From: Tetradesmus obliquus
Taxonomy: Eukaryota; Chlorophyta; Chlorophyceae; Sphaeropleales; Scenedesmaceae
Direction of reading: 5' to 3'
DNA: 64,000 nucleotides
Assembly: GCA_030272155.1 (NCBI GenBank)
Contig: CP126204.1
Span: 4,269,501-4,333,500, forward strand
The notes beneath the pieces are model-generated. The model made no database searches. It was not told the origin of the DNA and worked only from the letters and a program-made list of their open reading frames with translations. Of the stretch, positions 1-64,000 are shown piece after piece; within the stretch, counting starts at the first letter, position 1, and each line of letters opens with the position of its first letter. The position numbers and the translations under genes were made by a program.

Positions 1-1039
1 CAACTCGCCCCTGCCCAGGTTTGATAGCACGCCGTCACAACCCAGGCCAATTGAGTCGTGCTTCTTGGCGTCGTAGGAGTTCCGAGACGTGCGGATGCGC
101 GCCAGCGGCAGCGGCGCCAGGTTTGAGATGGTGAAGGTTTTGGGGTTGTAGATGCCGGTGCGCACCAGCTTCTGGAAGCGCAACTCGAGTGCAACGCATG
201 CGGCGGCGGCCAGCCCGCATAGCACAGTGCAGGGGGAGACCCAGGTTGACAGAGGCACAGCCTGTACAGTGCAGCACAGCAGTATAAGCAGCAGACAGGT
301 TGGTGAGCGCGGTGCTGGAAGTATCGCACGCGAGTGCTTGCCTTGCCACACAAGCAGGGCATCAATGCCTTGTCTGGTGAAGCTTGACTACCAGTGGCAG
401 CAACAGCAGCTGCCCCTTTGCTCAACCGTAACAATAAACACTCACCCAGCTGTAGTACACTACCGCACAGCCCAGGAACATGGTGGTCCAGCCAGCCAGC
501 ACATTGAGCCAGCCGATGGCCTTCTGCGGGCCCAGCAGCGGGTGGCTGTGGCCGTGCGGCTGCTTCACAAATGGCCGCAGGCCGTACATCACCACCAGCA
601 CCAGCGACATGCCTGGCAGCGCAGCACATCAAGCGAAACAGAAATGACTGAATGGTTAATGACTGAAACTCCGTTCATCAAAGCAGTGTTGCAATATACG
701 TTAGTGGGCTGCTTGCTCTGTGATGTACGTGGCGGTGGGATTGTGCCACAACATAAGCTAAGGTCACGGACCCTGCTGCTGCCCAGCTGACTGCTGCCAA
801 ATGTCTGGCGCCACCTGATGCAGTGCTGCGTCCTCTGCTCAGCTGCCTTGCTGCTCACCAATGGAAATGAGCCCCAGCACTTGGTGCGTGCTCATGAGGA
901 TGCCAGTCTCGCTGTTGCCAAACACCACCAGCGCCACAATCATGCCGGCCAGCCCAGTGGAGGCGCCAAGGATCAGCAGCACCATGTGCGTGAGCGCCCA
1001 CCAGGGGCTGGGGCTGCCACCCTGCAGACCAGAAAGAAT

Positions 1040-1071
<32 letters not shown>

Positions 1072-3567
1072 TCGACCTCCCTGTCAGCGTCTCACGGCAA
1101 ACAGCTGTGCTTTGGTATCATGCTATGCAGCCAGCTCCTGGTAACTGCAGCGACGCACACGCCACCATGTGATCACGCATATGCACATTGCTACAGCTGC
1201 TCCTGTCACCACCACCTGCTGCATCACCCTTTTGCAATGATGACATGCTGCACAAGGGTGCTAGGGTTGTGCCAGCTTGCTGAGTTATGTGACCAAGCTG
1301 CACTCACGTGTTCCTCGTCAATGAACAGCCACTTGTGTCGCGCTGTCAGCAGTGCAGCAGGCAGCAGCACTGCAAAGGAGACCATCATGAGCGCGCCATG
1401 CACTGCCATGGCTGTCATGGGCAGCTTTGCCTGCAAGCAAACGGCACATACACAGTGTGCACTGTGAGCGGAGTGCTTGCTGCATGTACAGGCCGATGAC
1501 AGTGAGTTCTGTCGTGCAAGCATCAACAAATGTGCGAGTGCTTGCAACAATACAGCCAATATGGTGGCAGCACAAACGTGCCTGCTGGTAGAGCATCCCA
1601 GACACTGCTCACCACTCGTGCTGTGCCAGTTTTGAAGTTGATGACAGCCATGCCCGCCCTGGGAGCGCGCATCGTGTAGGATGACCTGTTGTTGACTGCA
1701 TACGACACATGAGCCTCTGCAATGCAAACCACACACATCATCGTCATCAGCAGCAAGCGGGACATGGAGAGGTTCGCATCACATGCTCAGCAACTTTGTG
1801 GATTCCTGCAATCTCCTGCAATGCGTACGCATTACACGACAGCACTGCAAGCCGCCCATCCTGGAGCCTTCCTGCTGCTGCCTCACCGTCCCAGATATCC
1901 GCGCCAGCCCGCATGCTCCTGCTCTGCACGCGCCGGCTGAAGCACAGCACTCCAGTGAGGCCGTCAAAGTCAGCAGAGGCCCATGAGGCCCAGCCATCCT
2001 GCAAGCTGGAGTTAGTGGCGCTGCGCCTGCCTGTCTCTACAAAGCTGCCTGGGGCATTGTAGTACAACACCTGCACCTGCATGAGGCGAGCATGACAGTG
2101 TGATGTGAGGTCACGGGCAGGCTAGCAGTGCGGCAGCCTGCAAAGGAACCAACCAACATAGCATTGCTGTGCAAGCTGATTATGGGCAGTACTATAAAGG
2201 GGGGCACATGCTGAAGCCGGGAGCCACAGCTGCAGACGGTTGATTGGCACTGCTGTAGAAAGTGCTTTTGCATTGCATGTTGTGTCCCAGCCTGCAACCT
2301 ACCTCTGGTGGTGTGTCTGCATTGCAGACCCTCCCTGTGCAGTGGCCCCAGCCGTGCAGCCCCTCAGAGGGGAAGAAGCGGCCAGCAGGCTCCACAAATG
2401 CCAAGTGCAGCTTTTCCTGCAAGATGCGACCGCGAGCGGAGCGCTTATTAGGTGCCTTCAGCAGCTTGAAAGACTTGCTCATACAGTATATACCGCTTCA
2501 CTACTGCCGGCACATGCACAAATGCTGTCCTGCAAACTCTAATGATGGCACAATCACACGGCAGCTGCTGACCCGGGAACTGGCTGCAGGCCACTGCAAA
2601 CATAACCTGTCCTGCAAGCAACAGCCAAGAAAAGCTGTCCTGCAAGCCATGGTACAGCTTGCCCAGCGGCTGAGAGGCCATGTGCAGACACACACTGTGC
2701 ATCACCGCCTACTGCTACCGGCTGCTGCTGTCGAGGGTGTTGCAGCTGCTGACGCTGTACATCTGTCGTATTATCAACACCGTTATTGTGCTTGCATGAA
2801 CCTACCCTGCTGACTGCCTGCAGTGCCATGTGCACAGCAATATTGCCATCCCAGAGGTTCCTCGACTCTGCATTCTCTGCTGCATTGTTTGCTGTGCAGC
2901 GGTTGATAGGTGGGTGAGAGACGTTGTAGCTCCAGTGCAAGGTTACGCCGTCAGGTGCTGACCAGCTGCACTCATAGCCTAGAGATGTGGGCTTAGGGCC
3001 GCAGACTCCAGGAATGAATGCTGTGCCATTGATGGAGCTCCCAGGGGTCATAGAGTATGTCCTGTATGTGAGGTTGCCGGCTGCAGGACAGTAGGGTGTG
3101 CGGGGCCAGTTGTTGAGGCTGCAGCTCAACTGTACTGCGCGCTGTGCGTGACTAACGGTTGAAAGCATGCATGTATGTATGTATCTTGCTGTGTTACAAT
3201 GGTTTGTATACACTGCATGATTATACACTGCGTGACTGAACAGTAAGGCTCACTGGGTCCATCAATGTTGTTGCATCATACCTTTCAAACCAACACCAGC
3301 TGCTGGCATCAGCAAGCCTGGCGCTGTGCGATTTGCTGTGGCTGTGATATTCGGCCCAGCAGCTGCATTTGTGCCAATAAAGCTGTTGCTGCGGGACGGC
3401 TGTGCTGCAGGGGTACTTGGGGGCTCGACAGCAGCAGCAGGCTCAACACTGGCTGGCTGCTGCTGCTGTTGCTCCTTCTTTGGCTGCTGGTAGATGTCAC
3501 GTCCTTCGCAGAGCTGACAACATACAAGCAGTACAAATGCCGTGCCGAACAGGCGTCTGTGGCGCAT
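1..3567 (-). CDS. DOMON plus cytochrome b561 domain protein, 3' end missing
   Basis: Probable secretory or plasma-membrane redox protein that would pass electrons across a membrane through b561 haems, with an extracellular DOMON domain. Exons (high to low): 3282-3567, 2806-3134, 2303-2473, 1887 to about 2076, 1613-1716, 1308-1430, 859-1021, 446-612, and 1-261 running off the edge. Phases match at each junction. I chose the ATG at 3567 because it begins a clean signal peptide (MRHRRLFGTAFVLLVCCQL); an in-frame ATG at 3639 would bury it. The DOMON part spans roughly 3134-1613, then five hydrophobic helices follow. His appears in helix one (AVHGALMM), two (WALTHMVL) and three (STHQVLG). The fourth expected haem His seems replaced (GPQKAIGW). 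Related to FRRS1/plant CYBDOM families. The domain call is solid; substrate is unknown. Confidence 0.8.
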
Positions 3568-4083
3568 GGCTGTCCTGGGCTGTGTGCTGGCAGCTTTCGC
3601 GCCTCGAGTTCCCCCCCTCAGTATATTCGGCACTTTCACTTTTCAGTAAGCACGTAGATTAAATTTCAAAGTATTTACAGTGTAAAGTTCCACTTTATCA
3701 AAGGGAAGCAGCACGTCTTGAGAAAGGGTGACTTCGACAACACCCGATAGCTTAACGGTAAGGTTGGCTGGCTGCTGATGAGGCAAACAACACGGAGTGA
3801 CTGAAATCACAATGCTTTCAAGAGCAGAAGCGAGCTAGCGAAGAGCGCACCAACAGCATTGTCCTGGGTGTTACACTGGAGGCGGTACACGGCATTCCCG
3901 GGCAATTGATACCCGGTTGCGATCTGATCCAACATTCAACGTACTGTTGGTGGCAGGTAAACATCGATGGCGCTGAGCGTTGGTCGCTGTGCTGCTGCAG
4001 GTGGTACAGCCTGCTAAATCACACAGATGCTTCCACTGCTGTTGTGCATGGCCACACTGTCATGAGCAGCATTTGCAGCAGCA
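3568..4083. other. Intergenic region between two minus-strand genes
   Basis: No coding region is supported. It holds the promoter and 5' UTR of the DOMON/b561 gene and the 3' UTR of the ZNF830-like gene. TTACA (TGTAA on the minus strand) occurs at 3871-3875 and again at 3675-3679, the latter directly beside a plus-strand TGTAA at 3681-3685. Confidence 0.5.
3871..3875 (-). terminator. TGTAA polyadenylation signal, ZNF830-like gene
   Basis: TGTAA on the minus strand, about 210 bases after the stop codon at 4084. This pentamer is the main poly(A) signal in chlorophycean algae. Short motif, so the support is positional only. Confidence 0.35.
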
Positions 4084-6056
4084 TCAAGCCACTCCCTTGG
4101 CCCTCCAGTCTAGCAGCGCATCATCCTCTTCGCCCTCATCTTCTGCACTGCTGCTGTCCTCCTCTGAACCCCCACCTAGCACCTCCTGCAGGACGTCAAC
4201 CACCCGCCGCCGCCGGCCTGCTGCTGCAGGCACAGCAGCAACGACAGCTGCATCCACAGCAATTGCCTCAGCTGCTGCTGCAGGGTTGGACTTGAGTTCC
4301 TTCAGCCGCTGTGCACGCTCCAGACGCATCCTGCAAGGCACAAGCAGTTGAACGAAAGGATGCGCAGGCAGCAGAGTTCAGAGAGCCTGCCATATGCACC
4401 GCAGCCGTGCATGCAAACAACATTGCTGCATCCTGCATGTCCCTGCATGGCCAATATGCAGTATGCAACAGCGTCTGCTACACCCTGCGCTCAAAGCCAA
4501 GACAAAGCTTGACAACTCACCGCTGCTCAAATGCTTCGCGGTCCTCTCTGTCCCTCGCTGCTTCCTCTGCCTCCTCATTCTCTGCTGCCGCCTGCTGCTT
4601 CAGCTGGTCTTCCATGGCAGCAGCAAACTCAGCAAAGGCAGCATCCTTGTCCTGCTTAGTGGGGCTGCAGCAGCAGCAGCAGCAGCAGCAGCAGCGGCAG
4701 CGGCAGCAGTGAAAGTAAGGTCGGTGTTTGCACCAATACACACAGGCAAGTATGCGGTCAGGAGATCAGCTGCTGCAGCACGACAGGCAATTACCAAGGC
4801 TGGAGTAGCTGCCACACCTGCTTCTGGTGATCAGCGCATGCATACACAGCATGCTCCATTGCTGCAGGCCATACAACTAGTGCAACCCCTTGGCGTGTTG
4901 CAGTGAAGCTCACTCTTTGATGCCGCGTGCTTTCTTGTCTGCTGTTTTGTCATCGAAGAAGCCTTTTGGTACTGCTGCATCTGCTGCTGCCCCTGCTGCT
5001 TCAACACCTCTGCTGCCGCTGCTACCTGCCAGGCTAGCTGCTGGGCGCTTGGTGCCAGCTAACTGCTGTTGCTGCGGCTTCTGCTGCTGTACTGCTGCTG
5101 CTGCTGCTTGTTGCTGCTGCTGTGGTGCAGATCCACCCTGCAGGAACAGCAGAGCACAGCAGCATGACACGAGCAGGCAAGTGATGCAGTGCCTGCAAGC
5201 TAGTGCCTAGCATCTGCAAAAGCATTGATCCAGCTGCTGCAGTTTGAAAGCACAAGTGTTTGCAGCCTAGGGTCTGCTCACTTTCGTGTCGAAGAAGTCT
5301 GCTGGCAGGCCTGCTGCTGGTGCTGCTGCTGCTGGCCTGGCTGCAGCCACTGCTGCTTGTTGACCCGGCGGCGCTGCTGCAGGCGCAGCCTGCAGGACAT
5401 GAGCAGGGGACACACAACAGACACATGTGAGTATGATGGCTTGCTGAGGCGTAGAGCCGAGGTTGAAGAGCTTATGTGGTGTATGCACTGAGCACATTGC
5501 GAAAGCCTTACAGTCCAAGCCATTTGCTGAGGGCACTGAGCAGATCAGATATTCACATGGGGTTTGTGCGCATGCACAGTGTGCATTGTTATTAACTGCA
5601 CAGATGCCACAGCAGCTGCTGGGTTATGTGAGGGGCGCTGCACTGCTGCAGAACAGCTGTGAGCCTCTGTCACCATGTGCTGCCTCAGCAACTGCAGCAG
5701 AAGCAGCACAGGCTGCTGATGCATGTTGCTCACCTGCTTAGCTTTCAGCGCCTTGAGCTGCTGCTTGGTCTGCAACAGGTAGCATGCAACTGCCGGGTGA
5801 GCTTGACACACAACAGACAGCACAGCGTTTGGCTCCCCAGCACAGCTGCAGACGTACCAAGTGAAAGACAATGTGATGCAGCCTGCACTTCTTATACGGA
5901 GAGACACGCAGCCGTCTAGAGCCAGCCCCACAGCAGGCACGCAGCAGCACGCATCCTTTCAACAACAGCAATGAGTGAGCAGGCACTCACCGGCTTGGCA
6001 GCAAGGCCTCTTTGCGCCTGAGCCGCCCTGAATGCTGCCTTATAGTCTTCTGACAT
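4084..6056 (-). CDS. ZNF830 (CCDC16)-like nuclear protein
   Basis: Homologue of ZNF830/CCDC16, a nuclear protein linked in animals to splicing and genome maintenance. Exons: 5991-6056 (MSEDYKAAFRAAQ...), a putative 30-base exon near 5850-5880, a 36-base exon encoding TKQQLKALKAKQ near 5742-5777, then 5282-5389, 4914-5137, 4521-4664 and 4084-4330. Phases close throughout, giving about 284 residues. Family hallmarks are the repeated acidic-aromatic motifs LPADFFDTK and VPKGFFDDK, a charged coiled coil (MEDQLKQQAAAENEEAEEAA) and a C-terminal RLERAQRLKELK ... DWRAKG. The N-terminal zinc finger typical of the family is not visible: only one Cys and a few His could be placed. Either a small exon was missed or the finger is lost. 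Confidence 0.72.
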
Positions 6057-6728
6057 AGTTTGAAGTGACAACTGGGGACTTTGAAAGGAATAAGTTTTCA
6101 GGATGATGACCTGCTGCTGCAGTTATCTTAGTGCTGTTCCAGTGATCTCTGTTAAGTCCACCAAAACAATTAACTATCGACCCAGTACTTTGTGATCTTG
6201 GCCGACAACAGCACCGTGTCCAAGTAGTCCAGCAACTTGATAATGGCCCAAGGCATAACACCCCAGCAACCCTTGGTGGCTAGGCATCACACCGATCTCC
6301 CCATGTGGTGAACCATATCGACAACCTTGATCAATATTAGTACTTTGTTTGAGCTGTAGACTAGCCTAGCCCGAACCTGACTCGACGAAAGTGCATATCA
6401 TTACCCAGGGCTGTCCTAACCTCTGCGACATCTACTGATGCGTTTTTTTGCTGTAAATGATTCTATTGGTATACTTGGGCATTTAGTTGTTATCAGACGA
6501 GCTCCGGTTCGTGCTCTCATTGACTCAAGCAGCAGCAGCACCAAGAGCAGTTGCACCTGCTGGACTTGGATCCCGCCATGCCAGCATACTCGCCCTGCAG
6601 GCTGCACGCAGAAGCAAGCTGGGTTATTCAGCTTCTGCTATGCAGCAGCTCACGGGCGCAGGAGCAGCAAAACCAGCAGTAGCTGAGGTCACAGCAGTGC
6701 ACTGCAGCAGTGCTTGCGGGTGCGGCCA
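6057..6728. other. Divergent promoter region, ZNF830-like and MED12
   Basis: Lies between the divergent ZNF830-like and MED12 starts. Possible MED12 5' UTR or an extra N-terminal exon lies at about 6490-6728, where a frame without stops encodes a Ser/Ala-rich stretch, but it has no ATG and no certain splice link. No TATA box or other motif could be assigned. Confidence 0.4.
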
Positions 6729-7459
6729 ATGGCTATGCATCCAGAGCTTGTTGCATATCACTCGACATGTGACAGGCCTCCCCTGTCAGCGGAGCTTGGC
6801 CCACCAGACTATTATCCCTTGGTTCCTGTGAGTAGCGCTGTGGTACCGCATGCATTGCAGTGCTTGACAGTCGTTTCAGCCAAACCTGTGGCAGCTCAAC
6901 AAAGCAAGGCAGCCTACAGCATGACTGACTGCTGCAATCAGCAGCAGCAGCACAAGGCTTTCAACATTGTCTTTGGCTCAGCAATGCAGCAGCAAGTGTG
7001 CCAGCTACTGCATGTTGTCCTGCAAGCTGTGCTGGTGTACCCTGTGTGTTTCCTTGCACGCTTGTCGCAACACAGCATGTTGCTGCAAGCATCCCCGGAC
7101 AATCACGTGCTCACCATTTGGCATACAATCCCTCCCCACATTCTCCACAATTCACAGGGTGGCTGCCCGGAGGACACTGTCGATGCAGCAACGCTTGCAT
7201 CCGGCTACAAATGGGTGCCAGACTCGCTGCGCATCACAGAGGCAAACGAGCCGCTGCTGTCACTGACGTGTCACAACGCGGCTTACTGGGACGAGCACAA
7301 CGCGCATGCACTGCGGCAGGTGTGACAGCGCAGACCATGCACCGCAGTGCAGGTGCTGCACAGCCAGCACAACTGCTGTAGTAGCAGTGGGATAGTGTGG
7401 GTGACACATCAGGCATTAGATGAGAAAGAGGGCAGTGGATACTGCCATTCTGCAGCGCT

Positions 7460-7509
<50 letters not shown>

Positions 7510-10500
7510 GCCAACGAACTGTTTGCATTGAGTGACATCAGCTACTGCTTGGACATGCTGCTGTTCAACCCAATCATTAATCCGGTGTCTGTGCTCGCCG
7601 CCCTCGCTGCCGCTGCTGCTGCTGCTGCTGCTGCTGCCGCAGTGTGTTCACTCACGGCTTGCGGCGGTGCACAGGCAGCGACAGGCAAAGAAGAAGGTGC
7701 GCGGATGCAGCGAACGCCTGCTGCACAGCGCCAGCAGCAGCAGCATTGTACAGCAACAGCATGCATCAATCGCTGGTTGCAGCACCTGCTGCCGCCTGCA
7801 TGAAGTATGAGTTAGCAACAGCAGGTAGCCTGGAGCAAAACTTAGCTGCAAATTTCTCACTTACCTAGCTGTTCTGCAGCAGCAGCTGTCTTGCTACAGC
7901 CGTTCCCATGATATTCATGTGTGCATTGCTGGGTACGTAACTGCTCTGCATGCACCGCAGTTGGGTCTGTTGTTTCAACAACAAAGTGGCACTCAGCACC
8001 GCCTGATATCAGTTTGTTCCTTGTCTGTCTCCCACGCTGTTGCAGGCTGGCTTGCGCTTTGACGTGCAGTTGGGGCCGGATGCTGCTCGCAGCAGCTTCT
8101 CAGCTGGGCTGCCTCAGCCACGTGCAGCATCAGAGCAGGAGCTGTCAGGCTGGCTGCTGGACCTTGCAGGAGACTGCCCCCTGGCTGACCTGGCTGCTCG
8201 CCTGCCTGGCAGCATCGAGCGGTGCGTGTGTTATTGTCGGTGTGTGATATGCTGTTTTGCTTGTCATATGTTCATGTATCGAAGGTTGTGATAACCTTCG
8301 CTGACTGACACTGCACACCATTGTTTCTTGGAGCTTGCAGGAACCCATGCTGACTCATGCATCTGCCTGCTTGTGCCGCGCTGCAGGGATGGTCTGTTTG
8401 AGCTGCTGGTGCAGCACCACATACCATTGCCGCGTGCAGTGTGGCTGGTGCAGCTGGTGTACTGGCTGAAGCCACCCAGCCTAACAGCAGCAACAGCAGC
8501 AACTGCTGCAGCAGGCCCTACCGCTGCTGCAGGGGCAGCAGGATCAGCAGGTGCACATGCAGCACCACCAGCAGGAGCAGCAGGAGGAGCTGCTCCTGGC
8601 GCTAGGGGTGCTGCAGCAGCGGCAGCAGCAGCAGCAAGCGCAGCTGCACCAGCTGCTGCTGCTGGTGATGCAGCACACCAGCTGCAGCAGGCACGCATGT
8701 TGCACTGGACACATGCTGTGCTGCAGCAGCTTGAGCGGTACGCAGCAGCTGCTGCTGCCACCAAGTCGGCATCAGCAACAACAGCAGCGACGGCTGCTGC
8801 CACTGCTGCTGCAGTTGCCGCTGCTGCTGGACCCGGAGCTGTAGACTTCTCTCTGCTGCCTGCAGCAGAGCAGCTGCAGTCTGGTAGGCCCAGCACTTCA
8901 TCCTTATCATTGGGAGCAGCAGCAGGTGCAGCAGGTGCTGCTGCTGGGGCTATGCCCGGTGCAGTTCTGCTGGAGCAATTACAGCAGCAGCAGCAGCCTG
9001 GGCGGCTTGGATCTGCTGCCAGCGAGAGTGCTGCAAGTCTGAATGCAGCCGGCAGTTTGGCTGCAGCTGTCAGCTCCGGCCTGTCTAGGCAGCCCTCTGC
9101 CGTATCAGCTGCTGCTGCCTCTGCCACTGCTGCTGCCAGCAATGCGGCAGACGCCGCTGCGGCTGCTGCTGCCGCTGCTGCGGCAGCAGCAGCTACGTGG
9201 CAGTCTGCTGTGCGGCTTGCTGCATTCAGCTGTGAGGCTGGGCTTGTGGATGCTGAGCAGCTGGTGACCTGGGCTGAGCAGCAGCTGGGGTCAGCGGGTG
9301 CTGCAGTGAGTGAGGAGCTGCGGGAGGCTGCAGTTGTGCTTGCAGGAGCCAGCTGTAAGGTAAGAAGTTGCCCTATTGCGCTGCAAGCTGCTCAGCAAAA
9401 TCCTGCAAGTTTGCGCTGATCATGTTGGTTGGCAGCTGCTCCTGCAGTTGGTTGCATCGCGTGTGTTGGCCAACACACTGACCTGGCATACCACAAGTGT
9501 CGCTTGGATGCCTGGATGTCCTGCTGTTTGGCATGCGGGTGTTTCAGCTCAGCACGTCTGTATTGGCACATGCCGTGCAGCTCAAGCATGCGCCTACTGC
9601 ACAGAGATGCTGCTGGCAGGTGGTCTCCGCAAAGCATCTTGCTGCCGCATGCACCTGCTCAAGCCTCGCAACCTCCTGATGTGGTCGCTTTTGTGCAACC
9701 CACAACGTTCTTGAAACGCAATCACCGTCTGCTGCTACCATTCCATGTAATTTCCTTGCCTGTGTGTGCACTGCAGGCCATTGCCAGCTGCCATAGTCTG
9801 GTGCTGCAGCTCGCCCGCTGCCTGCTGCAGCTGCTGAACAGCCTTGCCCAGCAGCAGCAACAGCAGCAGCAGCAGCTGAAGACAGCTGGCACAGGCAGCA
9901 ATAACAGCAGTAGCAGCAACATGCAGATGGCAGCCGATCCTCGCCAGCAGCAGTGTTCAAGGGCTGTGCAGCTGCTGCAACAGCTGTTCCTGCAGGCCCC
10001 TGCCAGCTTTGTTGCACTGGACTGCTTGCCGCAGCTCTGCAAGGCACTTCTGGGCCCCTCTGGTGCAGACGTACTGCTGCATGGTCCTTATGCTGCCAGC
10101 AGCAGCAGCCACAAGCAGCAGCAGCAGCAGGCTGCTGCTGCTGAGGTGACGGAGTGCCTGCCGGCTGTGGTGGGCACTGCACGGCGTCTGGCGGCTGCTG
10201 TCAGTCCAAGGTGCGTGGTTGAAGCAAGCGTTTTGAGCAGTGCAGACGACCCTAGAGCTATGCTGCAGTTTTTATTGCACGCAGCGTGTCACTTCTGCCG
10301 CACCGTTCGGACGCTCAGGTGTTGGCGGCTACCAGGCTATGCCACCGTGTTGCTGATGTCTGATCGACCTGAGGCGGGCCTGCAGATGCTGGCAATGCCC
10401 TGACCCGGTTGTTGTGCTGCTGCTGCTGCGTGCTGCTGTGTGCCCTCGCAGGCTGCTGTCCTTCTCAGTGCCTGTGGCTGTGTCGCAGCTGAGCGCCTGC

Positions 10501-11531
10501 TGCCTGGCAGGCGACGCACACGCTGCCATGGCTGCACTCACGCCAGCCATAAAAGGTGGGAACGGCTGCTGACAATGATGCGATAGCAACCATTAACCTG
10601 AACAGCATGCTGCCTGGTCTGTTTTGAGAGCACTGTCTTCCCTAACACATGTGTGACATGCCAAGCTGCTGCTGTGCGAAAAGTACGGTGGTACATGGAG
10701 TGCATGCGCTTGCATGCCGTGCGTACGTGTGCACGTGGCTGGTCTGCAGGCAGTTGCAGCGCGCCCACACCCTCACACCTCCACCGCAGCATGTGCACAC
10801 CCCACCCCTGCTCACATGGACGCTCTCTGCTGACACATCCAAGTTGCCCTCTTGCCCTTGCTTTCCTGCTGGCACCTGCTTGCCAATAACCGCCCCACCA
10901 CTAAACTCTATCTAATACTGAGCCCCACATGCTGCCACTAAACCCTCCAACAGGCCTGATGCCTGCTGACCAGGAGGATGCCTTTGCACTGATCATTGGC
11001 CTGCTGCTGGACTGGGCCTGCAGCAGCAGCAGCAGCGACAGCCTGCAGCACCTGCCGCTGCACCTGCTGCCAGCAGGGCCGCTGCAGAGGGCGCCCGCAT
11101 CAGCAGCAGCAGCTGCTGCTGATGGTGTGACAGCCAACGGGGTGCAGCTGCAGCAAGATAAGGACTCACTGAAGCAGCAGCAGCGGAGCAGTGCCTGGCC
11201 TGACTCGCTACAGCCTGTGCAGGCGGCGCCTGATGCAGGTGGGTGGCGCAGCAGCAGAGGATGTCTGGCCTGCGAGTGCTCACGGTCGTGCTGCTGCGTT
11301 GCTGAAGCGTTATTGCTTGGCCTGCGGAGGAATCTCTCTGTTTATGCTGCCTATAGAGGTACAGTGTATGCCCATTGATAGTTTCTCTGCATGTGGGTTC
11401 CGCATCGGCGCTAAGCACGCACCTGCCTGGCTTGTACTGTGCTGTGCCTGCAGTCGCGCGGCGCGTGTTTGCCTGCCGGGTGATGGTCAAGCTGCGCCAC
11501 ATGTACAGCCAGAGATCCAGCTCCGAGCAGA

Positions 11532-11566
<35 letters not shown>

Positions 11567-12485
11567 GGCCACAAGCAGCAGCAGCAGCAGCGCACAACTA
11601 GTGGCACAGCTGCAGCAGCAGCAGGGAGTCGCAAGCCTTCAGCAACAGGACAGCAACAACAACAGCAGCAGCAGCAGCAGGGGGAAAACCAGCAGCAGAG
11701 CAAGCAGGTGCAGCAGCAGAAAGCAGGTCAAGCTGCTGCTGGTAGGCCTGCAGCAAGTGGCCAGGCAGCAGCAGCGGAGCAGCAGTCAGCAACAGTGTTG
11801 CAACCAATCATCACTGCCTGGATTGCCGGCCAACTTACTCAGCATTACAGCAGCAGCAGCAGCAGCAGCAGCAACAGCACACCTAGTTTATCATCAGCAG
11901 GTGCACCAGAAGCAGCGGTGTCGGTTGGTCCTGATACCCGCAGTGCAGCAGCAATGGTCATCCTGCTGATAAACTTTGGACTGTTTGATCCTCAGTTGTA
12001 CTTGAAAGAGGCTGTAGCACATGCACTGCTGCTGCCAGCCGCCGGCAGTAGCACATCAGCAGCAGCAGCAGCAGCAGCACGGCACCGCAGGATGCTGCGG
12101 CACTTGCACCCGCAGCTGCCCTGGTTCAGTAGCAGCAACTGCAGCAGCAGTGCTGAGCAGTCAATAACAGCAGCAGCAGCTGGGCATAAAAACCGGCAGC
12201 AGCAGAAGCAGCAGCAGCCTGCGGGTGCAGCTGAGGCTGCATCACAACCAGCCCAACAGCAGCAGCAGCAGCAGCAGCAAGCAACACTTGTCAGCAGGCC
12301 TCACAAGCCTCGAACAAGTGGCAGCGGCAGCAGCAAGCTCAAGCCTGCTGCTGCTGCTGCTGCTAGCATCCAAGGCGCTAGCCGAGGGACTAGCGGCAGC
12401 ATAGCGGTGTCTGCTGTACTGTCCCAGTGCTGGCAGCACATGGCAAAGGCCAAGCCTTCGCTGCTGCTGCAGCAGCAGCTTTTTG

Positions 12486-12517
<32 letters not shown>

Positions 12518-13153
12518 CAGAGGAGCAGCTGCGGGCGCCGCTGGTCGCGCGCACGGCAGCAGTACGCCTCTGCTAGAAAGGCTATGCTAGATGCTGCGGC
12601 AGATGCCAGCGCTGCTGCTGGGGTTGCTGCTGCTGCAGCAGACGCTGCTGCTGCTGCTGCCGCCGATGCCCCAGCAGCAGGCTTTGAGCCGCCTTCAGCG
12701 GCTAAGCGGCGGAAACTGGCAGCAGATGTGGGCGCCACAGCAGCAGCAGCAGCAGCAGCAGCAGAGGATGGGGAGGATGGAGAGCTTAGCGCAGCAGCAG
12801 CAGTCACAGATGTTAGTGCTGCTGCTGAACGGCAGCCAGCACGGCTGCTGGATGTTCAGCAGCAGGTGTTCAGTTGGCTTGGGCTCAGCAGCAGCAGCAG
12901 CTGCAGCAGCCAAAACAAATCAGCGCAGCGTGCGGCATCTGGCACCAGCAACGCCAGCAATGCTGCTGCATTCAGCCACTGCGGTACAGCAGGAGCAACG
13001 GCTGCTGCAGATGCAATGGATGTGGATGGAACAAACTTAGTATGCTGCTGGGATGACTTTGAACTGAATCAGCAGCAGCAGCAGCAGCAGCAGCTAAACG
13101 GCTGCAGCTACAGTCCCACTGCTGCAGCAGATGCTCCTGCAGCATGCAGTGCA

Positions 13154-13185
<32 letters not shown>

Positions 13186-13373
13186 GCCACAGGCTGGCTC
13201 GCTGCAGCAGGCAGTGGCCAGTCTGAGGCCTTGGGAGAAAGCCGTCTTAGGGCAGCGGCTGCTGGCAGCAGCAGCGGCAGCACTATTCTGCAGCAGCAGC
13301 AGTAGTAGTCAAGCACATGCGAAGCCTACGGCTGCTGACGGTGCAGCGACCAAAACAGCTGAAGGCGTGAGCT

Positions 13374-13406
<33 letters not shown>

Positions 13407-13661
13407 GCAGCATGCCTGCAGAGGCCTGGCTGGCTGGGCCTGCTGCTGGCTTGTGGCTGCAGCGTGTTGTTGCTGTGTTAGTGGCGGCTGATGCCTCGCT
13501 GGATGCTGCGGTGCTGCTGCTGCAGCTGCTGGAGCGCAAAGTGAAGCGAGCAGTGAGCCAGGCCGCAGCAAACATGTCAAGCGGGCAGCAGCTGAAGCAG
13601 AAGCAGCAGCAGCAGCAGCAGCAGGAGTCGCCATTCAAGACGCCTGCCACCCCTGCTCACT

Positions 13662-13694
<33 letters not shown>

Positions 13695-13986
13695 GGAGCA
13701 CTCAAGCAGACGCAGCACACCCTGCACCAGCAGCAGCTGGCGCTGACAAGGCCCAAACAGGCAGCAAATCCAAGCCAGCAGCAGCAGCAGGTGGCGAAGA
13801 TGCTGGTGTCACCCTCATGTGTGTACTGTCACTTTTGGAGGGTGTGCAGGATGTTCTGGCAGCAGCTGGCCTTATGCCGCTGCTGCTGGAGTGCTGCCTG
13901 GGCTGGGCGGTGCTGCCTGCTGCAGCTCTGCAGGCAGCAGCAGCAGCGCCTCAGCAGCAGCGCGGCCAGGGGCAGCAGCAACAAGC

Positions 13987-14033
<47 letters not shown>

Positions 14034-17000
14034 TTGCAAAGAAGGCGGAGCAGTTATCCCGGCAGTCCATCAGGGTGCGACCGCAGCTGGATGCTTGTGT
14101 TATTGCTGCTGGGCGGCTGCTGGCGGGGCGTTATAACACGCCTTGTGTTAAGTCCTGGTTTGAGGGCTTTCAAGCCAGGGCTGGGGTTCAAGCAGATACC
14201 CAGGCCTCTGCAGGCACTGCTGCTGCTGCTGCTGGGGGCAGCGCTACAGCTGCTGCTGGTTCTGCTGCTGCTGCTGCTGGCAAGCACTGGCTCATCATGC
14301 AGCTGAATGCTGCAGTGAGCCAACTGCGCAGCAGCAGTAGCAGTAGTGCTAGTACGTCCAAGACCAGTGCATCTGCTGGTGCAGGTGCATCTGCTGGTGC
14401 TGGTGCCACTGCTGCTGCTGCTGAGGGTGAGGCTGGGGGCCTGCTTGGCAGTGGCGTGATCAGGCCTGCAGGGCTGCTGCAGCTGGACACTCCCAGTGCT
14501 GCTGCTGCTGCTGCTGCTGCAGTATCTCTGGCAGCAGCAGCACAGCGTGCCGTTGGTGCTGCTGGCCAGCAAGCAGCAGCCGGGGCTGACAGCAGCGGCA
14601 GCTTTGCTGCTGCAGTGCAGCAGTTGTTCAAAGCAGCTGCCAGCACAGCAGCTGGAGCTGGCTCTACATCTTGTCAGCAGCAGCAGCAGCAGCAGCTGTT
14701 GTTGAGCTGCGAGGCTGCTGCAAAGGCCATGCTGTCAGAGCTAGCTGCTGGCATGGCTGCTGCAAAAGCAGCAGGTGCCGGCAAGCCAGCTGCCCCTGGC
14801 AGTAGGGTCTCAGCAGGCCTTGAACCACTGACAGCACTCTGCAGGACGCTGCTGCTGGAACACGCAGCAGCAGCAGCAGCAACAGCACCAGCATGTGCTG
14901 GTGGTATTGCTATCGGCCTTCAGCAGACGCTCAGTGAGGCCAGTCTGTGTGGGCTGCTGTCTTGCTGCTTCACATGTGTGCTGCAGCAGCTGCTGGCACT
15001 GCTGCAGACGCAGAACAGTGCTGCAGGCAGCGTCTTTGGCTCTGGGGTTCAGTGGGCTGTAGCAAGGGCTTTGTTACAGGCTGCTAGAGAGCTGCTCACT
15101 GGCAGCAGCAGCAGCAGCAGCAGTGTTGCTGCAGCAGCAGGGCCAGCGGAACCTGCGCAGGACAGCAGCAGCCAGCAGCAGCAGCAGCAGGTGCAGAGGT
15201 GTGTTTTGGATGCTGTCATGGCATCAGCAGCAGCCGGCATTGTGCTGCTGCCTGATGTGCTGGCTGAGCTTCTGGACGCTCAGCGCTACAGCAGCAGCAG
15301 CAGCAGCAGGCAGCTTGCGCCACAGCTGCAGGCACTGCTGCTGCAGGCAGTACTCGGACCCGGCTGCTGGCAGCGGCCGCTAGCAGCAGCAGCAGGCCGG
15401 AATGAAGCTGTACTGGAGCTGCAGCAGGGTTTTGATCGCTGTGGTTTGGATGAGGGTCAAGGCAGTACATTCAGCAGGCTGCAGGCTGTACTGCCTCCTG
15501 ATGCTGTGATGCAGCTGCTGCAGGAGCCACTGCTGGCAGCTGTAGTGAGTGGGCTGCAGCAGCAACCCAACAGCAGCAAGCAGGAAGCAGCAGCAGTAGC
15601 AGCAGCAGAGCAGATGGGCCTGCGGCAGCAGCAGCAGCAGCACGCAGATGTGACAGCAGCTGCAGCAGCCTTGATGGCACACCCAGCCCTACGCTGCTGC
15701 CTGCTCACTGATGTGAAGCTGCTGTACAGCAAGCTAGCAGCAGCACCTGTGCAGCTGCTGGGAGAGCTGCTAGGCAGTACCGACAGGTCAGCTTTCTGGG
15801 CACTGCCCCAGAGGCTGGCAGTACAATCTGTACTGCTGGGTGTACTGCTTGTCATGACGCCAGCAGGACAGGTGGCAGTACAACTGCCAGCAGCAGCAGC
15901 AGGTTCAGGCGTGCAGCAGCAGCAGCAGCAGCAGCAGCATGCGGCAGCCGTGGCAGAAGCAGACGGCAGGCAGTCAAAGAGGCAGCGCTTGGTGAATGGT
16001 GCAGCAGCCGCAGCTCCAGCCAGATCTCACGCCAGCAGTAGCAGCAGCAGCAGGCAGCCGCAGACCTCCTTCTGCCTGGCTGTGCCCGGCCTCTCTCCCG
16101 CAGTGCTGGCAGCCGGTGCTGCTGCTGTGGGCGCTAACTTAAGCCCTGCTGCCGTACCCTACCTGCTAGCTCAGCTGGAGCTGCTGGCAGGGCTTAGGGG
16201 CAGTTTAAACCCTGGGGTGCCTTGGCTGCTGCTGCGGCTGCTGCTGGATGAGCAGATGGTGATGGAGTGCCTGGGGGCAAAGTGTGATAGTAAGGGGAAT
16301 GCTGACGGCACTGCTGCTGCTGCTGGGCTGGGTGGTGGCAAGGCGGGGCCTGCAGCGGGACCTCAAGGCTGGCTTGCGGTGAGTGTGTGAGGGTTATTTT
16401 TGTTTTGGGACTTGATTCTGTGGGTGTGGTGTGGTGAACCCTGGGGTGCCTTGGCTGCTGCTGCGGCTGCTGCTGGATGAGCAGATGGTGATGGAGTGCC
16501 TGGAGGCAAAGTGTGGCAGTAAAGGGGATGGTGGCGGCGGCGCTGCTGCTGCTGCTGCTTCTCGGCTGGGTGGCGGCAAGGCGGGGGCGTCAGCGGGTCC
16601 TCAAGGCTGGCTTGCGGTGAGTTTCATGTGTGCTGTAATGTAGCACAGAGCGTTTCTCCATGCTTATAATACAGTCGGGTCCAGGCATTGACTACCAGAC
16701 GGTGCGAGCCACTGCTACTGTATGTCGCTCTGTGCCGGCAGGAAGGAGTGCCGCGCGTGGCTGCACATCTTGAATGCTTGTTTGGAACATGTTCAGAGCG
16801 TTTGGGCGCAAGTGAACATGATGATTAGCCACCCTCTGCTGCTACATTTAGGGTTGTTGCCGCAACACCGCCACTGCTGCTGCCGGTGCTGCTGCTGCTG
16901 CTGCTGCAGGCTTTGGAGCTTGCTGCGCCCCTGATGCCTGGTGGAGGCAGCAGCAGCAGCAGCAGCAACGGCAAGCCCTCCGCTCGACCTACGCAGCAGC

Positions 17001-18077
17001 AGTCCTCGGCAGCAGCAGGCGCGGCAGCAGCAGCAGCAGTGCTGGTAACACACACGGAGAAGAACCTGGTTGACACGCTGCTGCTGTCGGTGGCTCGCTG
17101 CCCTGCCTCTGCACTGGCTGCTGCTGAGCTGGTGGCAGGTGTAGCCCCGGGGGCTGCTGAGTACCTGCTGAAGCGCGTGGACTGGCTGCTGCAGGTGTGG
17201 CAGCAGCGGCATGTGACTGCGGCTGTTGGGATGCACTTGTTGCTTCGGCTTGCCTGCTTCTTTGTGTTGGCTGTTACATTTTATTGCCTAGCTGCTGCTG
17301 CTGGGTCCAGATATCCGGGTGTGAGAGCGTTTTTGGAAGCAGTTTTGTTGTGTCATGTGTGTGTGTCTGCGCCGACTGCTGCTGAGCTGGTGGATGGTGT
17401 GGCGCCCAGTGCTGCTGAGTACCTGCTGAAGCGCGTGGACTGGCTGCTGCAGGTGAGATAGACTGTGTTGGACTGATTTTCTGTGAGTGGAATGGCTGCT
17501 GCAGGTGAGGTTCCCCTAACCGACAGAGTGCTGTTTGGGTGCTTTAGTGTCCGTGTGGTGCCGGGTGCTGCCGGGTACCTGTTGAAGCGCGTGGACTGGC
17601 TGCTGCAGGTGTGGCTTGAAGTAGAGTGAAATGACCAGCACTGTGTGTGTGTTGGGGAGCATGTGTACGTGTGGTAGCCATGCTGTTGCCACGTCAGCAG
17701 CAGCAGCTGCTGGCAGCAGGCCAGCATTAGCAGCACAAGGTGTAGTCGGCAGCAGCAGTAGCCAGCCTGTGTGTGTTTGGGTGCATGTGTGCGTGTGGTA
17801 GCCCCCTAGGCCAGCGGAGTACATGGGAACTGGCTGCTGCAGGTACGGGACTGTGCCTGGCATGCATGTATGTTGCTGGGCGGCAATGCCTCGCTTTGCC
17901 GGGCTCTGCATGTTGTGTCTATCTGCTGCAGCGAGGGAAGCTTTTGAGCTGTGTGCAGTGATGTGTTTGCCAGCACGACTGCGGCCCATAGCGGCAGGCA
18001 TGTAGCGATCCTGGGAACGTGCACACCTCCATGCTGTGATGATTCATGGTGTGTCCTCAGCTACGACATGCGCCCTG

Positions 18078-18153
<76 letters not shown>

Positions 18154-18267
18154 GCTGCCACTGCAGGACCGTGGTGGCGCCTGGCTGTCAGGCCACACCT
18201 CCCTCAGCCTGCTGCTGAGCAAACTGGAGCAGGCACAAGTAGTGGCAGCAGCAGAAGCCGCCGCTGC

Positions 18268-18299
<32 letters not shown>

Positions 18300-20501
18300 A
18301 TCATGCAGCTGGCAACCCGTCAGCAGCAGCAGTACTGATAGGTCCGACTGTGGCTGCCCCTGCGCCTTTTGCTGTGGAGGCAGCGCTGTCCGATGTTGTG
18401 CTGCTGCTGCTGGCGCGATCCTCGTATGCACGGCAGCGCGAGTTTGCTGCTGAAATGGTGCGGCAGCTGACACGGCTTGTGGAGCTGCTGAAAAGGGCAC
18501 CGCCTCCTGCTGCTGCTGTTGCAGCAGCAGGGGCAGTAGGCGGTGCTGACGCTGCTGTTACAGGCAGTGTCCAAGCAGCAGCAGCAGCAGAGGTGGTACC
18601 AAAGGCAGCTGCTGCTGCCAGCAGCAGGGCAGCATCACTTGCAGGAGGAGCAGATGACTCAGCCACCCCACCAGCAGTGCCGGCAGCAGCAGCAGCAGAC
18701 CCAGCGCGCCGCACGCCCCCACCGCCAGCAGCAGACTACACAGGGCATCGCCGCACGCCGCCGCCGCCACCAACAGATGCGGGCCGTCGCACCCCGCCGC
18801 CACCAAGCGCCTTTGGAGATGCCGGCCGGCGCACACCGCCGCCGCCACATATGCATGCTGCGGTCCTTGCTGCTGGTCCTGCTGGGTGGGGCGGCAGCTT
18901 ACCAAATAGCCCAATGCTGCCTCCAGGGCAGCCGCCGCCACCACCACGAAGCGGTGATGCAACGCATGACCAGTTGCAGCAGCAGCAGCCACATTATCAG
19001 CAGCAGCAGCAGCATGGTGGGGCTGGGTACCCTGGCTACTACCCTCCACCGCCACCTCCCCCAAACCACAGTGCTCCTGCTGCTGCTGCTGCGCCTGCTA
19101 GTATGCACGCTAGCGATGCAGCACCAGCAGCAGCAGAGGTGCCAGTGACAGCAGCAGCATCAAAAGGCCGCCGGTTTGGTGCAGCGATCAGGGGCGCAGC
19201 AGCAGCAGGCGCTGGCGGGGCAGCAGCAGCAGGGACAGAAGTCGGTAGCAGGGGCAGCAGCTTCACTGGCGGTGCAGCAGCTGCTGCCGCAGGTGCTGTA
19301 GCTGGTCAGGCAGCACTGGGTGATGGTACAGCTGCCGCAGCTGTACTGCCTGGAGACAGAGGAGGCGGTACAACTGTACTGCCTGGTCGTCCGACTAGTG
19401 GTACAGGCGGTACACTGCGGGGCATACTAGCACCAAGCAGTACAGCCGGTGCAGGCAGTACAACTGGTGTAGGCAGTACAGTAGAGGTTGGCAGCCCGGG
19501 CGGGGTGCAGGTGTCCGTGTGGCTGCGGTTGCGGCTGCTGCTGCCGCTGCTGCCAACTGTCAGGGCAGATCGTGAGCCAGACAGTAAGAAGAACCTGCGA
19601 GTGTGCCTGGCGCAGACGCTGCCTCACTTACTGGTGTCTCCTTATGTACGTGCGGGGCCTGCTGCTGCTGATGATGATGATGATGGTGTTATCGACACCA
19701 CTGCTGGTGCAGATGATCTTGCGCAAGCTGCCGCTGCTGCTGCTGCCGAGGCAGGGCATCCGCTGTTTGATCGCCTGCTGCTGATGCTGTCTGCGCTGCT
19801 ATCTGGAGAGTGGGCTGGCTGGCTGCGAGGAGCTAATCGAAAGCTAAGGCAGGTGGCAGTGCCTGCAGCACTGGCAGCAGCATGCAGGGCAGAGATAGAA
19901 GGCGCACTGCAGGTGCCGGCAGCAGCAGGCGGCGGCTGGCAGCAGCAGCAGATGCTGCTGACAGTGTCACCGGGGACTCCTCTTACAGCAGCAGCAGCAG
20001 CAGCTGGGCATGTTGTTGGAGACCATCTACATGCAGTTAAGGCGCTAGTGCATGCACTGTGGCAGCAGCAGCAATTGCATGGCAGCAATCAGCAGCAGCA
20101 GCAGCAGCAGCGGAAACTGCCGCTACAAGGGCTTGCCAGCAGGTACAAGCATCGGGCGCTAGCAGCGCTGCCGCTGCCTGGCACGCAGCACCTGGAGCTG
20201 CCAAGCATGCTGGTTGCACCAATGCAGCAGCAGCAGCAGCCTGACAGCATTGAAGGGCTTGCTGTTGCATCGGCAGCAGGAGCTTGTTCGACACTGAGCC
20301 TACAACAGCAGCGGCAGCAGCAGCAGCAGGCTGTTCCATGTGCCTGGGATGTCTGGCAGCCAATGTGGCCTCTGCCGCATGATGCTGTTGCCACGTCAGC
20401 TGCTGCTGCTGCTGGCAGCAGGCCAGCAGCAGTGGCAGCACAAGGTGCAGTCGGCAGCAGTAGCAGTAGCCAGCCTGCAGGCATAATGAGTCCTGGGAAG
20501 A

Positions 20502-20539
<38 letters not shown>

Positions 20540-20764
20540 GGCCTTGCATGGGTGCCTGCCACCGCAACAGCAGCAGCAGCAGGGAGCGTGGCTAGAGTAT
20601 CGGATGGCGGCAGTGGTGTTGCTGCAGCAGCAGCTGGGGTGCTGGGTGGTGATGCAGGCTCCGCTGCTGCAGCTGGAGATGCTGCTGCCTGCCTGTTGAA
20701 GGCTTGTTTGAGGCGGCGGAAGCGTCCGCTGCTGTATGCGGGGCCTGGCGTGGATGGCGAGTAG
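6729..20764 (+). CDS. MED12: Mediator subunit 12 homologue
   Basis: MED12 belongs to the CDK8 kinase module of Mediator and controls RNA polymerase II transcription in the nucleus. Exons: 6729-6827, 7158-7319, 8046-8221, 8387-9359, 9777-10210, 10452-10555, 10954-11238, 11454-16378, 16910-17194, 18167-20764. All phases close and give about 3,346 residues, larger than plant MED12 (about 2,200) because of long Gln/Ala/Ser tracts. Recognition rests on the N-terminal signature RPPLSAELGPPDYYP, then GYKWVPDSL, the second exon pair LVQHHIPLPRAVWLVQLVYW, and a C-terminal plant-like block WLRLRLLLPLLP ... DREPDSKKNLR ... LFDRLLLMLSALL. The last exon adds four RRTPPPP repeats at 18705-18845. Start ATG 6729 is the first in frame; a further upstream exon is possible. 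Tandem copies of exon ends sit in two introns. Confidence 0.85.
7464..7508 (+). repeat. (CAG)n tract in MED12 intron 2
   Basis: About 15 CAG units, followed by a short open frame (7510-7640) that I consider intronic, because exons 7158-7319 and 8046-8221 join in phase without it. One of few intronic tracts in CAG rather than CTG sense. Confidence 0.8.
16207..16624 (+). repeat. Tandem copy of MED12 exon end and donor
   Basis: The last 170 bases of the 4.9 kb exon (from AACCCTGGGGTGCC at 16207, ending GGCTGGCTTGCG then GTGAGT) are repeated from 16437 to 16624, 230 bases downstream. The copy keeps the reading frame (NPGVPWLLLRLLLDEQ) and the donor GTGAGT, so it is a second potential 5' splice site. 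It has no obvious acceptor of its own. Confidence 0.9.
17121..17850 (+). repeat. Four decaying copies of a MED12 exon end
   Basis: The 3' end of exon 16910-17194 (YLLKRVDWLLQ then GTGTGG) recurs at 17377-17457, at 17548-17614 and, heavily degraded, at 17798-17849; a minimal TGGCTGCTGCAGGTGAGG also occurs near 17490. Each copy ends in CTGCTGCAG plus GT, so each keeps a possible donor. Spacing is about 257, 170 and 240 bases. Confidence 0.9.
18078..18166 (+). repeat. (CTG)n tract forming a MED12 3' splice site
   Basis: About 24 nearly perfect CTG units followed by CCGCTGCCACTGCAG, after which the last coding exon starts at 18167 in the right phase. The tract takes the place of the polypyrimidine tract. 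Confidence 0.85.
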
Positions 20765-21574
20765 CATTTGCAGTGATGGAAGGCCGCTGCGGCCTGTTCT
20801 TGGCTGCAGATGCTGCATGGAATCTGTACATAATTAACAGCGCGTTTACATGTAACCACATGTTTTGGCGATCTGGCTGGCGACATGTGATCATGCACAT
20901 CAATGGTGTGTATCAGACGCGCTTGGGTCCAAGCCCCGGGGGCTAGGTGACACAATCAGAGTAGGCAGACAGCACACATGCTGTGCGTGCCAGCGTTTCC
21001 TCCTTCGTTACAGCGTCATTTCACAGCCTGCCAACAGCAAATCCTTGAAACTACCCATGTGCCAACAGTGTATGTTGTTTCTGTAACTCCATAAGAGTTT
21101 TACAAGGAGCTGGGGGCCAAGGATACTACAATGCCTTCAGAACTCTCCATCCGTCAACTACCCCAGTCAAATGCATGCTGGAATGGCTTGTCTATTCTGT
21201 CCTGGCGTTGGTGGAAGAAACCTTGAACGCTGGCAATGTACAGTAAAGCTAACGCAGGCACTGCAGATTGTCGTGAGATGTTGCAGCCAACACTCCATGA
21301 GGTACAAGTGCAAAAGTGATTATGCAAACAGCTGCAACACACCTTGCTCTGCGTCGCGCAGAAGGTCAAAAAGCAATCAATGAGTATACACATGTGGAGC
21401 TTTGGATTGTCTCCACCCTAACACTGGCCGTAGGCACTCAGCCCAGCCCATGGCGTCGCGTCTTGGCAAGCATTGGTGTTCGGAAGCACACGTGCCCACA
21501 ATACTCATGTACACGCTGAGGTGTTTCAGCCACCAGGCTACGCACTGCAACCACAGCAGCCTTGCGGCCCACAT
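20765..21574. other. Convergent 3' region, MED12 and HSPA12-like
   Basis: Holds the 3' UTRs of two converging genes. Plus-strand TGTAA lies at 20851-20855 and 21082-21086 (MED12, 90 and 320 bases past the stop). Minus-strand TGTAA lies at 21100-21104 and 21008-21012 (Hsp70, 470 and 560 bases past its stop), so the two transcripts may overlap. No gene is seen here. Confidence 0.5.
21082..21086 (+). terminator. TGTAA polyadenylation signal, MED12
   Basis: TGTAA 318 bases after the MED12 stop; a second candidate is at 20851-20855. Positional support only. Confidence 0.35.
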
Positions 21575-22671
21575 CTATACCGCCAGCTGCAGCTCTGCGA
21601 GCAGCTCCCTGCACAACTCGCTGCTGTCAAACAGCAGCGACGTGCGCCGCTCTGTGCCGCTCTGCTCGTCCACGCAGCGCACGCTGATCTGCGCCTCGCC
21701 GAAGCTGAAGCAGGCGGTGAGGCTGTAGTCCTGGGGGTCACTGTAGGCGCCTGGCGGGATGTCGATGGTTACTGATGCGATCTTCTTCATCGTCTCCTCT
21801 GTTGTGTACCTATGGTTGGCAGGCACGCACATACACTGATGTTTGGGCCTGGGGTTTTGCGGTACAAGGGATCAGGGGTTCGTGGATGAATGGTGTGCCA
21901 AATAGAACAGGATCCTACTTGTCGTCATTGTCACAAGTTTGGCTGTACTGGCTGGCAACCTGCTATGCTGTGCCATGGATTGCTGTTGCTGATCGCTGGT
22001 GTCAGAATGTTGTTGAATTGATAGTCAAGCTTTATGATGGCTCTGCAGCTTGCAGCAATTGATTAACAATGTGTCACATGCAGCCCTATGCACGTGGTCA
22101 GCACTGCACAGCAGAGGCACAGACCAGTGCTGCTGCATGCCCCACAGCAGCAGCATGTGATGCGTTGCACTGCTCTACGCTTTTGCAAAGGAGAAATGTG
22201 AAGCTCACTTTGCGGCCTTCTGCAGGCAGCCGTAGATGTCAAACACCACAGCAGTCTGCTTCGGGTACAGCGGTGTGAAGGACTTGGTGATGCTGCTGCC
22301 TGCCTTGACCAGCTCATCTTTGGCCACATACTGGTAGAAGCCTTCCGTGCACCTGCTGCTTCAGCCCCATGCAGCACAGAATGACATGGAAGTGCGGTAG
22401 ACAGCACAGGTGATTGTGAAGACTTGGCCTGGCGGACCATCAGCCATGCGTCATCAACTGTGTCTGATGAATGCTGTACCGGCTGTCCGCGATTCTGCCT
22501 TGCACAGCATGTCACTCACACAGTATGCTGATCGGCTGCAGCAGTGCAATGGCATATGCTCACTGAGCTGAGTCAGCATGAGATTACATGGCAACACAGG
22601 TCGAGGTTCCACCTGCATGCTGCAGCTGCACAGCAATGCCTGTGCCCCATCATGTACATGCTCAAATCATC

Positions 22672-22743
<72 letters not shown>

Positions 22744-24662
22744 GGAAATGTAAAGTGCAGCCACTGTCGCATAGCCCTAGAGGTCAACTTGCAGCCTGAC
22801 CTGTAGCCCTGCTTGTGTGGCAGCCACACCTGCACATGCATGCGGCACAAGTACATGGCAAACGTGTGAGTGCCCGGATCTCCTTACACAGCTGAAACAT
22901 ATCTGAGCACGGCACCGCTGCTGACATGTCACAGGGCCTGCTGCTGCCACCTCACATGGCCTGGACGCCACTGGTCAGTACAGCGACATGTCAGACAGGC
23001 CCACATGCGATCACCACTTCAGCCGATTATGGAAGTGTACAGCCCATGCTTGATCCCTTACTGAAATCATGCTGTAGCAAAGCAGGCAGCTGGATTCCCT
23101 GCAGCACCCACCCTGGATGGTGCTCCTGGCTGCCAGCGCGTGGCTGCGCGCACGCCGTAAGACATGCTGCTGCAGCGCGCAGCAATGGCAGCTGGGTACC
23201 TAGCATACCACACTCCGCCTGCAAGCAGCAGCAGCAATAATCCCACGCGGTTATCGTACCAGATGCGGCAATCTACGCCTTACCCATTGCAGAACAGGGG
23301 CAAGACCGCTTGCTTGATACGGTACAAACCTTGGTGAGAACGTGGTCAGGGTTAGTGACGAGATCCCAGGGGGATGACCACAAAGTTTTTCAACTGCCCT
23401 CCCCTATTCCTATTGGTAACGCAGGACAACTGTTCAAGCATGTCAATGACTGTGACGGGGCAAGCTCTGTCAAGATGCTGTCCTTTCACTTCGTATAAAA
23501 GTTTAAAGGATGTAGCGTGCACTGCACAGCTTTTGTTGTCATATCAGCCGATTTGGCCAGTTTCCACACAGACCTGAATTGCGGTTGCAGCAGCAAAAGG
23601 CTAGTGCACTGCATGCTGCTGAGCGACGCGCACCCCTCAGTCCAGTAGTTCTAGCATGTCACATGTTGGAATCAAAGCTGTCTGCAACGCCCTTCTCCTA
23701 CCACTTACCCTCAAGCACAGCGCTGCGCGCATACGCAGGCGCCACCAGCGGCCGGCCAGGCGCCTCCAGCTCGGCTCTCAGGTAGTGGATGGCATGCTGA
23801 CTGGCGCTGAAGCCCCCCACCAGCACCACAGTGTCAGCGCCGCCTGCACGTTGCAGCATGTCTTTCGCCTTGGCTGCAATGGCCTGCAGGCTGGGCTGGA
23901 AGAAGCTGGCCATGGTATCATGTGGTAGCAGCGACCTGCGAGGCACGCAGGCAGGCAGGAAGCAGCCGACGCCGTCTTGAACTACGCGTGGGCAGGAGTT
24001 TTAACATTGCAGCAAGCAGTATTGCAAATCATAAACGTGAATGTGATGAGTTGTAAGTTATGCTACAAATACGTCATGTACTACTGCAGTTAGCCAGCCG
24101 CAGCATGCATGTTCACACACCAGGCGGATGATGTTCTTGCCAGCCCTAGCATGCACAGCTGGTGGTGAAGGCAGTGCGGTCCTCTCGCCTGTTGCCTGCC
24201 GCCTCCAGTGCATCACGTGTGCTGTCATCAGCGCTGTACACCAGTGAGTAGGGCACAGCCACCTGGCAGGCGGCAAGTGCACAGCAAAGTATATATCGGG
24301 AAGAATTACATGCCAGCGACTCAGCTTAACATGCTTGTTGAGGCTGCGCAGAGGCGGCAAACACAGCAGCCCTGCACCAACTTCACACAGCTGCTCAGCA
24401 ACATCAGCACACATCTCTGCTAAGCAGTTGGTCTGGCTCCCAGATTGCTGCAGCTCGCAACATACCACACCCACCAAGCCAGCAGGACACAACTGTGCAG
24501 CACACCTTAGCTAAGTTGCTGGCTGCACATTCTGTTTTCAAAGACAGAGTCTGCCAGCCACGGTGCAGTACCCAGAAGAGTTCACCTGCACTTGTGCGGG
24601 TGTGCTGCCGCTGCTGCCAAAGGAGCACTTGCAGGCCTCCCACTCCATGTTGGTGAAGTCCT

Positions 24663-24709
<47 letters not shown>

Positions 24710-26638
24710 CATCAGAGTAACCACAACCAGCACCACCAGCAACTAAATCATAACAAGAGGCCTGAACGCAGTGCATGAGCTATGCGCTTGTGTAGGCTGC
24801 TTGTACATTGCCACAGCAGCAAGTATGTGTTACGTCATTGTTTTGTGGATCTTTGCACAAGTCAAGTTGCAGTCCGACTGTTTCTGGTTGTTGGCCAACA
24901 TGGGCACACAGCAGAGGCCTTGCGGAGCATCCACTGACACATAAACTCATCAAAGAACCATGTTGTTTTGCTCACTCCAGAGCTCCCAGCCACAGCTTGC
25001 TCACCAGCAGGTCGTTGACGTTTGCTGTGTCAGAGGCCCAGTCAGCGTAGGTGTCACCACCCAGCTTGTCAGCCAGGTGCTTCAGGAACCTGTCATCCAC
25101 GCGCGTGGCACCCTGCAGCATCACGGCAGCAAGTTATTCGTCTTTTGGACGGCAGATCAGCCACCGTTGCAGCCATGCTATGATGTCTACAGCCCTCTTT
25201 GCCTGTCATAGTCAGCTTCTGCAGGTGACAGGTTGAAGAAGAGCACAGCTGTTACCGCTCTAAGGTCTAGTGCAGGGCCTTATAAGGTGGCGAACATGTT
25301 GGAACACCAAACATGCCAGGCCTGTACAGCAAGTCGATTGTTGTTCACAGTTAAGGCACACTGATGTAAACAACACCGACGACTGGCGCCTGCAGCCAGA
25401 TTTGCCGCCTCACCTCAGCCAGGCACTCCCTGTGTGTCACCTCTGTCAGTGCAAAGTCGCCTCCCTGCAGCGCAGCCTCTGCCTTGTGCAGCGTCATGTC
25501 CACTGTGCCGCCACCCATGTCGATGACCATGAAGCGCCTCACGCTGCTGCCCACGCCCGTCAGCTGCCTGTGCTGCTGGACTGCGGAGAAAAGCGGCAGC
25601 AGCATGCACAAGCTTAGGATAGTGAGCTGCCTATAAGACAGCGTCGCTGGAGAGGTAGCACTGCGGAAGATCTGGCGCAAAGACAAATGCCAGGACTAGG
25701 GTTTGCCGTTGGAAAAAGGATACAAGCGGTCTTCAATCCAGGCAACAACCCTTGAATTTGGCACATCAAATCAGGTCCGACGTTCTTTGACTGGGATTAG
25801 AACCGCACTTCACGTGTCCAGGCAGCACAAAGCTTCAACCTGTTATGTTCTCAACTCATCTCTCAAACCATCAGCAGGATCAACAATCAAACTCAACAGG
25901 CAACAGCAACAGCCCCAACAATTGTTTGTGTCTGGCATCCTCTGGACCGTCATAACTCGGAAACACTACAGTACAACCCAGACTTCAAGATCTTACACCA
26001 CAACATTGCATGGCAGCCAAGTGCCTAGGCAACTGAAAGGGTTGACAGACATGGTAAGTACTTTATGGAGCACTATACCGCAAGCATTATGTGGCGCACC
26101 ATGTAACACGAAATTCAGTGTCTGCTGGCACATGCGAAGTCTCAATGCAGTCCACGACACAATTTGCACTAGTCAGATATTACAAGTTCTACGCATCAGA
26201 AGCAAGAAAGCCTGCATGAATCTATGTGCTGCCGTGCATAAAGAGAAGGACAAGGACCAGCCTGGTGTGGGACGAGGAAACGCTTGCTTTGGGACATGAG
26301 AGAAGAACAAGGACAAGGACAGGCCTGGTGCGGACATTAGAGAAGGACAGCAACAGGCCTGGTGTGGGACAACTTGCGCTCACCTGCCAGTGCAGCGGCC
26401 TCCGGCTCTGTTGCCAGCAGCAGCGCTGGCGAGTTCAGTGTGGGCATGATGCCGGCATCCATTGCAGCCTCCCGCATTGTCAGCATGCTGGCCTGGGGCA
26501 GCCCTGCTGGCACGGTCATGCAGAAACGGGCCAGGGAAGCCTTGTACCTGCAAAAATTGCGGGCACGCGTGAACAGCAGGGCGGCAGCTTCATGTCAGCC
26601 AACCTGTACAAGGGCATCAAGGCTGTGTAGTAGCAAGT

Positions 26639-26687
<49 letters not shown>

Positions 26688-27688
26688 TTCAACACCAGCA
26701 GCAGGCTGATGGTAACAGGCCAGGCAAACGCTACTTGTGCTACACGTCAACTCAAGATGTTCTGCTGCATGCGAAATATCTGCATTGAGAAGCAAATCTG
26801 CTCTTGAAGAAGAAGCTGGCAGTCTGGGTATGACTTTATGACAACACAGTAAAGCCTAGGTTGGCTCTGACCTCGGTCGGCAACTCTTAGTAGATCAACA
26901 AACAGTGCCGATCGGTCGACAGCACAGGTGCTGACACAGCACCGCTGACGCATGATGCTGCTGAGTCCAGAAACGTACAGATCTGGGCCTGTAGAGGCCC
27001 TGGGGTCTGCCGCACTCACAGGCTGCCGTAGTGTGCTGTCAACGTGCTATTGACCAGCTCCATAAGGCAGCGCAGGAAGTCTCCAACAACCTTGCGCACA
27101 CTGAAACCCTCGGGGAGAGGAGCCACCCCTGCAAAATCTTCAGGCATCAGGTGCAGCTTGAAGTCCTTGAGAAGGATGAAGTTTGAGCGCTGCTCCTCTG
27201 GCAGATCAGCATACTGCTCAATCGCCTCCCAGCCCCATGCTAGGGGCACCGAGGGGTTGGCGAGGCTGTACACCAGAGCAGTACGGGTTTTTGGGGCAGG
27301 CAGCCCACGCTGGCCTGCCGATGCAGCGCAAGCAGTGGTGGTCAGCACCCAAGTGGTGTGGTTTTCTGATCGCTGATGGATGAGTCGGTTGCCTGATCAT
27401 GCTCATGATGATGAGCCTGTCATTGGCCCGGAAACGTGCTGGGATCTCGTCGTGTAACACACAACGTGTGGCTGCACTATGAGCAGTAGTGTGCAGCAGT
27501 TTGACAGTTCAGGCAGTAGCCAGCTGTTGCGGTCGGCTGTGCCTGACCTCACCTGGCCAGTACTGGAAGGTCTTCACCTCGTATCCATCTGCAGCAGCGC
27601 TGTAGGCGAAGCCACTGCCATGGGTGCCAAAGTCCAAAGAGATGAAGTAGCGGAAGGACCCGAGGCCCAGCTGGTCGGAACTGGCCAT
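21575..27688 (-). CDS. HSPA12-type Hsp70 family protein
   Basis: Atypical Hsp70 of the HSPA12 group, which keeps the Hsp70 ATPase fold but lacks the standard peptide-binding domain. Exons (high to low): 27553-27688, 27020-27314, 26384-26547, 25414-25580, 25005-25112, 24586-24660, about 24121-24262, 23709-23935, 23112-23218, about 22209-22345, 21575-21809. Visible motifs: phosphate-1 loop SLDFGTHGSGFAY, MREAAMDAGI ... LLLATEPEAAAL, adenosine/phosphate-2 MVIDMGGGTVDMTLH, VLVGGFSASQH, and the family C-terminus SMSYGVRAATRW ... FTPLYPKQTAVVFDIYG. Two junctions are unresolved: exon 7 (24262 downwards) meets a stop before a clear donor, and the 23112 to 22345 junction has no unique phase-compatible acceptor. 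Both may reflect a sequence error or missed exon. Likely cytosolic. An upstream in-frame ATG at 27778 would add a poly-Leu segment. Confidence 0.83.
22677..22741. repeat. (CTG)n tract in Hsp70 intron
   Basis: About 21 CTG units on the plus strand, that is CAG in the sense of the Hsp70 gene, inside the intron between 22345 and 23112. An exception to the usual CTG-sense orientation of intronic tracts. Confidence 0.85.
26236..26384 (-). repeat. Three-copy intronic repeat beside an Hsp70 donor site
   Basis: A unit of about 55 bases containing AAGGACA and GGCCTGGTGTGGGAC occurs three times (about 26243-26275, 26305-26335, 26343-26372) immediately next to the donor of exon 26384-26547. Copies differ at several positions. 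Confidence 0.75.
26641..26690. repeat. (CAG)n tract in Hsp70 intron 2
   Basis: About 16 CAG units on the plus strand, which is (CTG)n in the sense of the Hsp70 transcript. It lies about 95 bases before the acceptor of exon 26384-26547. Confidence 0.85.
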
Positions 27689-28256
27689 TTTGGCTGAGCT
27701 GGGCAGCAGCAGGAGCGGCAGCAGGAGCAGCAGCAACAGCAGCAGCGGCAGCAGCAGTAGCAGCAGCAACACAGGCATGCAGCAAATGCCACATTTACGT
27801 ATGATACGTACTGTATTGGCAACTAGAGAAATAGTGGCAACAGGACCCAAGACAATCGGCGACGTGTTCAAGATTTCAATCCCTGCTCACAACAAGCCCA
27901 ATACCTGCCGTGGACGCTTGGCGGGAGCTCTAGAGGCGACCTTATCTGGCGATGCAGCGCTTAGCGGCTGCCAGGTGTAGCATAGGCTGAGCCAACCAGC
28001 TCTGTGTATTTATGGGCGTAGGTTTTCTTAGATCTTAGCACAGATAGCAGTACCAACCGTTTGTCGAAACTGAACTTCCGGCGACCTTGTCAGCGGTCGA
28101 GCACAGATAAGGCGGGAAGTCCGAGGAATCAGAAAGCAAGCAACAAACAGAGCAGGCTTTATGGGCATTTATTTTGTTGCATACTAAGCGCGGTAACTGC
28201 GACTACTATATGCTAAGAAACCGTGTCATGAGCTCGCGCTTGACGATGCTGCTGGA
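27689..28256. promoter_or_regulatory. Divergent promoter, Hsp70 and coiled-coil gene
   Basis: The 568 bases separate two genes transcribed away from each other, so both promoters must be here. The Hsp70-proximal part (27709-27770) is a CAG-rich tract. No TATA box or heat-shock element triplet could be assigned with confidence. Confidence 0.4.
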
Positions 28257-31185
28257 ATGCTAGTGGCGCTGATCAGGCTCATGAAGATCTTCCGCAACCT
28301 GGTCTCACCTAAGCGTCAAGTGCTTCATCAGTCAACCGAAGACTTAGATTGCGCCAGTCCCAGCACCTACACTGTCCTACAGGGCTGGCATTGGATCAAC
28401 CGTGGGGAGTGGATCAACATGTCGGCATCCACGAGGAAGGTGCCCAGCGACGGAAGGTAAGCACCAAGCTTTACAGAGCTGCAACTTTTCGAAGCGTTCA
28501 ACGTCACCAGGTGGACGGCGATCAATGCAGCACGTGAAAAACTGCGATGTTGCAGTATGCACGGCATTGCGCCACGAATGAAAGCCAGCAGCACTTGTAC
28601 ACACTGCATGAAGCCCATTGTGAAGCTTGTGTTGCACTGGCTGTCAGCTAAGCAACAGAACCTTGCGTGCTGCACATTGTGGCACCCCCAGGCGCCCCGC
28701 AACAGGTGCTGCGCTGCTGCTTGCCACCTGTCTGGTCTCCCATGCAGGTCAAGCAGCAGTCACTCCTTGGAGAACTGCACATGTGTGGCTGACTGTGACA
28801 CCTCGCCATGCCAACAGCAGAGCAATGCTCAAGGCCACACTGGCACACAGCCTGTGTCTGATGCGGCAGTGACAGCTGCCATCGCAGCAGCACCAGCAGG
28901 GCCGGCCACCTCACCCACTCCACAGCAGGAGGGTGCAAGCTCCCTTGCAGATGAAATGGAGGCTGTCTGCTGCAGCTCATGGAGCACGCTGCTGTCAGAG
29001 ATCAAGGGCCCAATCCTTGCGGCAGTGATGCGTGCTGCAGGTGCAGCAGCAGGGCAGCTGCAGCAGAAGGTGGGCGCATGTGCAGCTCCAGTTGAAATTC
29101 GGTTTAATCATGATATTAGGTTTATCATGATGAACAACATTTGCGCTCTCACGCCGCAAGCACATGTCATGCCCGGTGGTCACGCTGCTGGTGCCAAACA
29201 GCTGCCAAAACATTTGGTTTGCAATGATGATGAGAGTGCCTGCAGCATGCAGCGGCAGGTGACAAAACACCAGATAATGAAAAAGCTCTCCTGCACTAAC
29301 AGCACCGCTTCCAGGTTATCTGCTATGCCAGCGCAACCCAACAACTTCATAGATTGATGCAGCCGTACAAAACAGTTTACTCATGCCGTCTGTTCTGCTG
29401 TCCTGTCATGCCTATGATCTGCTATCGCCCCCCCCCCCCCCCTACCTGCAGGCGGATGGCAGTGCACGCCAGGTGGCGCAGCTGCTGCAGCAGCTGCAAC
29501 AGCAGCAGCAGCAAGCTGACTCCGCTGACGCCCACAAGCAGCAAGACGCCGCCCTGACATTGCTGCGAGCACGCCCGACCGCCACTGAAGCAGACCTCAC
29601 TGCCGGCAGGGAGGAGCGCAGCAGCCTGCTGCAGCAGCTGCATGACAAGGAGAGGGAGCTGGCTACCCTGAACCGCAGGCTGTTTGACAAGCAAGCTGAG
29701 CTGGATGATGCAATGGCCAGGGGCAAGGGACTGCTCACCTTCCAGGGTAAGTGGTGCAGAGCTGGGGGCAAGGCAGATCGTTTGAAATCAACAAATGACT
29801 GTTATGTTGCTAGGGCAGCCTCAGCGTGGTGCGTAGCTGTCTGGTGGTGCAGTTGACCTTGCCGTTGCCTAGCATAGGACATGTGCACACAGTATTTCAA
29901 GAGCAGGCCTGCCAGAGCCTGCAGGCGTATGACACAAGCAGATCTGCAGCAATTGTACCAGTGCGTAAGCTGCTTCAACATTGCCACTGGTGTGACTTAG
30001 AGCTGAATTGTGTGGTGCTCCATTTTTCTGACGGACGCAGCGTCATGCAGCTTGCATGTACGCCGCCTGCTATGCCTGCTGTTGGCCAGGACAGCCGGAG
30101 CTCTACTGACAGCAAGCGAGTGCCGTCATGAATGCCCAGCGCTGCAGTTGTGCAGGATAGTAGTAATCAATGCACAGCACGGCGCGACGGCTGCAAACCC
30201 TTCCGAAGCCTGGACCAAAACAATCCTGCCTGTGCTGTTCCTGCTGGTTCATACAGGGATGAGCTCTGCCGGAGCTGACCAGGGAGCACTGCACCTTGCA
30301 TTAAAGCAGCTCAGCGACTCCACTTCGACCCTGGCCAGGGCGCTGCTGTCAAGCAACACTGTGAACGCCGTGGTGCCGCTTGTGGTCGACCTGCACGGCA
30401 TAGTCAAGCAGGGAGGGGCCAAGCTGCAGCAGATGGAGCTGTGTGGCATGACGCATGCTGTGATGGCAGAGGTTGCCCATCACGTGTTTGGCGCATTCCG
30501 CACAACGAACCTGATCATCAATAGCAGCAGCAGCTCATTTGGTAAGCCTCCAGATGAGGATGCTCTGCTGCTGCAGCTGATGCTGGAGGAGAAGAATGCG
30601 CGTGGCTGGCTGCAGCTGGTGAATGCTGACAGGCGCAGCGAGCAGGAGCAGGCCTTTGGTGCACAGATAGTTGGGGAGCATGCACGCACAGTACTCCACG
30701 GCCTGCTGCACAGTGAGGGGCTGCAGTGGGGTGGTGATGCTCAGACAAACCAGCACATGCTTGAGCAGCTGCTGCCTGCTGCAAAAGAGGTGGCTGCTGC
30801 TGCCATCAAGGCACAGGTCATCTGCAGCTGCATGCACACACGCCTGGTGCAGCTGCACGTGCCTGGCTGGAGGCAGCCTGGGCCTGGCAATGTTGACTTT
30901 GGAGATGCAGCACCAAGCGCATGGGCTAGCTGGCCTGGGGTGGTGCCGTGGCACATCGGCAGTGCATGCATGCAGCTTGGTGGAGTGCTGCCAACTGCTG
31001 CTGGTGTGCTGCCGAGCGGCGTCACAGCAGCAGCTGTGTTTTGCATGGAGCCTGCTGTCATCCATGTAGCTGAGCGCATGAAGCAGCTGCAGCTTGCAGC
31101 ACAGAAGCCTGACGGCTGCCGCACGCAGCCGTTTAGGGTCATCAGGAAGGCGAAGATGTGGGTGGCACAGCCCACCAAGTGGTGA
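28257..31185 (+). CDS. Unrecognised coiled-coil protein
   Basis: I do not recognise this family. Exons 28257-28456, 28748-29069, 29452-29746 and 30257-31185 join in phase with canonical GT-AG sites (phases 2, 0, 1) and give 581 residues. The N-terminal exon (STYTVLQGWHWINRGEWINM) is Trp-rich. Exon two is Ala-rich with a helical stretch (LADEMEAVCCSSW). Exon three is a charged, Gln/Leu-rich coiled coil (LHDKERELATLNRRLFDKQ). The last exon is mostly helical (LLLQLMLEEKNARGWLQL) and ends with basic residues before the TGA. There is no signal peptide or membrane segment. Exon three's acceptor follows a run of 15 C residues. TGTAA lies 312 bases after the stop. A scaffold or cytoskeletal role is only a guess. 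Confidence 0.68.
29428..29442 (+). repeat. Poly-C tract at a 3' splice site
   Basis: Fifteen consecutive C residues, followed by TACCTGCAG and then the coiled-coil exon at 29452. It serves as the polypyrimidine tract. Confidence 0.8.
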
Positions 31186-31496
31186 TGTTGCTGCTGCTTG
31201 CCTGCTGAAAGCCTGCGTGCTGCGCAAGGGGCGTGTGCTGCCGTGTGCAGGGTTGGCGTTGAGAGGTCATCGCATGCTGTTGCTCGCTGCTGCACTGTTT
31301 CGCTGATGAGCAGCGACTAATGAACTGGTTCTTGATTGTCTTCGGCAAGCTGCGGTGTATAATATGTCTGTATCATGCCATGTCATCCACACTTTGGCCC
31401 TATTTGTGATGCTCGCGTAAAGCAAGTTACTTAGTGCTGAGACTGTGCACGTGCATGTAGCTTTTATCAACGTGTCACGCATGCCATGCCAGGGCC

Positions 31497-31501
31497 TGTA
31501 A
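31497..31501 (+). terminator. TGTAA polyadenylation signal, coiled-coil gene
   Basis: TGTAA 312 bases downstream of the stop at 31185. Positional support only. Confidence 0.35.
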
Positions 31502-31867
31502 GGCTGGGGCTTGGACTGTCTGGCCAGTCACACGTGCCTCACGTACGATTGGTGGCGGCATCTGCACAGCCGTATCAAGGGTGGCAATTCAAACTTTGTG
31601 AGTAACAAAATCTTGCTCAATCCATCTATTTGCAACAACCTCATTGCAGCCTACTCATCATGAGGAGGCACCCACCACTCCCCCTTGCAACTGACGTCTT
31701 AGGACACATCAGAGCAAATAAACCAATGCTTGAGCAGCAGCAAAGGCAGACGATCACCGTGTGCACCGCATTGTACAGCGCGCGTGCTAGCATTAGACCT
31801 GTCACCTTGTCACTGTCAGTTACAGTACACGACCACACCGTCTGCAGCGCTTGAACCACAGCACTAC

Positions 31868-31912
31868 ATCACGCATGTGTCACACGCATGTGTCACACGC
31901 ATGTGTCACGCA
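31868..31912. repeat. Three-copy 14-base tandem repeat
   Basis: Three copies of CACGCATGTGTCA with small spacer changes, directly in front of the hairpin pair at 31920. Confidence 0.85.
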
Positions 31913-31919
31913 TCACACT

Positions 31920-31975
31920 GTTTGTCTGCGATCCGATCCAATCGCAGACAAACGCAGTGCGAGTCGCACTGCGTT
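31920..31975. other. Two adjacent perfect hairpins
   Basis: First hairpin: arms 31920-31932 and 31941-31953 (13 perfect base pairs, GTTTGTCTGCGAT, 8-base loop). Second: arms 31951-31961 and 31965-31975 (11 perfect pairs, AACGCAGTGCG, 3-base loop). They share three bases, so they are mutually competing structures. Function unknown. Confidence 0.85.
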
Positions 31976-32078
31976 GCTGCCGACTCCAGCGCCAGTGCTG
32001 CACTTGAGACAGCTATGACAGCAGCATGCAGGCGCATGCAGGCAGTGCTCTTCAGCTGCCTGTCCAACTGCTGCCATC

Positions 32079-32083
32079 TTACA
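32079..32083 (-). terminator. TGTAA polyadenylation signal, phosphatase-like gene
   Basis: TGTAA on the minus strand 306 bases after the stop at 32389. Positional support only. Confidence 0.3.
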
Positions 32084-32217
32084 ACTTGCGACAGGCCCAC
32101 ACACCGGGTCCTGCTCATCCATGCGGCGTGAGTATCTCATCAGTATTCCTGGCGTAGCAGGCAGTACTCCTGGCACATGACAACCAATCTGTGCATACAT
32201 GCAGCCATTTGGCGTGA

Positions 32218-32465
32218 CACACTCACACCCAGCCGCCCAGGTCTGTGTTGGCGCCTTGCAGCATGGGTGGCACCAGCCAGCTAATGACACACAGCCGCCC
32301 AGGTCCATGCAGCTGCTCATGCAATGGCTGTGGCCCTCACACCTAGCTGCATAGGTCACGGGAACTGCTCTGCAGCAAACATGGCCGATCACACCCAGCC
32401 ACCCAGGTCTTGTGTGTTGGCCCCCTGCAGCATGGGTGGCACCAGCCAGCTGATGACACCCTCCT
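32218..32465 (-). repeat. Copies of the phosphatase gene's last coding bases
   Basis: The final 70 coding bases (SWLVPPMLQGAN ... LGGWV, 32389-32460) recur at 32222-32290, with stop codon kept but one codon (Gln) absent, and partly at 32283-32315. The copies lie in the 3' UTR. Confidence 0.85.
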
Positions 32466-32717
32466 CCCTGATGCGCCCCACCAGCGCCTGCCTAAACCTC
32501 GCTCCAGGCGACAACTGCAAACTCGCATCTTCACCTGCTGCCGCTGCTGCGTCAGCACCACTGCTGCTGTCGCTGCTGCCAGATGCTATTGCTGCTACTG
32601 CTGCTGCTACTGCTTCATCATCCAGCAGGCCCTGCTCAGCCGCCAGGCCCTCCAGCTGCTGCAGCAGCGCGGCGCAGCTCTCATGGATGAGCTTGGCGGC
32701 AAGCAGCACCGCATCCT

Positions 32718-32773
<56 letters not shown>

Positions 32774-35308
32774 TGAGTACCTAGTACTGGATGGAAGGAG
32801 CTTGCACTGAAACAGCAGCCCCAGGGGGCCCTCACACATGCAGAACAAGCCTTGCAAAGTGTCAAGGTTGGCTGTCTAACGGCTTCAATTTGGCCGCTGT
32901 GGCGGCTGCAGAGCTGGTGCAGCAGCTTGCCCTGACCATAGCTTGTTGATACTTCATGCCACACTTGTGCACTGAGAAGCCTGCGCACCTGCTCCTTTTG
33001 CCCTCCAGTGTTGCCGTACACGTACAGCGGGTCGTCAATGTCCTGTGCGTCAGTCAGGCTGTTCCTCTTGCCCAACACCGGGTGGAAGGAACCCAGCACG
33101 GGCACACAGCTCAAACAATGCTCAGCACCCCCGGCAGCCACACACATGCACAACCTGCTACCTGTTTGCGGCACAAATTTCTTGTTTGCTAAGCCGGCAG
33201 CTGGTGCAGCAGCATGCACTGGCAATGGGTTTGTGACTTGCTGCATTGTACCAGACATACTTTTTTGCACGCACCTGCTCCTTTTGCCCTCCAGTGTTGC
33301 CGTAGAGCGGGTCGTCGATGTCCTGTGCGTCAGTTAGGCTGTTCCTCTTGCCCAGCACCGGGTGGAAGGAGCCCAGCACACGCACACGCGCGCTGTAGTA
33401 GCCCCCAGGGTTTATCAGGTCATATGAAGACACCTGCAGTGCATTAAGAGCAACTTTCATTGTGATAGAAAGGATACTTGAATCTGTGCAGCACCGCTTG
33501 TTTGGCGCAATCGTAGAGCACCTGTGTACAAAAAATTGTGCAACGAGCAGAGGTAGCAAGGTCAGCAGCAGCAGCACCGGGTGCAAGGAGCCTAGAACGT
33601 GCACGCGCGCTCTGCAGTAGCCCCCCGGGTCGATCAGGTCACACGACGACACCCGCGGAGCATGAGGAGCGGGTTATCGCCGGCGCTGCTGCTGCTGCTG
33701 CTGTTGATTGCATTATTCTGTCGCCACCATCCAGGCAGTGTTGCCGCGTTAACATGCACGTGACATGCATACAGCAGGTCGCTGCTTGCTGGAAAGTGCA
33801 ACCCAAACAAAGCCTCCCGCACCTCCCGCAGCACATCTGCTGCGGTGTGCTTTTCCATCACCATCACAAGGCTTGATGCCAGCAGCAGGGTCAAACAACA
33901 AGTGCAGCAGGCTGGCGCATGATAAAAAGCAAGAAGTAAACGCCACACAGCAAAACAAAACCTCGCGCACCTCCCACAGCACATCTGCTGCCGTGTACTT
34001 ATCCATGACCAGCACCAAGTCAGATGCCAGCAGCGGGGTCAAACTGCACCAGGCTTATTATTATGTTAAGTTGCAGCCCTATCCTGCTGTACAAGCCAAC
34101 TAGGCAACACTGCTATGGCTGAAGCAGTGACCAAGTACAGCAAGTTGTTGCCGATTGCTTGAGTAAAACCAACACACCACACAGCCAAACACAACCTGCC
34201 GCACCTCCCGCAACACGTCTGCTGCTGTGTATTTGTCCATGACCAGCACCAAGTCCGACGCCACGATGTCAGCAGCAGGGTCAAACTGCACCGCACCACC
34301 TGCTGCTGCTGCTGCTGACTCAGCCGCACCATCTGCTGCTGCTCCTGCCAGCGGGGCGCCAAGTGCTGCTTGCGCCACTGCATCTGCAGCGGGGTGGGGC
34401 TGCTGACCAATGCAGTAGTCGCGGCTGGCCTATAAGCAGCAGAAGTGCGTGGCGGCAGCAGCAACAGCAGGTGCATTCATTACAAGGATGGTATGAGGGT
34501 GGCTGCACCTCAAAGTGCAAGCTTAACAATGACAATGGCATGTGCACACAGTTAGTTCATTGGGACATATCTGTATGATGTGCCACACATGGCTGACGGG
34601 CCGTGCCACACTGTACGTCACATGCAGCAATACTCTCACTTCAAACCACTCACCCGCACATGCACGTCCACCCAGCCCCGCAGCGGGCCGCCTGCCAGCA
34701 TGTGGCTGAACAGCTGCTGGGCAGCACTGCACTGAACCACACATGCAGTAAAAGTATGCTTGCATGCATTCACCCATGGCCGGCACTGTTTGTAAGCAGC
34801 TGCGGACAGCGCAGCGCTGCCCTGCACGGTGCTACACATGCAGCGGGCGCTGACGGGTTTTAATTGCTCACCCGCACGTGCACGTCCACCCAGCCACGCA
34901 GCGGGCTGTCTGCCAGCATGTGCCTGAACAGCGCTGCTGCCAGCGGGCCCCTGCAGATGCCGCTCTCGCTCACAAACATAATCTGGGCCTGTGAGGGCCA
35001 AGCAGCAGGAGCAGCAGCAGCAGCAGAGGCTGTAAGAGGCAATGTAAACAGGCCAAGCTATCAGGCATGTTGGCCAGTGCGTACAGGCACCACTTGCCCG
35101 AGCGCTGGCTGTGGCATGCTGCTGCAATGCTGAGCCTTGCAGCAGGGCTGCCTGAGCTGTAACAACAACATGCAGTAAGCTGTTAGCACAACTGTTTTGT
35201 ATACTCGCATCGCACCCGCTGCGAACGCTGTACAAAGGTGCACAGCAGATGCTGCATCTGCCTAAGTGAAGATCTCCGCAGTTCGGGGGTACTTCCGCAG
35301 TAGGCGAG

Positions 35309-35339
<31 letters not shown>

Positions 35340-35826
35340 CCAGCAGTGTCTCACCTTGTCGTTTGCTTGCTGTGCTTTCAGCTGCTCTGCCTCCCAAGGC
35401 GTGGAGCGGTATGCAGGCTGCACCACGAGACCATCAACAAGCACTGTGTTGCCACTGCTGCTGCTGCTGCCGTTGCTGCTGCTCTGCACCTGCACATGCA
35501 TGCAGAAAGCCGCACAGAAGTAGCTTTTGGAGATGTCAGACTCTTGCTTACGCGCTGCGGGCGATAGCTACTGCCTGAAAGCTTGCTAGTGGGGTGTCGG
35601 AAGGAAAAGTGCAGCAGTAGCAGCAGCAGCAGAAGAGGAAGACCAAGCGAACCATGCGTTGCACCGCTGGCGCATCTACTGCTGATTCTAGAAATCCAAA
35701 GCATGCATAATACCAATGTACCTGCACTGGCCGCTTGAGGCGCCGTCTGGGGTGTGAGATTCCGGCATTTGCTTTCGCGTTTGCGAAAGGCACACCGGAA
35801 CACTGGCGCCTCAGTTGCTGCTGCAT
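32389..35826 (-). CDS. Low-molecular-weight tyrosine phosphatase-like protein, Cys-to-Ser
   Basis: LMW-PTP fold, family normally removing phosphate from phosphotyrosine or phosphoarginine. Exons: 35722-35826, 35355-35489, 34872-34988, 34196-34429, 33275-33433, 32389-32715; all joins are in phase zero, giving 358 residues against about 160 for a bare domain. The N-terminus (MQQQLRRQCSGVPFANAKAN) is basic and could be an organelle transit peptide. The P-loop reads IMFVSESGICRGPLA, aligned to the canonical V-C-x-G-N-x-C-R-S-P: the first Cys, the nucleophile, is Ser, while the second Cys and Arg remain. The general-acid motif is kept (DIDDPLYGNTGG), as is SDLVLVMDKYTAADVL. A C-terminal extension (about 85 residues) ends in PPMLQGANTQDLGGWV. 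Probably a pseudophosphatase or divergent enzyme. Nearly every exon has tandem partial copies. Confidence 0.78.
32716..32772. repeat. (CTG)n tract forming a phosphatase 3' splice site
   Basis: About 18 units, CAG on the plus strand and CTG in gene sense, ending in CTGCAG directly before the last coding exon (32715). Confidence 0.85.
32988..33655 (-). repeat. Three versions of the phosphatase general-acid exon
   Basis: The complete exon is 33275-33433. A copy of its first half lies upstream at about 33575-33652 (SSCDLIDPGGY), and a copy of its second half downstream at 32992-33110 (SLTDAQDIDDPLY plus an inserted VY). The downstream copy retains the donor GTGCG. Confidence 0.88.
33810..34290 (-). 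repeat. Three copies of the exon end encoding DLVLVMDKYTAADVL
   Basis: The 3' part of exon 34196-34429 is repeated at about 33960-34045 (DLVLVMDKYTAADVLWEVRE) and at 33810-33895 (SLVMVMEKHTAADVLREVRE). Each copy begins with FDPAA-like sequence, with divergence increasing with distance from the exon. Confidence 0.88.
34652..34960 (-). repeat. Copy of the P-loop exon's 3' half
   Basis: The second half of exon 34872-34988 (RHMLADSPLRGWVDVHVR) is repeated at 34660-34735 (SHMLAGGPLRGWVDVHVR) with its GTGAG donor. The copy lacks the P-loop. Confidence 0.88.
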
Positions 35827-36396
35827 ATCTCTACGAATGTTAGATATAATGCCTAGGAAGCCTGTGGAGCTGCTGAACTTGCAGATCGAGGCGTCGTTTT
35901 GTCGTGCAGCGAGTTCAAAGATCTGGGTGGCAGCAGATTCGCCGATAACTGTTTCACAGCAACCTCTCCAACGTCAATTTTACGATACACGAACGGTTAT
36001 GAGCTGTTGAAATTTGATGAACACACTGAAGTCGTCTGTTGAAGCCCCACCAACAAGGGCTGGCATGACATAACACAGGTACTACTACAACAGCAGCCAA
36101 CAGCCAGCTGGTGCACCCGTTGAGTTTGGTAGCAGCGGCGTTAGTAAACTTGTGAGCAGTTGTTTAATCCTTAGCCTTGTCTGGCTCCCCAGCGTGTGAG
36201 GTGCAATGGCCTTTCAAGGAAAACACGCATACCATACTTTGAAAATGCCCTACGCAGCACTGCAGTCACAGTTACTGCACAAATGACACCACAGAGGCAG
36301 TTGCAACCTTGACCACAAACCTGGGGTTGACCACAAACCTACAGAAGCACAAGACACCTTCAACCAAACTAGCACAATGCAACACTGCGACCACAG
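35827..36396. other. Intergenic region upstream of the phosphatase-like gene
   Basis: Holds the phosphatase promoter and the 3' UTR of the Cdh-like gene. A direct repeat of TTGACCACAAACCT occurs twice at 36310-36342. No gene and no clear TGTAA were found. Confidence 0.4.
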
Positions 36397-38523
36397 TCAC
36401 GACGGCTGTGGCGGCAGCGGGCATGTATCAAAGCAGTCATCAGTCGCCCTTGCCTCCATGATCCAGTCAGGCGAGGCGCCACGGACCATTGCCGTCACAA
36501 CAAACCCTGCTGCAAAACCACCACCATCATCATCACCAGGAGCATCAATTGCAACCGACAGCAGCGGCACTTCCTGTGCCTCCCCAACTGCACTGCTTGC
36601 AGCTGCACTTGTTGCTGCATCAACAGCGCCGGCAGCTGCTGCTGTAGCAGCGTCGCAGCCGTGCAGCGGCTGCCGGTGTGCAGTCACCATCAGCACATAC
36701 GGCACACCTGCCGCTTGCCGCACAGCAGCAGCAGTGCGCGCAGTTTCAAAGGGCCTTACCTTGCCAGCAATATCTGCCGCTGAGTCAGCAGGCACAAAGA
36801 CACTCACCAACACCACAGGCACTTCCACACCCCGCCGCTTTTGCAGTTCAGCTGCCATGCCTGCACCGCCTTGCACTGTGACATGCAGCAGTGGCTGATC
36901 TTTCATAGTGTGCTGCATCCTTTGCTGCAGCAACACAGTGCCATCTGCGTCCAGCAAAGCATCATCGCTTGGCAGAGGCACCTTGACAATGCGCACCGAA
37001 GGGTTCTGCGCATCCCTGCTCACCCATCCTATTGGAAGCTTCCCTGACCCATTCAGATCACCGCTGCGCAGCACACGTGCCAACGGCAGGCTCTTGTTTG
37101 CGCTGATGCGCCCGATGTGGATGTGCATCTGCTGGTGGGCACGGTACGCCGGCGATGCCATCAGCAGCACCCACTCTGCTCCCGGCAGCTGCCTGCTGCT
37201 TCTGCTTCTGCTTCTGCTGCTCAAACCCAATGCAGCTTCTCCACTGTAGCTGTGTAGGCTAGGCTGCTGCTGCTGCTTCCAGGGGTCGGGGAAGCCATGT
37301 GCCAGGCCCTCCTGCCATGCTGCTTGCCACCAGAACTCACCAGCAGGGCCGGTGCAGGCAGGGTCAAGGTCCTCGATGCCTGGCCAGGGGTGATATCACA
37401 ACAGCTGCGCAGGGGGACGCACGTCACAAAACGCTTTGTTGCCACGCAACAACAAAAGTGGCTGGCTGCATGCCCTGCTGGATTCACGCAGTTGCATAGC
37501 AGCACATCAAATGGCCTGCACACACGCAGTTGCAGCTGGCATTGTGACGGGGAAGAACCGAGCACTGCAGTGGCAGATGCCCCAGGGGATCGGACCCATG
37601 AGTCCTGCCTGCCAAGCCAGGCCAAAGAGCTTCAGGCAGCACCTAGTCACCTTCATTGCTGGCAGTGGTTTGCAGGTTCCCATGATGCAATGCGGGCCTC
37701 ACCTGTGCATGCACTGCTGCCCTCCTGTTGGCTTCCCTGCCTCCCCACACTCAGCTGTCAGCACCACCCAGTTGTGACAGCCAGAGCAGGCCCACATGCC
37801 GGGTGCTGAGCATTTGGCAAGGGCATGCGGCATGCAGCGGCTCTGTGTAGATCAGCCGTATGAAGGGTGGTGCAGCGCTGGGTAGCGCAGCGCGTTGCAC
37901 CTGCAGGGGCAAATGTATAGAGCGCGGCCGGTTCGTTATCAGGAGCTGCAGAGCAATGCACAATGCTTTACAGACATCTTTGAACAAGACTGCACCGCTG
38001 GGCAGTGCACCACAGCGCACAAACCCACCTTGAAGTTGCTGTGCATGTACCATCTGGGCAGCTAGGATTGAGCTGCTTGGTGAAACGACCCTTAGCGGTT
38101 TCGGCTGATGCAGCTGCAGCTGCAGCTGCAGCTGCAGAACCTCTCCTCATGAGCAACTCGGCATCAGCTGCTTGGTTAGACTACGTGTAGCGTTGTCAAC
38201 TCATTCAAGTGCGCTGCGCAAACCCGCCTTGAGGTTGCTGTGCATGTGTCACCTGGACAGCTGGGCTTGAGCTGCTTGGCCGAGCAGGGCACACACTCGC
38301 CAGCTGGGTATGGCGGAGGCGGCCGGCTGTGGTCATTCTGCAGTGCTGGCTTGCTGCTGCGCTGCAGGCGGCTGGCCGTGAGCGAGTTAAGCTGGCCATG
38401 GTGTTGCCTGTGCAGCAAGGACATTGCGTCCGTGCCTGTTGCTGCTGCTGCTGCTGCCGCTGCGGCCAGCATGGTGAAGCACAGCACGCGTGCCGCACAA
38501 GCAGTCTGAGCTGCAGCCACCAT
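36397..38523 (-). CDS. Probable CDP-diacylglycerol pyrophosphatase-like protein
   Basis: Resembles the Cdh family (HIT-like hydrolases that split CDP-diacylglycerol into CMP and phosphatidate). The main exon, 36397-37379, carries GIEDLDPACTGPAGEFWWQ, then WVLLMASPAYRAHQQMHIHIG, where HIHI is the expected catalytic His motif, and a C-terminal VPYVLMVTAHRQPL block. The first exon starts at ATG 38523 with a signal-like Ala-rich segment (MVAAAQTACAARVLCFTML) and includes CVPCSAKQLKPSCPGDTC. The middle (37380-38235) is not resolved: a candidate exon lies near 37910-37960. The first exon's donor is degraded (AAG then GCGGGT), while a copy of that exon end at 38028-38085 has a good donor (GTGGGT). 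Best matches are bacterial proteins as far as I recall, so transfer is possible. Confidence 0.55.
38020..38295 (-). repeat. Copy of the Cdh-like first exon end
   Basis: KQLKPSCPGDTCTATS (38235-38283) recurs as KQLNPSCPDGTCTATS (38028-38083). Only the second copy has a normal GT donor, so the functional splice site may have moved to the copy. Confidence 0.85.
38108..38138. repeat. (CAGCTG)n palindromic microsatellite
   Basis: Five CAGCTG units inside the first intron of the Cdh-like gene. Each unit is its own reverse complement. Confidence 0.9.
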
Positions 38524-39382
38524 GCTTGATGGCTGCTAGACTGCAGAAGTCAGCACAGCAGGTTGGCTCATTTGCGTAATGATTTGGGTGGTGGGAGGAA
38601 ACTTGGACATGTGGCCATGCCGCTTGCACTCAGCACTTCGCTGATGCTAGCACCACTGTTTGACACGCAATGGTAACTTACGCTGCGCAATGTATGCACA
38701 ATGGGAGAACTGAGCATAATTCTAATCAGTCCGGCTACGAATGTGGTAAACAAGCAAGTACAGCAGCAGCTGAGCAGCAGCACAGGCAGCAGCAGTGGTG
38801 CTCTGCTTGGTTTCGTGTCTTTCCAGCAGACCCTAACACGCCAAATTTTGCACGTTTAACCTTTTACATGCCGTGCTGACTGATGCGCACATGTGCCTGC
38901 CGTCGATTGCTCTCTCGGAATTGGTGTCGGCAAGTTGCCCGTTGATGCTGCTGCTGCCTCGACAGGACGAGCAGTTCCTGTAAAGCGTTGACTGGTGGGC
39001 TGATATGTAGAATCAACAACGCCTTGTGTGCAAAAGATGCCAAGAGTGTCAAGGCGTTCACGTGAGTCGCAGTCCTACACATTTGCTGCGTCAGCAAAGT
39101 GTAGAGAGTATACCAAAGCTAACACCACAAGCTGGGCTGACAGAAAGCTGAGCTGCCAAGCTATAGCAGTGACATGTGCCAAACCAACTCAAATCTCAAT
39201 AACATTGTTACACAGCTGGCACTGCCAGGAGCTGCAGCGGCTCTGCCGGCACACAGGAGCAGCATCATGGTGCATCCACCATGAATGCTGCCCAGTCAAC
39301 TAGCACGGCTTACACGTTAGCAGCTGACTCACAGCGCACCTGCCCATATGCAGCCGGCTAGGATTCTGCCAATGACAGGCTG
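38524..39382. other. Intergenic region between Cdh-like and BAH genes
   Basis: No supported coding region. Minus-strand TGTAA at 39310-39314 lies 70 bases after the BAH gene stop. The rest is presumed Cdh-like promoter. Confidence 0.45.
39310..39314 (-). terminator. TGTAA polyadenylation signal, BAH gene
   Basis: TGTAA on the minus strand 70 bases after the stop codon at 39383; another at 39205-39210. Positional support only. Confidence 0.35.
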
Positions 39383-41344
39383 TCAACGCCTGTGACGCTT
39401 GAGTGGCGATGAAGCTGCCGCTGCTGCTGCTTCATGTGTGCTGCCGCGTGTGCGCTTCTCACTACCGACGCTGTGTCGCACGCTACCTTCCCCAGCTGCT
39501 GCCACCGCCGCACCCTTAGGCAGCTTGCCATGCTGCTGCTGCTGCTGCTGTTGCCGGCCTGATGGCTTGTCATGCCGGCGCTGTGCAGGCCTGCTGCCGC
39601 TGCCTTCTCCATCAGATGACGCAGCTGCTGCTGCTGCTGTGTGCCCTTGCTGCAGCTGCTGCTTGCTGCTGGGCAACCTGCCACTACTGCGCCGGCCAGG
39701 TGCTGGCTGCTCAGCAGGCGCTGCAGCAGCTGCTGCAGCGTCCTCTTGTGCTGCTTTACCCTCCTCTGGCCCCTCCTCATCTTCACCCAGCCCTGATAAC
39801 GCAGCTGCCGCTGCTTCCAGCCCTTCTGCGTCTCCAGGCTCTCCATCCTCCTCATCTTCACTTCCATCTTCACTCTCGTCTTCACTTTCATCTTCATCCT
39901 CACCTTCATCATCTTCTTCATCGTCATCATCGTCTTCCTGGTCTTCCCGCTCTGCTGCCAGCAGCTCTGCCAGGATGCGGGAGCCTGGGTTGACTTCCTG
40001 TTGCTGCAGCTGCAGCTGCTGCTGCTCATCCTCTTGATCATCACTTTCCAGCCCCAGTACCCGCCGCCGCTTGCGCTGCTGCTGCTGCTGGTCCTTGCCG
40101 GCAGCGCCAGCACCCCTGCTGCTGCCAGCCGCAGGGCCCCTGGCAGCCAGCTGCTGCTGCTGCAGCTGCGGCCGCCGCCGCTTCCTGCCGCCGCCTGCAG
40201 CTGCTGCGCCCTGGTCCCCTGACTGCCCGCTCTGATGCTGTGAGCCACTGTGCGCATCAGCAAAGTGCTCATCATCTGCTGCTGCTGCGGCTGCTGCTGC
40301 CGCGCGCGATCCAGTTGCCCTGGTTGCTGTCGCTGCATCAGACGTGCCAGCGGGCCGCTGCCCGCCTGCTGCTGCTGTCCCCGCTGCTATGAGGTGCTTC
40401 TGGGTGTCTGCCAGCAGCTGCCGCACCTGCACACACCACGAGTTCAGTGGCAGCAGCAACAGCAGCATGGGCGCAGCAGCATGATTGTGGAAACATGCAC
40501 GGCAAAAGTGCACACAGAAGAACAGGAGGTGTTCAGCCCTGCACCTGCTCCACGCCTGACAGGCTTGCTAACATGACACACACCCACAACTTCGATACAC
40601 GCGTCTAGCACTGATGCCTTGGCTCCCGCTTCTGCCCACAGGCATGACTGGAAACAAGCCGTCCCATCCCTGCCTATCCTAACACATGCCACCCACTAGT
40701 ATTGTTGGTTGGTAGTGGGGCAGATTCAGGGGCAGCAGAGACTCAACAGCACAAATTCATCCCTGCTGGCTGCTGCCAGGCACCCACAACCTGTCCTTTA
40801 GTGCACCAACTGCACTGCTGCAGTGGCTTTCCCTGTACTCCCACAGACAACTTGATGATGAGCCAGCCCAGTCCAACGCACTGCACCACCCCACGCACCT
40901 GCTGCCTGCTGCCAGCTGCCAGGCACCCAGGCCCTGTCCTTCAGTGCACCGACTGCACTGCTGCTGTGGCTTCCCCTCTACTTCCACAAACACTATTGTT
41001 GATGAGCCAGCTTAGATTAACCACGCGCTGCACCACCCCACCCACCTGCTGCCTGCTGCCAGGCACCCATGCCCTGTCCTTCAGTGCGGCACCTGCGCTG
41101 CCATCAGCCCACTCCGACAGCCCAAACAGCTTCGGCTGCTGCTCCGGGCCCTCAGCCTTGGCCAGAAACATGTTGCACACAAAGCCAGGCACCAGCTGCC
41201 GCCGCTGGCTGAACAGGCGCGTCTGCAGGGCCTGCGGCAGCTGCGAGGCTTTGGCCGTGCTGCTGGCGGCTGCTGCTATTGCTGCTGCTGGGGGTGGCGC
41301 TTGCTGGTAGGGTAGCTTGGAGCCGGAGGGGAGGAACAGCACCT

Positions 41345-41392
<48 letters not shown>

Positions 41393-44300
41393 GCACGTGA
41401 GTACATCAACAGCAGGAAACAAAAAGCTGTATGCCTTACACTCCTGGTAGGCCCGGGGCCCCCAAGCCCATCACATACCTGCATGTGTGAGTTGTTACTC
41501 CATACCATGCTGATCAACATAGCGCTGAGCAAGGCTACTCGATCCAGGACACTCTCCCGGCATTATTTCATCCCAACAACCCCTTCTCACCTCTGCTGTG
41601 CCCATCACGCTCCCCATGGGCACTGGCCCACCCTCAGCAATGCTCTCCTCACACATTTCCATACTGTCTGCCAACCAAATCACATGCTGACACCACCGGT
41701 GCGCAGCATCACACGCCCAAAGCCCAACACAAACAAGCCGTGGGTACATTCCAGCATCAACCTTGGGTCATGTCAACCTAGGGTTGGCCGCACCTCTGCT
41801 GTGCCCATCACGCTCTCCATGGGCACTGGCCCGTCCTCAGCGCCGTCCTCTGCTGCCTCATCCTCCTCATCGCTGCTGCTGGCATCTGACCTGGGGTCCT
41901 TGGTCTCGTGGTTGCTGAACACCACCTGTGGCAGCAGCAGCGGCGGCAGCAGCAGCTATGGTGGGTAGAACTGCGCTGTGATGTGTGCCGCCGCGACAGA
42001 AGAATTTGTTTGTTGAAACAAATTGCAGCGGCTGCAATCTGCTGACATCTGTAGTGCCATTCGTATGTAACACTCACGTAGCGCATGCCGAAGTGCGTGG
42101 GCGGCGTGCGCCCTTGCTGGAGCACGCAACCTGGCTGCCGCTGCTGCTGCTGCTGCTGCTGCATATGCCTGGTGTCCTTATCCACGCATGCACTCCCAGC
42201 CATGTGTGCAACACACACACTCACCTAGCGCATGCCGAAGTGCGTGGGCAACGTGTACCATCGCCAGCAAGTGCACCCTTGCTGCCAGTGTCGCTGCGCA
42301 CTGCTGCCGCGCACTGCAGCTGCACAATGCCGGCATATGCAGTGCCATGCGTATGCAGCACTCACGTAGCGCATGCCGAAGTGTGTGGGCGGCGTGCGCC
42401 CGCAGCCGCGCTTCCGCAGCAGCGCCTCCACGTCCTTTTCTTGTTGAGTGATGCCCAGGTTGGTCAGCGCCTTGGCCAGGCGCCGCGTGTTGTTGCTGCT
42501 GCCCTCGATGGCGTCCACCAGGTCCGGCCAGCGGTAGAAGTAGGTGACCTGGAAAAGGAAAAACATGAGGTGGATTGCAAGCAGGCGGTCAGGAGTATTC
42601 GGCATGAAGCAGCAACGATCCGGCGCCGCGTGTATTTGCTGCTGCCGTCGATGGCGTCCACCAGGTCAGGCCAGCGGTAAAAGTAGGCGACCTGGCGCAG
42701 TGATAGGTTGCGGTGAGACAATGCAGTCAAACAGTGTGGCGAGCCAGTGCATTGCACTGCAATGCACTGCAGTGTACCGCACCACGCTTCGATGTTACGG
42801 CTCAAACACCACACTGCACTGCAGATACAGTGGCAAAAGCAGCAAAGCCCACGCAATACCACCAGCGGCGCTGCGCCCACTTGCAGTTAAAAGTGTTCCG
42901 CTGCAATGCCACAGCACAACACCGCATTTCACAGCAACACAGAAATCAAGCGATGCACTTGACCGCCAGCAATAACACGTCAATCCAGCTGCAGCTAAAA
43001 GTGCTGTGCTGCCACATCCTGGTATCACACTGCACTGCATAACACAGCAGCGCAGGACTGAGGCACTACACAAACCACACAATAGCCGCACCAGCACGCC
43101 ACCCCACCTGCAGCTGCAAGTGCTGTGCGGCTACGCGCCCTGCCGCGATTTGCCGCCGCTCCCACTGCTGCACCTCAGGGGCCGTGCCCTTCACCTCCTG
43201 GTGGCCACACAAAAACATCAACACAAGCAGTACCCACAAAACCACCAGCAAGAAGTAAACACGTCATAACTCTACACTTATTCCGATACACAGTGACCAA
43301 CATCTGCGCAACCGAACACAGCTCCAGCACCCCACCTGCAGCTGGAAGCGCTGTGCGGCCACGCGCCCCGCCGCGATCTGGCGCCGCTCCCACTGCTGCA
43401 CCTCAGGGGCCGTGCCCTTCACCTCCTGGTGGCCGCACAGCAACATTCGACACAAGCAGTACACACAACACCACCAGCAAGAAGTGCTGCACAGCCACGT
43501 CATACCTCTCCACTTTTACTGCGATAGACAGTGACCAACATCTGCGCAACCCAACACATCTCCAGCACCCCACCTGCAGCTGGAAGTGTTGTGCCGCCAC
43601 ACGCCCCGCCGCGATCTGCCGCCGCTCCCACTGCTGCACCTCAGGGGCCATGCCCTTTACCTCCTGGTGGCCGCTGGCACAGCTTGCATCACCACCGGGC
43701 AGGAACCAGATGCGGTTCACGCGGCACAGCCACGGCGGCGACACAATCTGCGCGTGCGCGCTGCTGGCGTCTGCGAGCAAAGCAGGTTCGATAGTACAAG
43801 GGTGGCCAGAAGCGCGCACGCAGGAGTGGTATGAAGGGCAGGTGCTGTATGCTCTGCAGTGTTGTTGACATAGGTATTGCAGTTGTGTTGTGCGTGTTGT
43901 CAGCACAATGCTGCTCTAGCATCAGGCTGCCACACGATGCTCTGAACTATTGCGCTGCTCAACAATCGTTCACTGAACATGTCTGCTGCTAGTCAGTACT
44001 GTCTGCTGCTGCAAGTGCAGACTGTTACGCATGCCCGCCTCCACGCACCTGACGGCAGCACCAGCACGAAGCTGCCCTCCGCCACCTTGAACTGCTGCGG
44101 CGCGGAGCCCCTCCTGTAGCCGCCAGTGTCCAGCACATCATCCATCAGCAGCGCCTGACGCAGCAGCAGCAGCAGCAGCACATGAGATGTGATTTGTGTT
44201 GGCGTGCAGTGACCATCAACAGTCAGCGGCCCTGCGATGTTCCACAGACCGTACACCAATGCCACCCCCTGCTGCTGCTGCTGTTGCTAGCTGTGGACGC

Positions 44301-45463
44301 ACTTCCTCAATCGAGTGCAGGCCCTTGCATCCAGTCCAGCACTTGCTATATGTACGGCTGCATCAGGTATGCCAAGAATGCCATGCTGCCGCAGTGGCGC
44401 TGCTGCTCCTGCTGCTGTGCTAGCACAGGCTTCACATGGGCGCACACACAGCAGCATGGCCATGTCAGCGCTAGTGCGGACTGCACAAGGCTGCAGCAAC
44501 AGTGCACGCTCGCCTGCTTGCGCTGCTGCAAGGAAGCTGCACCCACCTGGACCCTGACTTGTGATGCATCTGTGTCGACATCTGCACGGCAGCGGTGCAT
44601 GGTGGGACAGTCAACAACACGAATGCGCTTGCAAGAACACTTGCAGGAAACCACTGCTTGCAGGACCAGATGCTGTGCTTCCAAGAGAGACAGTCATGCA
44701 TGCAGCATGCAGCAAGCTCCAGATGGACTCTTGCAGGAAACTGTGCAAATGAACGCCACGGTATGCCTTGCTTGCTGCGTGTTGCACTGCTGCTGTTATA
44801 TGTAACATGTGGCCTGCTGCTATTGCTGCATGTGCGTGGCCAAAGCTATTGCTGCAGTGATAAGGTACTGCTGCCGCCGCCATCGCAGTTGCCACCCTTT
44901 GGTTGTTATTCAGCTGTACATGCAGTGCGCTGCACAAGGTGTTGCTGTCGCGCACGAGCACGCAGCGAGTAATGCTTGCGTTGCTGCTGCTGCTGCTGTC
45001 TACATGCCTCTGCAGCCTGCATGGCCCGCTGTCGTTTTGCCGCCTGCTGGCAGCTGCTGCGCAAGCACAAGCCCAACACACAGTGGTGCGCGGCCCCCGC
45101 AAGTTCAGCTGGCACTGCTGCTGGCGCAACTACTGTGCCAGAGTTGCCAACGCACCTCTCAGCGAGGGCGGGTCCACCAGCGTTGCGTATGCAGGAAAAC
45201 TGCAGCACAGAATGACATAACTCAGTCACACAAGGTTGAGCAGTGCAAACTGAACAGGCTGTGCCGTGGCAGCACAACAACAGCAGTACATGGGGCTGCA
45301 GAGGTAGCTGCTGGCAGGCATGCCCACCTGGCCTTCTGAAAGGTGTTCCACCAGTGCTCCTTAGAACGTTTTCCCTGCAGAACGTATCAGTCAACGGCTG
45401 TACGACAAAACACAGCACGTTGCCAGCACAGCAGTGCTGCTGCTGGCTCACCTGCTCCGCCAT
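39383..45463 (-). CDS. BAH-domain chromatin protein with acidic tail
   Basis: Nuclear chromatin-associated protein. Exons: 45452-45463 (MAEQ), 45328-45374, 45156-45199, an unresolved link, 44049-44154, 43574-43770, 42366-42548, 41794-41925, 41046-41342 and 39383-40426. From 44154 on, every phase closes. BAH features in order: HWWNTFQKA, GSFVLVLPSG, PPWLCRVNRIWF, VTYFYRWPDLVDAI, HFGMRYVVFSNHE, and LVPGFVCNMFLA. The last exon holds basic clusters (RKRRR), a run of about 35 Asp/Glu-rich residues near 39850-39935, poly-Gln, and a basic C-terminus (PLKRHRR). The 45156 to 44154 link needs at least one more exon ending in phase 0. Exon 43574-43663 has two further copies with possible splice sites, so repeated in-frame inclusion is possible. 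The partner or histone mark is unknown. Confidence 0.72.
40770..41090 (-). repeat. Three copies of a BAH-gene exon end
   Basis: The end of exon 41046-41342 (ALKDRAWVPGSRQQ then GTGGGT) recurs at about 40915-40965 and 40770-40810, each with about 80 bases of following intron (GATGAGCCAGC). Confidence 0.88.
41343..41391. repeat. (CTG)n tract forming a BAH-gene 3' splice site
   Basis: About 16 units, CTG in gene sense, ending CTGCAG immediately before exon 41046-41342. Confidence 0.85.
41585..41850 (-). repeat. Copy of the BAH exon end PVPMESVMGTAE
   Basis: The end of exon 41794-41925 is repeated at 41590-41640 (GGPVPMGSVMGTAE) with its donor GTGAG. Confidence 0.85.
42080..42410 (-). repeat. 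Three copies of the BAH exon end THFGMRY
   Basis: The exon end at 42366 (PPTHFGMRY then GTGAGT) recurs at about 42228-42255 and 42078-42115, each followed by a GTGAG-type donor. Confidence 0.85.
42488..42700 (-). repeat. Upstream partial copy of the YFYRWPDLVDAI exon
   Basis: The first 55 bases of exon 42366-42548 are repeated upstream at 42636-42692 (VAYFYRWPDLVDAIDGSSKY), with an AG acceptor. Confidence 0.85.
43107..43680 (-). repeat. Three 90-base exon copies in the BAH gene
   Basis: EVKGMAPEVQQWERRQIAAG and ten further residues are encoded at 43574-43663, 43336-43425 and 43108-43197. Each copy is 90 bases, starts after CCACCAG and ends before GTGGG, so the two downstream copies could be spliced in as in-frame cassette exons. 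Confidence 0.88.
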
Positions 45464-45551
45464 CGCTGCTCAACGCAGCCCACTGCCGTGCTATCCTATC
45501 ATTAGCCTTGATTCTAGTTATGATTGCGCTGGTGCAGGCTACACCGACTAG

Positions 45552-45653
45552 CCACCGACAGACGAGTTTGCTGAGCTGCGTGCTGTGCCACTGCTGCCAC
45601 CGAACGTCCTGGAGACCGTCAAGAGGATGAACCCGCTGCTGTCCAAGCAATAA
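45552..45653 (+). pseudogene. Orphan terminal exon or gene remnant
   Basis: A plus-strand frame after ACTAG encodes PPTDEFAELRAVPLLPPNV, 14 more residues and TAA. Composition looks coding, but no upstream plus-strand exon could be linked and the region upstream is occupied by the BAH gene on the other strand. Could be a fragment left by a rearrangement, or chance. Confidence 0.25.
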
Positions 45654-46050
45654 GTGCGTTCGATGAGCAGGTTTTCAAGTTGAAGCAGGAGGCACACGCT
45701 TTGTCATCAGCAGGGGGCACAGGTTGCTGATCTTGCAAGTAGACAAAAGTGCTGTGGATAAGGACTGGGGACGTGCCGTGCCATTACTGCACGCTTGTTG
45801 CATGCTGCACACACATACGCGCTGAACTTCTGAACATGAATGACTGTGCTGCGTCACTAACACGATCAGGCTGTGCCTGGCAGGCACATGGCCGTCAACG
45901 ACGGTCAGCAATGGTCAACCCTGCGTCAACTGTAAACAATGCAGCATGCCGCTGGTGCATGCAATGCATGTTACTTGTCTCAAAACGAGGGTTTATACGT
46001 GGGAGATCTCACAATGAAGTGCAATGAAGCGGTCAAAAAAGCAACACTTT

Positions 46051-46071
46051 CACATCAGGCGACCTGATGTG
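46051..46071. other. Perfect 9-bp hairpin
   Basis: CACATCAGG, loop CGA, CCTGATGTG. Lies downstream of the fucosyltransferase stop by 900 bases; role unknown. Confidence 0.7.
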
Positions 46072-46980
46072 TGGGCCCCGTCACCCTAGGCCAAAGCGTT
46101 GTTGGCGTGGCATCATCATCAACATGTTACCATTGCAGCCATAGCTGAATTCACGTAGGAGATTGCGCCTGGTGTATCGGGGCCATCAGCCAGCACCCCA
46201 CTACAGCACATGAGCACATAAATTCTTTCTTATACAAAGCTGGCCAGCCCATGGGCCTGTCCTGCAACCAACGATTGGCGTACTGGCCAGCTCCACTGAA
46301 CCAGCGTGTCCCGAATGCTGCATGTGGAGCACAGCGGCATTACCAGCACCAGTGAAATGGCAAACCTGGTGCCCTGAAGTGTGACCGCATGCTTGCAGCT
46401 ATCAATGATACAGTAGCACAGCATCCCAATTGGGAGCTTGCAAGCTCCCGAACTCCAGCACGTGTTTCAGCGCGGGTCGCCAACCGATCTCTGCAGGCAA
46501 GCCGCAACCACCAGCCACAGTGGCAACACCACTGGTGACACCAGTACTTTGGATGCTCTGCAAGTGCCCAGCGTAAAGGGACACACAAAGCCTTTTGTTC
46601 ATCACGCCAATGGCTTAAATCACTGTATGTCATGCAGCAAACCATGTGCAGGACCCCGTAAGACCAACACACACATGACAGGGACCACCACATCCCCAAG
46701 GAGCTTGACCTTGACATCCATCCAAAACGAGTGGCTGAGTGCCGGAGCCAGCCAGCTTGCTGATCAGCTGCAGCAGTCTTGGCTGCAGCATCTGCAATCC
46801 CATTTAAGGGTCATGTGAGCAGACTCATGGTGCTAGCAACGTCTCCCACGCCTTGCCAACCCTAAATTAATTGGAATGCGTGTTGGAAAAACATGATACA
46901 CCGCGCAGCGCACCCAGCTGCTTTTAGAACACAGCAACATCATAAATCCGGCTGCCACAGACTCCGAGTTCGGTGCAGCA

Positions 46981-49641
46981 TCAAGCTGGAGCTGACACAT
47001 CGCCAAGGCATGTGACGTTCTGGAACACCTGCCCTGCCTGCTTCAGCCACGTCTGGTTCCACAGGCACGTGGCAGCGCGCGAGAAGTCCCCGCTGAGCCG
47101 CCGCTGCACGATGTGTGCGCACATGCGGCACTCATTGGTGCCGCCTTGTAGCATGGCGTGGTAGCGCTGGTAGCCAGGGCTGAGCTGGTGCAGCTGCAGT
47201 GCACAACAAGGAAATTTTGCAGCAATAGCAGTTGGTGAAAACATAGGTGAGCAGCAGCAGCAGGCTCTCTCAATTACCAAAGGTGCTTTAGATGTCCTAT
47301 GCAGCAAACTGAACACGCACGAAGGCATGAAGGCAGGGAGGATGCGTGAGCACAGACACGCCTCAACAAACGCTCTGCACAAGAAGCAAAACACATCACA
47401 CACTCACCGGCTTGTGCTTCCATGCAAGCATGCGCTCATATCGGCTGCGATCTGCCATTATGTCAGCCACCAGCGCATCCAGCTGCTGCACACCCACACC
47501 CACCTTTCCTGTCCAAAATTTGGGGCACATAATCTCGTGCCAGCACATGCATGCATGCACAACGTCAGCGCCAGAGCCAGCTTCAGCCCTGCTTACATGT
47601 GTGAAGGAAAACTCTCCCTCTACAATTTCACCAGCAAGCACACCCGTGCACAGACACGCCTGAACAAACGCTCTGCAGACAAAGCAAAACACATCACACA
47701 CTCACTGGCTTGTGCTTCCACGCAAGCATGCGCTCATAGCGGCTGCGATCCGCCATTATGTCGGCCACCAATGCGTCCAGCTCCGCCACAGTGCTGGCGT
47801 TGCCGCCTTGGCCATAAATGATGACCGCCTGCGGCTCGGGCAGGATGTCCAGAATGTTTGAGGAGCCCTTGTAGATGGGCACACAGCCTGCAAGGGGCAA
47901 TTTTGAAGAAAATAGTGCGGTGAGCGATCTTTGATCGAAAGTGGCACCCAGGTATTTTTATTTCCTCCGTGCTCGCCATGCTTATTGGCTGCGTGCGGCT
48001 CTGGCATAATGTCCAGAATGTTTGAGGAGCCCTTGTAGATTGGAACGCAGCCTGCAGGGGGCAGCAAGCCATGCAAAACCAGTGCAAGCCACAGCAGGGC
48101 GTGTCCAGGGTCGTGATCTGGTCAGTTCGGGCATGATGTCCAGCACGTTGGGCGAGCCCACAGCATGCAAGGATTCAGCCAATGGAATCAACAGTAACAG
48201 GAATGCTACGGCGTTCACGTGGCGGCTGTGGGTAATGTGCAAGGTTGTGCGAGCACGGTGCCCGTGTGACCATACAAGCAGCAGCTGGAGGAGATTCAGT
48301 GAGTCCACAGGTACCGCAGCACGGCAGCTGACAATTTGATACAGGGCTGGTGTTCAACAGTGTTGCGTGTTGCTTGTCGCAATAACAGCGCTGGTTCGTT
48401 TGCAAGCAGCAGGCGCACCTGATGACAGCGCGTCCCAGATCTTCTCTGTAATGTAGTCGAAGGAGATGCTGTTCTCCATGGCCACACAGAACTTGTACCT
48501 GCAGGCACAACAGTCAGCAGTGCATGACGGCAGGATCAGCAGCGGTGCCTACAGAAACCTAAAGTCTCTGCCTGCAGCGCGTGCAATAGAGGCGCGGTGG
48601 TACAGCACTTTACAGCAGCAGCTTCTGATGCAGTGCCTGCTGAGCATACCACTGCATGCCAAGCATCTGTGTAGAGCATTGCTTTGGTCTGCCCGACACG
48701 ACAACACGTGTGCCCTGCCGTGTGGGTAGCCACATCACAACATCTGCACTCCAACCGCTTCCCACAGCCCAGCATGCAGCATGCTCCACAGTAGCACCAA
48801 CCCACACCCACACCCCACCCACACCCTCAGTACACCCAATAGATGTCTTTAGGGCCCGCATGCATGCATGCATGCAGCATCACACCGCCTCTCAACACCG
48901 CTCACCGCTGGAACACCTCCCTCTTGCTCAGCTTGCGCCCCTGCTCCTCAGGCCACGGCTTGTTGTTGCTGCAGGTGCCAAACGCATGCACGGCTGCCCG
49001 CGCATTTGGCAGCGTCACCCACTCGGCCATTATCTTTGCCCGGCCACTGGGACTGCCACAGTTGCTGTTGATGTATGCAACGCCATCCTGCTTCTGCTCA
49101 TAGGGGAGCTCCGGCGCATGCACCATGTTAGTGCCCGTGACAAAGTCGTGCTGCGTTTCGTGGTGCATCGTGGACTGCACTTGGCTGCAGGAGCGGTATG
49201 TTGCTTCGCTCTCATAGCTGCACGGGTGAAGTACAACACAGACAGGGACAGGCAGGTCACATCCAGCAGCAAACACAGGCAGTCAGTGGTATGCCGCATC
49301 ATGGACTGCACTTGGCTGCAGGAGCAGTACGTGGCTTCACTCTCCTAGCTGCAGGAGCAAAGTTCGAACAGACGGAGACAGGCCAGGGACACTGAGAAGA
49401 TTGCACAGGCTTGAGTGAAATGCTGCCAGTGCTCAGATGAAAGCGCCTGCCGGTGATGCGGTTAGGCTGCGCCAGTAGAATCATCATACTACCGCAGCAT
49501 CACACCGTGCTACGCATAGCCAGTCAGTTGCTCACTTGCACATGTAGTGTGGGTCGTCTATCCAGTTGTAGTATGCTGCTGACTCAAGCGACACCGCAAA
49601 GCGTATCTGCTTCGGGTGCTGCCTCGGCGGAATGCCGCTAG

Positions 49642-49696
<55 letters not shown>

Positions 49697-50586
49697 GCGG
49701 TGTTAGGTAACAATAACAAAGGCGAGCGCGCGGAATGGCATGCAGGCGTGTGCCTTTATCGCCGTCAGTTCCAGAGACGATGCTGTCGTTGCTGCTGGGG
49801 AACGCACTGTAATGCACCATGCCTTCTGCATATCTTCTGCAGTTGCCTATACAGGAGTGGCACTGATGCCACCTCATGCTATTGTGCCTGTACTGCTGGT
49901 GCTCACACGACTGACATGATACAGCACCATGCACCTGGATCAAGCAGTTCTATAGTATTACCCGGCGGTGCATACCTCTCGTGTGCCCGGTGTGTGAATG
50001 TACATGCCGTCTGCTGTTGCAAAGCGTGACGCATTCATTGTGAACACGCAGTCGATGGGTACGCCTTGGCAGGTGCAGTTGAGCTCATGCTGCAGCAGCA
50101 GGCAAAGCAGCAAGAGTCCAAGCAGCAGCTAGTCAGCGCACCCTGGCCACAAGCAGTGCTGCGAGCTGGTCATGCTGCATCTGGTGCATGTGTTCCGCCT
50201 TTGCTCGTGTTGCATATTACCGTCAGCAGCTTTCTGGGGCCTGCTAATCAAGTCAGGGTGTGCAGCCTCCATGGCAGGCAAGCAAACCCGCAGTACTCAA
50301 CCCATGGCATGCACTGCTGGCAAAAGGCTCATACCATCAAAGATGTTGCCAGGACCCACATGTACCTTTCCTTCCCAAAATTCACTGTGGCCGGCACTGG
50401 TGCAGCTGTTGCTCACCCAATCGGGATGCGCTGCATCCATAGCAGGCCCTTGCATGTTTGTTTTGGCCCTCACTCCTAGATCACTGATGCGTTGCGGGGC
50501 GTGCATGGCCTGCCAGAAAGGCCACTGCCCACTGCGCTGCAGTCCTATTACTACCGGCTGCTTCGCTGCTTCCAGCAACGCAGCAT

Positions 50587-50620
<34 letters not shown>

Positions 50621-50815
50621 GCCTGCTTGCGCTGCTGTGCTGGCTGTGTGTGTTTCACTGCCTGGGGTGATTACACTTGCAGGAGCCTGCCATTTGACTT
50701 GTGTGACCGTTGGGAAGCGTGATATGACAGCCAGGTAGAGCAGCACAGCCAGCAGAGGCAGCAGCTTGGTGTATGCTGGCCATGCTGCCGGCGTCTTGCC
50801 TGCAGGTGGTGGCAT
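46981..50815 (-). CDS. GT10 family fucosyltransferase
   Basis: Type II Golgi enzyme expected to move fucose from GDP-fucose to a glycan (alpha-1,3/1,4 linkage in the family). Exons: 50474-50815, 49976-50089, 49536-49642, 48906-49217, 48419-48498, 47706-47887, 46981-47193. All phases close and give 449 residues, normal for the family. ATG at 50815 begins a short cytosolic tail and an anchor helix (LLPLLAVLLYLAVI), then a Ser-rich stem. Family signatures: CVFTMNASRFATADGMYIH, RFAVSLESAAYYNW, and the donor-binding block YKFCVAMENSISFDYITEKI followed by VPIYKGSSNILDI. Partial copies of exon six exist on both sides; one (near 47406-47483) could be a cassette exon. Confidence 0.88.
47405..47790 (-). 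repeat. Copy of fucosyltransferase exon-six end
   Basis: LDALVADIMADRSRYERMLA (and WKHKP) is encoded at 47706-47788 and again at about 47406-47483. The copy has an AG directly before it and the donor GTGAGTG, and is in the same phase. Confidence 0.9.
47828..48180 (-). repeat. Upstream copies of fucosyltransferase exon-six start
   Basis: VPIYKGSSNILDI (exon, 47840-47887) is repeated at about 47990-48057 and, degraded (SPNVLDIMPEL), at 48122-48165. The first copy keeps its CAG acceptor. Confidence 0.88.
49645..49694. repeat. (CTG)n tract at a fucosyltransferase 3' splice site
   Basis: About 15 units, CTG in gene sense, ending in CTGCCAG before exon 49536-49642. Confidence 0.85.
50322..50366 (-). 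repeat. Dispersed repeat, copy in fucosyltransferase intron
   Basis: On the minus strand reads TACATGTGGGTCCTGGCAAC then ATCTTTGATGGTATGAGCC, matching plus-strand copies at 55720, 56777 and 60412. Confidence 0.75.
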
Positions 50816-51347
50816 GGCTGCTGCTACTGCCTGGCTGAGACCAGCATGTGGCTGCAGCTGTTATGCAGCTGCACTTGCAGGATGGTGCGGATGTTATACA
50901 CGTTGGTGTGCAATTCAATGCCAGAGGTGCGGAGCTGTTGTGCGCTTGCCAGCAGCGAGCAGTACAGAGGTTGGTGCCGTGGCAGTTGACGAAAGCAGCA
51001 GCTGTCGATCGGTCTTCTGACAAGAGTTTCAACAACTCAACGAAAGCCCTGATAATATCGGCAGGTTTGTTTGTCCAACAGCATTTGAAGTGACGGTTAC
51101 GAAGGGTTTGCGAGTGACATGTGCCAGCCTGCTGCCATGTGAGTCAAGAACGCTGGGCGACTTCAATGGCTTGAGGACGCATGCATCAATTGAAGGGGGC
51201 AGGAAACGGCTGTACTTGCGTAGGAACTGCCCCTGCCACCTGCCATCCTGTTGCTGCTGCTACAGCGCTGCTGCTGCTACAACTCATCCACTACTGCTGC
51301 ACTACTGCTGCACACTTGCGAAGCCACAGCTGCGTCAAACTGCAACC
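50816..51347. promoter_or_regulatory. Divergent promoter, fucosyltransferase and OMS1-like
   Basis: The 532 bases separate two oppositely transcribed genes and must hold both promoters. No specific element could be assigned. Confidence 0.4.
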
Positions 51348-52463
51348 ATGAAGCTTCAGCACGTGTTGATGGGCTCTGCGGCCTTTGCAGCGTCTGTGTA
51401 TGGTGGCTACACGATTGGACAGCCCATGAAAGCCTTGCCACAGCCAGCAGCAACAGCAGCTGACGAGGCAGCAGGCAGCTGTGCGTTTGGCCGGCTGGCA
51501 GGCGTTTATGACAGTATCATTGGCTCAGAGGAGCGATGGATGTTATATGGGTGGCTGCGCTGGTGGCTGCTGCGCGATGCACAGGCGAGTGGCAGCATGC
51601 AGAACATTTGGCACCATGCATGGCACGGCTGGCCCTTGCCATGCTGCTGCTTGCCGTCACAGGGACCTCAGCTCAATGCTTCGAGCAACTAGTGTGCGGA
51701 TAGCAAGTGTTGTCGCTGTGCTATTGCACTGCTGCTGCTGCTGCCGCCAGGGTGACGTGTTGGAGATATCTGCGGGCACTGGCCGCAACCTGCCGCACTA
51801 CAGCTACTCAAAGCTGTCATCTCTGACCCTCACAGACATCAGCCAGCCTATGCTGAAGCAGGCAAGTGACGCACACTGCAGATGACTACAGCAGCCATAG
51901 TAACAGCAGCAGCAGCAGCAGCACGAGGCAAGAGGCCTGCTGTCCACAGCTCACAGCAGCAGCAGCAGCAGCAGCAGCAACAGCAAGAGGCTGGTCTGTC
52001 CACAGCTCACAGCAGCAACATGGGGTAGCCTCTCCTGCCGCGTGGCAACAGCACCGACCGTTCAATGCTGCTTCAAAGCTTCCAGCAGAGCAGTAGCGGT
52101 GGCTGCAGGGAGTAAAAGGCAACGCCTGCTCTGACACTTCCTTGTGAAGTTCCTGGCTGCTGCTGCTGCTGCTGCTGCTGCTGCAGGCTCGCTCCAAGTA
52201 CTTTGATGAGCTGCAGCTGCAGTACAAGCAGCCAGATGTCACCGTGAAGTTCCTGCTTGCTGATGCAGAACGATTAGTAGCAGCAGATGGGCAGCCGCCG
52301 GTGACCGTGCCACTTCCAGTTAGCAGCAGACGCGGTGCCGGCAGCAGGGCTAGCAGCAGCACTACAGGCTGGCGATTCAAGCAGGACAGCAGCAGCAGCA
52401 GCAGTACTGAGCGTGAGGGTGAAAGGCGCAGTCCGGAGCAGCCAGGCAGCGTCTGGCGGTTCA

Positions 52464-52497
<34 letters not shown>

Positions 52498-52690
52498 AGA
52501 CAGTGCAGCAGCTGAGTCAGCAGAAGAGCCAGCAGCTGCGAACAGCAGCAACAGCGTTGAGCAGACAGCCAGTGGTGCAGATGCTGCCACCAGCAGCAAC
52601 ACAGCAGCACCAGCAGCAGCAACAGCCAGCAGCGGATGGTGGCGGAAAGCACCAGAGCCGTGCACCTGCCATGCCACGACTGCTGAATAC

Positions 52691-52742
<52 letters not shown>

Positions 52743-54525
52743 CGTTCCAGCCTGGCAGCTTTGATGTTGTGGTGGACACCTTTGGCCTGTGCTCCTGCAA
52801 GGACCCTGCTCAGGTGAGGTTGGTCCCATGCATCAGTTGCGTGTGTTTCTTGTATGGTATTTTCAGGTGCGTTGCAAGTGTGAAGCAGCATTCTTGCAGA
52901 CAAGGAAGCAGTGTTCTTGCAGACACCCGTGTGCAGGAAGGGCAGGCTGAAGTCGCTGTGTCAGCATGTCGCACTGTTAGGCAGCAAGCGTGTTGGGCAG
53001 CTGTCGTGTGGCCTGTGCTCCTGCAAGGACTCTGTGCAGGTGATCCGGGGATGACGTGGCAGCTCTGCATGTACCTTGGTTCAAATTTGTTTAAACATGG
53101 AATTCGAATTGTTTAAACATAGAAGTGGAGTGAAGCATTGTTCCTGCTGACGCTCGTACGAAAGCAAGTCAGGCTGAGGTTGCTGCGCCACACACGATGC
53201 ACCTTCAGGCAGCGAACCTGGTGGGCAGACACTGTGTGGGGGATTCAACACATCACGAAGCCATCCACGTAACCATGCATGCACTCCCTTCTGCCTCCGT
53301 CTGTGCAGGCGCTGCAGCAGGCGGCTGCGCTGCTGAAGGCTGGCGGCAAGCTGCTGCTGCTAGAGCACAGGAAGAGCAGCTGGGGCTGGCTGAACAGCCA
53401 CATACATCCTATCTGCCATGCCATAAAACCAAGTACACCGTCCTGTGTAGACCTGTAATGTGTCGATGGCATGCTGGTGCTGCAGGTGCTGCAGCAGGCT
53501 GCTGCGCTGCTGAAGCCTGGCGGCAAGCTGCTGCTGCTGGAGCACGGGAAGAGCAGCTGGGGCTGGCTCGATAGCCACATACATCCTGTCCGCCACACAC
53601 TGAAACCAAGTACAACGTCCTGTGTAGACCTGTAATGTGTCAATTGCGTGCGGGTGCTGCAGGTGCTGCAGCAGGCTGCTGCGCTGCTGAAGCCTGGGGG
53701 TAAACTGCTGCTGCTGGAGCATGGCAAGAGCAGCTGGGGCTGGCTCAATAGCCACATGGATGAGCGGGCAGCAGGGCACTACAGGCAGTATGGCTGCTGG
53801 TACAACAGAGACATATTGGACATCGTGCAGCAGGTGCGCCTCCTGCCCAACAATTGACGGTTTGGTGAAGTTCCTTGTTGGATTGTGCTTTGCACATTAT
53901 ACCTGCATGTGTGTGCAGTCAGGAGTTGTGGGTAGCCTGCACTTCGCTGCGTGTTTGCAGGTTTTAAATGTTGCCCAACAGCATGCCATTTGGTGAACCG
54001 GATTCATCCAAGTGTGCTCGTCTGCAACATCGTTTTTGGGCAACCCAGAAAGATGCTGGCTCGCAACATGTGCCTCACCCATCCCGACTATTTGTTTGCG
54101 CCAACTTCTGAGTGCAGCAGTTGCCTACACTCCACTCAATCTGCAGCTGTCAGCTTTGCGCATTGGCTCACTTCAAACGTATCCTACGCTGAGCTTGTGG
54201 CCGCTCCTCTGCAGCATGTGCTGTCAGCACGCCGGGCTGCAAGTCACCTTGTGTTTCAGGTGGCACCTTGGCACCTAATTGTTGTTCCTCCGCTGTGCAG
54301 GCATTTGAGGATGTGCCTGCCCTGCTGCTGCACTGCATGTCGTGCCCGCAGGCTGGGCTGCAAGTCAGCTCTTCATCCAGGTGGCACTTTGGCACTTCTT
54401 ACCTGATTGTCGCAACAGCACCGGCAGCAGCGGCAGGTGCTGCTACCGAGGCGGCTGGAGCTGGTGTGTCAGCAGCGGCAGGTGCTGCGGCCAGGGCGGC
54501 TGGCGCGGGTGTGTCAGCAGCTTGA
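51348..54525 (+). CDS. OMS1-like SAM-dependent methyltransferase
   Basis: Class I methyltransferase similar to yeast OMS1, a mitochondrial inner-membrane protein. Exons: 51348-51584, 51751-51861, 52187-52813, 53663-53833, 54352-54525, all phase zero, 439 residues. ATG 51348 opens a short hydrophobic segment (GSAAFAASVYGGYTIG). Motif I, the SAM-binding loop, is GDVLEISAGTGRNLPHY; motif II SFDVVVDTFGLCSCKDP; motif III LLKPGGKLLLLEHG, followed by RQYGCWYNRDI, typical of OMS1. Exon three carries an insert of about 110 low-complexity residues between ADAERL and SFDVVV. Introns one and two begin with GC rather than GT (CAG then GCGAGT; CAG then GCAAGT). TGTAA lies 257 bases after the stop. Substrate unknown. 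Confidence 0.85.
52156..52186 (+). repeat. (CTG)n tract forming an OMS1-like 3' splice site
   Basis: GGCTGCTGC... nine CTG units ending in CTGCAG right before exon 52187. Confidence 0.85.
52780..53045 (+). repeat. Copy of OMS1-like exon-three end
   Basis: GGCCTGTGCTCCTGCAAGGA occurs at the exon end (52784) and again at 53010, followed in both by CAGGTGA-type donor sequence. Confidence 0.85.
53308..53765 (+). repeat. Three copies of the OMS1-like motif III exon start
   Basis: LQQAAALLKPGGKLLLLEHG is encoded fully at 53663-53765 and as upstream partial copies at 53310-53405 (one Pro to Ala, Gly to Arg) and 53487-53585. All three follow TGCAG. The two upstream copies are followed by nearly the same 70 bases (CAAGTACA, GTGTAGACCTGTAATGTGTC). 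Confidence 0.92.
54235..54405 (+). repeat. Upstream copy of OMS1-like last exon start
   Basis: GGGCTGCAAGTCA ... CAGGTGGCACTTTGGCAC of the last exon has a copy at 54235-54278 (GGGCTGCAAGTCACCTTG, CAGGTGGCACCTTGGCAC). Confidence 0.85.
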
Positions 54526-54781
54526 TGAACAGTCGCGGACGACCTCCAGATACATGAACATCCTGATGGGCTGCACGTGCTTACAGGTGCTTTGCTGCCG
54601 GGCATGCGGGGCCGATGGCGTTCATGCTATGGCTTGATGGGTAACATGATGATGCTGCTGCAGGGCGTGTTGGTGCTGGTACTGGCTGGTGGTGTGCGTT
54701 TTGTGCTGGCTGTACCAGCGGCTCCAGTGCAGCAGCAGCCTTCCAGCCTTCCAGCAATGATTGCTGGCCTCGTGACAGCCG

Positions 54782-54786
54782 TGTAA
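54782..54786 (+). terminator. TGTAA polyadenylation signal, OMS1-like gene
   Basis: TGTAA 257 bases after the stop at 54525. Positional support only. Confidence 0.35.
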
Positions 54787-55686
54787 CACAACGTAGGTTT
54801 GGCGCCCGCTTACATTTCAAGCTGCAACCTCTCCGTCACCAGCAGATAAATGGTGATGACTGTGTTGAGTTGCCACCCGCAAAGCTAACATCCAGCTGGT
54901 GTGTGCTGTTGCACTCCATGATCAGCATGCATGCACCATATGGTGCTGCTCTGCGCTTGTGCGCATGCATGAAAGCATGCACTTCGTTACAGGGAACAGC
55001 AGTGCAGGCCAAAGTACACTGTTTTGTGCCATACGTATGGCAGGGTAGGAAACACGCCCTGCTGAGAAGCGCGGCTCAGCCCTGCGCCTGCGTGCTCATT
55101 GCATCCGCTACATGCTGGTACAACCACCATCTCTACCAGAAGACGGCATGGCAATGATGCAGCTGTGACCGTCGTCGTGCAGCAGTCCCTTCGTCACACA
55201 GAAGAACCAACAACATTTTAGAAAGGCTTGTCATGTGCGGCAATATCAACCTCGGGTGTATGCCAAAAGAAGTGTATATGCATGTGCTGCGCAATGGATC
55301 CTCAATGTAGCACCGCAACATGGTGACCAAGGCTGCCACCTGTGACAAACTCAGGACCTGAACAGCCCTGGCAGTGCACTGCTGATGCTTCTGTGTAGAC
55401 GTCTACGTGCAGTAGCTACTACAAACAGTAGAAACTTCTAAAACAAGGAGCAACAAGCGATAAGAAATGAGGAGGAAACTCCTGCTGTGAAATCCATTGA
55501 ACAACGGGCACGTGTATGTCAAAATGTATAAAGCATTGCAGGTAACACACATTGCAGTATTACAGTGCAGCAATGCAGCAAGAGATACACTATCCCAGGA
55601 GGCCTTGTTGCAAAGGACTTTTTGCGAGACAATGCACACTAGACATCCAGACTCAAACATCCTTTCACCGTGATACCGCCGGCACC

Positions 55687-55833
55687 ACACATTACACAGC
55701 ATGCCAATGCTATGTAATGAGAGAGGACAGTTACATGTGGGTCCGGGCACCATCTTAGATGGTATGAGCCACAACAGGCTGAACACCAGGTCTGACACCA
55801 GAAAAGAACACAGCATGCCAATGCTATGTAATG
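55687..55833 (+). repeat. Dispersed repeat, copy two, with flanking direct repeats
   Basis: TTACATGTGGGTCC then GGGCACCATCTTAGATGGTA and AGCCACAACAGG. ACAGCATGCCAATGCTATGT flanks it at 55696 and 55812 as a direct repeat 116 bases apart. Confidence 0.8.
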
Positions 55834-56015
55834 CAGCACTCAGTGCGTGGCACGAATGGAAAAGATATGTCACCACTGAAGCCACGCTGGACAGCACCAA
55901 CTCTGCAGCAACATTAGGATCGCAGCCACAGCAACTGATAAGCTGCAATATCCACACACAGCCCACATGACATACACTGTGGCATGGCACATGGCACACA
56001 GCATGATGCTGCTCA

Positions 56016-56205
56016 AGGGGAAGCAGGCCGCCTCTGCAGCTGAAACTGTCTGTGCCGGCATAGGCCTACGTGCTTGGTGCTGCCTGAAAAACAGCCTGCC
56101 CTCACAGCACCAGGCCGTTCAGCAGCAGCACTGCCGCAAACATCAGCATCGCGCTGTGCAGGGGGAAGCGGGCTGTCTCTGCAGCTGAAATTGGCTGTAG
56201 CCCAG
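56016..56205 (-). repeat. Copy near the dehydrogenase C-terminus
   Basis: TCTCTGCAGCTGAAATTGGC at 56168 has a partner CCTCTGCAGCTGAAACTGTC at 56031, with similar flanks (GGGGAAGC). The copy lies beyond the stop codon. Confidence 0.75.
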
Positions 56206-59200
56206 GCTTATAGCTCTTGTCCCTGCATTGATGCTGCTTGACTTCTGCGGTGTAGCCTTTAGCGGGAGCGGGGGTGATGCGGTAGACAGCTCCTGTGCGA
56301 GAAAAAGATAGCATGAAGCAGGCATAGCAATTCTGTGATGAGCAGATATCACCTTGTTGGCACACACATTGCCTGGCTACATACTCACGCAGTCCATAGA
56401 TTGGGGTCACTCTTTGTTGGGTGCAACATGTCAGACAGGTGAGTGCCCGTCACAAAACCAATTCAATCAAGCACTAAAGAAACCAAGTGCATTTGCAGCA
56501 CACCGTGTGTGGCACAGGCAAGGGGCTGTAGTGAACTAGTTGCCAGTACCCCGCCACCGCGTGCTAATAGCATCATCCTGATGCTTGAGCCACGTTTGAG
56601 TTCTGGATCGGCTTTTACCAGCTACAAGTTCTGCGCATTAGATTCAGGCAAGCTGGACTTGCTGTGGCACAACTGCGGTGGTCTCACCTGTGACATCGTC
56701 AGCCACCAGCATCGTTCCATCCAGCAGGAAATCCAAGGATATCGGCCGCCCTGCCAAACACATCATAATGAATAATGAGAGAGGATAGTTACATGTGGGT
56801 CCTGGCACCATCTTAGATGGCATGAGCCACAACAGGTTGAACACAAGGTCTGAGACCAGAAAGGGGAGTGAGCACCGTAGAACACAATGCATGAGCTACG
56901 CATGGTGCGTTCGAACTCACAACCGTGTAGTTCAATGAAGGGGGCGTGTGTGCACACATCAGAATACAGGCGGCAGGTTTTTGCAGTCAAAGTTGATGCT
57001 CTGGCTATATGACACATGTAACTACATGTCCTACAAGACCTGCACTTGTGGCTGTCATACGCATGTGGCGTGAAGCTGTTGCATATATGTTATATAACAT
57101 ACATGAGCTCAGCAGTTGAGTCAACTCACCCCATCCAGGGCTGTTGGTTGTGACAGTTATGTTTTTTGGGCTGACAGGAAGCTCCCAGCCGGTCACTACA
57201 CTCCGGTAGTTTGATGCCACCATGTTGCCACTTGTGCCAGTTAAGTCGACTGCCACAATTCGGCCGCTGCGGATGCCATGCTCCGCAATAAATGCGCTGT
57301 TGTTGTAGCTATCTTGGAAACCTTGCCACGTGCCATTGCGGCGGTTGATGGTGTAGAATCGGATTCCAATGGGCTCCTTGCTTGCTTCGAAGGCAAGGAC
57401 TGGCTTTACATTGCTGCCTGTTAGGACAAAAAGTTGCAGTTGACAGAGATCAGGAGAATGATTGCTCAATGGCAGCCAATAGCCACTGCTGTGCCTGGCT
57501 GTGCAGGCTGTGGGATGACCATGATTCACGTTCTATCTTCAAGTCAACAAAGGGCGATAGGCCTACAAGGACAGTCGTCTGCAGCCGATGACGTGCAACA
57601 AACATAGAGTGGAGCACATCAAACGACTCACTCTCTTTGATCCGCAGGCTGTGGTTCTCAAACACTCTCACCGCTTGAGCAGTCTCGCTTCTCGCCTCTC
57701 CTGTTTACATCAGGGTCTGCCACAGCCGACCACTTGCTGGTGCTGCCCACAGTGTGGCAGTAAGGGAAACCAAAGTCAACAGGTTGAGGACTGAGGGACT
57801 GCACAGTAGCCCAGGGAATGCAGTTCAACTCGTAGGCTGCAGGCTGGGACAACCCTTCCCTTGGGCTATCCTGTACGTGGCAGCGTCAGAAGTGGAGCAC
57901 AACAGGCTCTGAACCTGGTATACCTCAAGCGTGAAAATTTTCATGTGGCACTTTGCAGGGCATACATGGGCCCGCACTGCTGGCAGTGCATTGTTAGTAC
58001 TGTGGGCAGTATGAAGCACAACAGGGTCTTAAAAAGTGCAGCAGAGTAACCCAAGGAATGCAGTTGAGCTCGTAGGCACCACCTTGCGGCAGCCCCTCCC
58101 GCGGGCTATCCTGTAGATGACAGAATAAAAAGCATGATAATCGTGACACGCAAGTGAGAAGACGGTCTCCACTCTCTATTTTGTGTTTGTCTCTGGCCTT
58201 GCGTTCACGCTGAAATGGCGTGATACCGTCTAGCATAGCACATCACATCACATCACCGCACAGCACGATCGTTGCGGCAATGGACTGTCGACGCAACCAT
58301 GCAAGCAGATGCCCTCTGCACTCTGCCTCACACTAATCACTCCGTCACCCGCGCCGCATCCAACGCCCTGCTGGCAGAGCTGCAACAAACTGCTGCACAC
58401 AGCTGCTCAGAGTTGTGTGGCATGCTCCGTGCCACGGCTGATGCTAGGCCTCCCGGAGGCCGATGCTCCGTGCCACGGCTGATGCTAGGCCATGCTGCGT
58501 GCCACGGCTGATGCTAGGCCATGCTCCGTGCCACGGCTGATGCTAGGCCATGCTCCGTGCCACGACTGATGCTAGGCCTCCCGGAGGCTGAAATCACTCA
58601 CGCACCGTGAAGCACAGGTCCCTAGTGACAGGGTGCCAGTCCATGTCCCCGACCTCCCTGATGCCTGCACAGCACAGCACAGCACAGCACAGCACAGCAC
58701 AGCACAGCACAGCACAGCACAGCACAGCACAGCACAGCACAGCACAGCACATCACAGCAGTTTGTGTTCAGCAAGGACATGTTGTGAGGCACCTGCATGT
58801 TTGACACAAATAGGTTTGTATGAGAAGTGCGTAGCCTGCCTGAACGGTTCAGGCACATCGCTGCAGTGATCACTGAAGGAAGTCACGACTTCACATGAAC
58901 ACATTTGTGCATTAATTGCTTGCATGAATCTGCATGGGTGTTAGGTAGGTCAATAAGAACAGGAATACCAACTGGCAGATGGCCGCTGCAGCTTTTTTGT
59001 GATGCTGCTACCCGCCACCCTACGAGGCATACGGCATGCATGCATTACATTACATTACATTACATTACATTACATTACATGCTCCACTCAACGAGGAGTG
59101 GGAACCTCAGTCAGGAGCCAACGAGAGGCTCATAGGGGGAGGAAACATCGAAGAACGACTCATCATCATCCAAACCGTCAGAAGAGAACGCAGAAAAAAC

Positions 59201-62200
59201 TCATCAGCATCATCAATAACTTGAGCAATAGCCTGACAGGACATGAATGCATATTATGCAGATAGCATGCATGCATGTTTTGCAGATGGCATGCATGCCT
59301 AACATACAGATGGCATGCACACATATTATGCAGATGGCAGGCATGCCTATTATGCACAGACAGTCGACACGTGAGAACTGCTACATGCGCACCACGCTCA
59401 TATGCGCTCATCAGCATTCTCCCACCTGTGGCGAGCTTTGTCAGCTTTTGATCCACCAGTGACACCTTGTAGATCGCGCCATACTGCACTTTGTTGTCGG
59501 ACGTTTCATTGAACGTGCAAGCATCACATGCCGCACTTATGCCCACTACAAGGAACGCCTGTTCCTTGGGCACCCATGGCGGTGAGCCCCTCAGAGCTCT
59601 GCGGTTGCGGCAGCCGTCGTCGCCTGGCAGCTTGTTTGTCACAAGATCTCTCGTGCCTGCAAATTGCTGCATTTGTCATCGTGACAGATCTGTGTGAGGT
59701 GGAAGTCAACGTGCAGAACGTACTGCTCTGCCGAGCGTTGTTGACATGCTGATACTGACTGTCAGCATGCGATATCAGTGTTGCAGCAATTTGCCAGATC
59801 ATGCGCGTCTTACTGGATGACCAAGTTCTCACATTGTACAATGGTCACAATAGGAACTGTACGCGGTGCACAGCAAGCAGCCACCATGGCAACCTGCCAC
59901 TTACCGAATTGGGTGATGTCCAAGATGGTATATCCGGAAGCTTCCAAATTTGGCCCTCACCGGCGTCAAAGCCTGCTATGTAAAGATGACTACTGACAAC
60001 AGCAACCGCATATGGGTTTGTTATTAGGCCGTAGATTCTAAACACATTCATGACTCTGTCAGCACTGCCGCCAGCCTCAACAATATAGTACACATTGTGG
60101 CCAAGATAGTCCTTGACAGTTGTGGCGAAGCCTCCAAAAACAATGGTGGTGGAGCCTGCATGCAGAAAACATGCGGAGGAACCTGTGGTTGCATTTTTCT
60201 GCGAACTGCGAAAGTAAACTCTGAAAGTAAATGGGTTTTGCAGTCATACATTGCCACCAATTTGATGCACCATGCCATATGCCAACTCAGCATCAGGCAT
60301 GCATGTTGCAGCAACATATGGATGGGCATCCCAACACGCATTCAATTGTTGTCGCTTGTGCACCATCTGCAGCTGCAGACGAACGCGTGCCTTCTGAAAA
60401 GAATTTGCTCGTGGCAGAGGGTAGTTGCATAGGGGTCTGGCAACATCTTAGACGGTACAAGCCACAAGAGGATGAACGCAAGGTCCAAGACCAAAAAGCA
60501 AGAGAGCGACAACATGTGGTCGACTGAGTGTATTGACCGTCGGACAACATGTTTGTGACTTGCCTACACGCGCTGCTGTCAGCATCTTGATGTTGGCGAG
60601 CCCTTGAACCCATGTGGTAATGCTGAAGTTCTTGTATGCTGCCTGCACTGCATCATCTGCTTTGAGCTTGAACAGGTCAATGGGGGCGCTGCAATCAGTG
60701 TCCACGGAGTCAAAAGGACAACCTGCATGCAAACGCGTTGGGGTGCAGCAGCATCATGACGTGATTAGCCAATGCAAAAAAGCACTGGACTTGTTGCAAA
60801 CGCGCAGGGGTGCAGCAGCATTATGACGTGATTAGCCAATGCAAAAACGCACTGGACTTAAAGTGCAGCAAGCCCAGCACAGGTGCAGTGAACCAAGGCA
60901 CACGTGCAGCACAGCACAACACATGCGTACCTAACAGCAACACATGCGTCATGTGAATACAGGTACTTGTTTGCTGTAGATCCTGCACAACAGTCGGTTT
61001 AATCATTTGCCAACATGCAGCACCTGGTGGAGGCGGCGGGGAGCATGCACCCTTCACGTAGTCCCATCTGCTGCTGTTGCTGTTGGCAGAGCACTTCAGC
61101 TGGGGAGGGTCTGCAGCAGATGCGTTAGCAGACGTGTTGGCACACGCCGCTATGCAGGTTTCGCCGTCGAGCATGGGAAGCTTGCAGCTCCATACTGATG
61201 ACTTCCAGGCGTTGGTTGGCATGTCATCAGCAGTTGGCTGCACTTTGCATGTGCCTGCAAGTGCCCAGCAGCAGCAGCAGCAGCGGCGGCAGCAGCAATA
61301 GCAGTCAAGGTGGTATATATAGCAACACCTGGAAGGCAAGCATATGCGTTCAGACAGGCCTAACCACACAGGGATATGGCATTTTCGTCATTTTCTTGTG
61401 GCAATGCAACATGATATTGAAAACATGGCGACATTTGAAAACAAGGCCATGTGCTTATTTGATCATCAAGGCGCAGGCTAAGGCCAGCACTTGCGGCAAT
61501 CTATGCACAGAACTTGATGATGGAGGCAGTAGAGCACCTTCAGTACCAACATGCCATGTTAACGGTAAACCATACGCTCAGGACTGCTGTGTACACCCAC
61601 CAGTGCCTGGCACAGGGCTACACGAGAACGCTGGATCCACAGTCGGTTGTGCGTAATTTCCGCCAAAGCACCAGGCTGTAGGCGGCACCCCCTTGGCAGT
61701 TGTGTTGGCAGGACATGCTGCAACGCATCCGGCATCTGCTGCTGTGCCCAGAGGGCAGGTCCAGATGGCACGGCTTGGTAGCCAACTGCTGGGTGGGGGG
61801 CTGTTGCAGCGGGCATTGTCTGCAAGCAAAGAAAGTGAGAGGGGAGAGCATGCGGCAAGTTTGAACAAACATATGCATGGCAGCATGCATGCATGCATGC
61901 TGCCGATTGCAGCAGTATGCATGCACGCAAGGAGCTATGGCATGATATAAACTGCATCATGCTGCACAACAATTTGTTTAGGCATAGGGCGCCAGCGCTT
62001 TATGCAACACAGGCACGCATGCATACTGAGTGGGTGCCGCTGTCAGCTGAACTACTGTGGGCATCGCAGTGTCATGACAGGCATGAAATAGCCAGCTGAA
62101 GCGCTGGCAGACACAGCTTGCTGCTGGCATGTTACTGGCAATTGCAATATTGCCTCTCGCAATATCTTCAAGATGTTGTGAGCTAACGTTCTCAAGCTTT

Positions 62201-63761
62201 CTCGTGCTTACTCCGTGCACACTGCATGCTGCCCGTGGCGTTGCCAAACACGCCGTCTTTGCAGGGCACCGCCACCGGATCCTGCGACAGCTGCACGTAG
62301 CCGGCAGGGCAGCTTGCCACACAGAACGATCCACTAGGGGTGCTGGGAGGGCAGTTCCACGTGCTGCCGTCTGGCAAGTTGCTGGTGGAGGGGCCAGGGC
62401 GGGAGGGGCATGACGCGCCTGCACACAGCAGCACGGGCAGCAACGATGGGTTCGCCAACAGTAGCGAAAAACGGTATTGCCTGAGGATGTTATGCAACGC
62501 CTATTGGCCTCTACTGCCAAGTTCAGACCTGGTAAATACACACAGCGTAGAGAGCTGTTGCGCAATTATCCTACCACCGATCTGACTTGTCCCGAGCTGC
62601 TGGCAGATGCCGCCTGCTCCTGCACTGTAATAACCTCTTGAACCACAACCCACCTGCTTGAGAGCAGGTCAAGCTGGCAGTCTGCACTGCAAATGCTAGC
62701 AGGATCAGCACTTCCGTTATCACTGGCAGCTAATGAAGGCGGCTGCCAATGCATCCAGTGACTATCATTATTGCTGTGCTGCCCTTTGTGGCCACTGTTC
62801 CCCACGTTGAACTGGGTGTGGAAACCACGCGCACAGCATGAGGAGCAGCAGCAGGGCAGCTGCAACAATCTGCCTTGCGCCGAGCCACTGGCAGATGCCC
62901 CCAAGCTTGCTTCTGCACTGCCACAACCTCTTGAACAACAACCCACCTGCTTGAGAGCAAGTCAAGCTGGCAGTTTGCACCGGTTTTGCCGCGCGCCGCC
63001 TGTTCTGTATGGCCCAGGTGCCATTGGCGTTACAGGAGGCAGTCAGGGAGCCCTCAGCAGTGAAATACGTGTCACATTTGGCAGTGCAGGTGCCCCCAGG
63101 GGCAACCACACCAGCGCATGTCCAGCTGGAGTAAGCGGGCAGTTTGTTGCCATCTGGGGGGCTGACGCAGCCTGCAGCAGCAGCAGCAGCAGCAGCAGCA
63201 ACAACCGTAGCAGCAGCAGGGCAAGACCGGCAGTGTAAATTGCACGGTTTGCGACCCAAATCGTCATGTGCAGGCAACCAGCTGTGGTTTGCGACCCAAA
63301 TCGTCATGTGCAGGCAACCAGCTGTGGTCGGATGGCGCACTTACACAATGAAGGCATCAGCAGCAGCGATGCACAGTTGCGTGTCTCACAGCACTGTTTT
63401 GCTGCTGCTAGCAGCACTGGACCGCTAGCATGGCATCAATGCATTGTTGAGCTGCATAACACCATGTCTGGCCTGACACCGCATTTGTGGCATGGAATTC
63501 CTTGCCTGTTGGCACCCACCTGAGCACTTGAGTGTGTTGCTCTGAAGACTCCAAATGCCATCTGCACACACCATCTGCAAGCTGCCGCCTACTTGGTAGC
63601 CAGACGCGCAAGCCGCGCTGCATGCAGCACCATGTGCTGTTGCAGTGCCTGGGGTGCTGCAGGAGCCCCAGTCAGCGTTTGCTGGAGGTGTCTGTGGTGG
63701 AGGGTTGGCACAGGCTGCAGGGGGCGGTGGAGTGGGGCCTGGCAAGGCAATATGTCAAGCA

Positions 63762-63800
<39 letters not shown>

Positions 63801-64000
63801 TGCAGTGTTACACAGCTGAGCAATGCCGTAGCAGTTGTGTTTGTGTCCGGATGGCCTGACCAGCATCACATGTGCGAGGCCAGACGGTGCTGCTGCTGCT
63901 GTTGCACTTCAGGCAGGCTGGCTGCTGTGTGCTGGCAGGCTGGCTGCTGTGCGCTGCAGCAGCAGCAGATGAAGCGGAGCTGCACTCTCTTGTACCAGCA
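56102..64000 (-). CDS. Secreted sugar dehydrogenase with Cys-rich modules, 5' end missing
   Basis: Probable cell-surface quinoprotein of the glucose/sorbosone dehydrogenase type. C-terminal exons are firm: 57130-57417, 56688-56750 and 56102-56292 join in phase. Further exons, approximate: 63525-63738, 62950-63172, 62210-62420, 61620-61820, 61015-61254 (five Cys-rich, sushi-like modules with W-x-C ... C-x-x-x-C ... C spacing), 60566-60722, 59910-60154, 59428-59656, about 58610-58670, 57700-57870. Propeller signatures: FGGFATTVKDYLGHNVYYIV, VQYGAIYKVS, GDMDWHPVTRDLCFTV, DFGFPYCHTVG, FIAEHGIRSGRIVAVDL, DGTMLVADDVTGAVYRITP. The end (LHSAMLMFAAVLLLNGLVL then stop) looks like a GPI-anchor signal. 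No start is present inside the window. Substrate and cofactor are inferred from the family. Confidence 0.78.
56777..56890 (+). repeat. Dispersed repeat, copy three
   Basis: TTACATGTGGGTCC then TGGCACCATCTTAGATGG, AGCCACAACAGGTTGAACAC; about 85 percent like copy two by eye. In an intron of the dehydrogenase gene. Confidence 0.85.
57800..58115 (-). repeat. Upstream copy of exon start AYELNCIPW
   Basis: GCTATCCTGT-flanked exon start (DSPREGLSQPAAYELNCIPW) at 57805-57870 is repeated at 58050-58110 (DSPREGLPQGGAYELNCIPW). Confidence 0.88.
58423..58585. repeat. 31-base minisatellite, five copies
   Basis: GTGCCACGGCTGATGCTAGG with ATGCTCC linkers, five times; first and last units are followed by CCTCCCGGAGGC, itself a palindrome. 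Confidence 0.9.
58671..58750. repeat. (CAGCA)n pentanucleotide microsatellite
   Basis: About 16 AGCAC units. On the minus strand it reads TGTGC/TGCTG and ends 5-10 bases before a TGCAG acceptor, so it forms the 3' end of an intron. Confidence 0.92.
59041..59081. repeat. (ATTAC)n pentanucleotide microsatellite
   Basis: Seven to eight ATTAC units in an intron of the dehydrogenase gene, flanked by GCATGCATGC. Confidence 0.92.
59240..59360. repeat. Minisatellite with GCATGC core
   Basis: Four to five units of about 27 bases built on ATTATGCAGATGGCATGCAT, intronic. Confidence 0.85.
60412..60506 (+). repeat. Dispersed repeat, copy four (divergent)
   Basis: GGGTCTGGCAACATCTTAGA, AGCCACAAGAGGATGAACGC, AAGGTCCAAGACCA; clearly the same family as copies two and three but more changed. 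Confidence 0.75.
60728..60860. repeat. Two-copy 64-base tandem repeat
   Basis: GCAAACGCG then GGGGTGCAGCAGCAT, ATGACGTGATTAGCCAATGC and GCACTGGACTT, twice in a row, intronic. Confidence 0.9.
62588..62985 (-). repeat. Copy of a Cys-rich module exon end
   Basis: The exon end QTASLTCSQ plus following intron (62878-62985) is repeated at 62590-62695 (CAGACTGCCAGCTTGACC, CTCAAGCAGGTGGGTTGTGG), including the donor GTGGGTTG. Confidence 0.88.
63173..63201. repeat. (CTG)n tract forming a dehydrogenase 3' splice site
   Basis: CTG in gene sense, ending CTGCAG directly before the exon starting GCTGCGTCAGC at 63172. Confidence 0.82.
63247..63329. repeat. Two-copy 41-base tandem repeat
   Basis: TTTGCGACCCAAATCGTCAT then GTGCAGGCAACCAGCTGTGG, twice without any difference; very recent duplication, intronic. 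Confidence 0.95.

Follow-up and report, generated by a model that had tools for sequence, protein, structure and literature searches.

Copies of exon edges in the introns of Tetradesmus obliquus: local tandem duplication and a possible route to their persistence

A preliminary description of 64,000 nucleotides of Tetradesmus obliquus DNA (the window) held that exon edges are copied again into the adjoining introns. This raises the question of whether such copies are real and widespread, how they arise and, as the main puzzle, why they stay so well preserved. In a self-BLAST of the window, 36 direct matches separated by less than 3 kb were found, every one of them within positions 16,208-62,980. 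Of the gene names proposed at the outset, Pfam comparison of seven predicted proteins or fragments supported the fucosyltransferase, the methyltransferase and, just above the cut-off, the LMW phosphatase; the Med12 domain in the predicted protein fell below the cut-off, and neither a fragment of the so-called BAH gene nor the protein over the 'sugar dehydrogenase' matched any Pfam family. The copies at four of the loci are given below.

16208-16384, plus strand: 3' part of a working exon in the MED12-like gene, with a downstream copy (self-BLAST 88% over 186 columns); first intron base 16379
16437-16622, plus strand: copy of 16208-16384, 229-238 bp downstream, donor GTGAGT retained
17108-17201, plus strand: working exon 3' end of the same gene, first intron base 17195
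17366-17455, plus strand: copy of 17108-17197, donor GTGAGA, intron side without recognisable relation
17553-17615, plus strand: second copy of the 17195 edge, donor GTGTGG
47648-47790, minus strand: working exon 3' end of the fucosyltransferase gene, edge 47706
47350-47492, minus strand: copy of the 47706 edge, with an intron side that is still related; database protein P0001 does not repeat it
47827-47899, minus strand: working exon 5' start of the fucosyltransferase gene, edge 47887
47991-48063, minus strand: copy of the 47887 5' start, 164 bp upstream, with Met for the Leu of the working exon
49165-49253, minus strand: working exon 5' start of the fucosyltransferase gene, edge 49217
49296-49383, minus strand: copy of the 49217 5' start, 131 bp upstream, with a stop codon in the exon frame
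52783-52817, plus strand: exon 3' end of the methyltransferase-like gene, first intron base 52814
53009-53043, plus strand: copy of the 52814 edge
53304-53757, plus strand: array of 177-bp units in 2.6 copies, with predicted exon starts
62580-62980, minus strand: pair 62580-62687 and 62868-62980 (84%) in the 'sugar-dehydrogenase' gene; no predicted exon overlaps either

The survey covered 264 kb of the 104.66 Mb of T. obliquus on three contigs, namely the window and 100 kb each of C1 and C9. Exon edges were taken from a gene finder that had been trained on these same sequences and yielded clear splice signals (CAG/GTGAG and CTGCAG/G). Direct and inverted pairs less than 500 bp apart stood at 34:4 in the window, 28:0 in C1 and 78:4 in C9 (the C9 count includes low-complexity sequence at 63-73 kb, which was removed from the subsequent counts); therefore the repeat excess is head-to-tail. 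A copy was scored when the 24-base window at an edge recurred with at least 83% identity within 1 kb. By this test, 36 of the 215 testable exon 3' edges (donors) had a copy downstream and 20 of the 196 testable exon 5' edges (acceptors) had one upstream; copies in the wrong direction were found for 17 donors and 5 acceptors, and antisense copies of the edge windows for 0/215 and 0/196. The controls were 6-11 of 310-317 random intron windows across six runs (about 2%) and 3/123 and 1/123 exon middles, and copies are four to eight times as common at edge windows as at intron windows. When anchors that might themselves be copies were excluded, copies were found for 7/41, 6/76 and 14/81 donors and for 6/50, 5/75 and 6/66 acceptors in the window, C1 and C9, respectively. 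Among protein-supported edges of three window genes, which were placed by hand from alignments with database proteins and shifted by up to 12 bases to the best splice score, 11/31 had a copy (8/14 donors and 3/17 acceptors). Relaxing the cut-off from 80% to 70% over 30 bases raised the edges with a copy from 40 to 43 of 212 donors and from 20 to 34 of 209 acceptors, chance matches counted; the exon-half identity of 80-100% is partly fixed by the search cut-off.

These results confirm that exon-edge copies are real and not confined to the window. The comparison with random segments, one of two checks that the preliminary description had named as able to refute it, came out in its favour on the 264 kb: exon edges do recur in the adjoining introns, 3' ends downstream with their donor and 5' starts upstream with their acceptor, the copies are local, tandem and on the same strand, and the trait is present on all three contigs sampled. 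The idea that spare splice sites pile up in introns is supported as well.

Neighbouring copies lie 88-164 bp apart in 51 of 77 intervals, roughly double that (203-304 bp) in 25 and 380 bp in one, some intervals being counted from two anchors. Contiguous tandem arrays numbered 23, with a period of 84-146 bp in 19. Eighteen of the 23 touch splice sites, against 13.0 +/- 2.4 under random placement (P=0.03), a figure inflated by gene-finder exons that are copies; this shows that, for contiguous arrays, tandem duplication is largely blind to position, with a weak excess at splice sites. The view that boundaries are what gets duplicated is only partly supported, since the contiguous arrays are placed nearly at random with respect to splice sites. 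The edge signal is due largely to pairs in which the intron halves have drifted but the exon halves and splice sites are preserved. A mechanism that copies edges is therefore less likely than duplication that is roughly blind to position, with edges selectively persisting afterwards. The expectation that divergence grows with distance failed: the farther copy was more diverged in 14 comparisons and less diverged in 16.

Of the 77 pairs, 18 cover whole exons and 59 are partial. Measured against random introns, 23/59 partial pairs showed intron-half homology at p<=0.01, and the remaining 36 had a mean z of 0.47; measured against dinucleotide shuffles, 20/59 did so, and the remaining 39 had a mean z of 0.41 (t 2.1). 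This residual homology suggests that the units were probably once complete. We also considered that copies were born cut exactly at the splice site, as 36/59 partial pairs appear to be on 50-bp windows; since 20-23/59 are clearly related on 60-bp windows and the rest retain a residual signal, decay of complete units is more likely. Intron-side relatedness does not track exon-side divergence (Spearman -0.09, p=0.52). In 24 partial pairs of intronic copies compared with each other (not independent), the exon sides differ by 10.3%, and the intron sides are clearly related in 7, doubtful in 5 and like random introns in 12; in these last 12 the exon sides differ at 34/360 bases. For whole exons, the intron sides of 9/11 copy-to-copy pairs are indistinguishable from random introns.

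The splice sites of the copies are preserved too. The median donor strength is 1.80 in copies and 1.94 in working edges (p=0.065), against -1.06 for random intronic GT. G occupies +5 in 38/43 partial copies, and in 15/16 copies whose +4 base has changed relative to the working donor. Mismatches fall on the three codon positions as 72/71/246, favouring the third, and as 33/29/95 in partial copies with unrelated introns; this bias could partly stem from changes in the working exon alone. Indels in 55 partial copies comprise 10 that break the frame and 8 that are multiples of three, so many of the copies are not recent working edges.

Plain neutral duplication and decay, with edge-spanning units merely easier to detect, would account for the nearly position-blind formation of arrays, the residual homology of intron halves, the frame-breaking indels and the intron relatedness that remains in 12 of the 24 copy-to-copy pairs. 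Since the working exon cannot change, a pair would then diverge at half speed; however, edge and intron windows differ four- to eight-fold, not two-fold. Nor does it explain that intron-side relatedness does not track exon-side divergence or that donor quality is retained where the bases themselves have changed. The copy-to-copy pairs weigh most: in the other 12, the exon side is 9% different and the intron side is lost, which equal neutral rates cannot produce. We therefore consider plain neutral decay unlikely.

A different account holds that the copies are selected because they function: they could serve as alternative exons or mutually exclusive ones, as splice sites in reserve, or as stepping stones when splicing proceeds recursively at CAG/GT. 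Splice sites of functional grade, the third-position bias and the 18 whole-exon pairs speak for it. So do two genes whose database proteins include copies, the first being the phosphatase-like gene.

32389-32459, minus strand: coding end of the phosphatase-like gene including the stop
32223-32290, minus strand: copy of the coding end in the 3' flank, encoding ANTDLGGWV without the Q of the working end, as in P0017
33270-33387, minus strand: 3' part of working exon 33275-33433
32984-33107, minus strand: copy of this 3' part, donor included
33353-33451, minus strand: working 5' start of exon 33275-33433
33572-33670, minus strand: copy of this 5' start, 219 bp upstream, 81%; with 19/24 in the edge window it lies just under the cut-off and was scored as a miss in the 11/31
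34174-34292, minus strand: working exon 3' end, edge near 34176-34178
33940-34050, minus strand: copy 1 of this edge
33803-33896, minus strand: copy 2 of this edge, 77%, under the edge-window cut-off
34867-34936, minus strand: working exon 3' end, edge 34872
34649-34719, minus strand: copy of the 34872 edge, 218 bp downstream

The database isoform P0015 contains an extra 78-bp exon (26 residues) that corresponds to bases 33066-32989 within the copy 32984-33107. The second gene is the so-called BAH gene, matching OEZ86_008787.

40762-41101, minus strand: array of units of about 143 bp, including working edge 41046
41791-41841, minus strand: working exon 3' end, edge 41794
41588-41638, minus strand: copy of the 41794 edge, donor GTGAGA vs GTGCGG, intron side without recognisable relation
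42316-42401, minus strand: working exon 3' end, edge 42366
42028-42113, minus strand: copy of the 42366 edge, with one more at +141
42479-42552, minus strand: working exon 5' start, edge 42548
42622-42695, minus strand: copy of the 42548 5' start, 143 bp upstream, absent from P0031
43566-43674, minus strand: working copy of a 90-bp unit, 3' part of exon 43574-43770
43100-43436, minus strand: two more copies of the 90-bp unit, each a gene-finder exon with both splice sites, absent from P0031

P0030, from another T. obliquus assembly, includes the counterpart of the copy 42622-42695 and the same three copies of the 90-bp unit, its middle copy encoding exactly what the third copy encodes here, provided that P0030 skips no copy. 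The gene models of the two assemblies thus handle corresponding copies differently. Of the six database proteins, P0015 and P0030 include extra copies (2/6); against a general function, P0001, P0016, P0017 and P0031 use each edge once (4/6, three window genes), the extra exon of P0015 has an acceptor score of -2.6, frameshifts are present, and the spacing of partial copies is random modulo 3 (17/22/20 of 59), which gives no support to in-frame use as a general rule. Recursive splicing, in which AG/GT regenerates a donor, is likewise not supported as a general account: AG-ended exons are somewhat in excess among copied exons (23/29, against 107/181 others, p=0.04), but acceptor scores at exon ends are no higher with copies than without (p=0.49). 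The excess of AG endings is also not predicted by the array model proposed below. Selection of the copies for a function seems rather unlikely to us; most copies are probably not translated, one being occasionally recruited as an extra exon.

The two named T. obliquus assemblies are noticeably different in protein, which would suit an origin by recombination between strongly diverged alleles or lineages, by which a second edge that once worked would have entered the intron together with the start of its own intron. Such an event would explain together the strong, independent splice sites, the synonymous differences and the unrelated intron sides. It does not predict regular unit lengths or arrays of three to five copies, the residual intron homology points to complete units, and genome searches with two loci gave no second locus with such an edge among the best-scoring candidates. 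We regard this origin as improbable. An assembly artefact is scarcely credible, because most copies are non-identical and arrays hold several different ones, copies occur on 3/3 contigs sampled, the protein model of the second assembly has the same triple array, and two ORFs on other JGI-sourced contigs, from relatives, carry similar arrays.

The reading to which we give most weight, at a little under an even chance, is that of tandem arrays anchored on coding sequence, in which exchange with the working edge together with selection would preserve the exon half and the splice site. Local head-to-tail duplication of units of about 85-160 bp, common in the genome and largely position-blind, would at times involve a unit that spans an exon edge, so that a copy enters the intron with its splice site, downstream for a 3' edge and upstream for a 5' edge. 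Because the edge joined to the exon body keeps working, as is shown in part by the 4/6 database proteins, selection would tolerate the copy and the intron would grow. The unit might then act like a minisatellite that has the working exon edge as its anchor. Within the exon-like block, copies and working edge would undergo unequal exchange or gene conversion, which would refresh the block and its splice site and could let units swap places with the working one, the intron halves being left to diverge. In some arrays, the working edge matches one copy on its exon side and another on its intron side. In the clearest case (C1, 22953), the exon side differs at 1/30 bases from the copy at +342 and at 6/30 from that at +220, and the intron side is related to the copy at +220. 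By hand count about 4/9 arrays are discordant in this way, of which three rest on one or two bases and one lies in CTG-rich sequence. The 90-bp copies of P0030, the middle one encoding what the third encodes here, also count in favour of this reading under the condition given above. More speculatively, and less likely than not, exon edges may be treadmilling units, the intronic copies periodically replacing the working splice site, so that each junction is a small concerted-evolution family. If so, introns would lengthen in unit steps as a by-product, and the long introns of other green algae, so far unexplained, may have a similar origin.

In tandem exon duplication and mutually exclusive exons, the copy is a complete exon. 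The 18/77 whole-exon pairs resemble this; in contrast, 59/77 are partial with spacing that ignores the reading frame, so the term does not serve as a general description. Minisatellites consist of contiguous head-to-tail units, and the present copies are likewise head-to-tail and several per site, unordered in similarity by distance, with 23 contiguous arrays; unlike minisatellites, older arrays are alike only in the exon-like part and retain working-grade splice sites, and in many non-contiguous pairs the spacer half is no longer recognisable as a repeat. Intron gain by duplication of an exonic AGGT was rejected, as hardly any predicted intron lies between two copies of one site: at 20/24 or more, exon end matched intron end in 0 of 425 predicted introns (null 0.1) and exon start matched intron start in 1 (null 0.0); at 16/24 the counts were 3 (null 1.3) and 1 (null 0.2), respectively.

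According to PMC4974935, an intron-exon structure is duplicated in potato RdRp, with a second duplication of 83 bp within an intron. ATP2A1 and potato RdRp share with T. obliquus local tandem duplication with splice signals inside a gene, and differ in that the T. obliquus copies sit in existing introns, often several per intron. Introners are a source of new intron sequence (PMC9860276), as these copies also are; unlike introners, which are near-identical intron copies dispersed over many genes, the copies are local to their own exon, with no dispersed whole-unit family at the two loci searched genome-wide, one of which matched only itself, whereas the other had no more than a stretch of about 42 bp in common with 7 further sites. 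Our literature search found no exon-edge arrays, which does not prove their absence. The findings suggest a concrete route for intron growth. According to Craig et al. (PMC8226300), core-Reinhardtinia introns are conspicuously long, with a driver that is likely ancient. Unit-wise duplication may be a candidate for it. Many introns with strong decoy sites in real exon context also provide a natural laboratory for splice-site choice. Annotation is affected as well: gene models disagree on copies, and the gene finder itself called half of the donor copies (28/56) as exons.

Self-comparison of the window gave 36 direct local similarities and confirmed the preliminary description, in which sequence spanning exon edges is repeated in neighbouring introns. 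The genome comprises 104.66 Mb in 17 contigs, and the window is C14:4269501-4333500 of the 4,804,715 bp contig C14; the OEZ86_008787 protein matches it by 100% over the part searched (database records also list OEZ86_008786). Two other contigs of the assembly, C1 and C9, were each represented by a 100 kb stretch with fixed coordinates picked beforehand. Among pairs less than 500 bp apart, the direct to inverted ratio was 34:4 in the window, 28:0 on C1 and 78:4 on C9. Runs of CAG/CTG are very common across the whole window.

Exon edges and splice sites were predicted by a custom-written gene finder trained on the sequence itself. A long low-complexity repeat at about 2063000-2073500 on C9 (L019-L020), with open frames of GLGDGLGD and QGLGWEQ type, misled codon training and was excluded from later counts. 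For each edge, a same-strand copy of its 24-base window was sought within 1 kb. Copies were found downstream of 36/215 donors versus upstream of 17/215, and upstream of 20/196 acceptors versus downstream of 5/196, which is the direction previously claimed; removal of anchors that might themselves be copies left 27/198 donors and 17/191 acceptors (window, C1 and C9 together). Random intron windows matched less often than edges (6-11 of 310-317 in each of six runs, 43/1876 overall), as expected if edges are copied in excess of random segments; exon-middle windows had copies in 3/123 and 1/123 cases, and the same 24-base, 1 kb search on the antisense strand found none for 215 donors and 196 acceptors. 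The rate drops just inside the intron (9/192 at +6 to +30; 3/173 at -40 to -16) and holds just inside the exon (33/213 and 25/216). For three window genes, alignments of database proteins served to position the edges manually, each then shifted to the best nearby splice score; 11 of these 31 edges had a copy at 20/24 or better, and the best match of the other 20 was 13-15 in 17 cases and 17, 18 and 19 in three.

The 77 pairs of a working edge and its copy comprised 59 partial and 18 whole exons, the partial copies having a median exon-side homology of 57 bp. Spacing between neighbouring copies was 88-164 bp in 51 of 77 intervals, 203-304 bp in 25 and 380 bp in one, some intervals entering twice from two anchors; no copies occurred at offsets of 30-87 bp, a range that was searched. 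Spacing modulo 3 was even (17/22/20 of 59). Divergence did not rise with distance from the working edge as had been proposed (14 versus 16 comparisons). After merging, and without the low-complexity C9 63-73 kb stretch, there were 23 contiguous arrays with a period of at least 60, of which 19 had a period of 84-146. In 18 arrays one of the two terminal units contained a predicted splice site, versus 13.0 +/- 2.4 under random placement (P=0.03), an upper bound on bias because the gene finder calls some copies exons. Given such near-random overlap, the arrays appear to have arisen through local duplication of the usual kind, with some preference in unit length. The tandem pair of 40 bp at 63246-63328 is perfect (100% matches, 2.1 copies) and probably stems from a short duplication of recent date.

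The splice sites of the copies last as function, not as letters. Among partial copies without strong intron relatedness, GT was retained in 33/35 donors. The median score at +3 to +6 was 1.80 for copy donors versus 1.94 for working donors (p=0.065) and -1.06 for random intronic GT, under a model trained on predicted donors that include some copies. G stood at +5, outside the copy search window (which covered +1 to +3), in 38/43 partial donor copies, including 15/16 with an altered +4 base. Acceptor copies were similar, with AG in 13/14 and a median score of 3.11 versus 3.46 for working and -1.78 for random sites. In all 77 pairs, mismatches at codon positions 1/2/3 numbered 72/71/246; the third-position share was 63% overall and 61% among the partial pairs whose introns were unrelated, compared with about 46% that we estimate when a neutral copy is paired with an exon under constraint. 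Pointing the other way are indels in 55 partial copies (10 frame-breaking, 8 in-frame) and 5 stops in 1488 codons, whole-exon pairs included.

In 36 of the 59 partial pairs, the first 50 intron bases past the splice site showed only the chance resemblance of unrelated introns (p>=0.05), although the exon sides of these 36 diverged by 0-18%; 10 pairs were clearly related and 13 intermediate. With 60 bases, 23/59 were clearly related and the other 36 had a mean z of 0.47; when the comparison was with dinucleotide-shuffled versions of the same sequence, 20/59 were clearly related and the rest had a mean z of 0.41 (t 2.1). Given this residual homology in the latter two tests, the units were probably complete at origin. 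Intron-side relatedness was uncorrelated with exon-side divergence (Spearman -0.09, p=0.52). Among 24 pairs of intronic copies from 13 partial arrays, non-independent within arrays, exon sides differed at 74/720 bases; the intron sides of 7 pairs were clearly related, those of 5 were doubtful, and those of the other 12 could not be told apart from random introns. Neutral decay at the same rate in both halves cannot account for these 12 pairs, whose exon sides differ by 34/360 bases. One intron side contains a dispersed piece of about 42 bp (C1 2033345-2033388; L006:3345-3388), present at seven other genome sites with 88-95% identity.

To account for the lasting quality of exon halves and splice sites next to drifting intron halves, we infer exchange between copies and working edge. 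Units would arise by local duplication, those leaving the working edge intact would be tolerated by selection and lengthen the intron, and units might then take turns or be refreshed. At the working edge C1 22953, the copy that matches the exon side is not the one that matches the intron side, and C9 39327, which is CTG-rich, shows the same discordance more weakly; both lend exchange slight support. The main alternative is that selection keeps the copies as spare or alternative sites, which would fit the mild excess of AG-ended exons among copied exons (23/29 versus 107/181, p=0.04).

Among database models, each edge is used once in P0001 (fucosyltransferase, 98% identical) and P0017 (phosphatase-like), both from other sources, and in P0016 and P0031 from the OEZ86 assembly. 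P0015 and P0016 are listed under one name; P0015 includes the copy 33066-32989 as an additional exon of 78 bp, and this exon (window 32989-33066) is in-frame, encodes 26 residues and has a poorly scoring acceptor. P0030, from the OEZ85 assembly, contains three 90-bp copies and both YFYRW copies. Its middle 90-bp copy is exactly the third copy of the present strain, which suggests that, provided P0030 skips no copy, the array was reordered between strains; this predicted order may offer exchange some slender backing. P0013 and P0014, open reading frames on JGI-sourced contigs of relatives, both run through similar arrays: P0013 carries the 47706 edge of the fucosyltransferase gene in two clear copies, with matching spacer text, and P0014 has a second IWDALSAG copy, at an edge (48419) for which the 24-base test found no copy in the present strain. 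The copy 47991-48063 keeps Met at a position that is Leu in the working exon, and seems to preserve an older state, because P0001 and a relative's P0010 share its Met.
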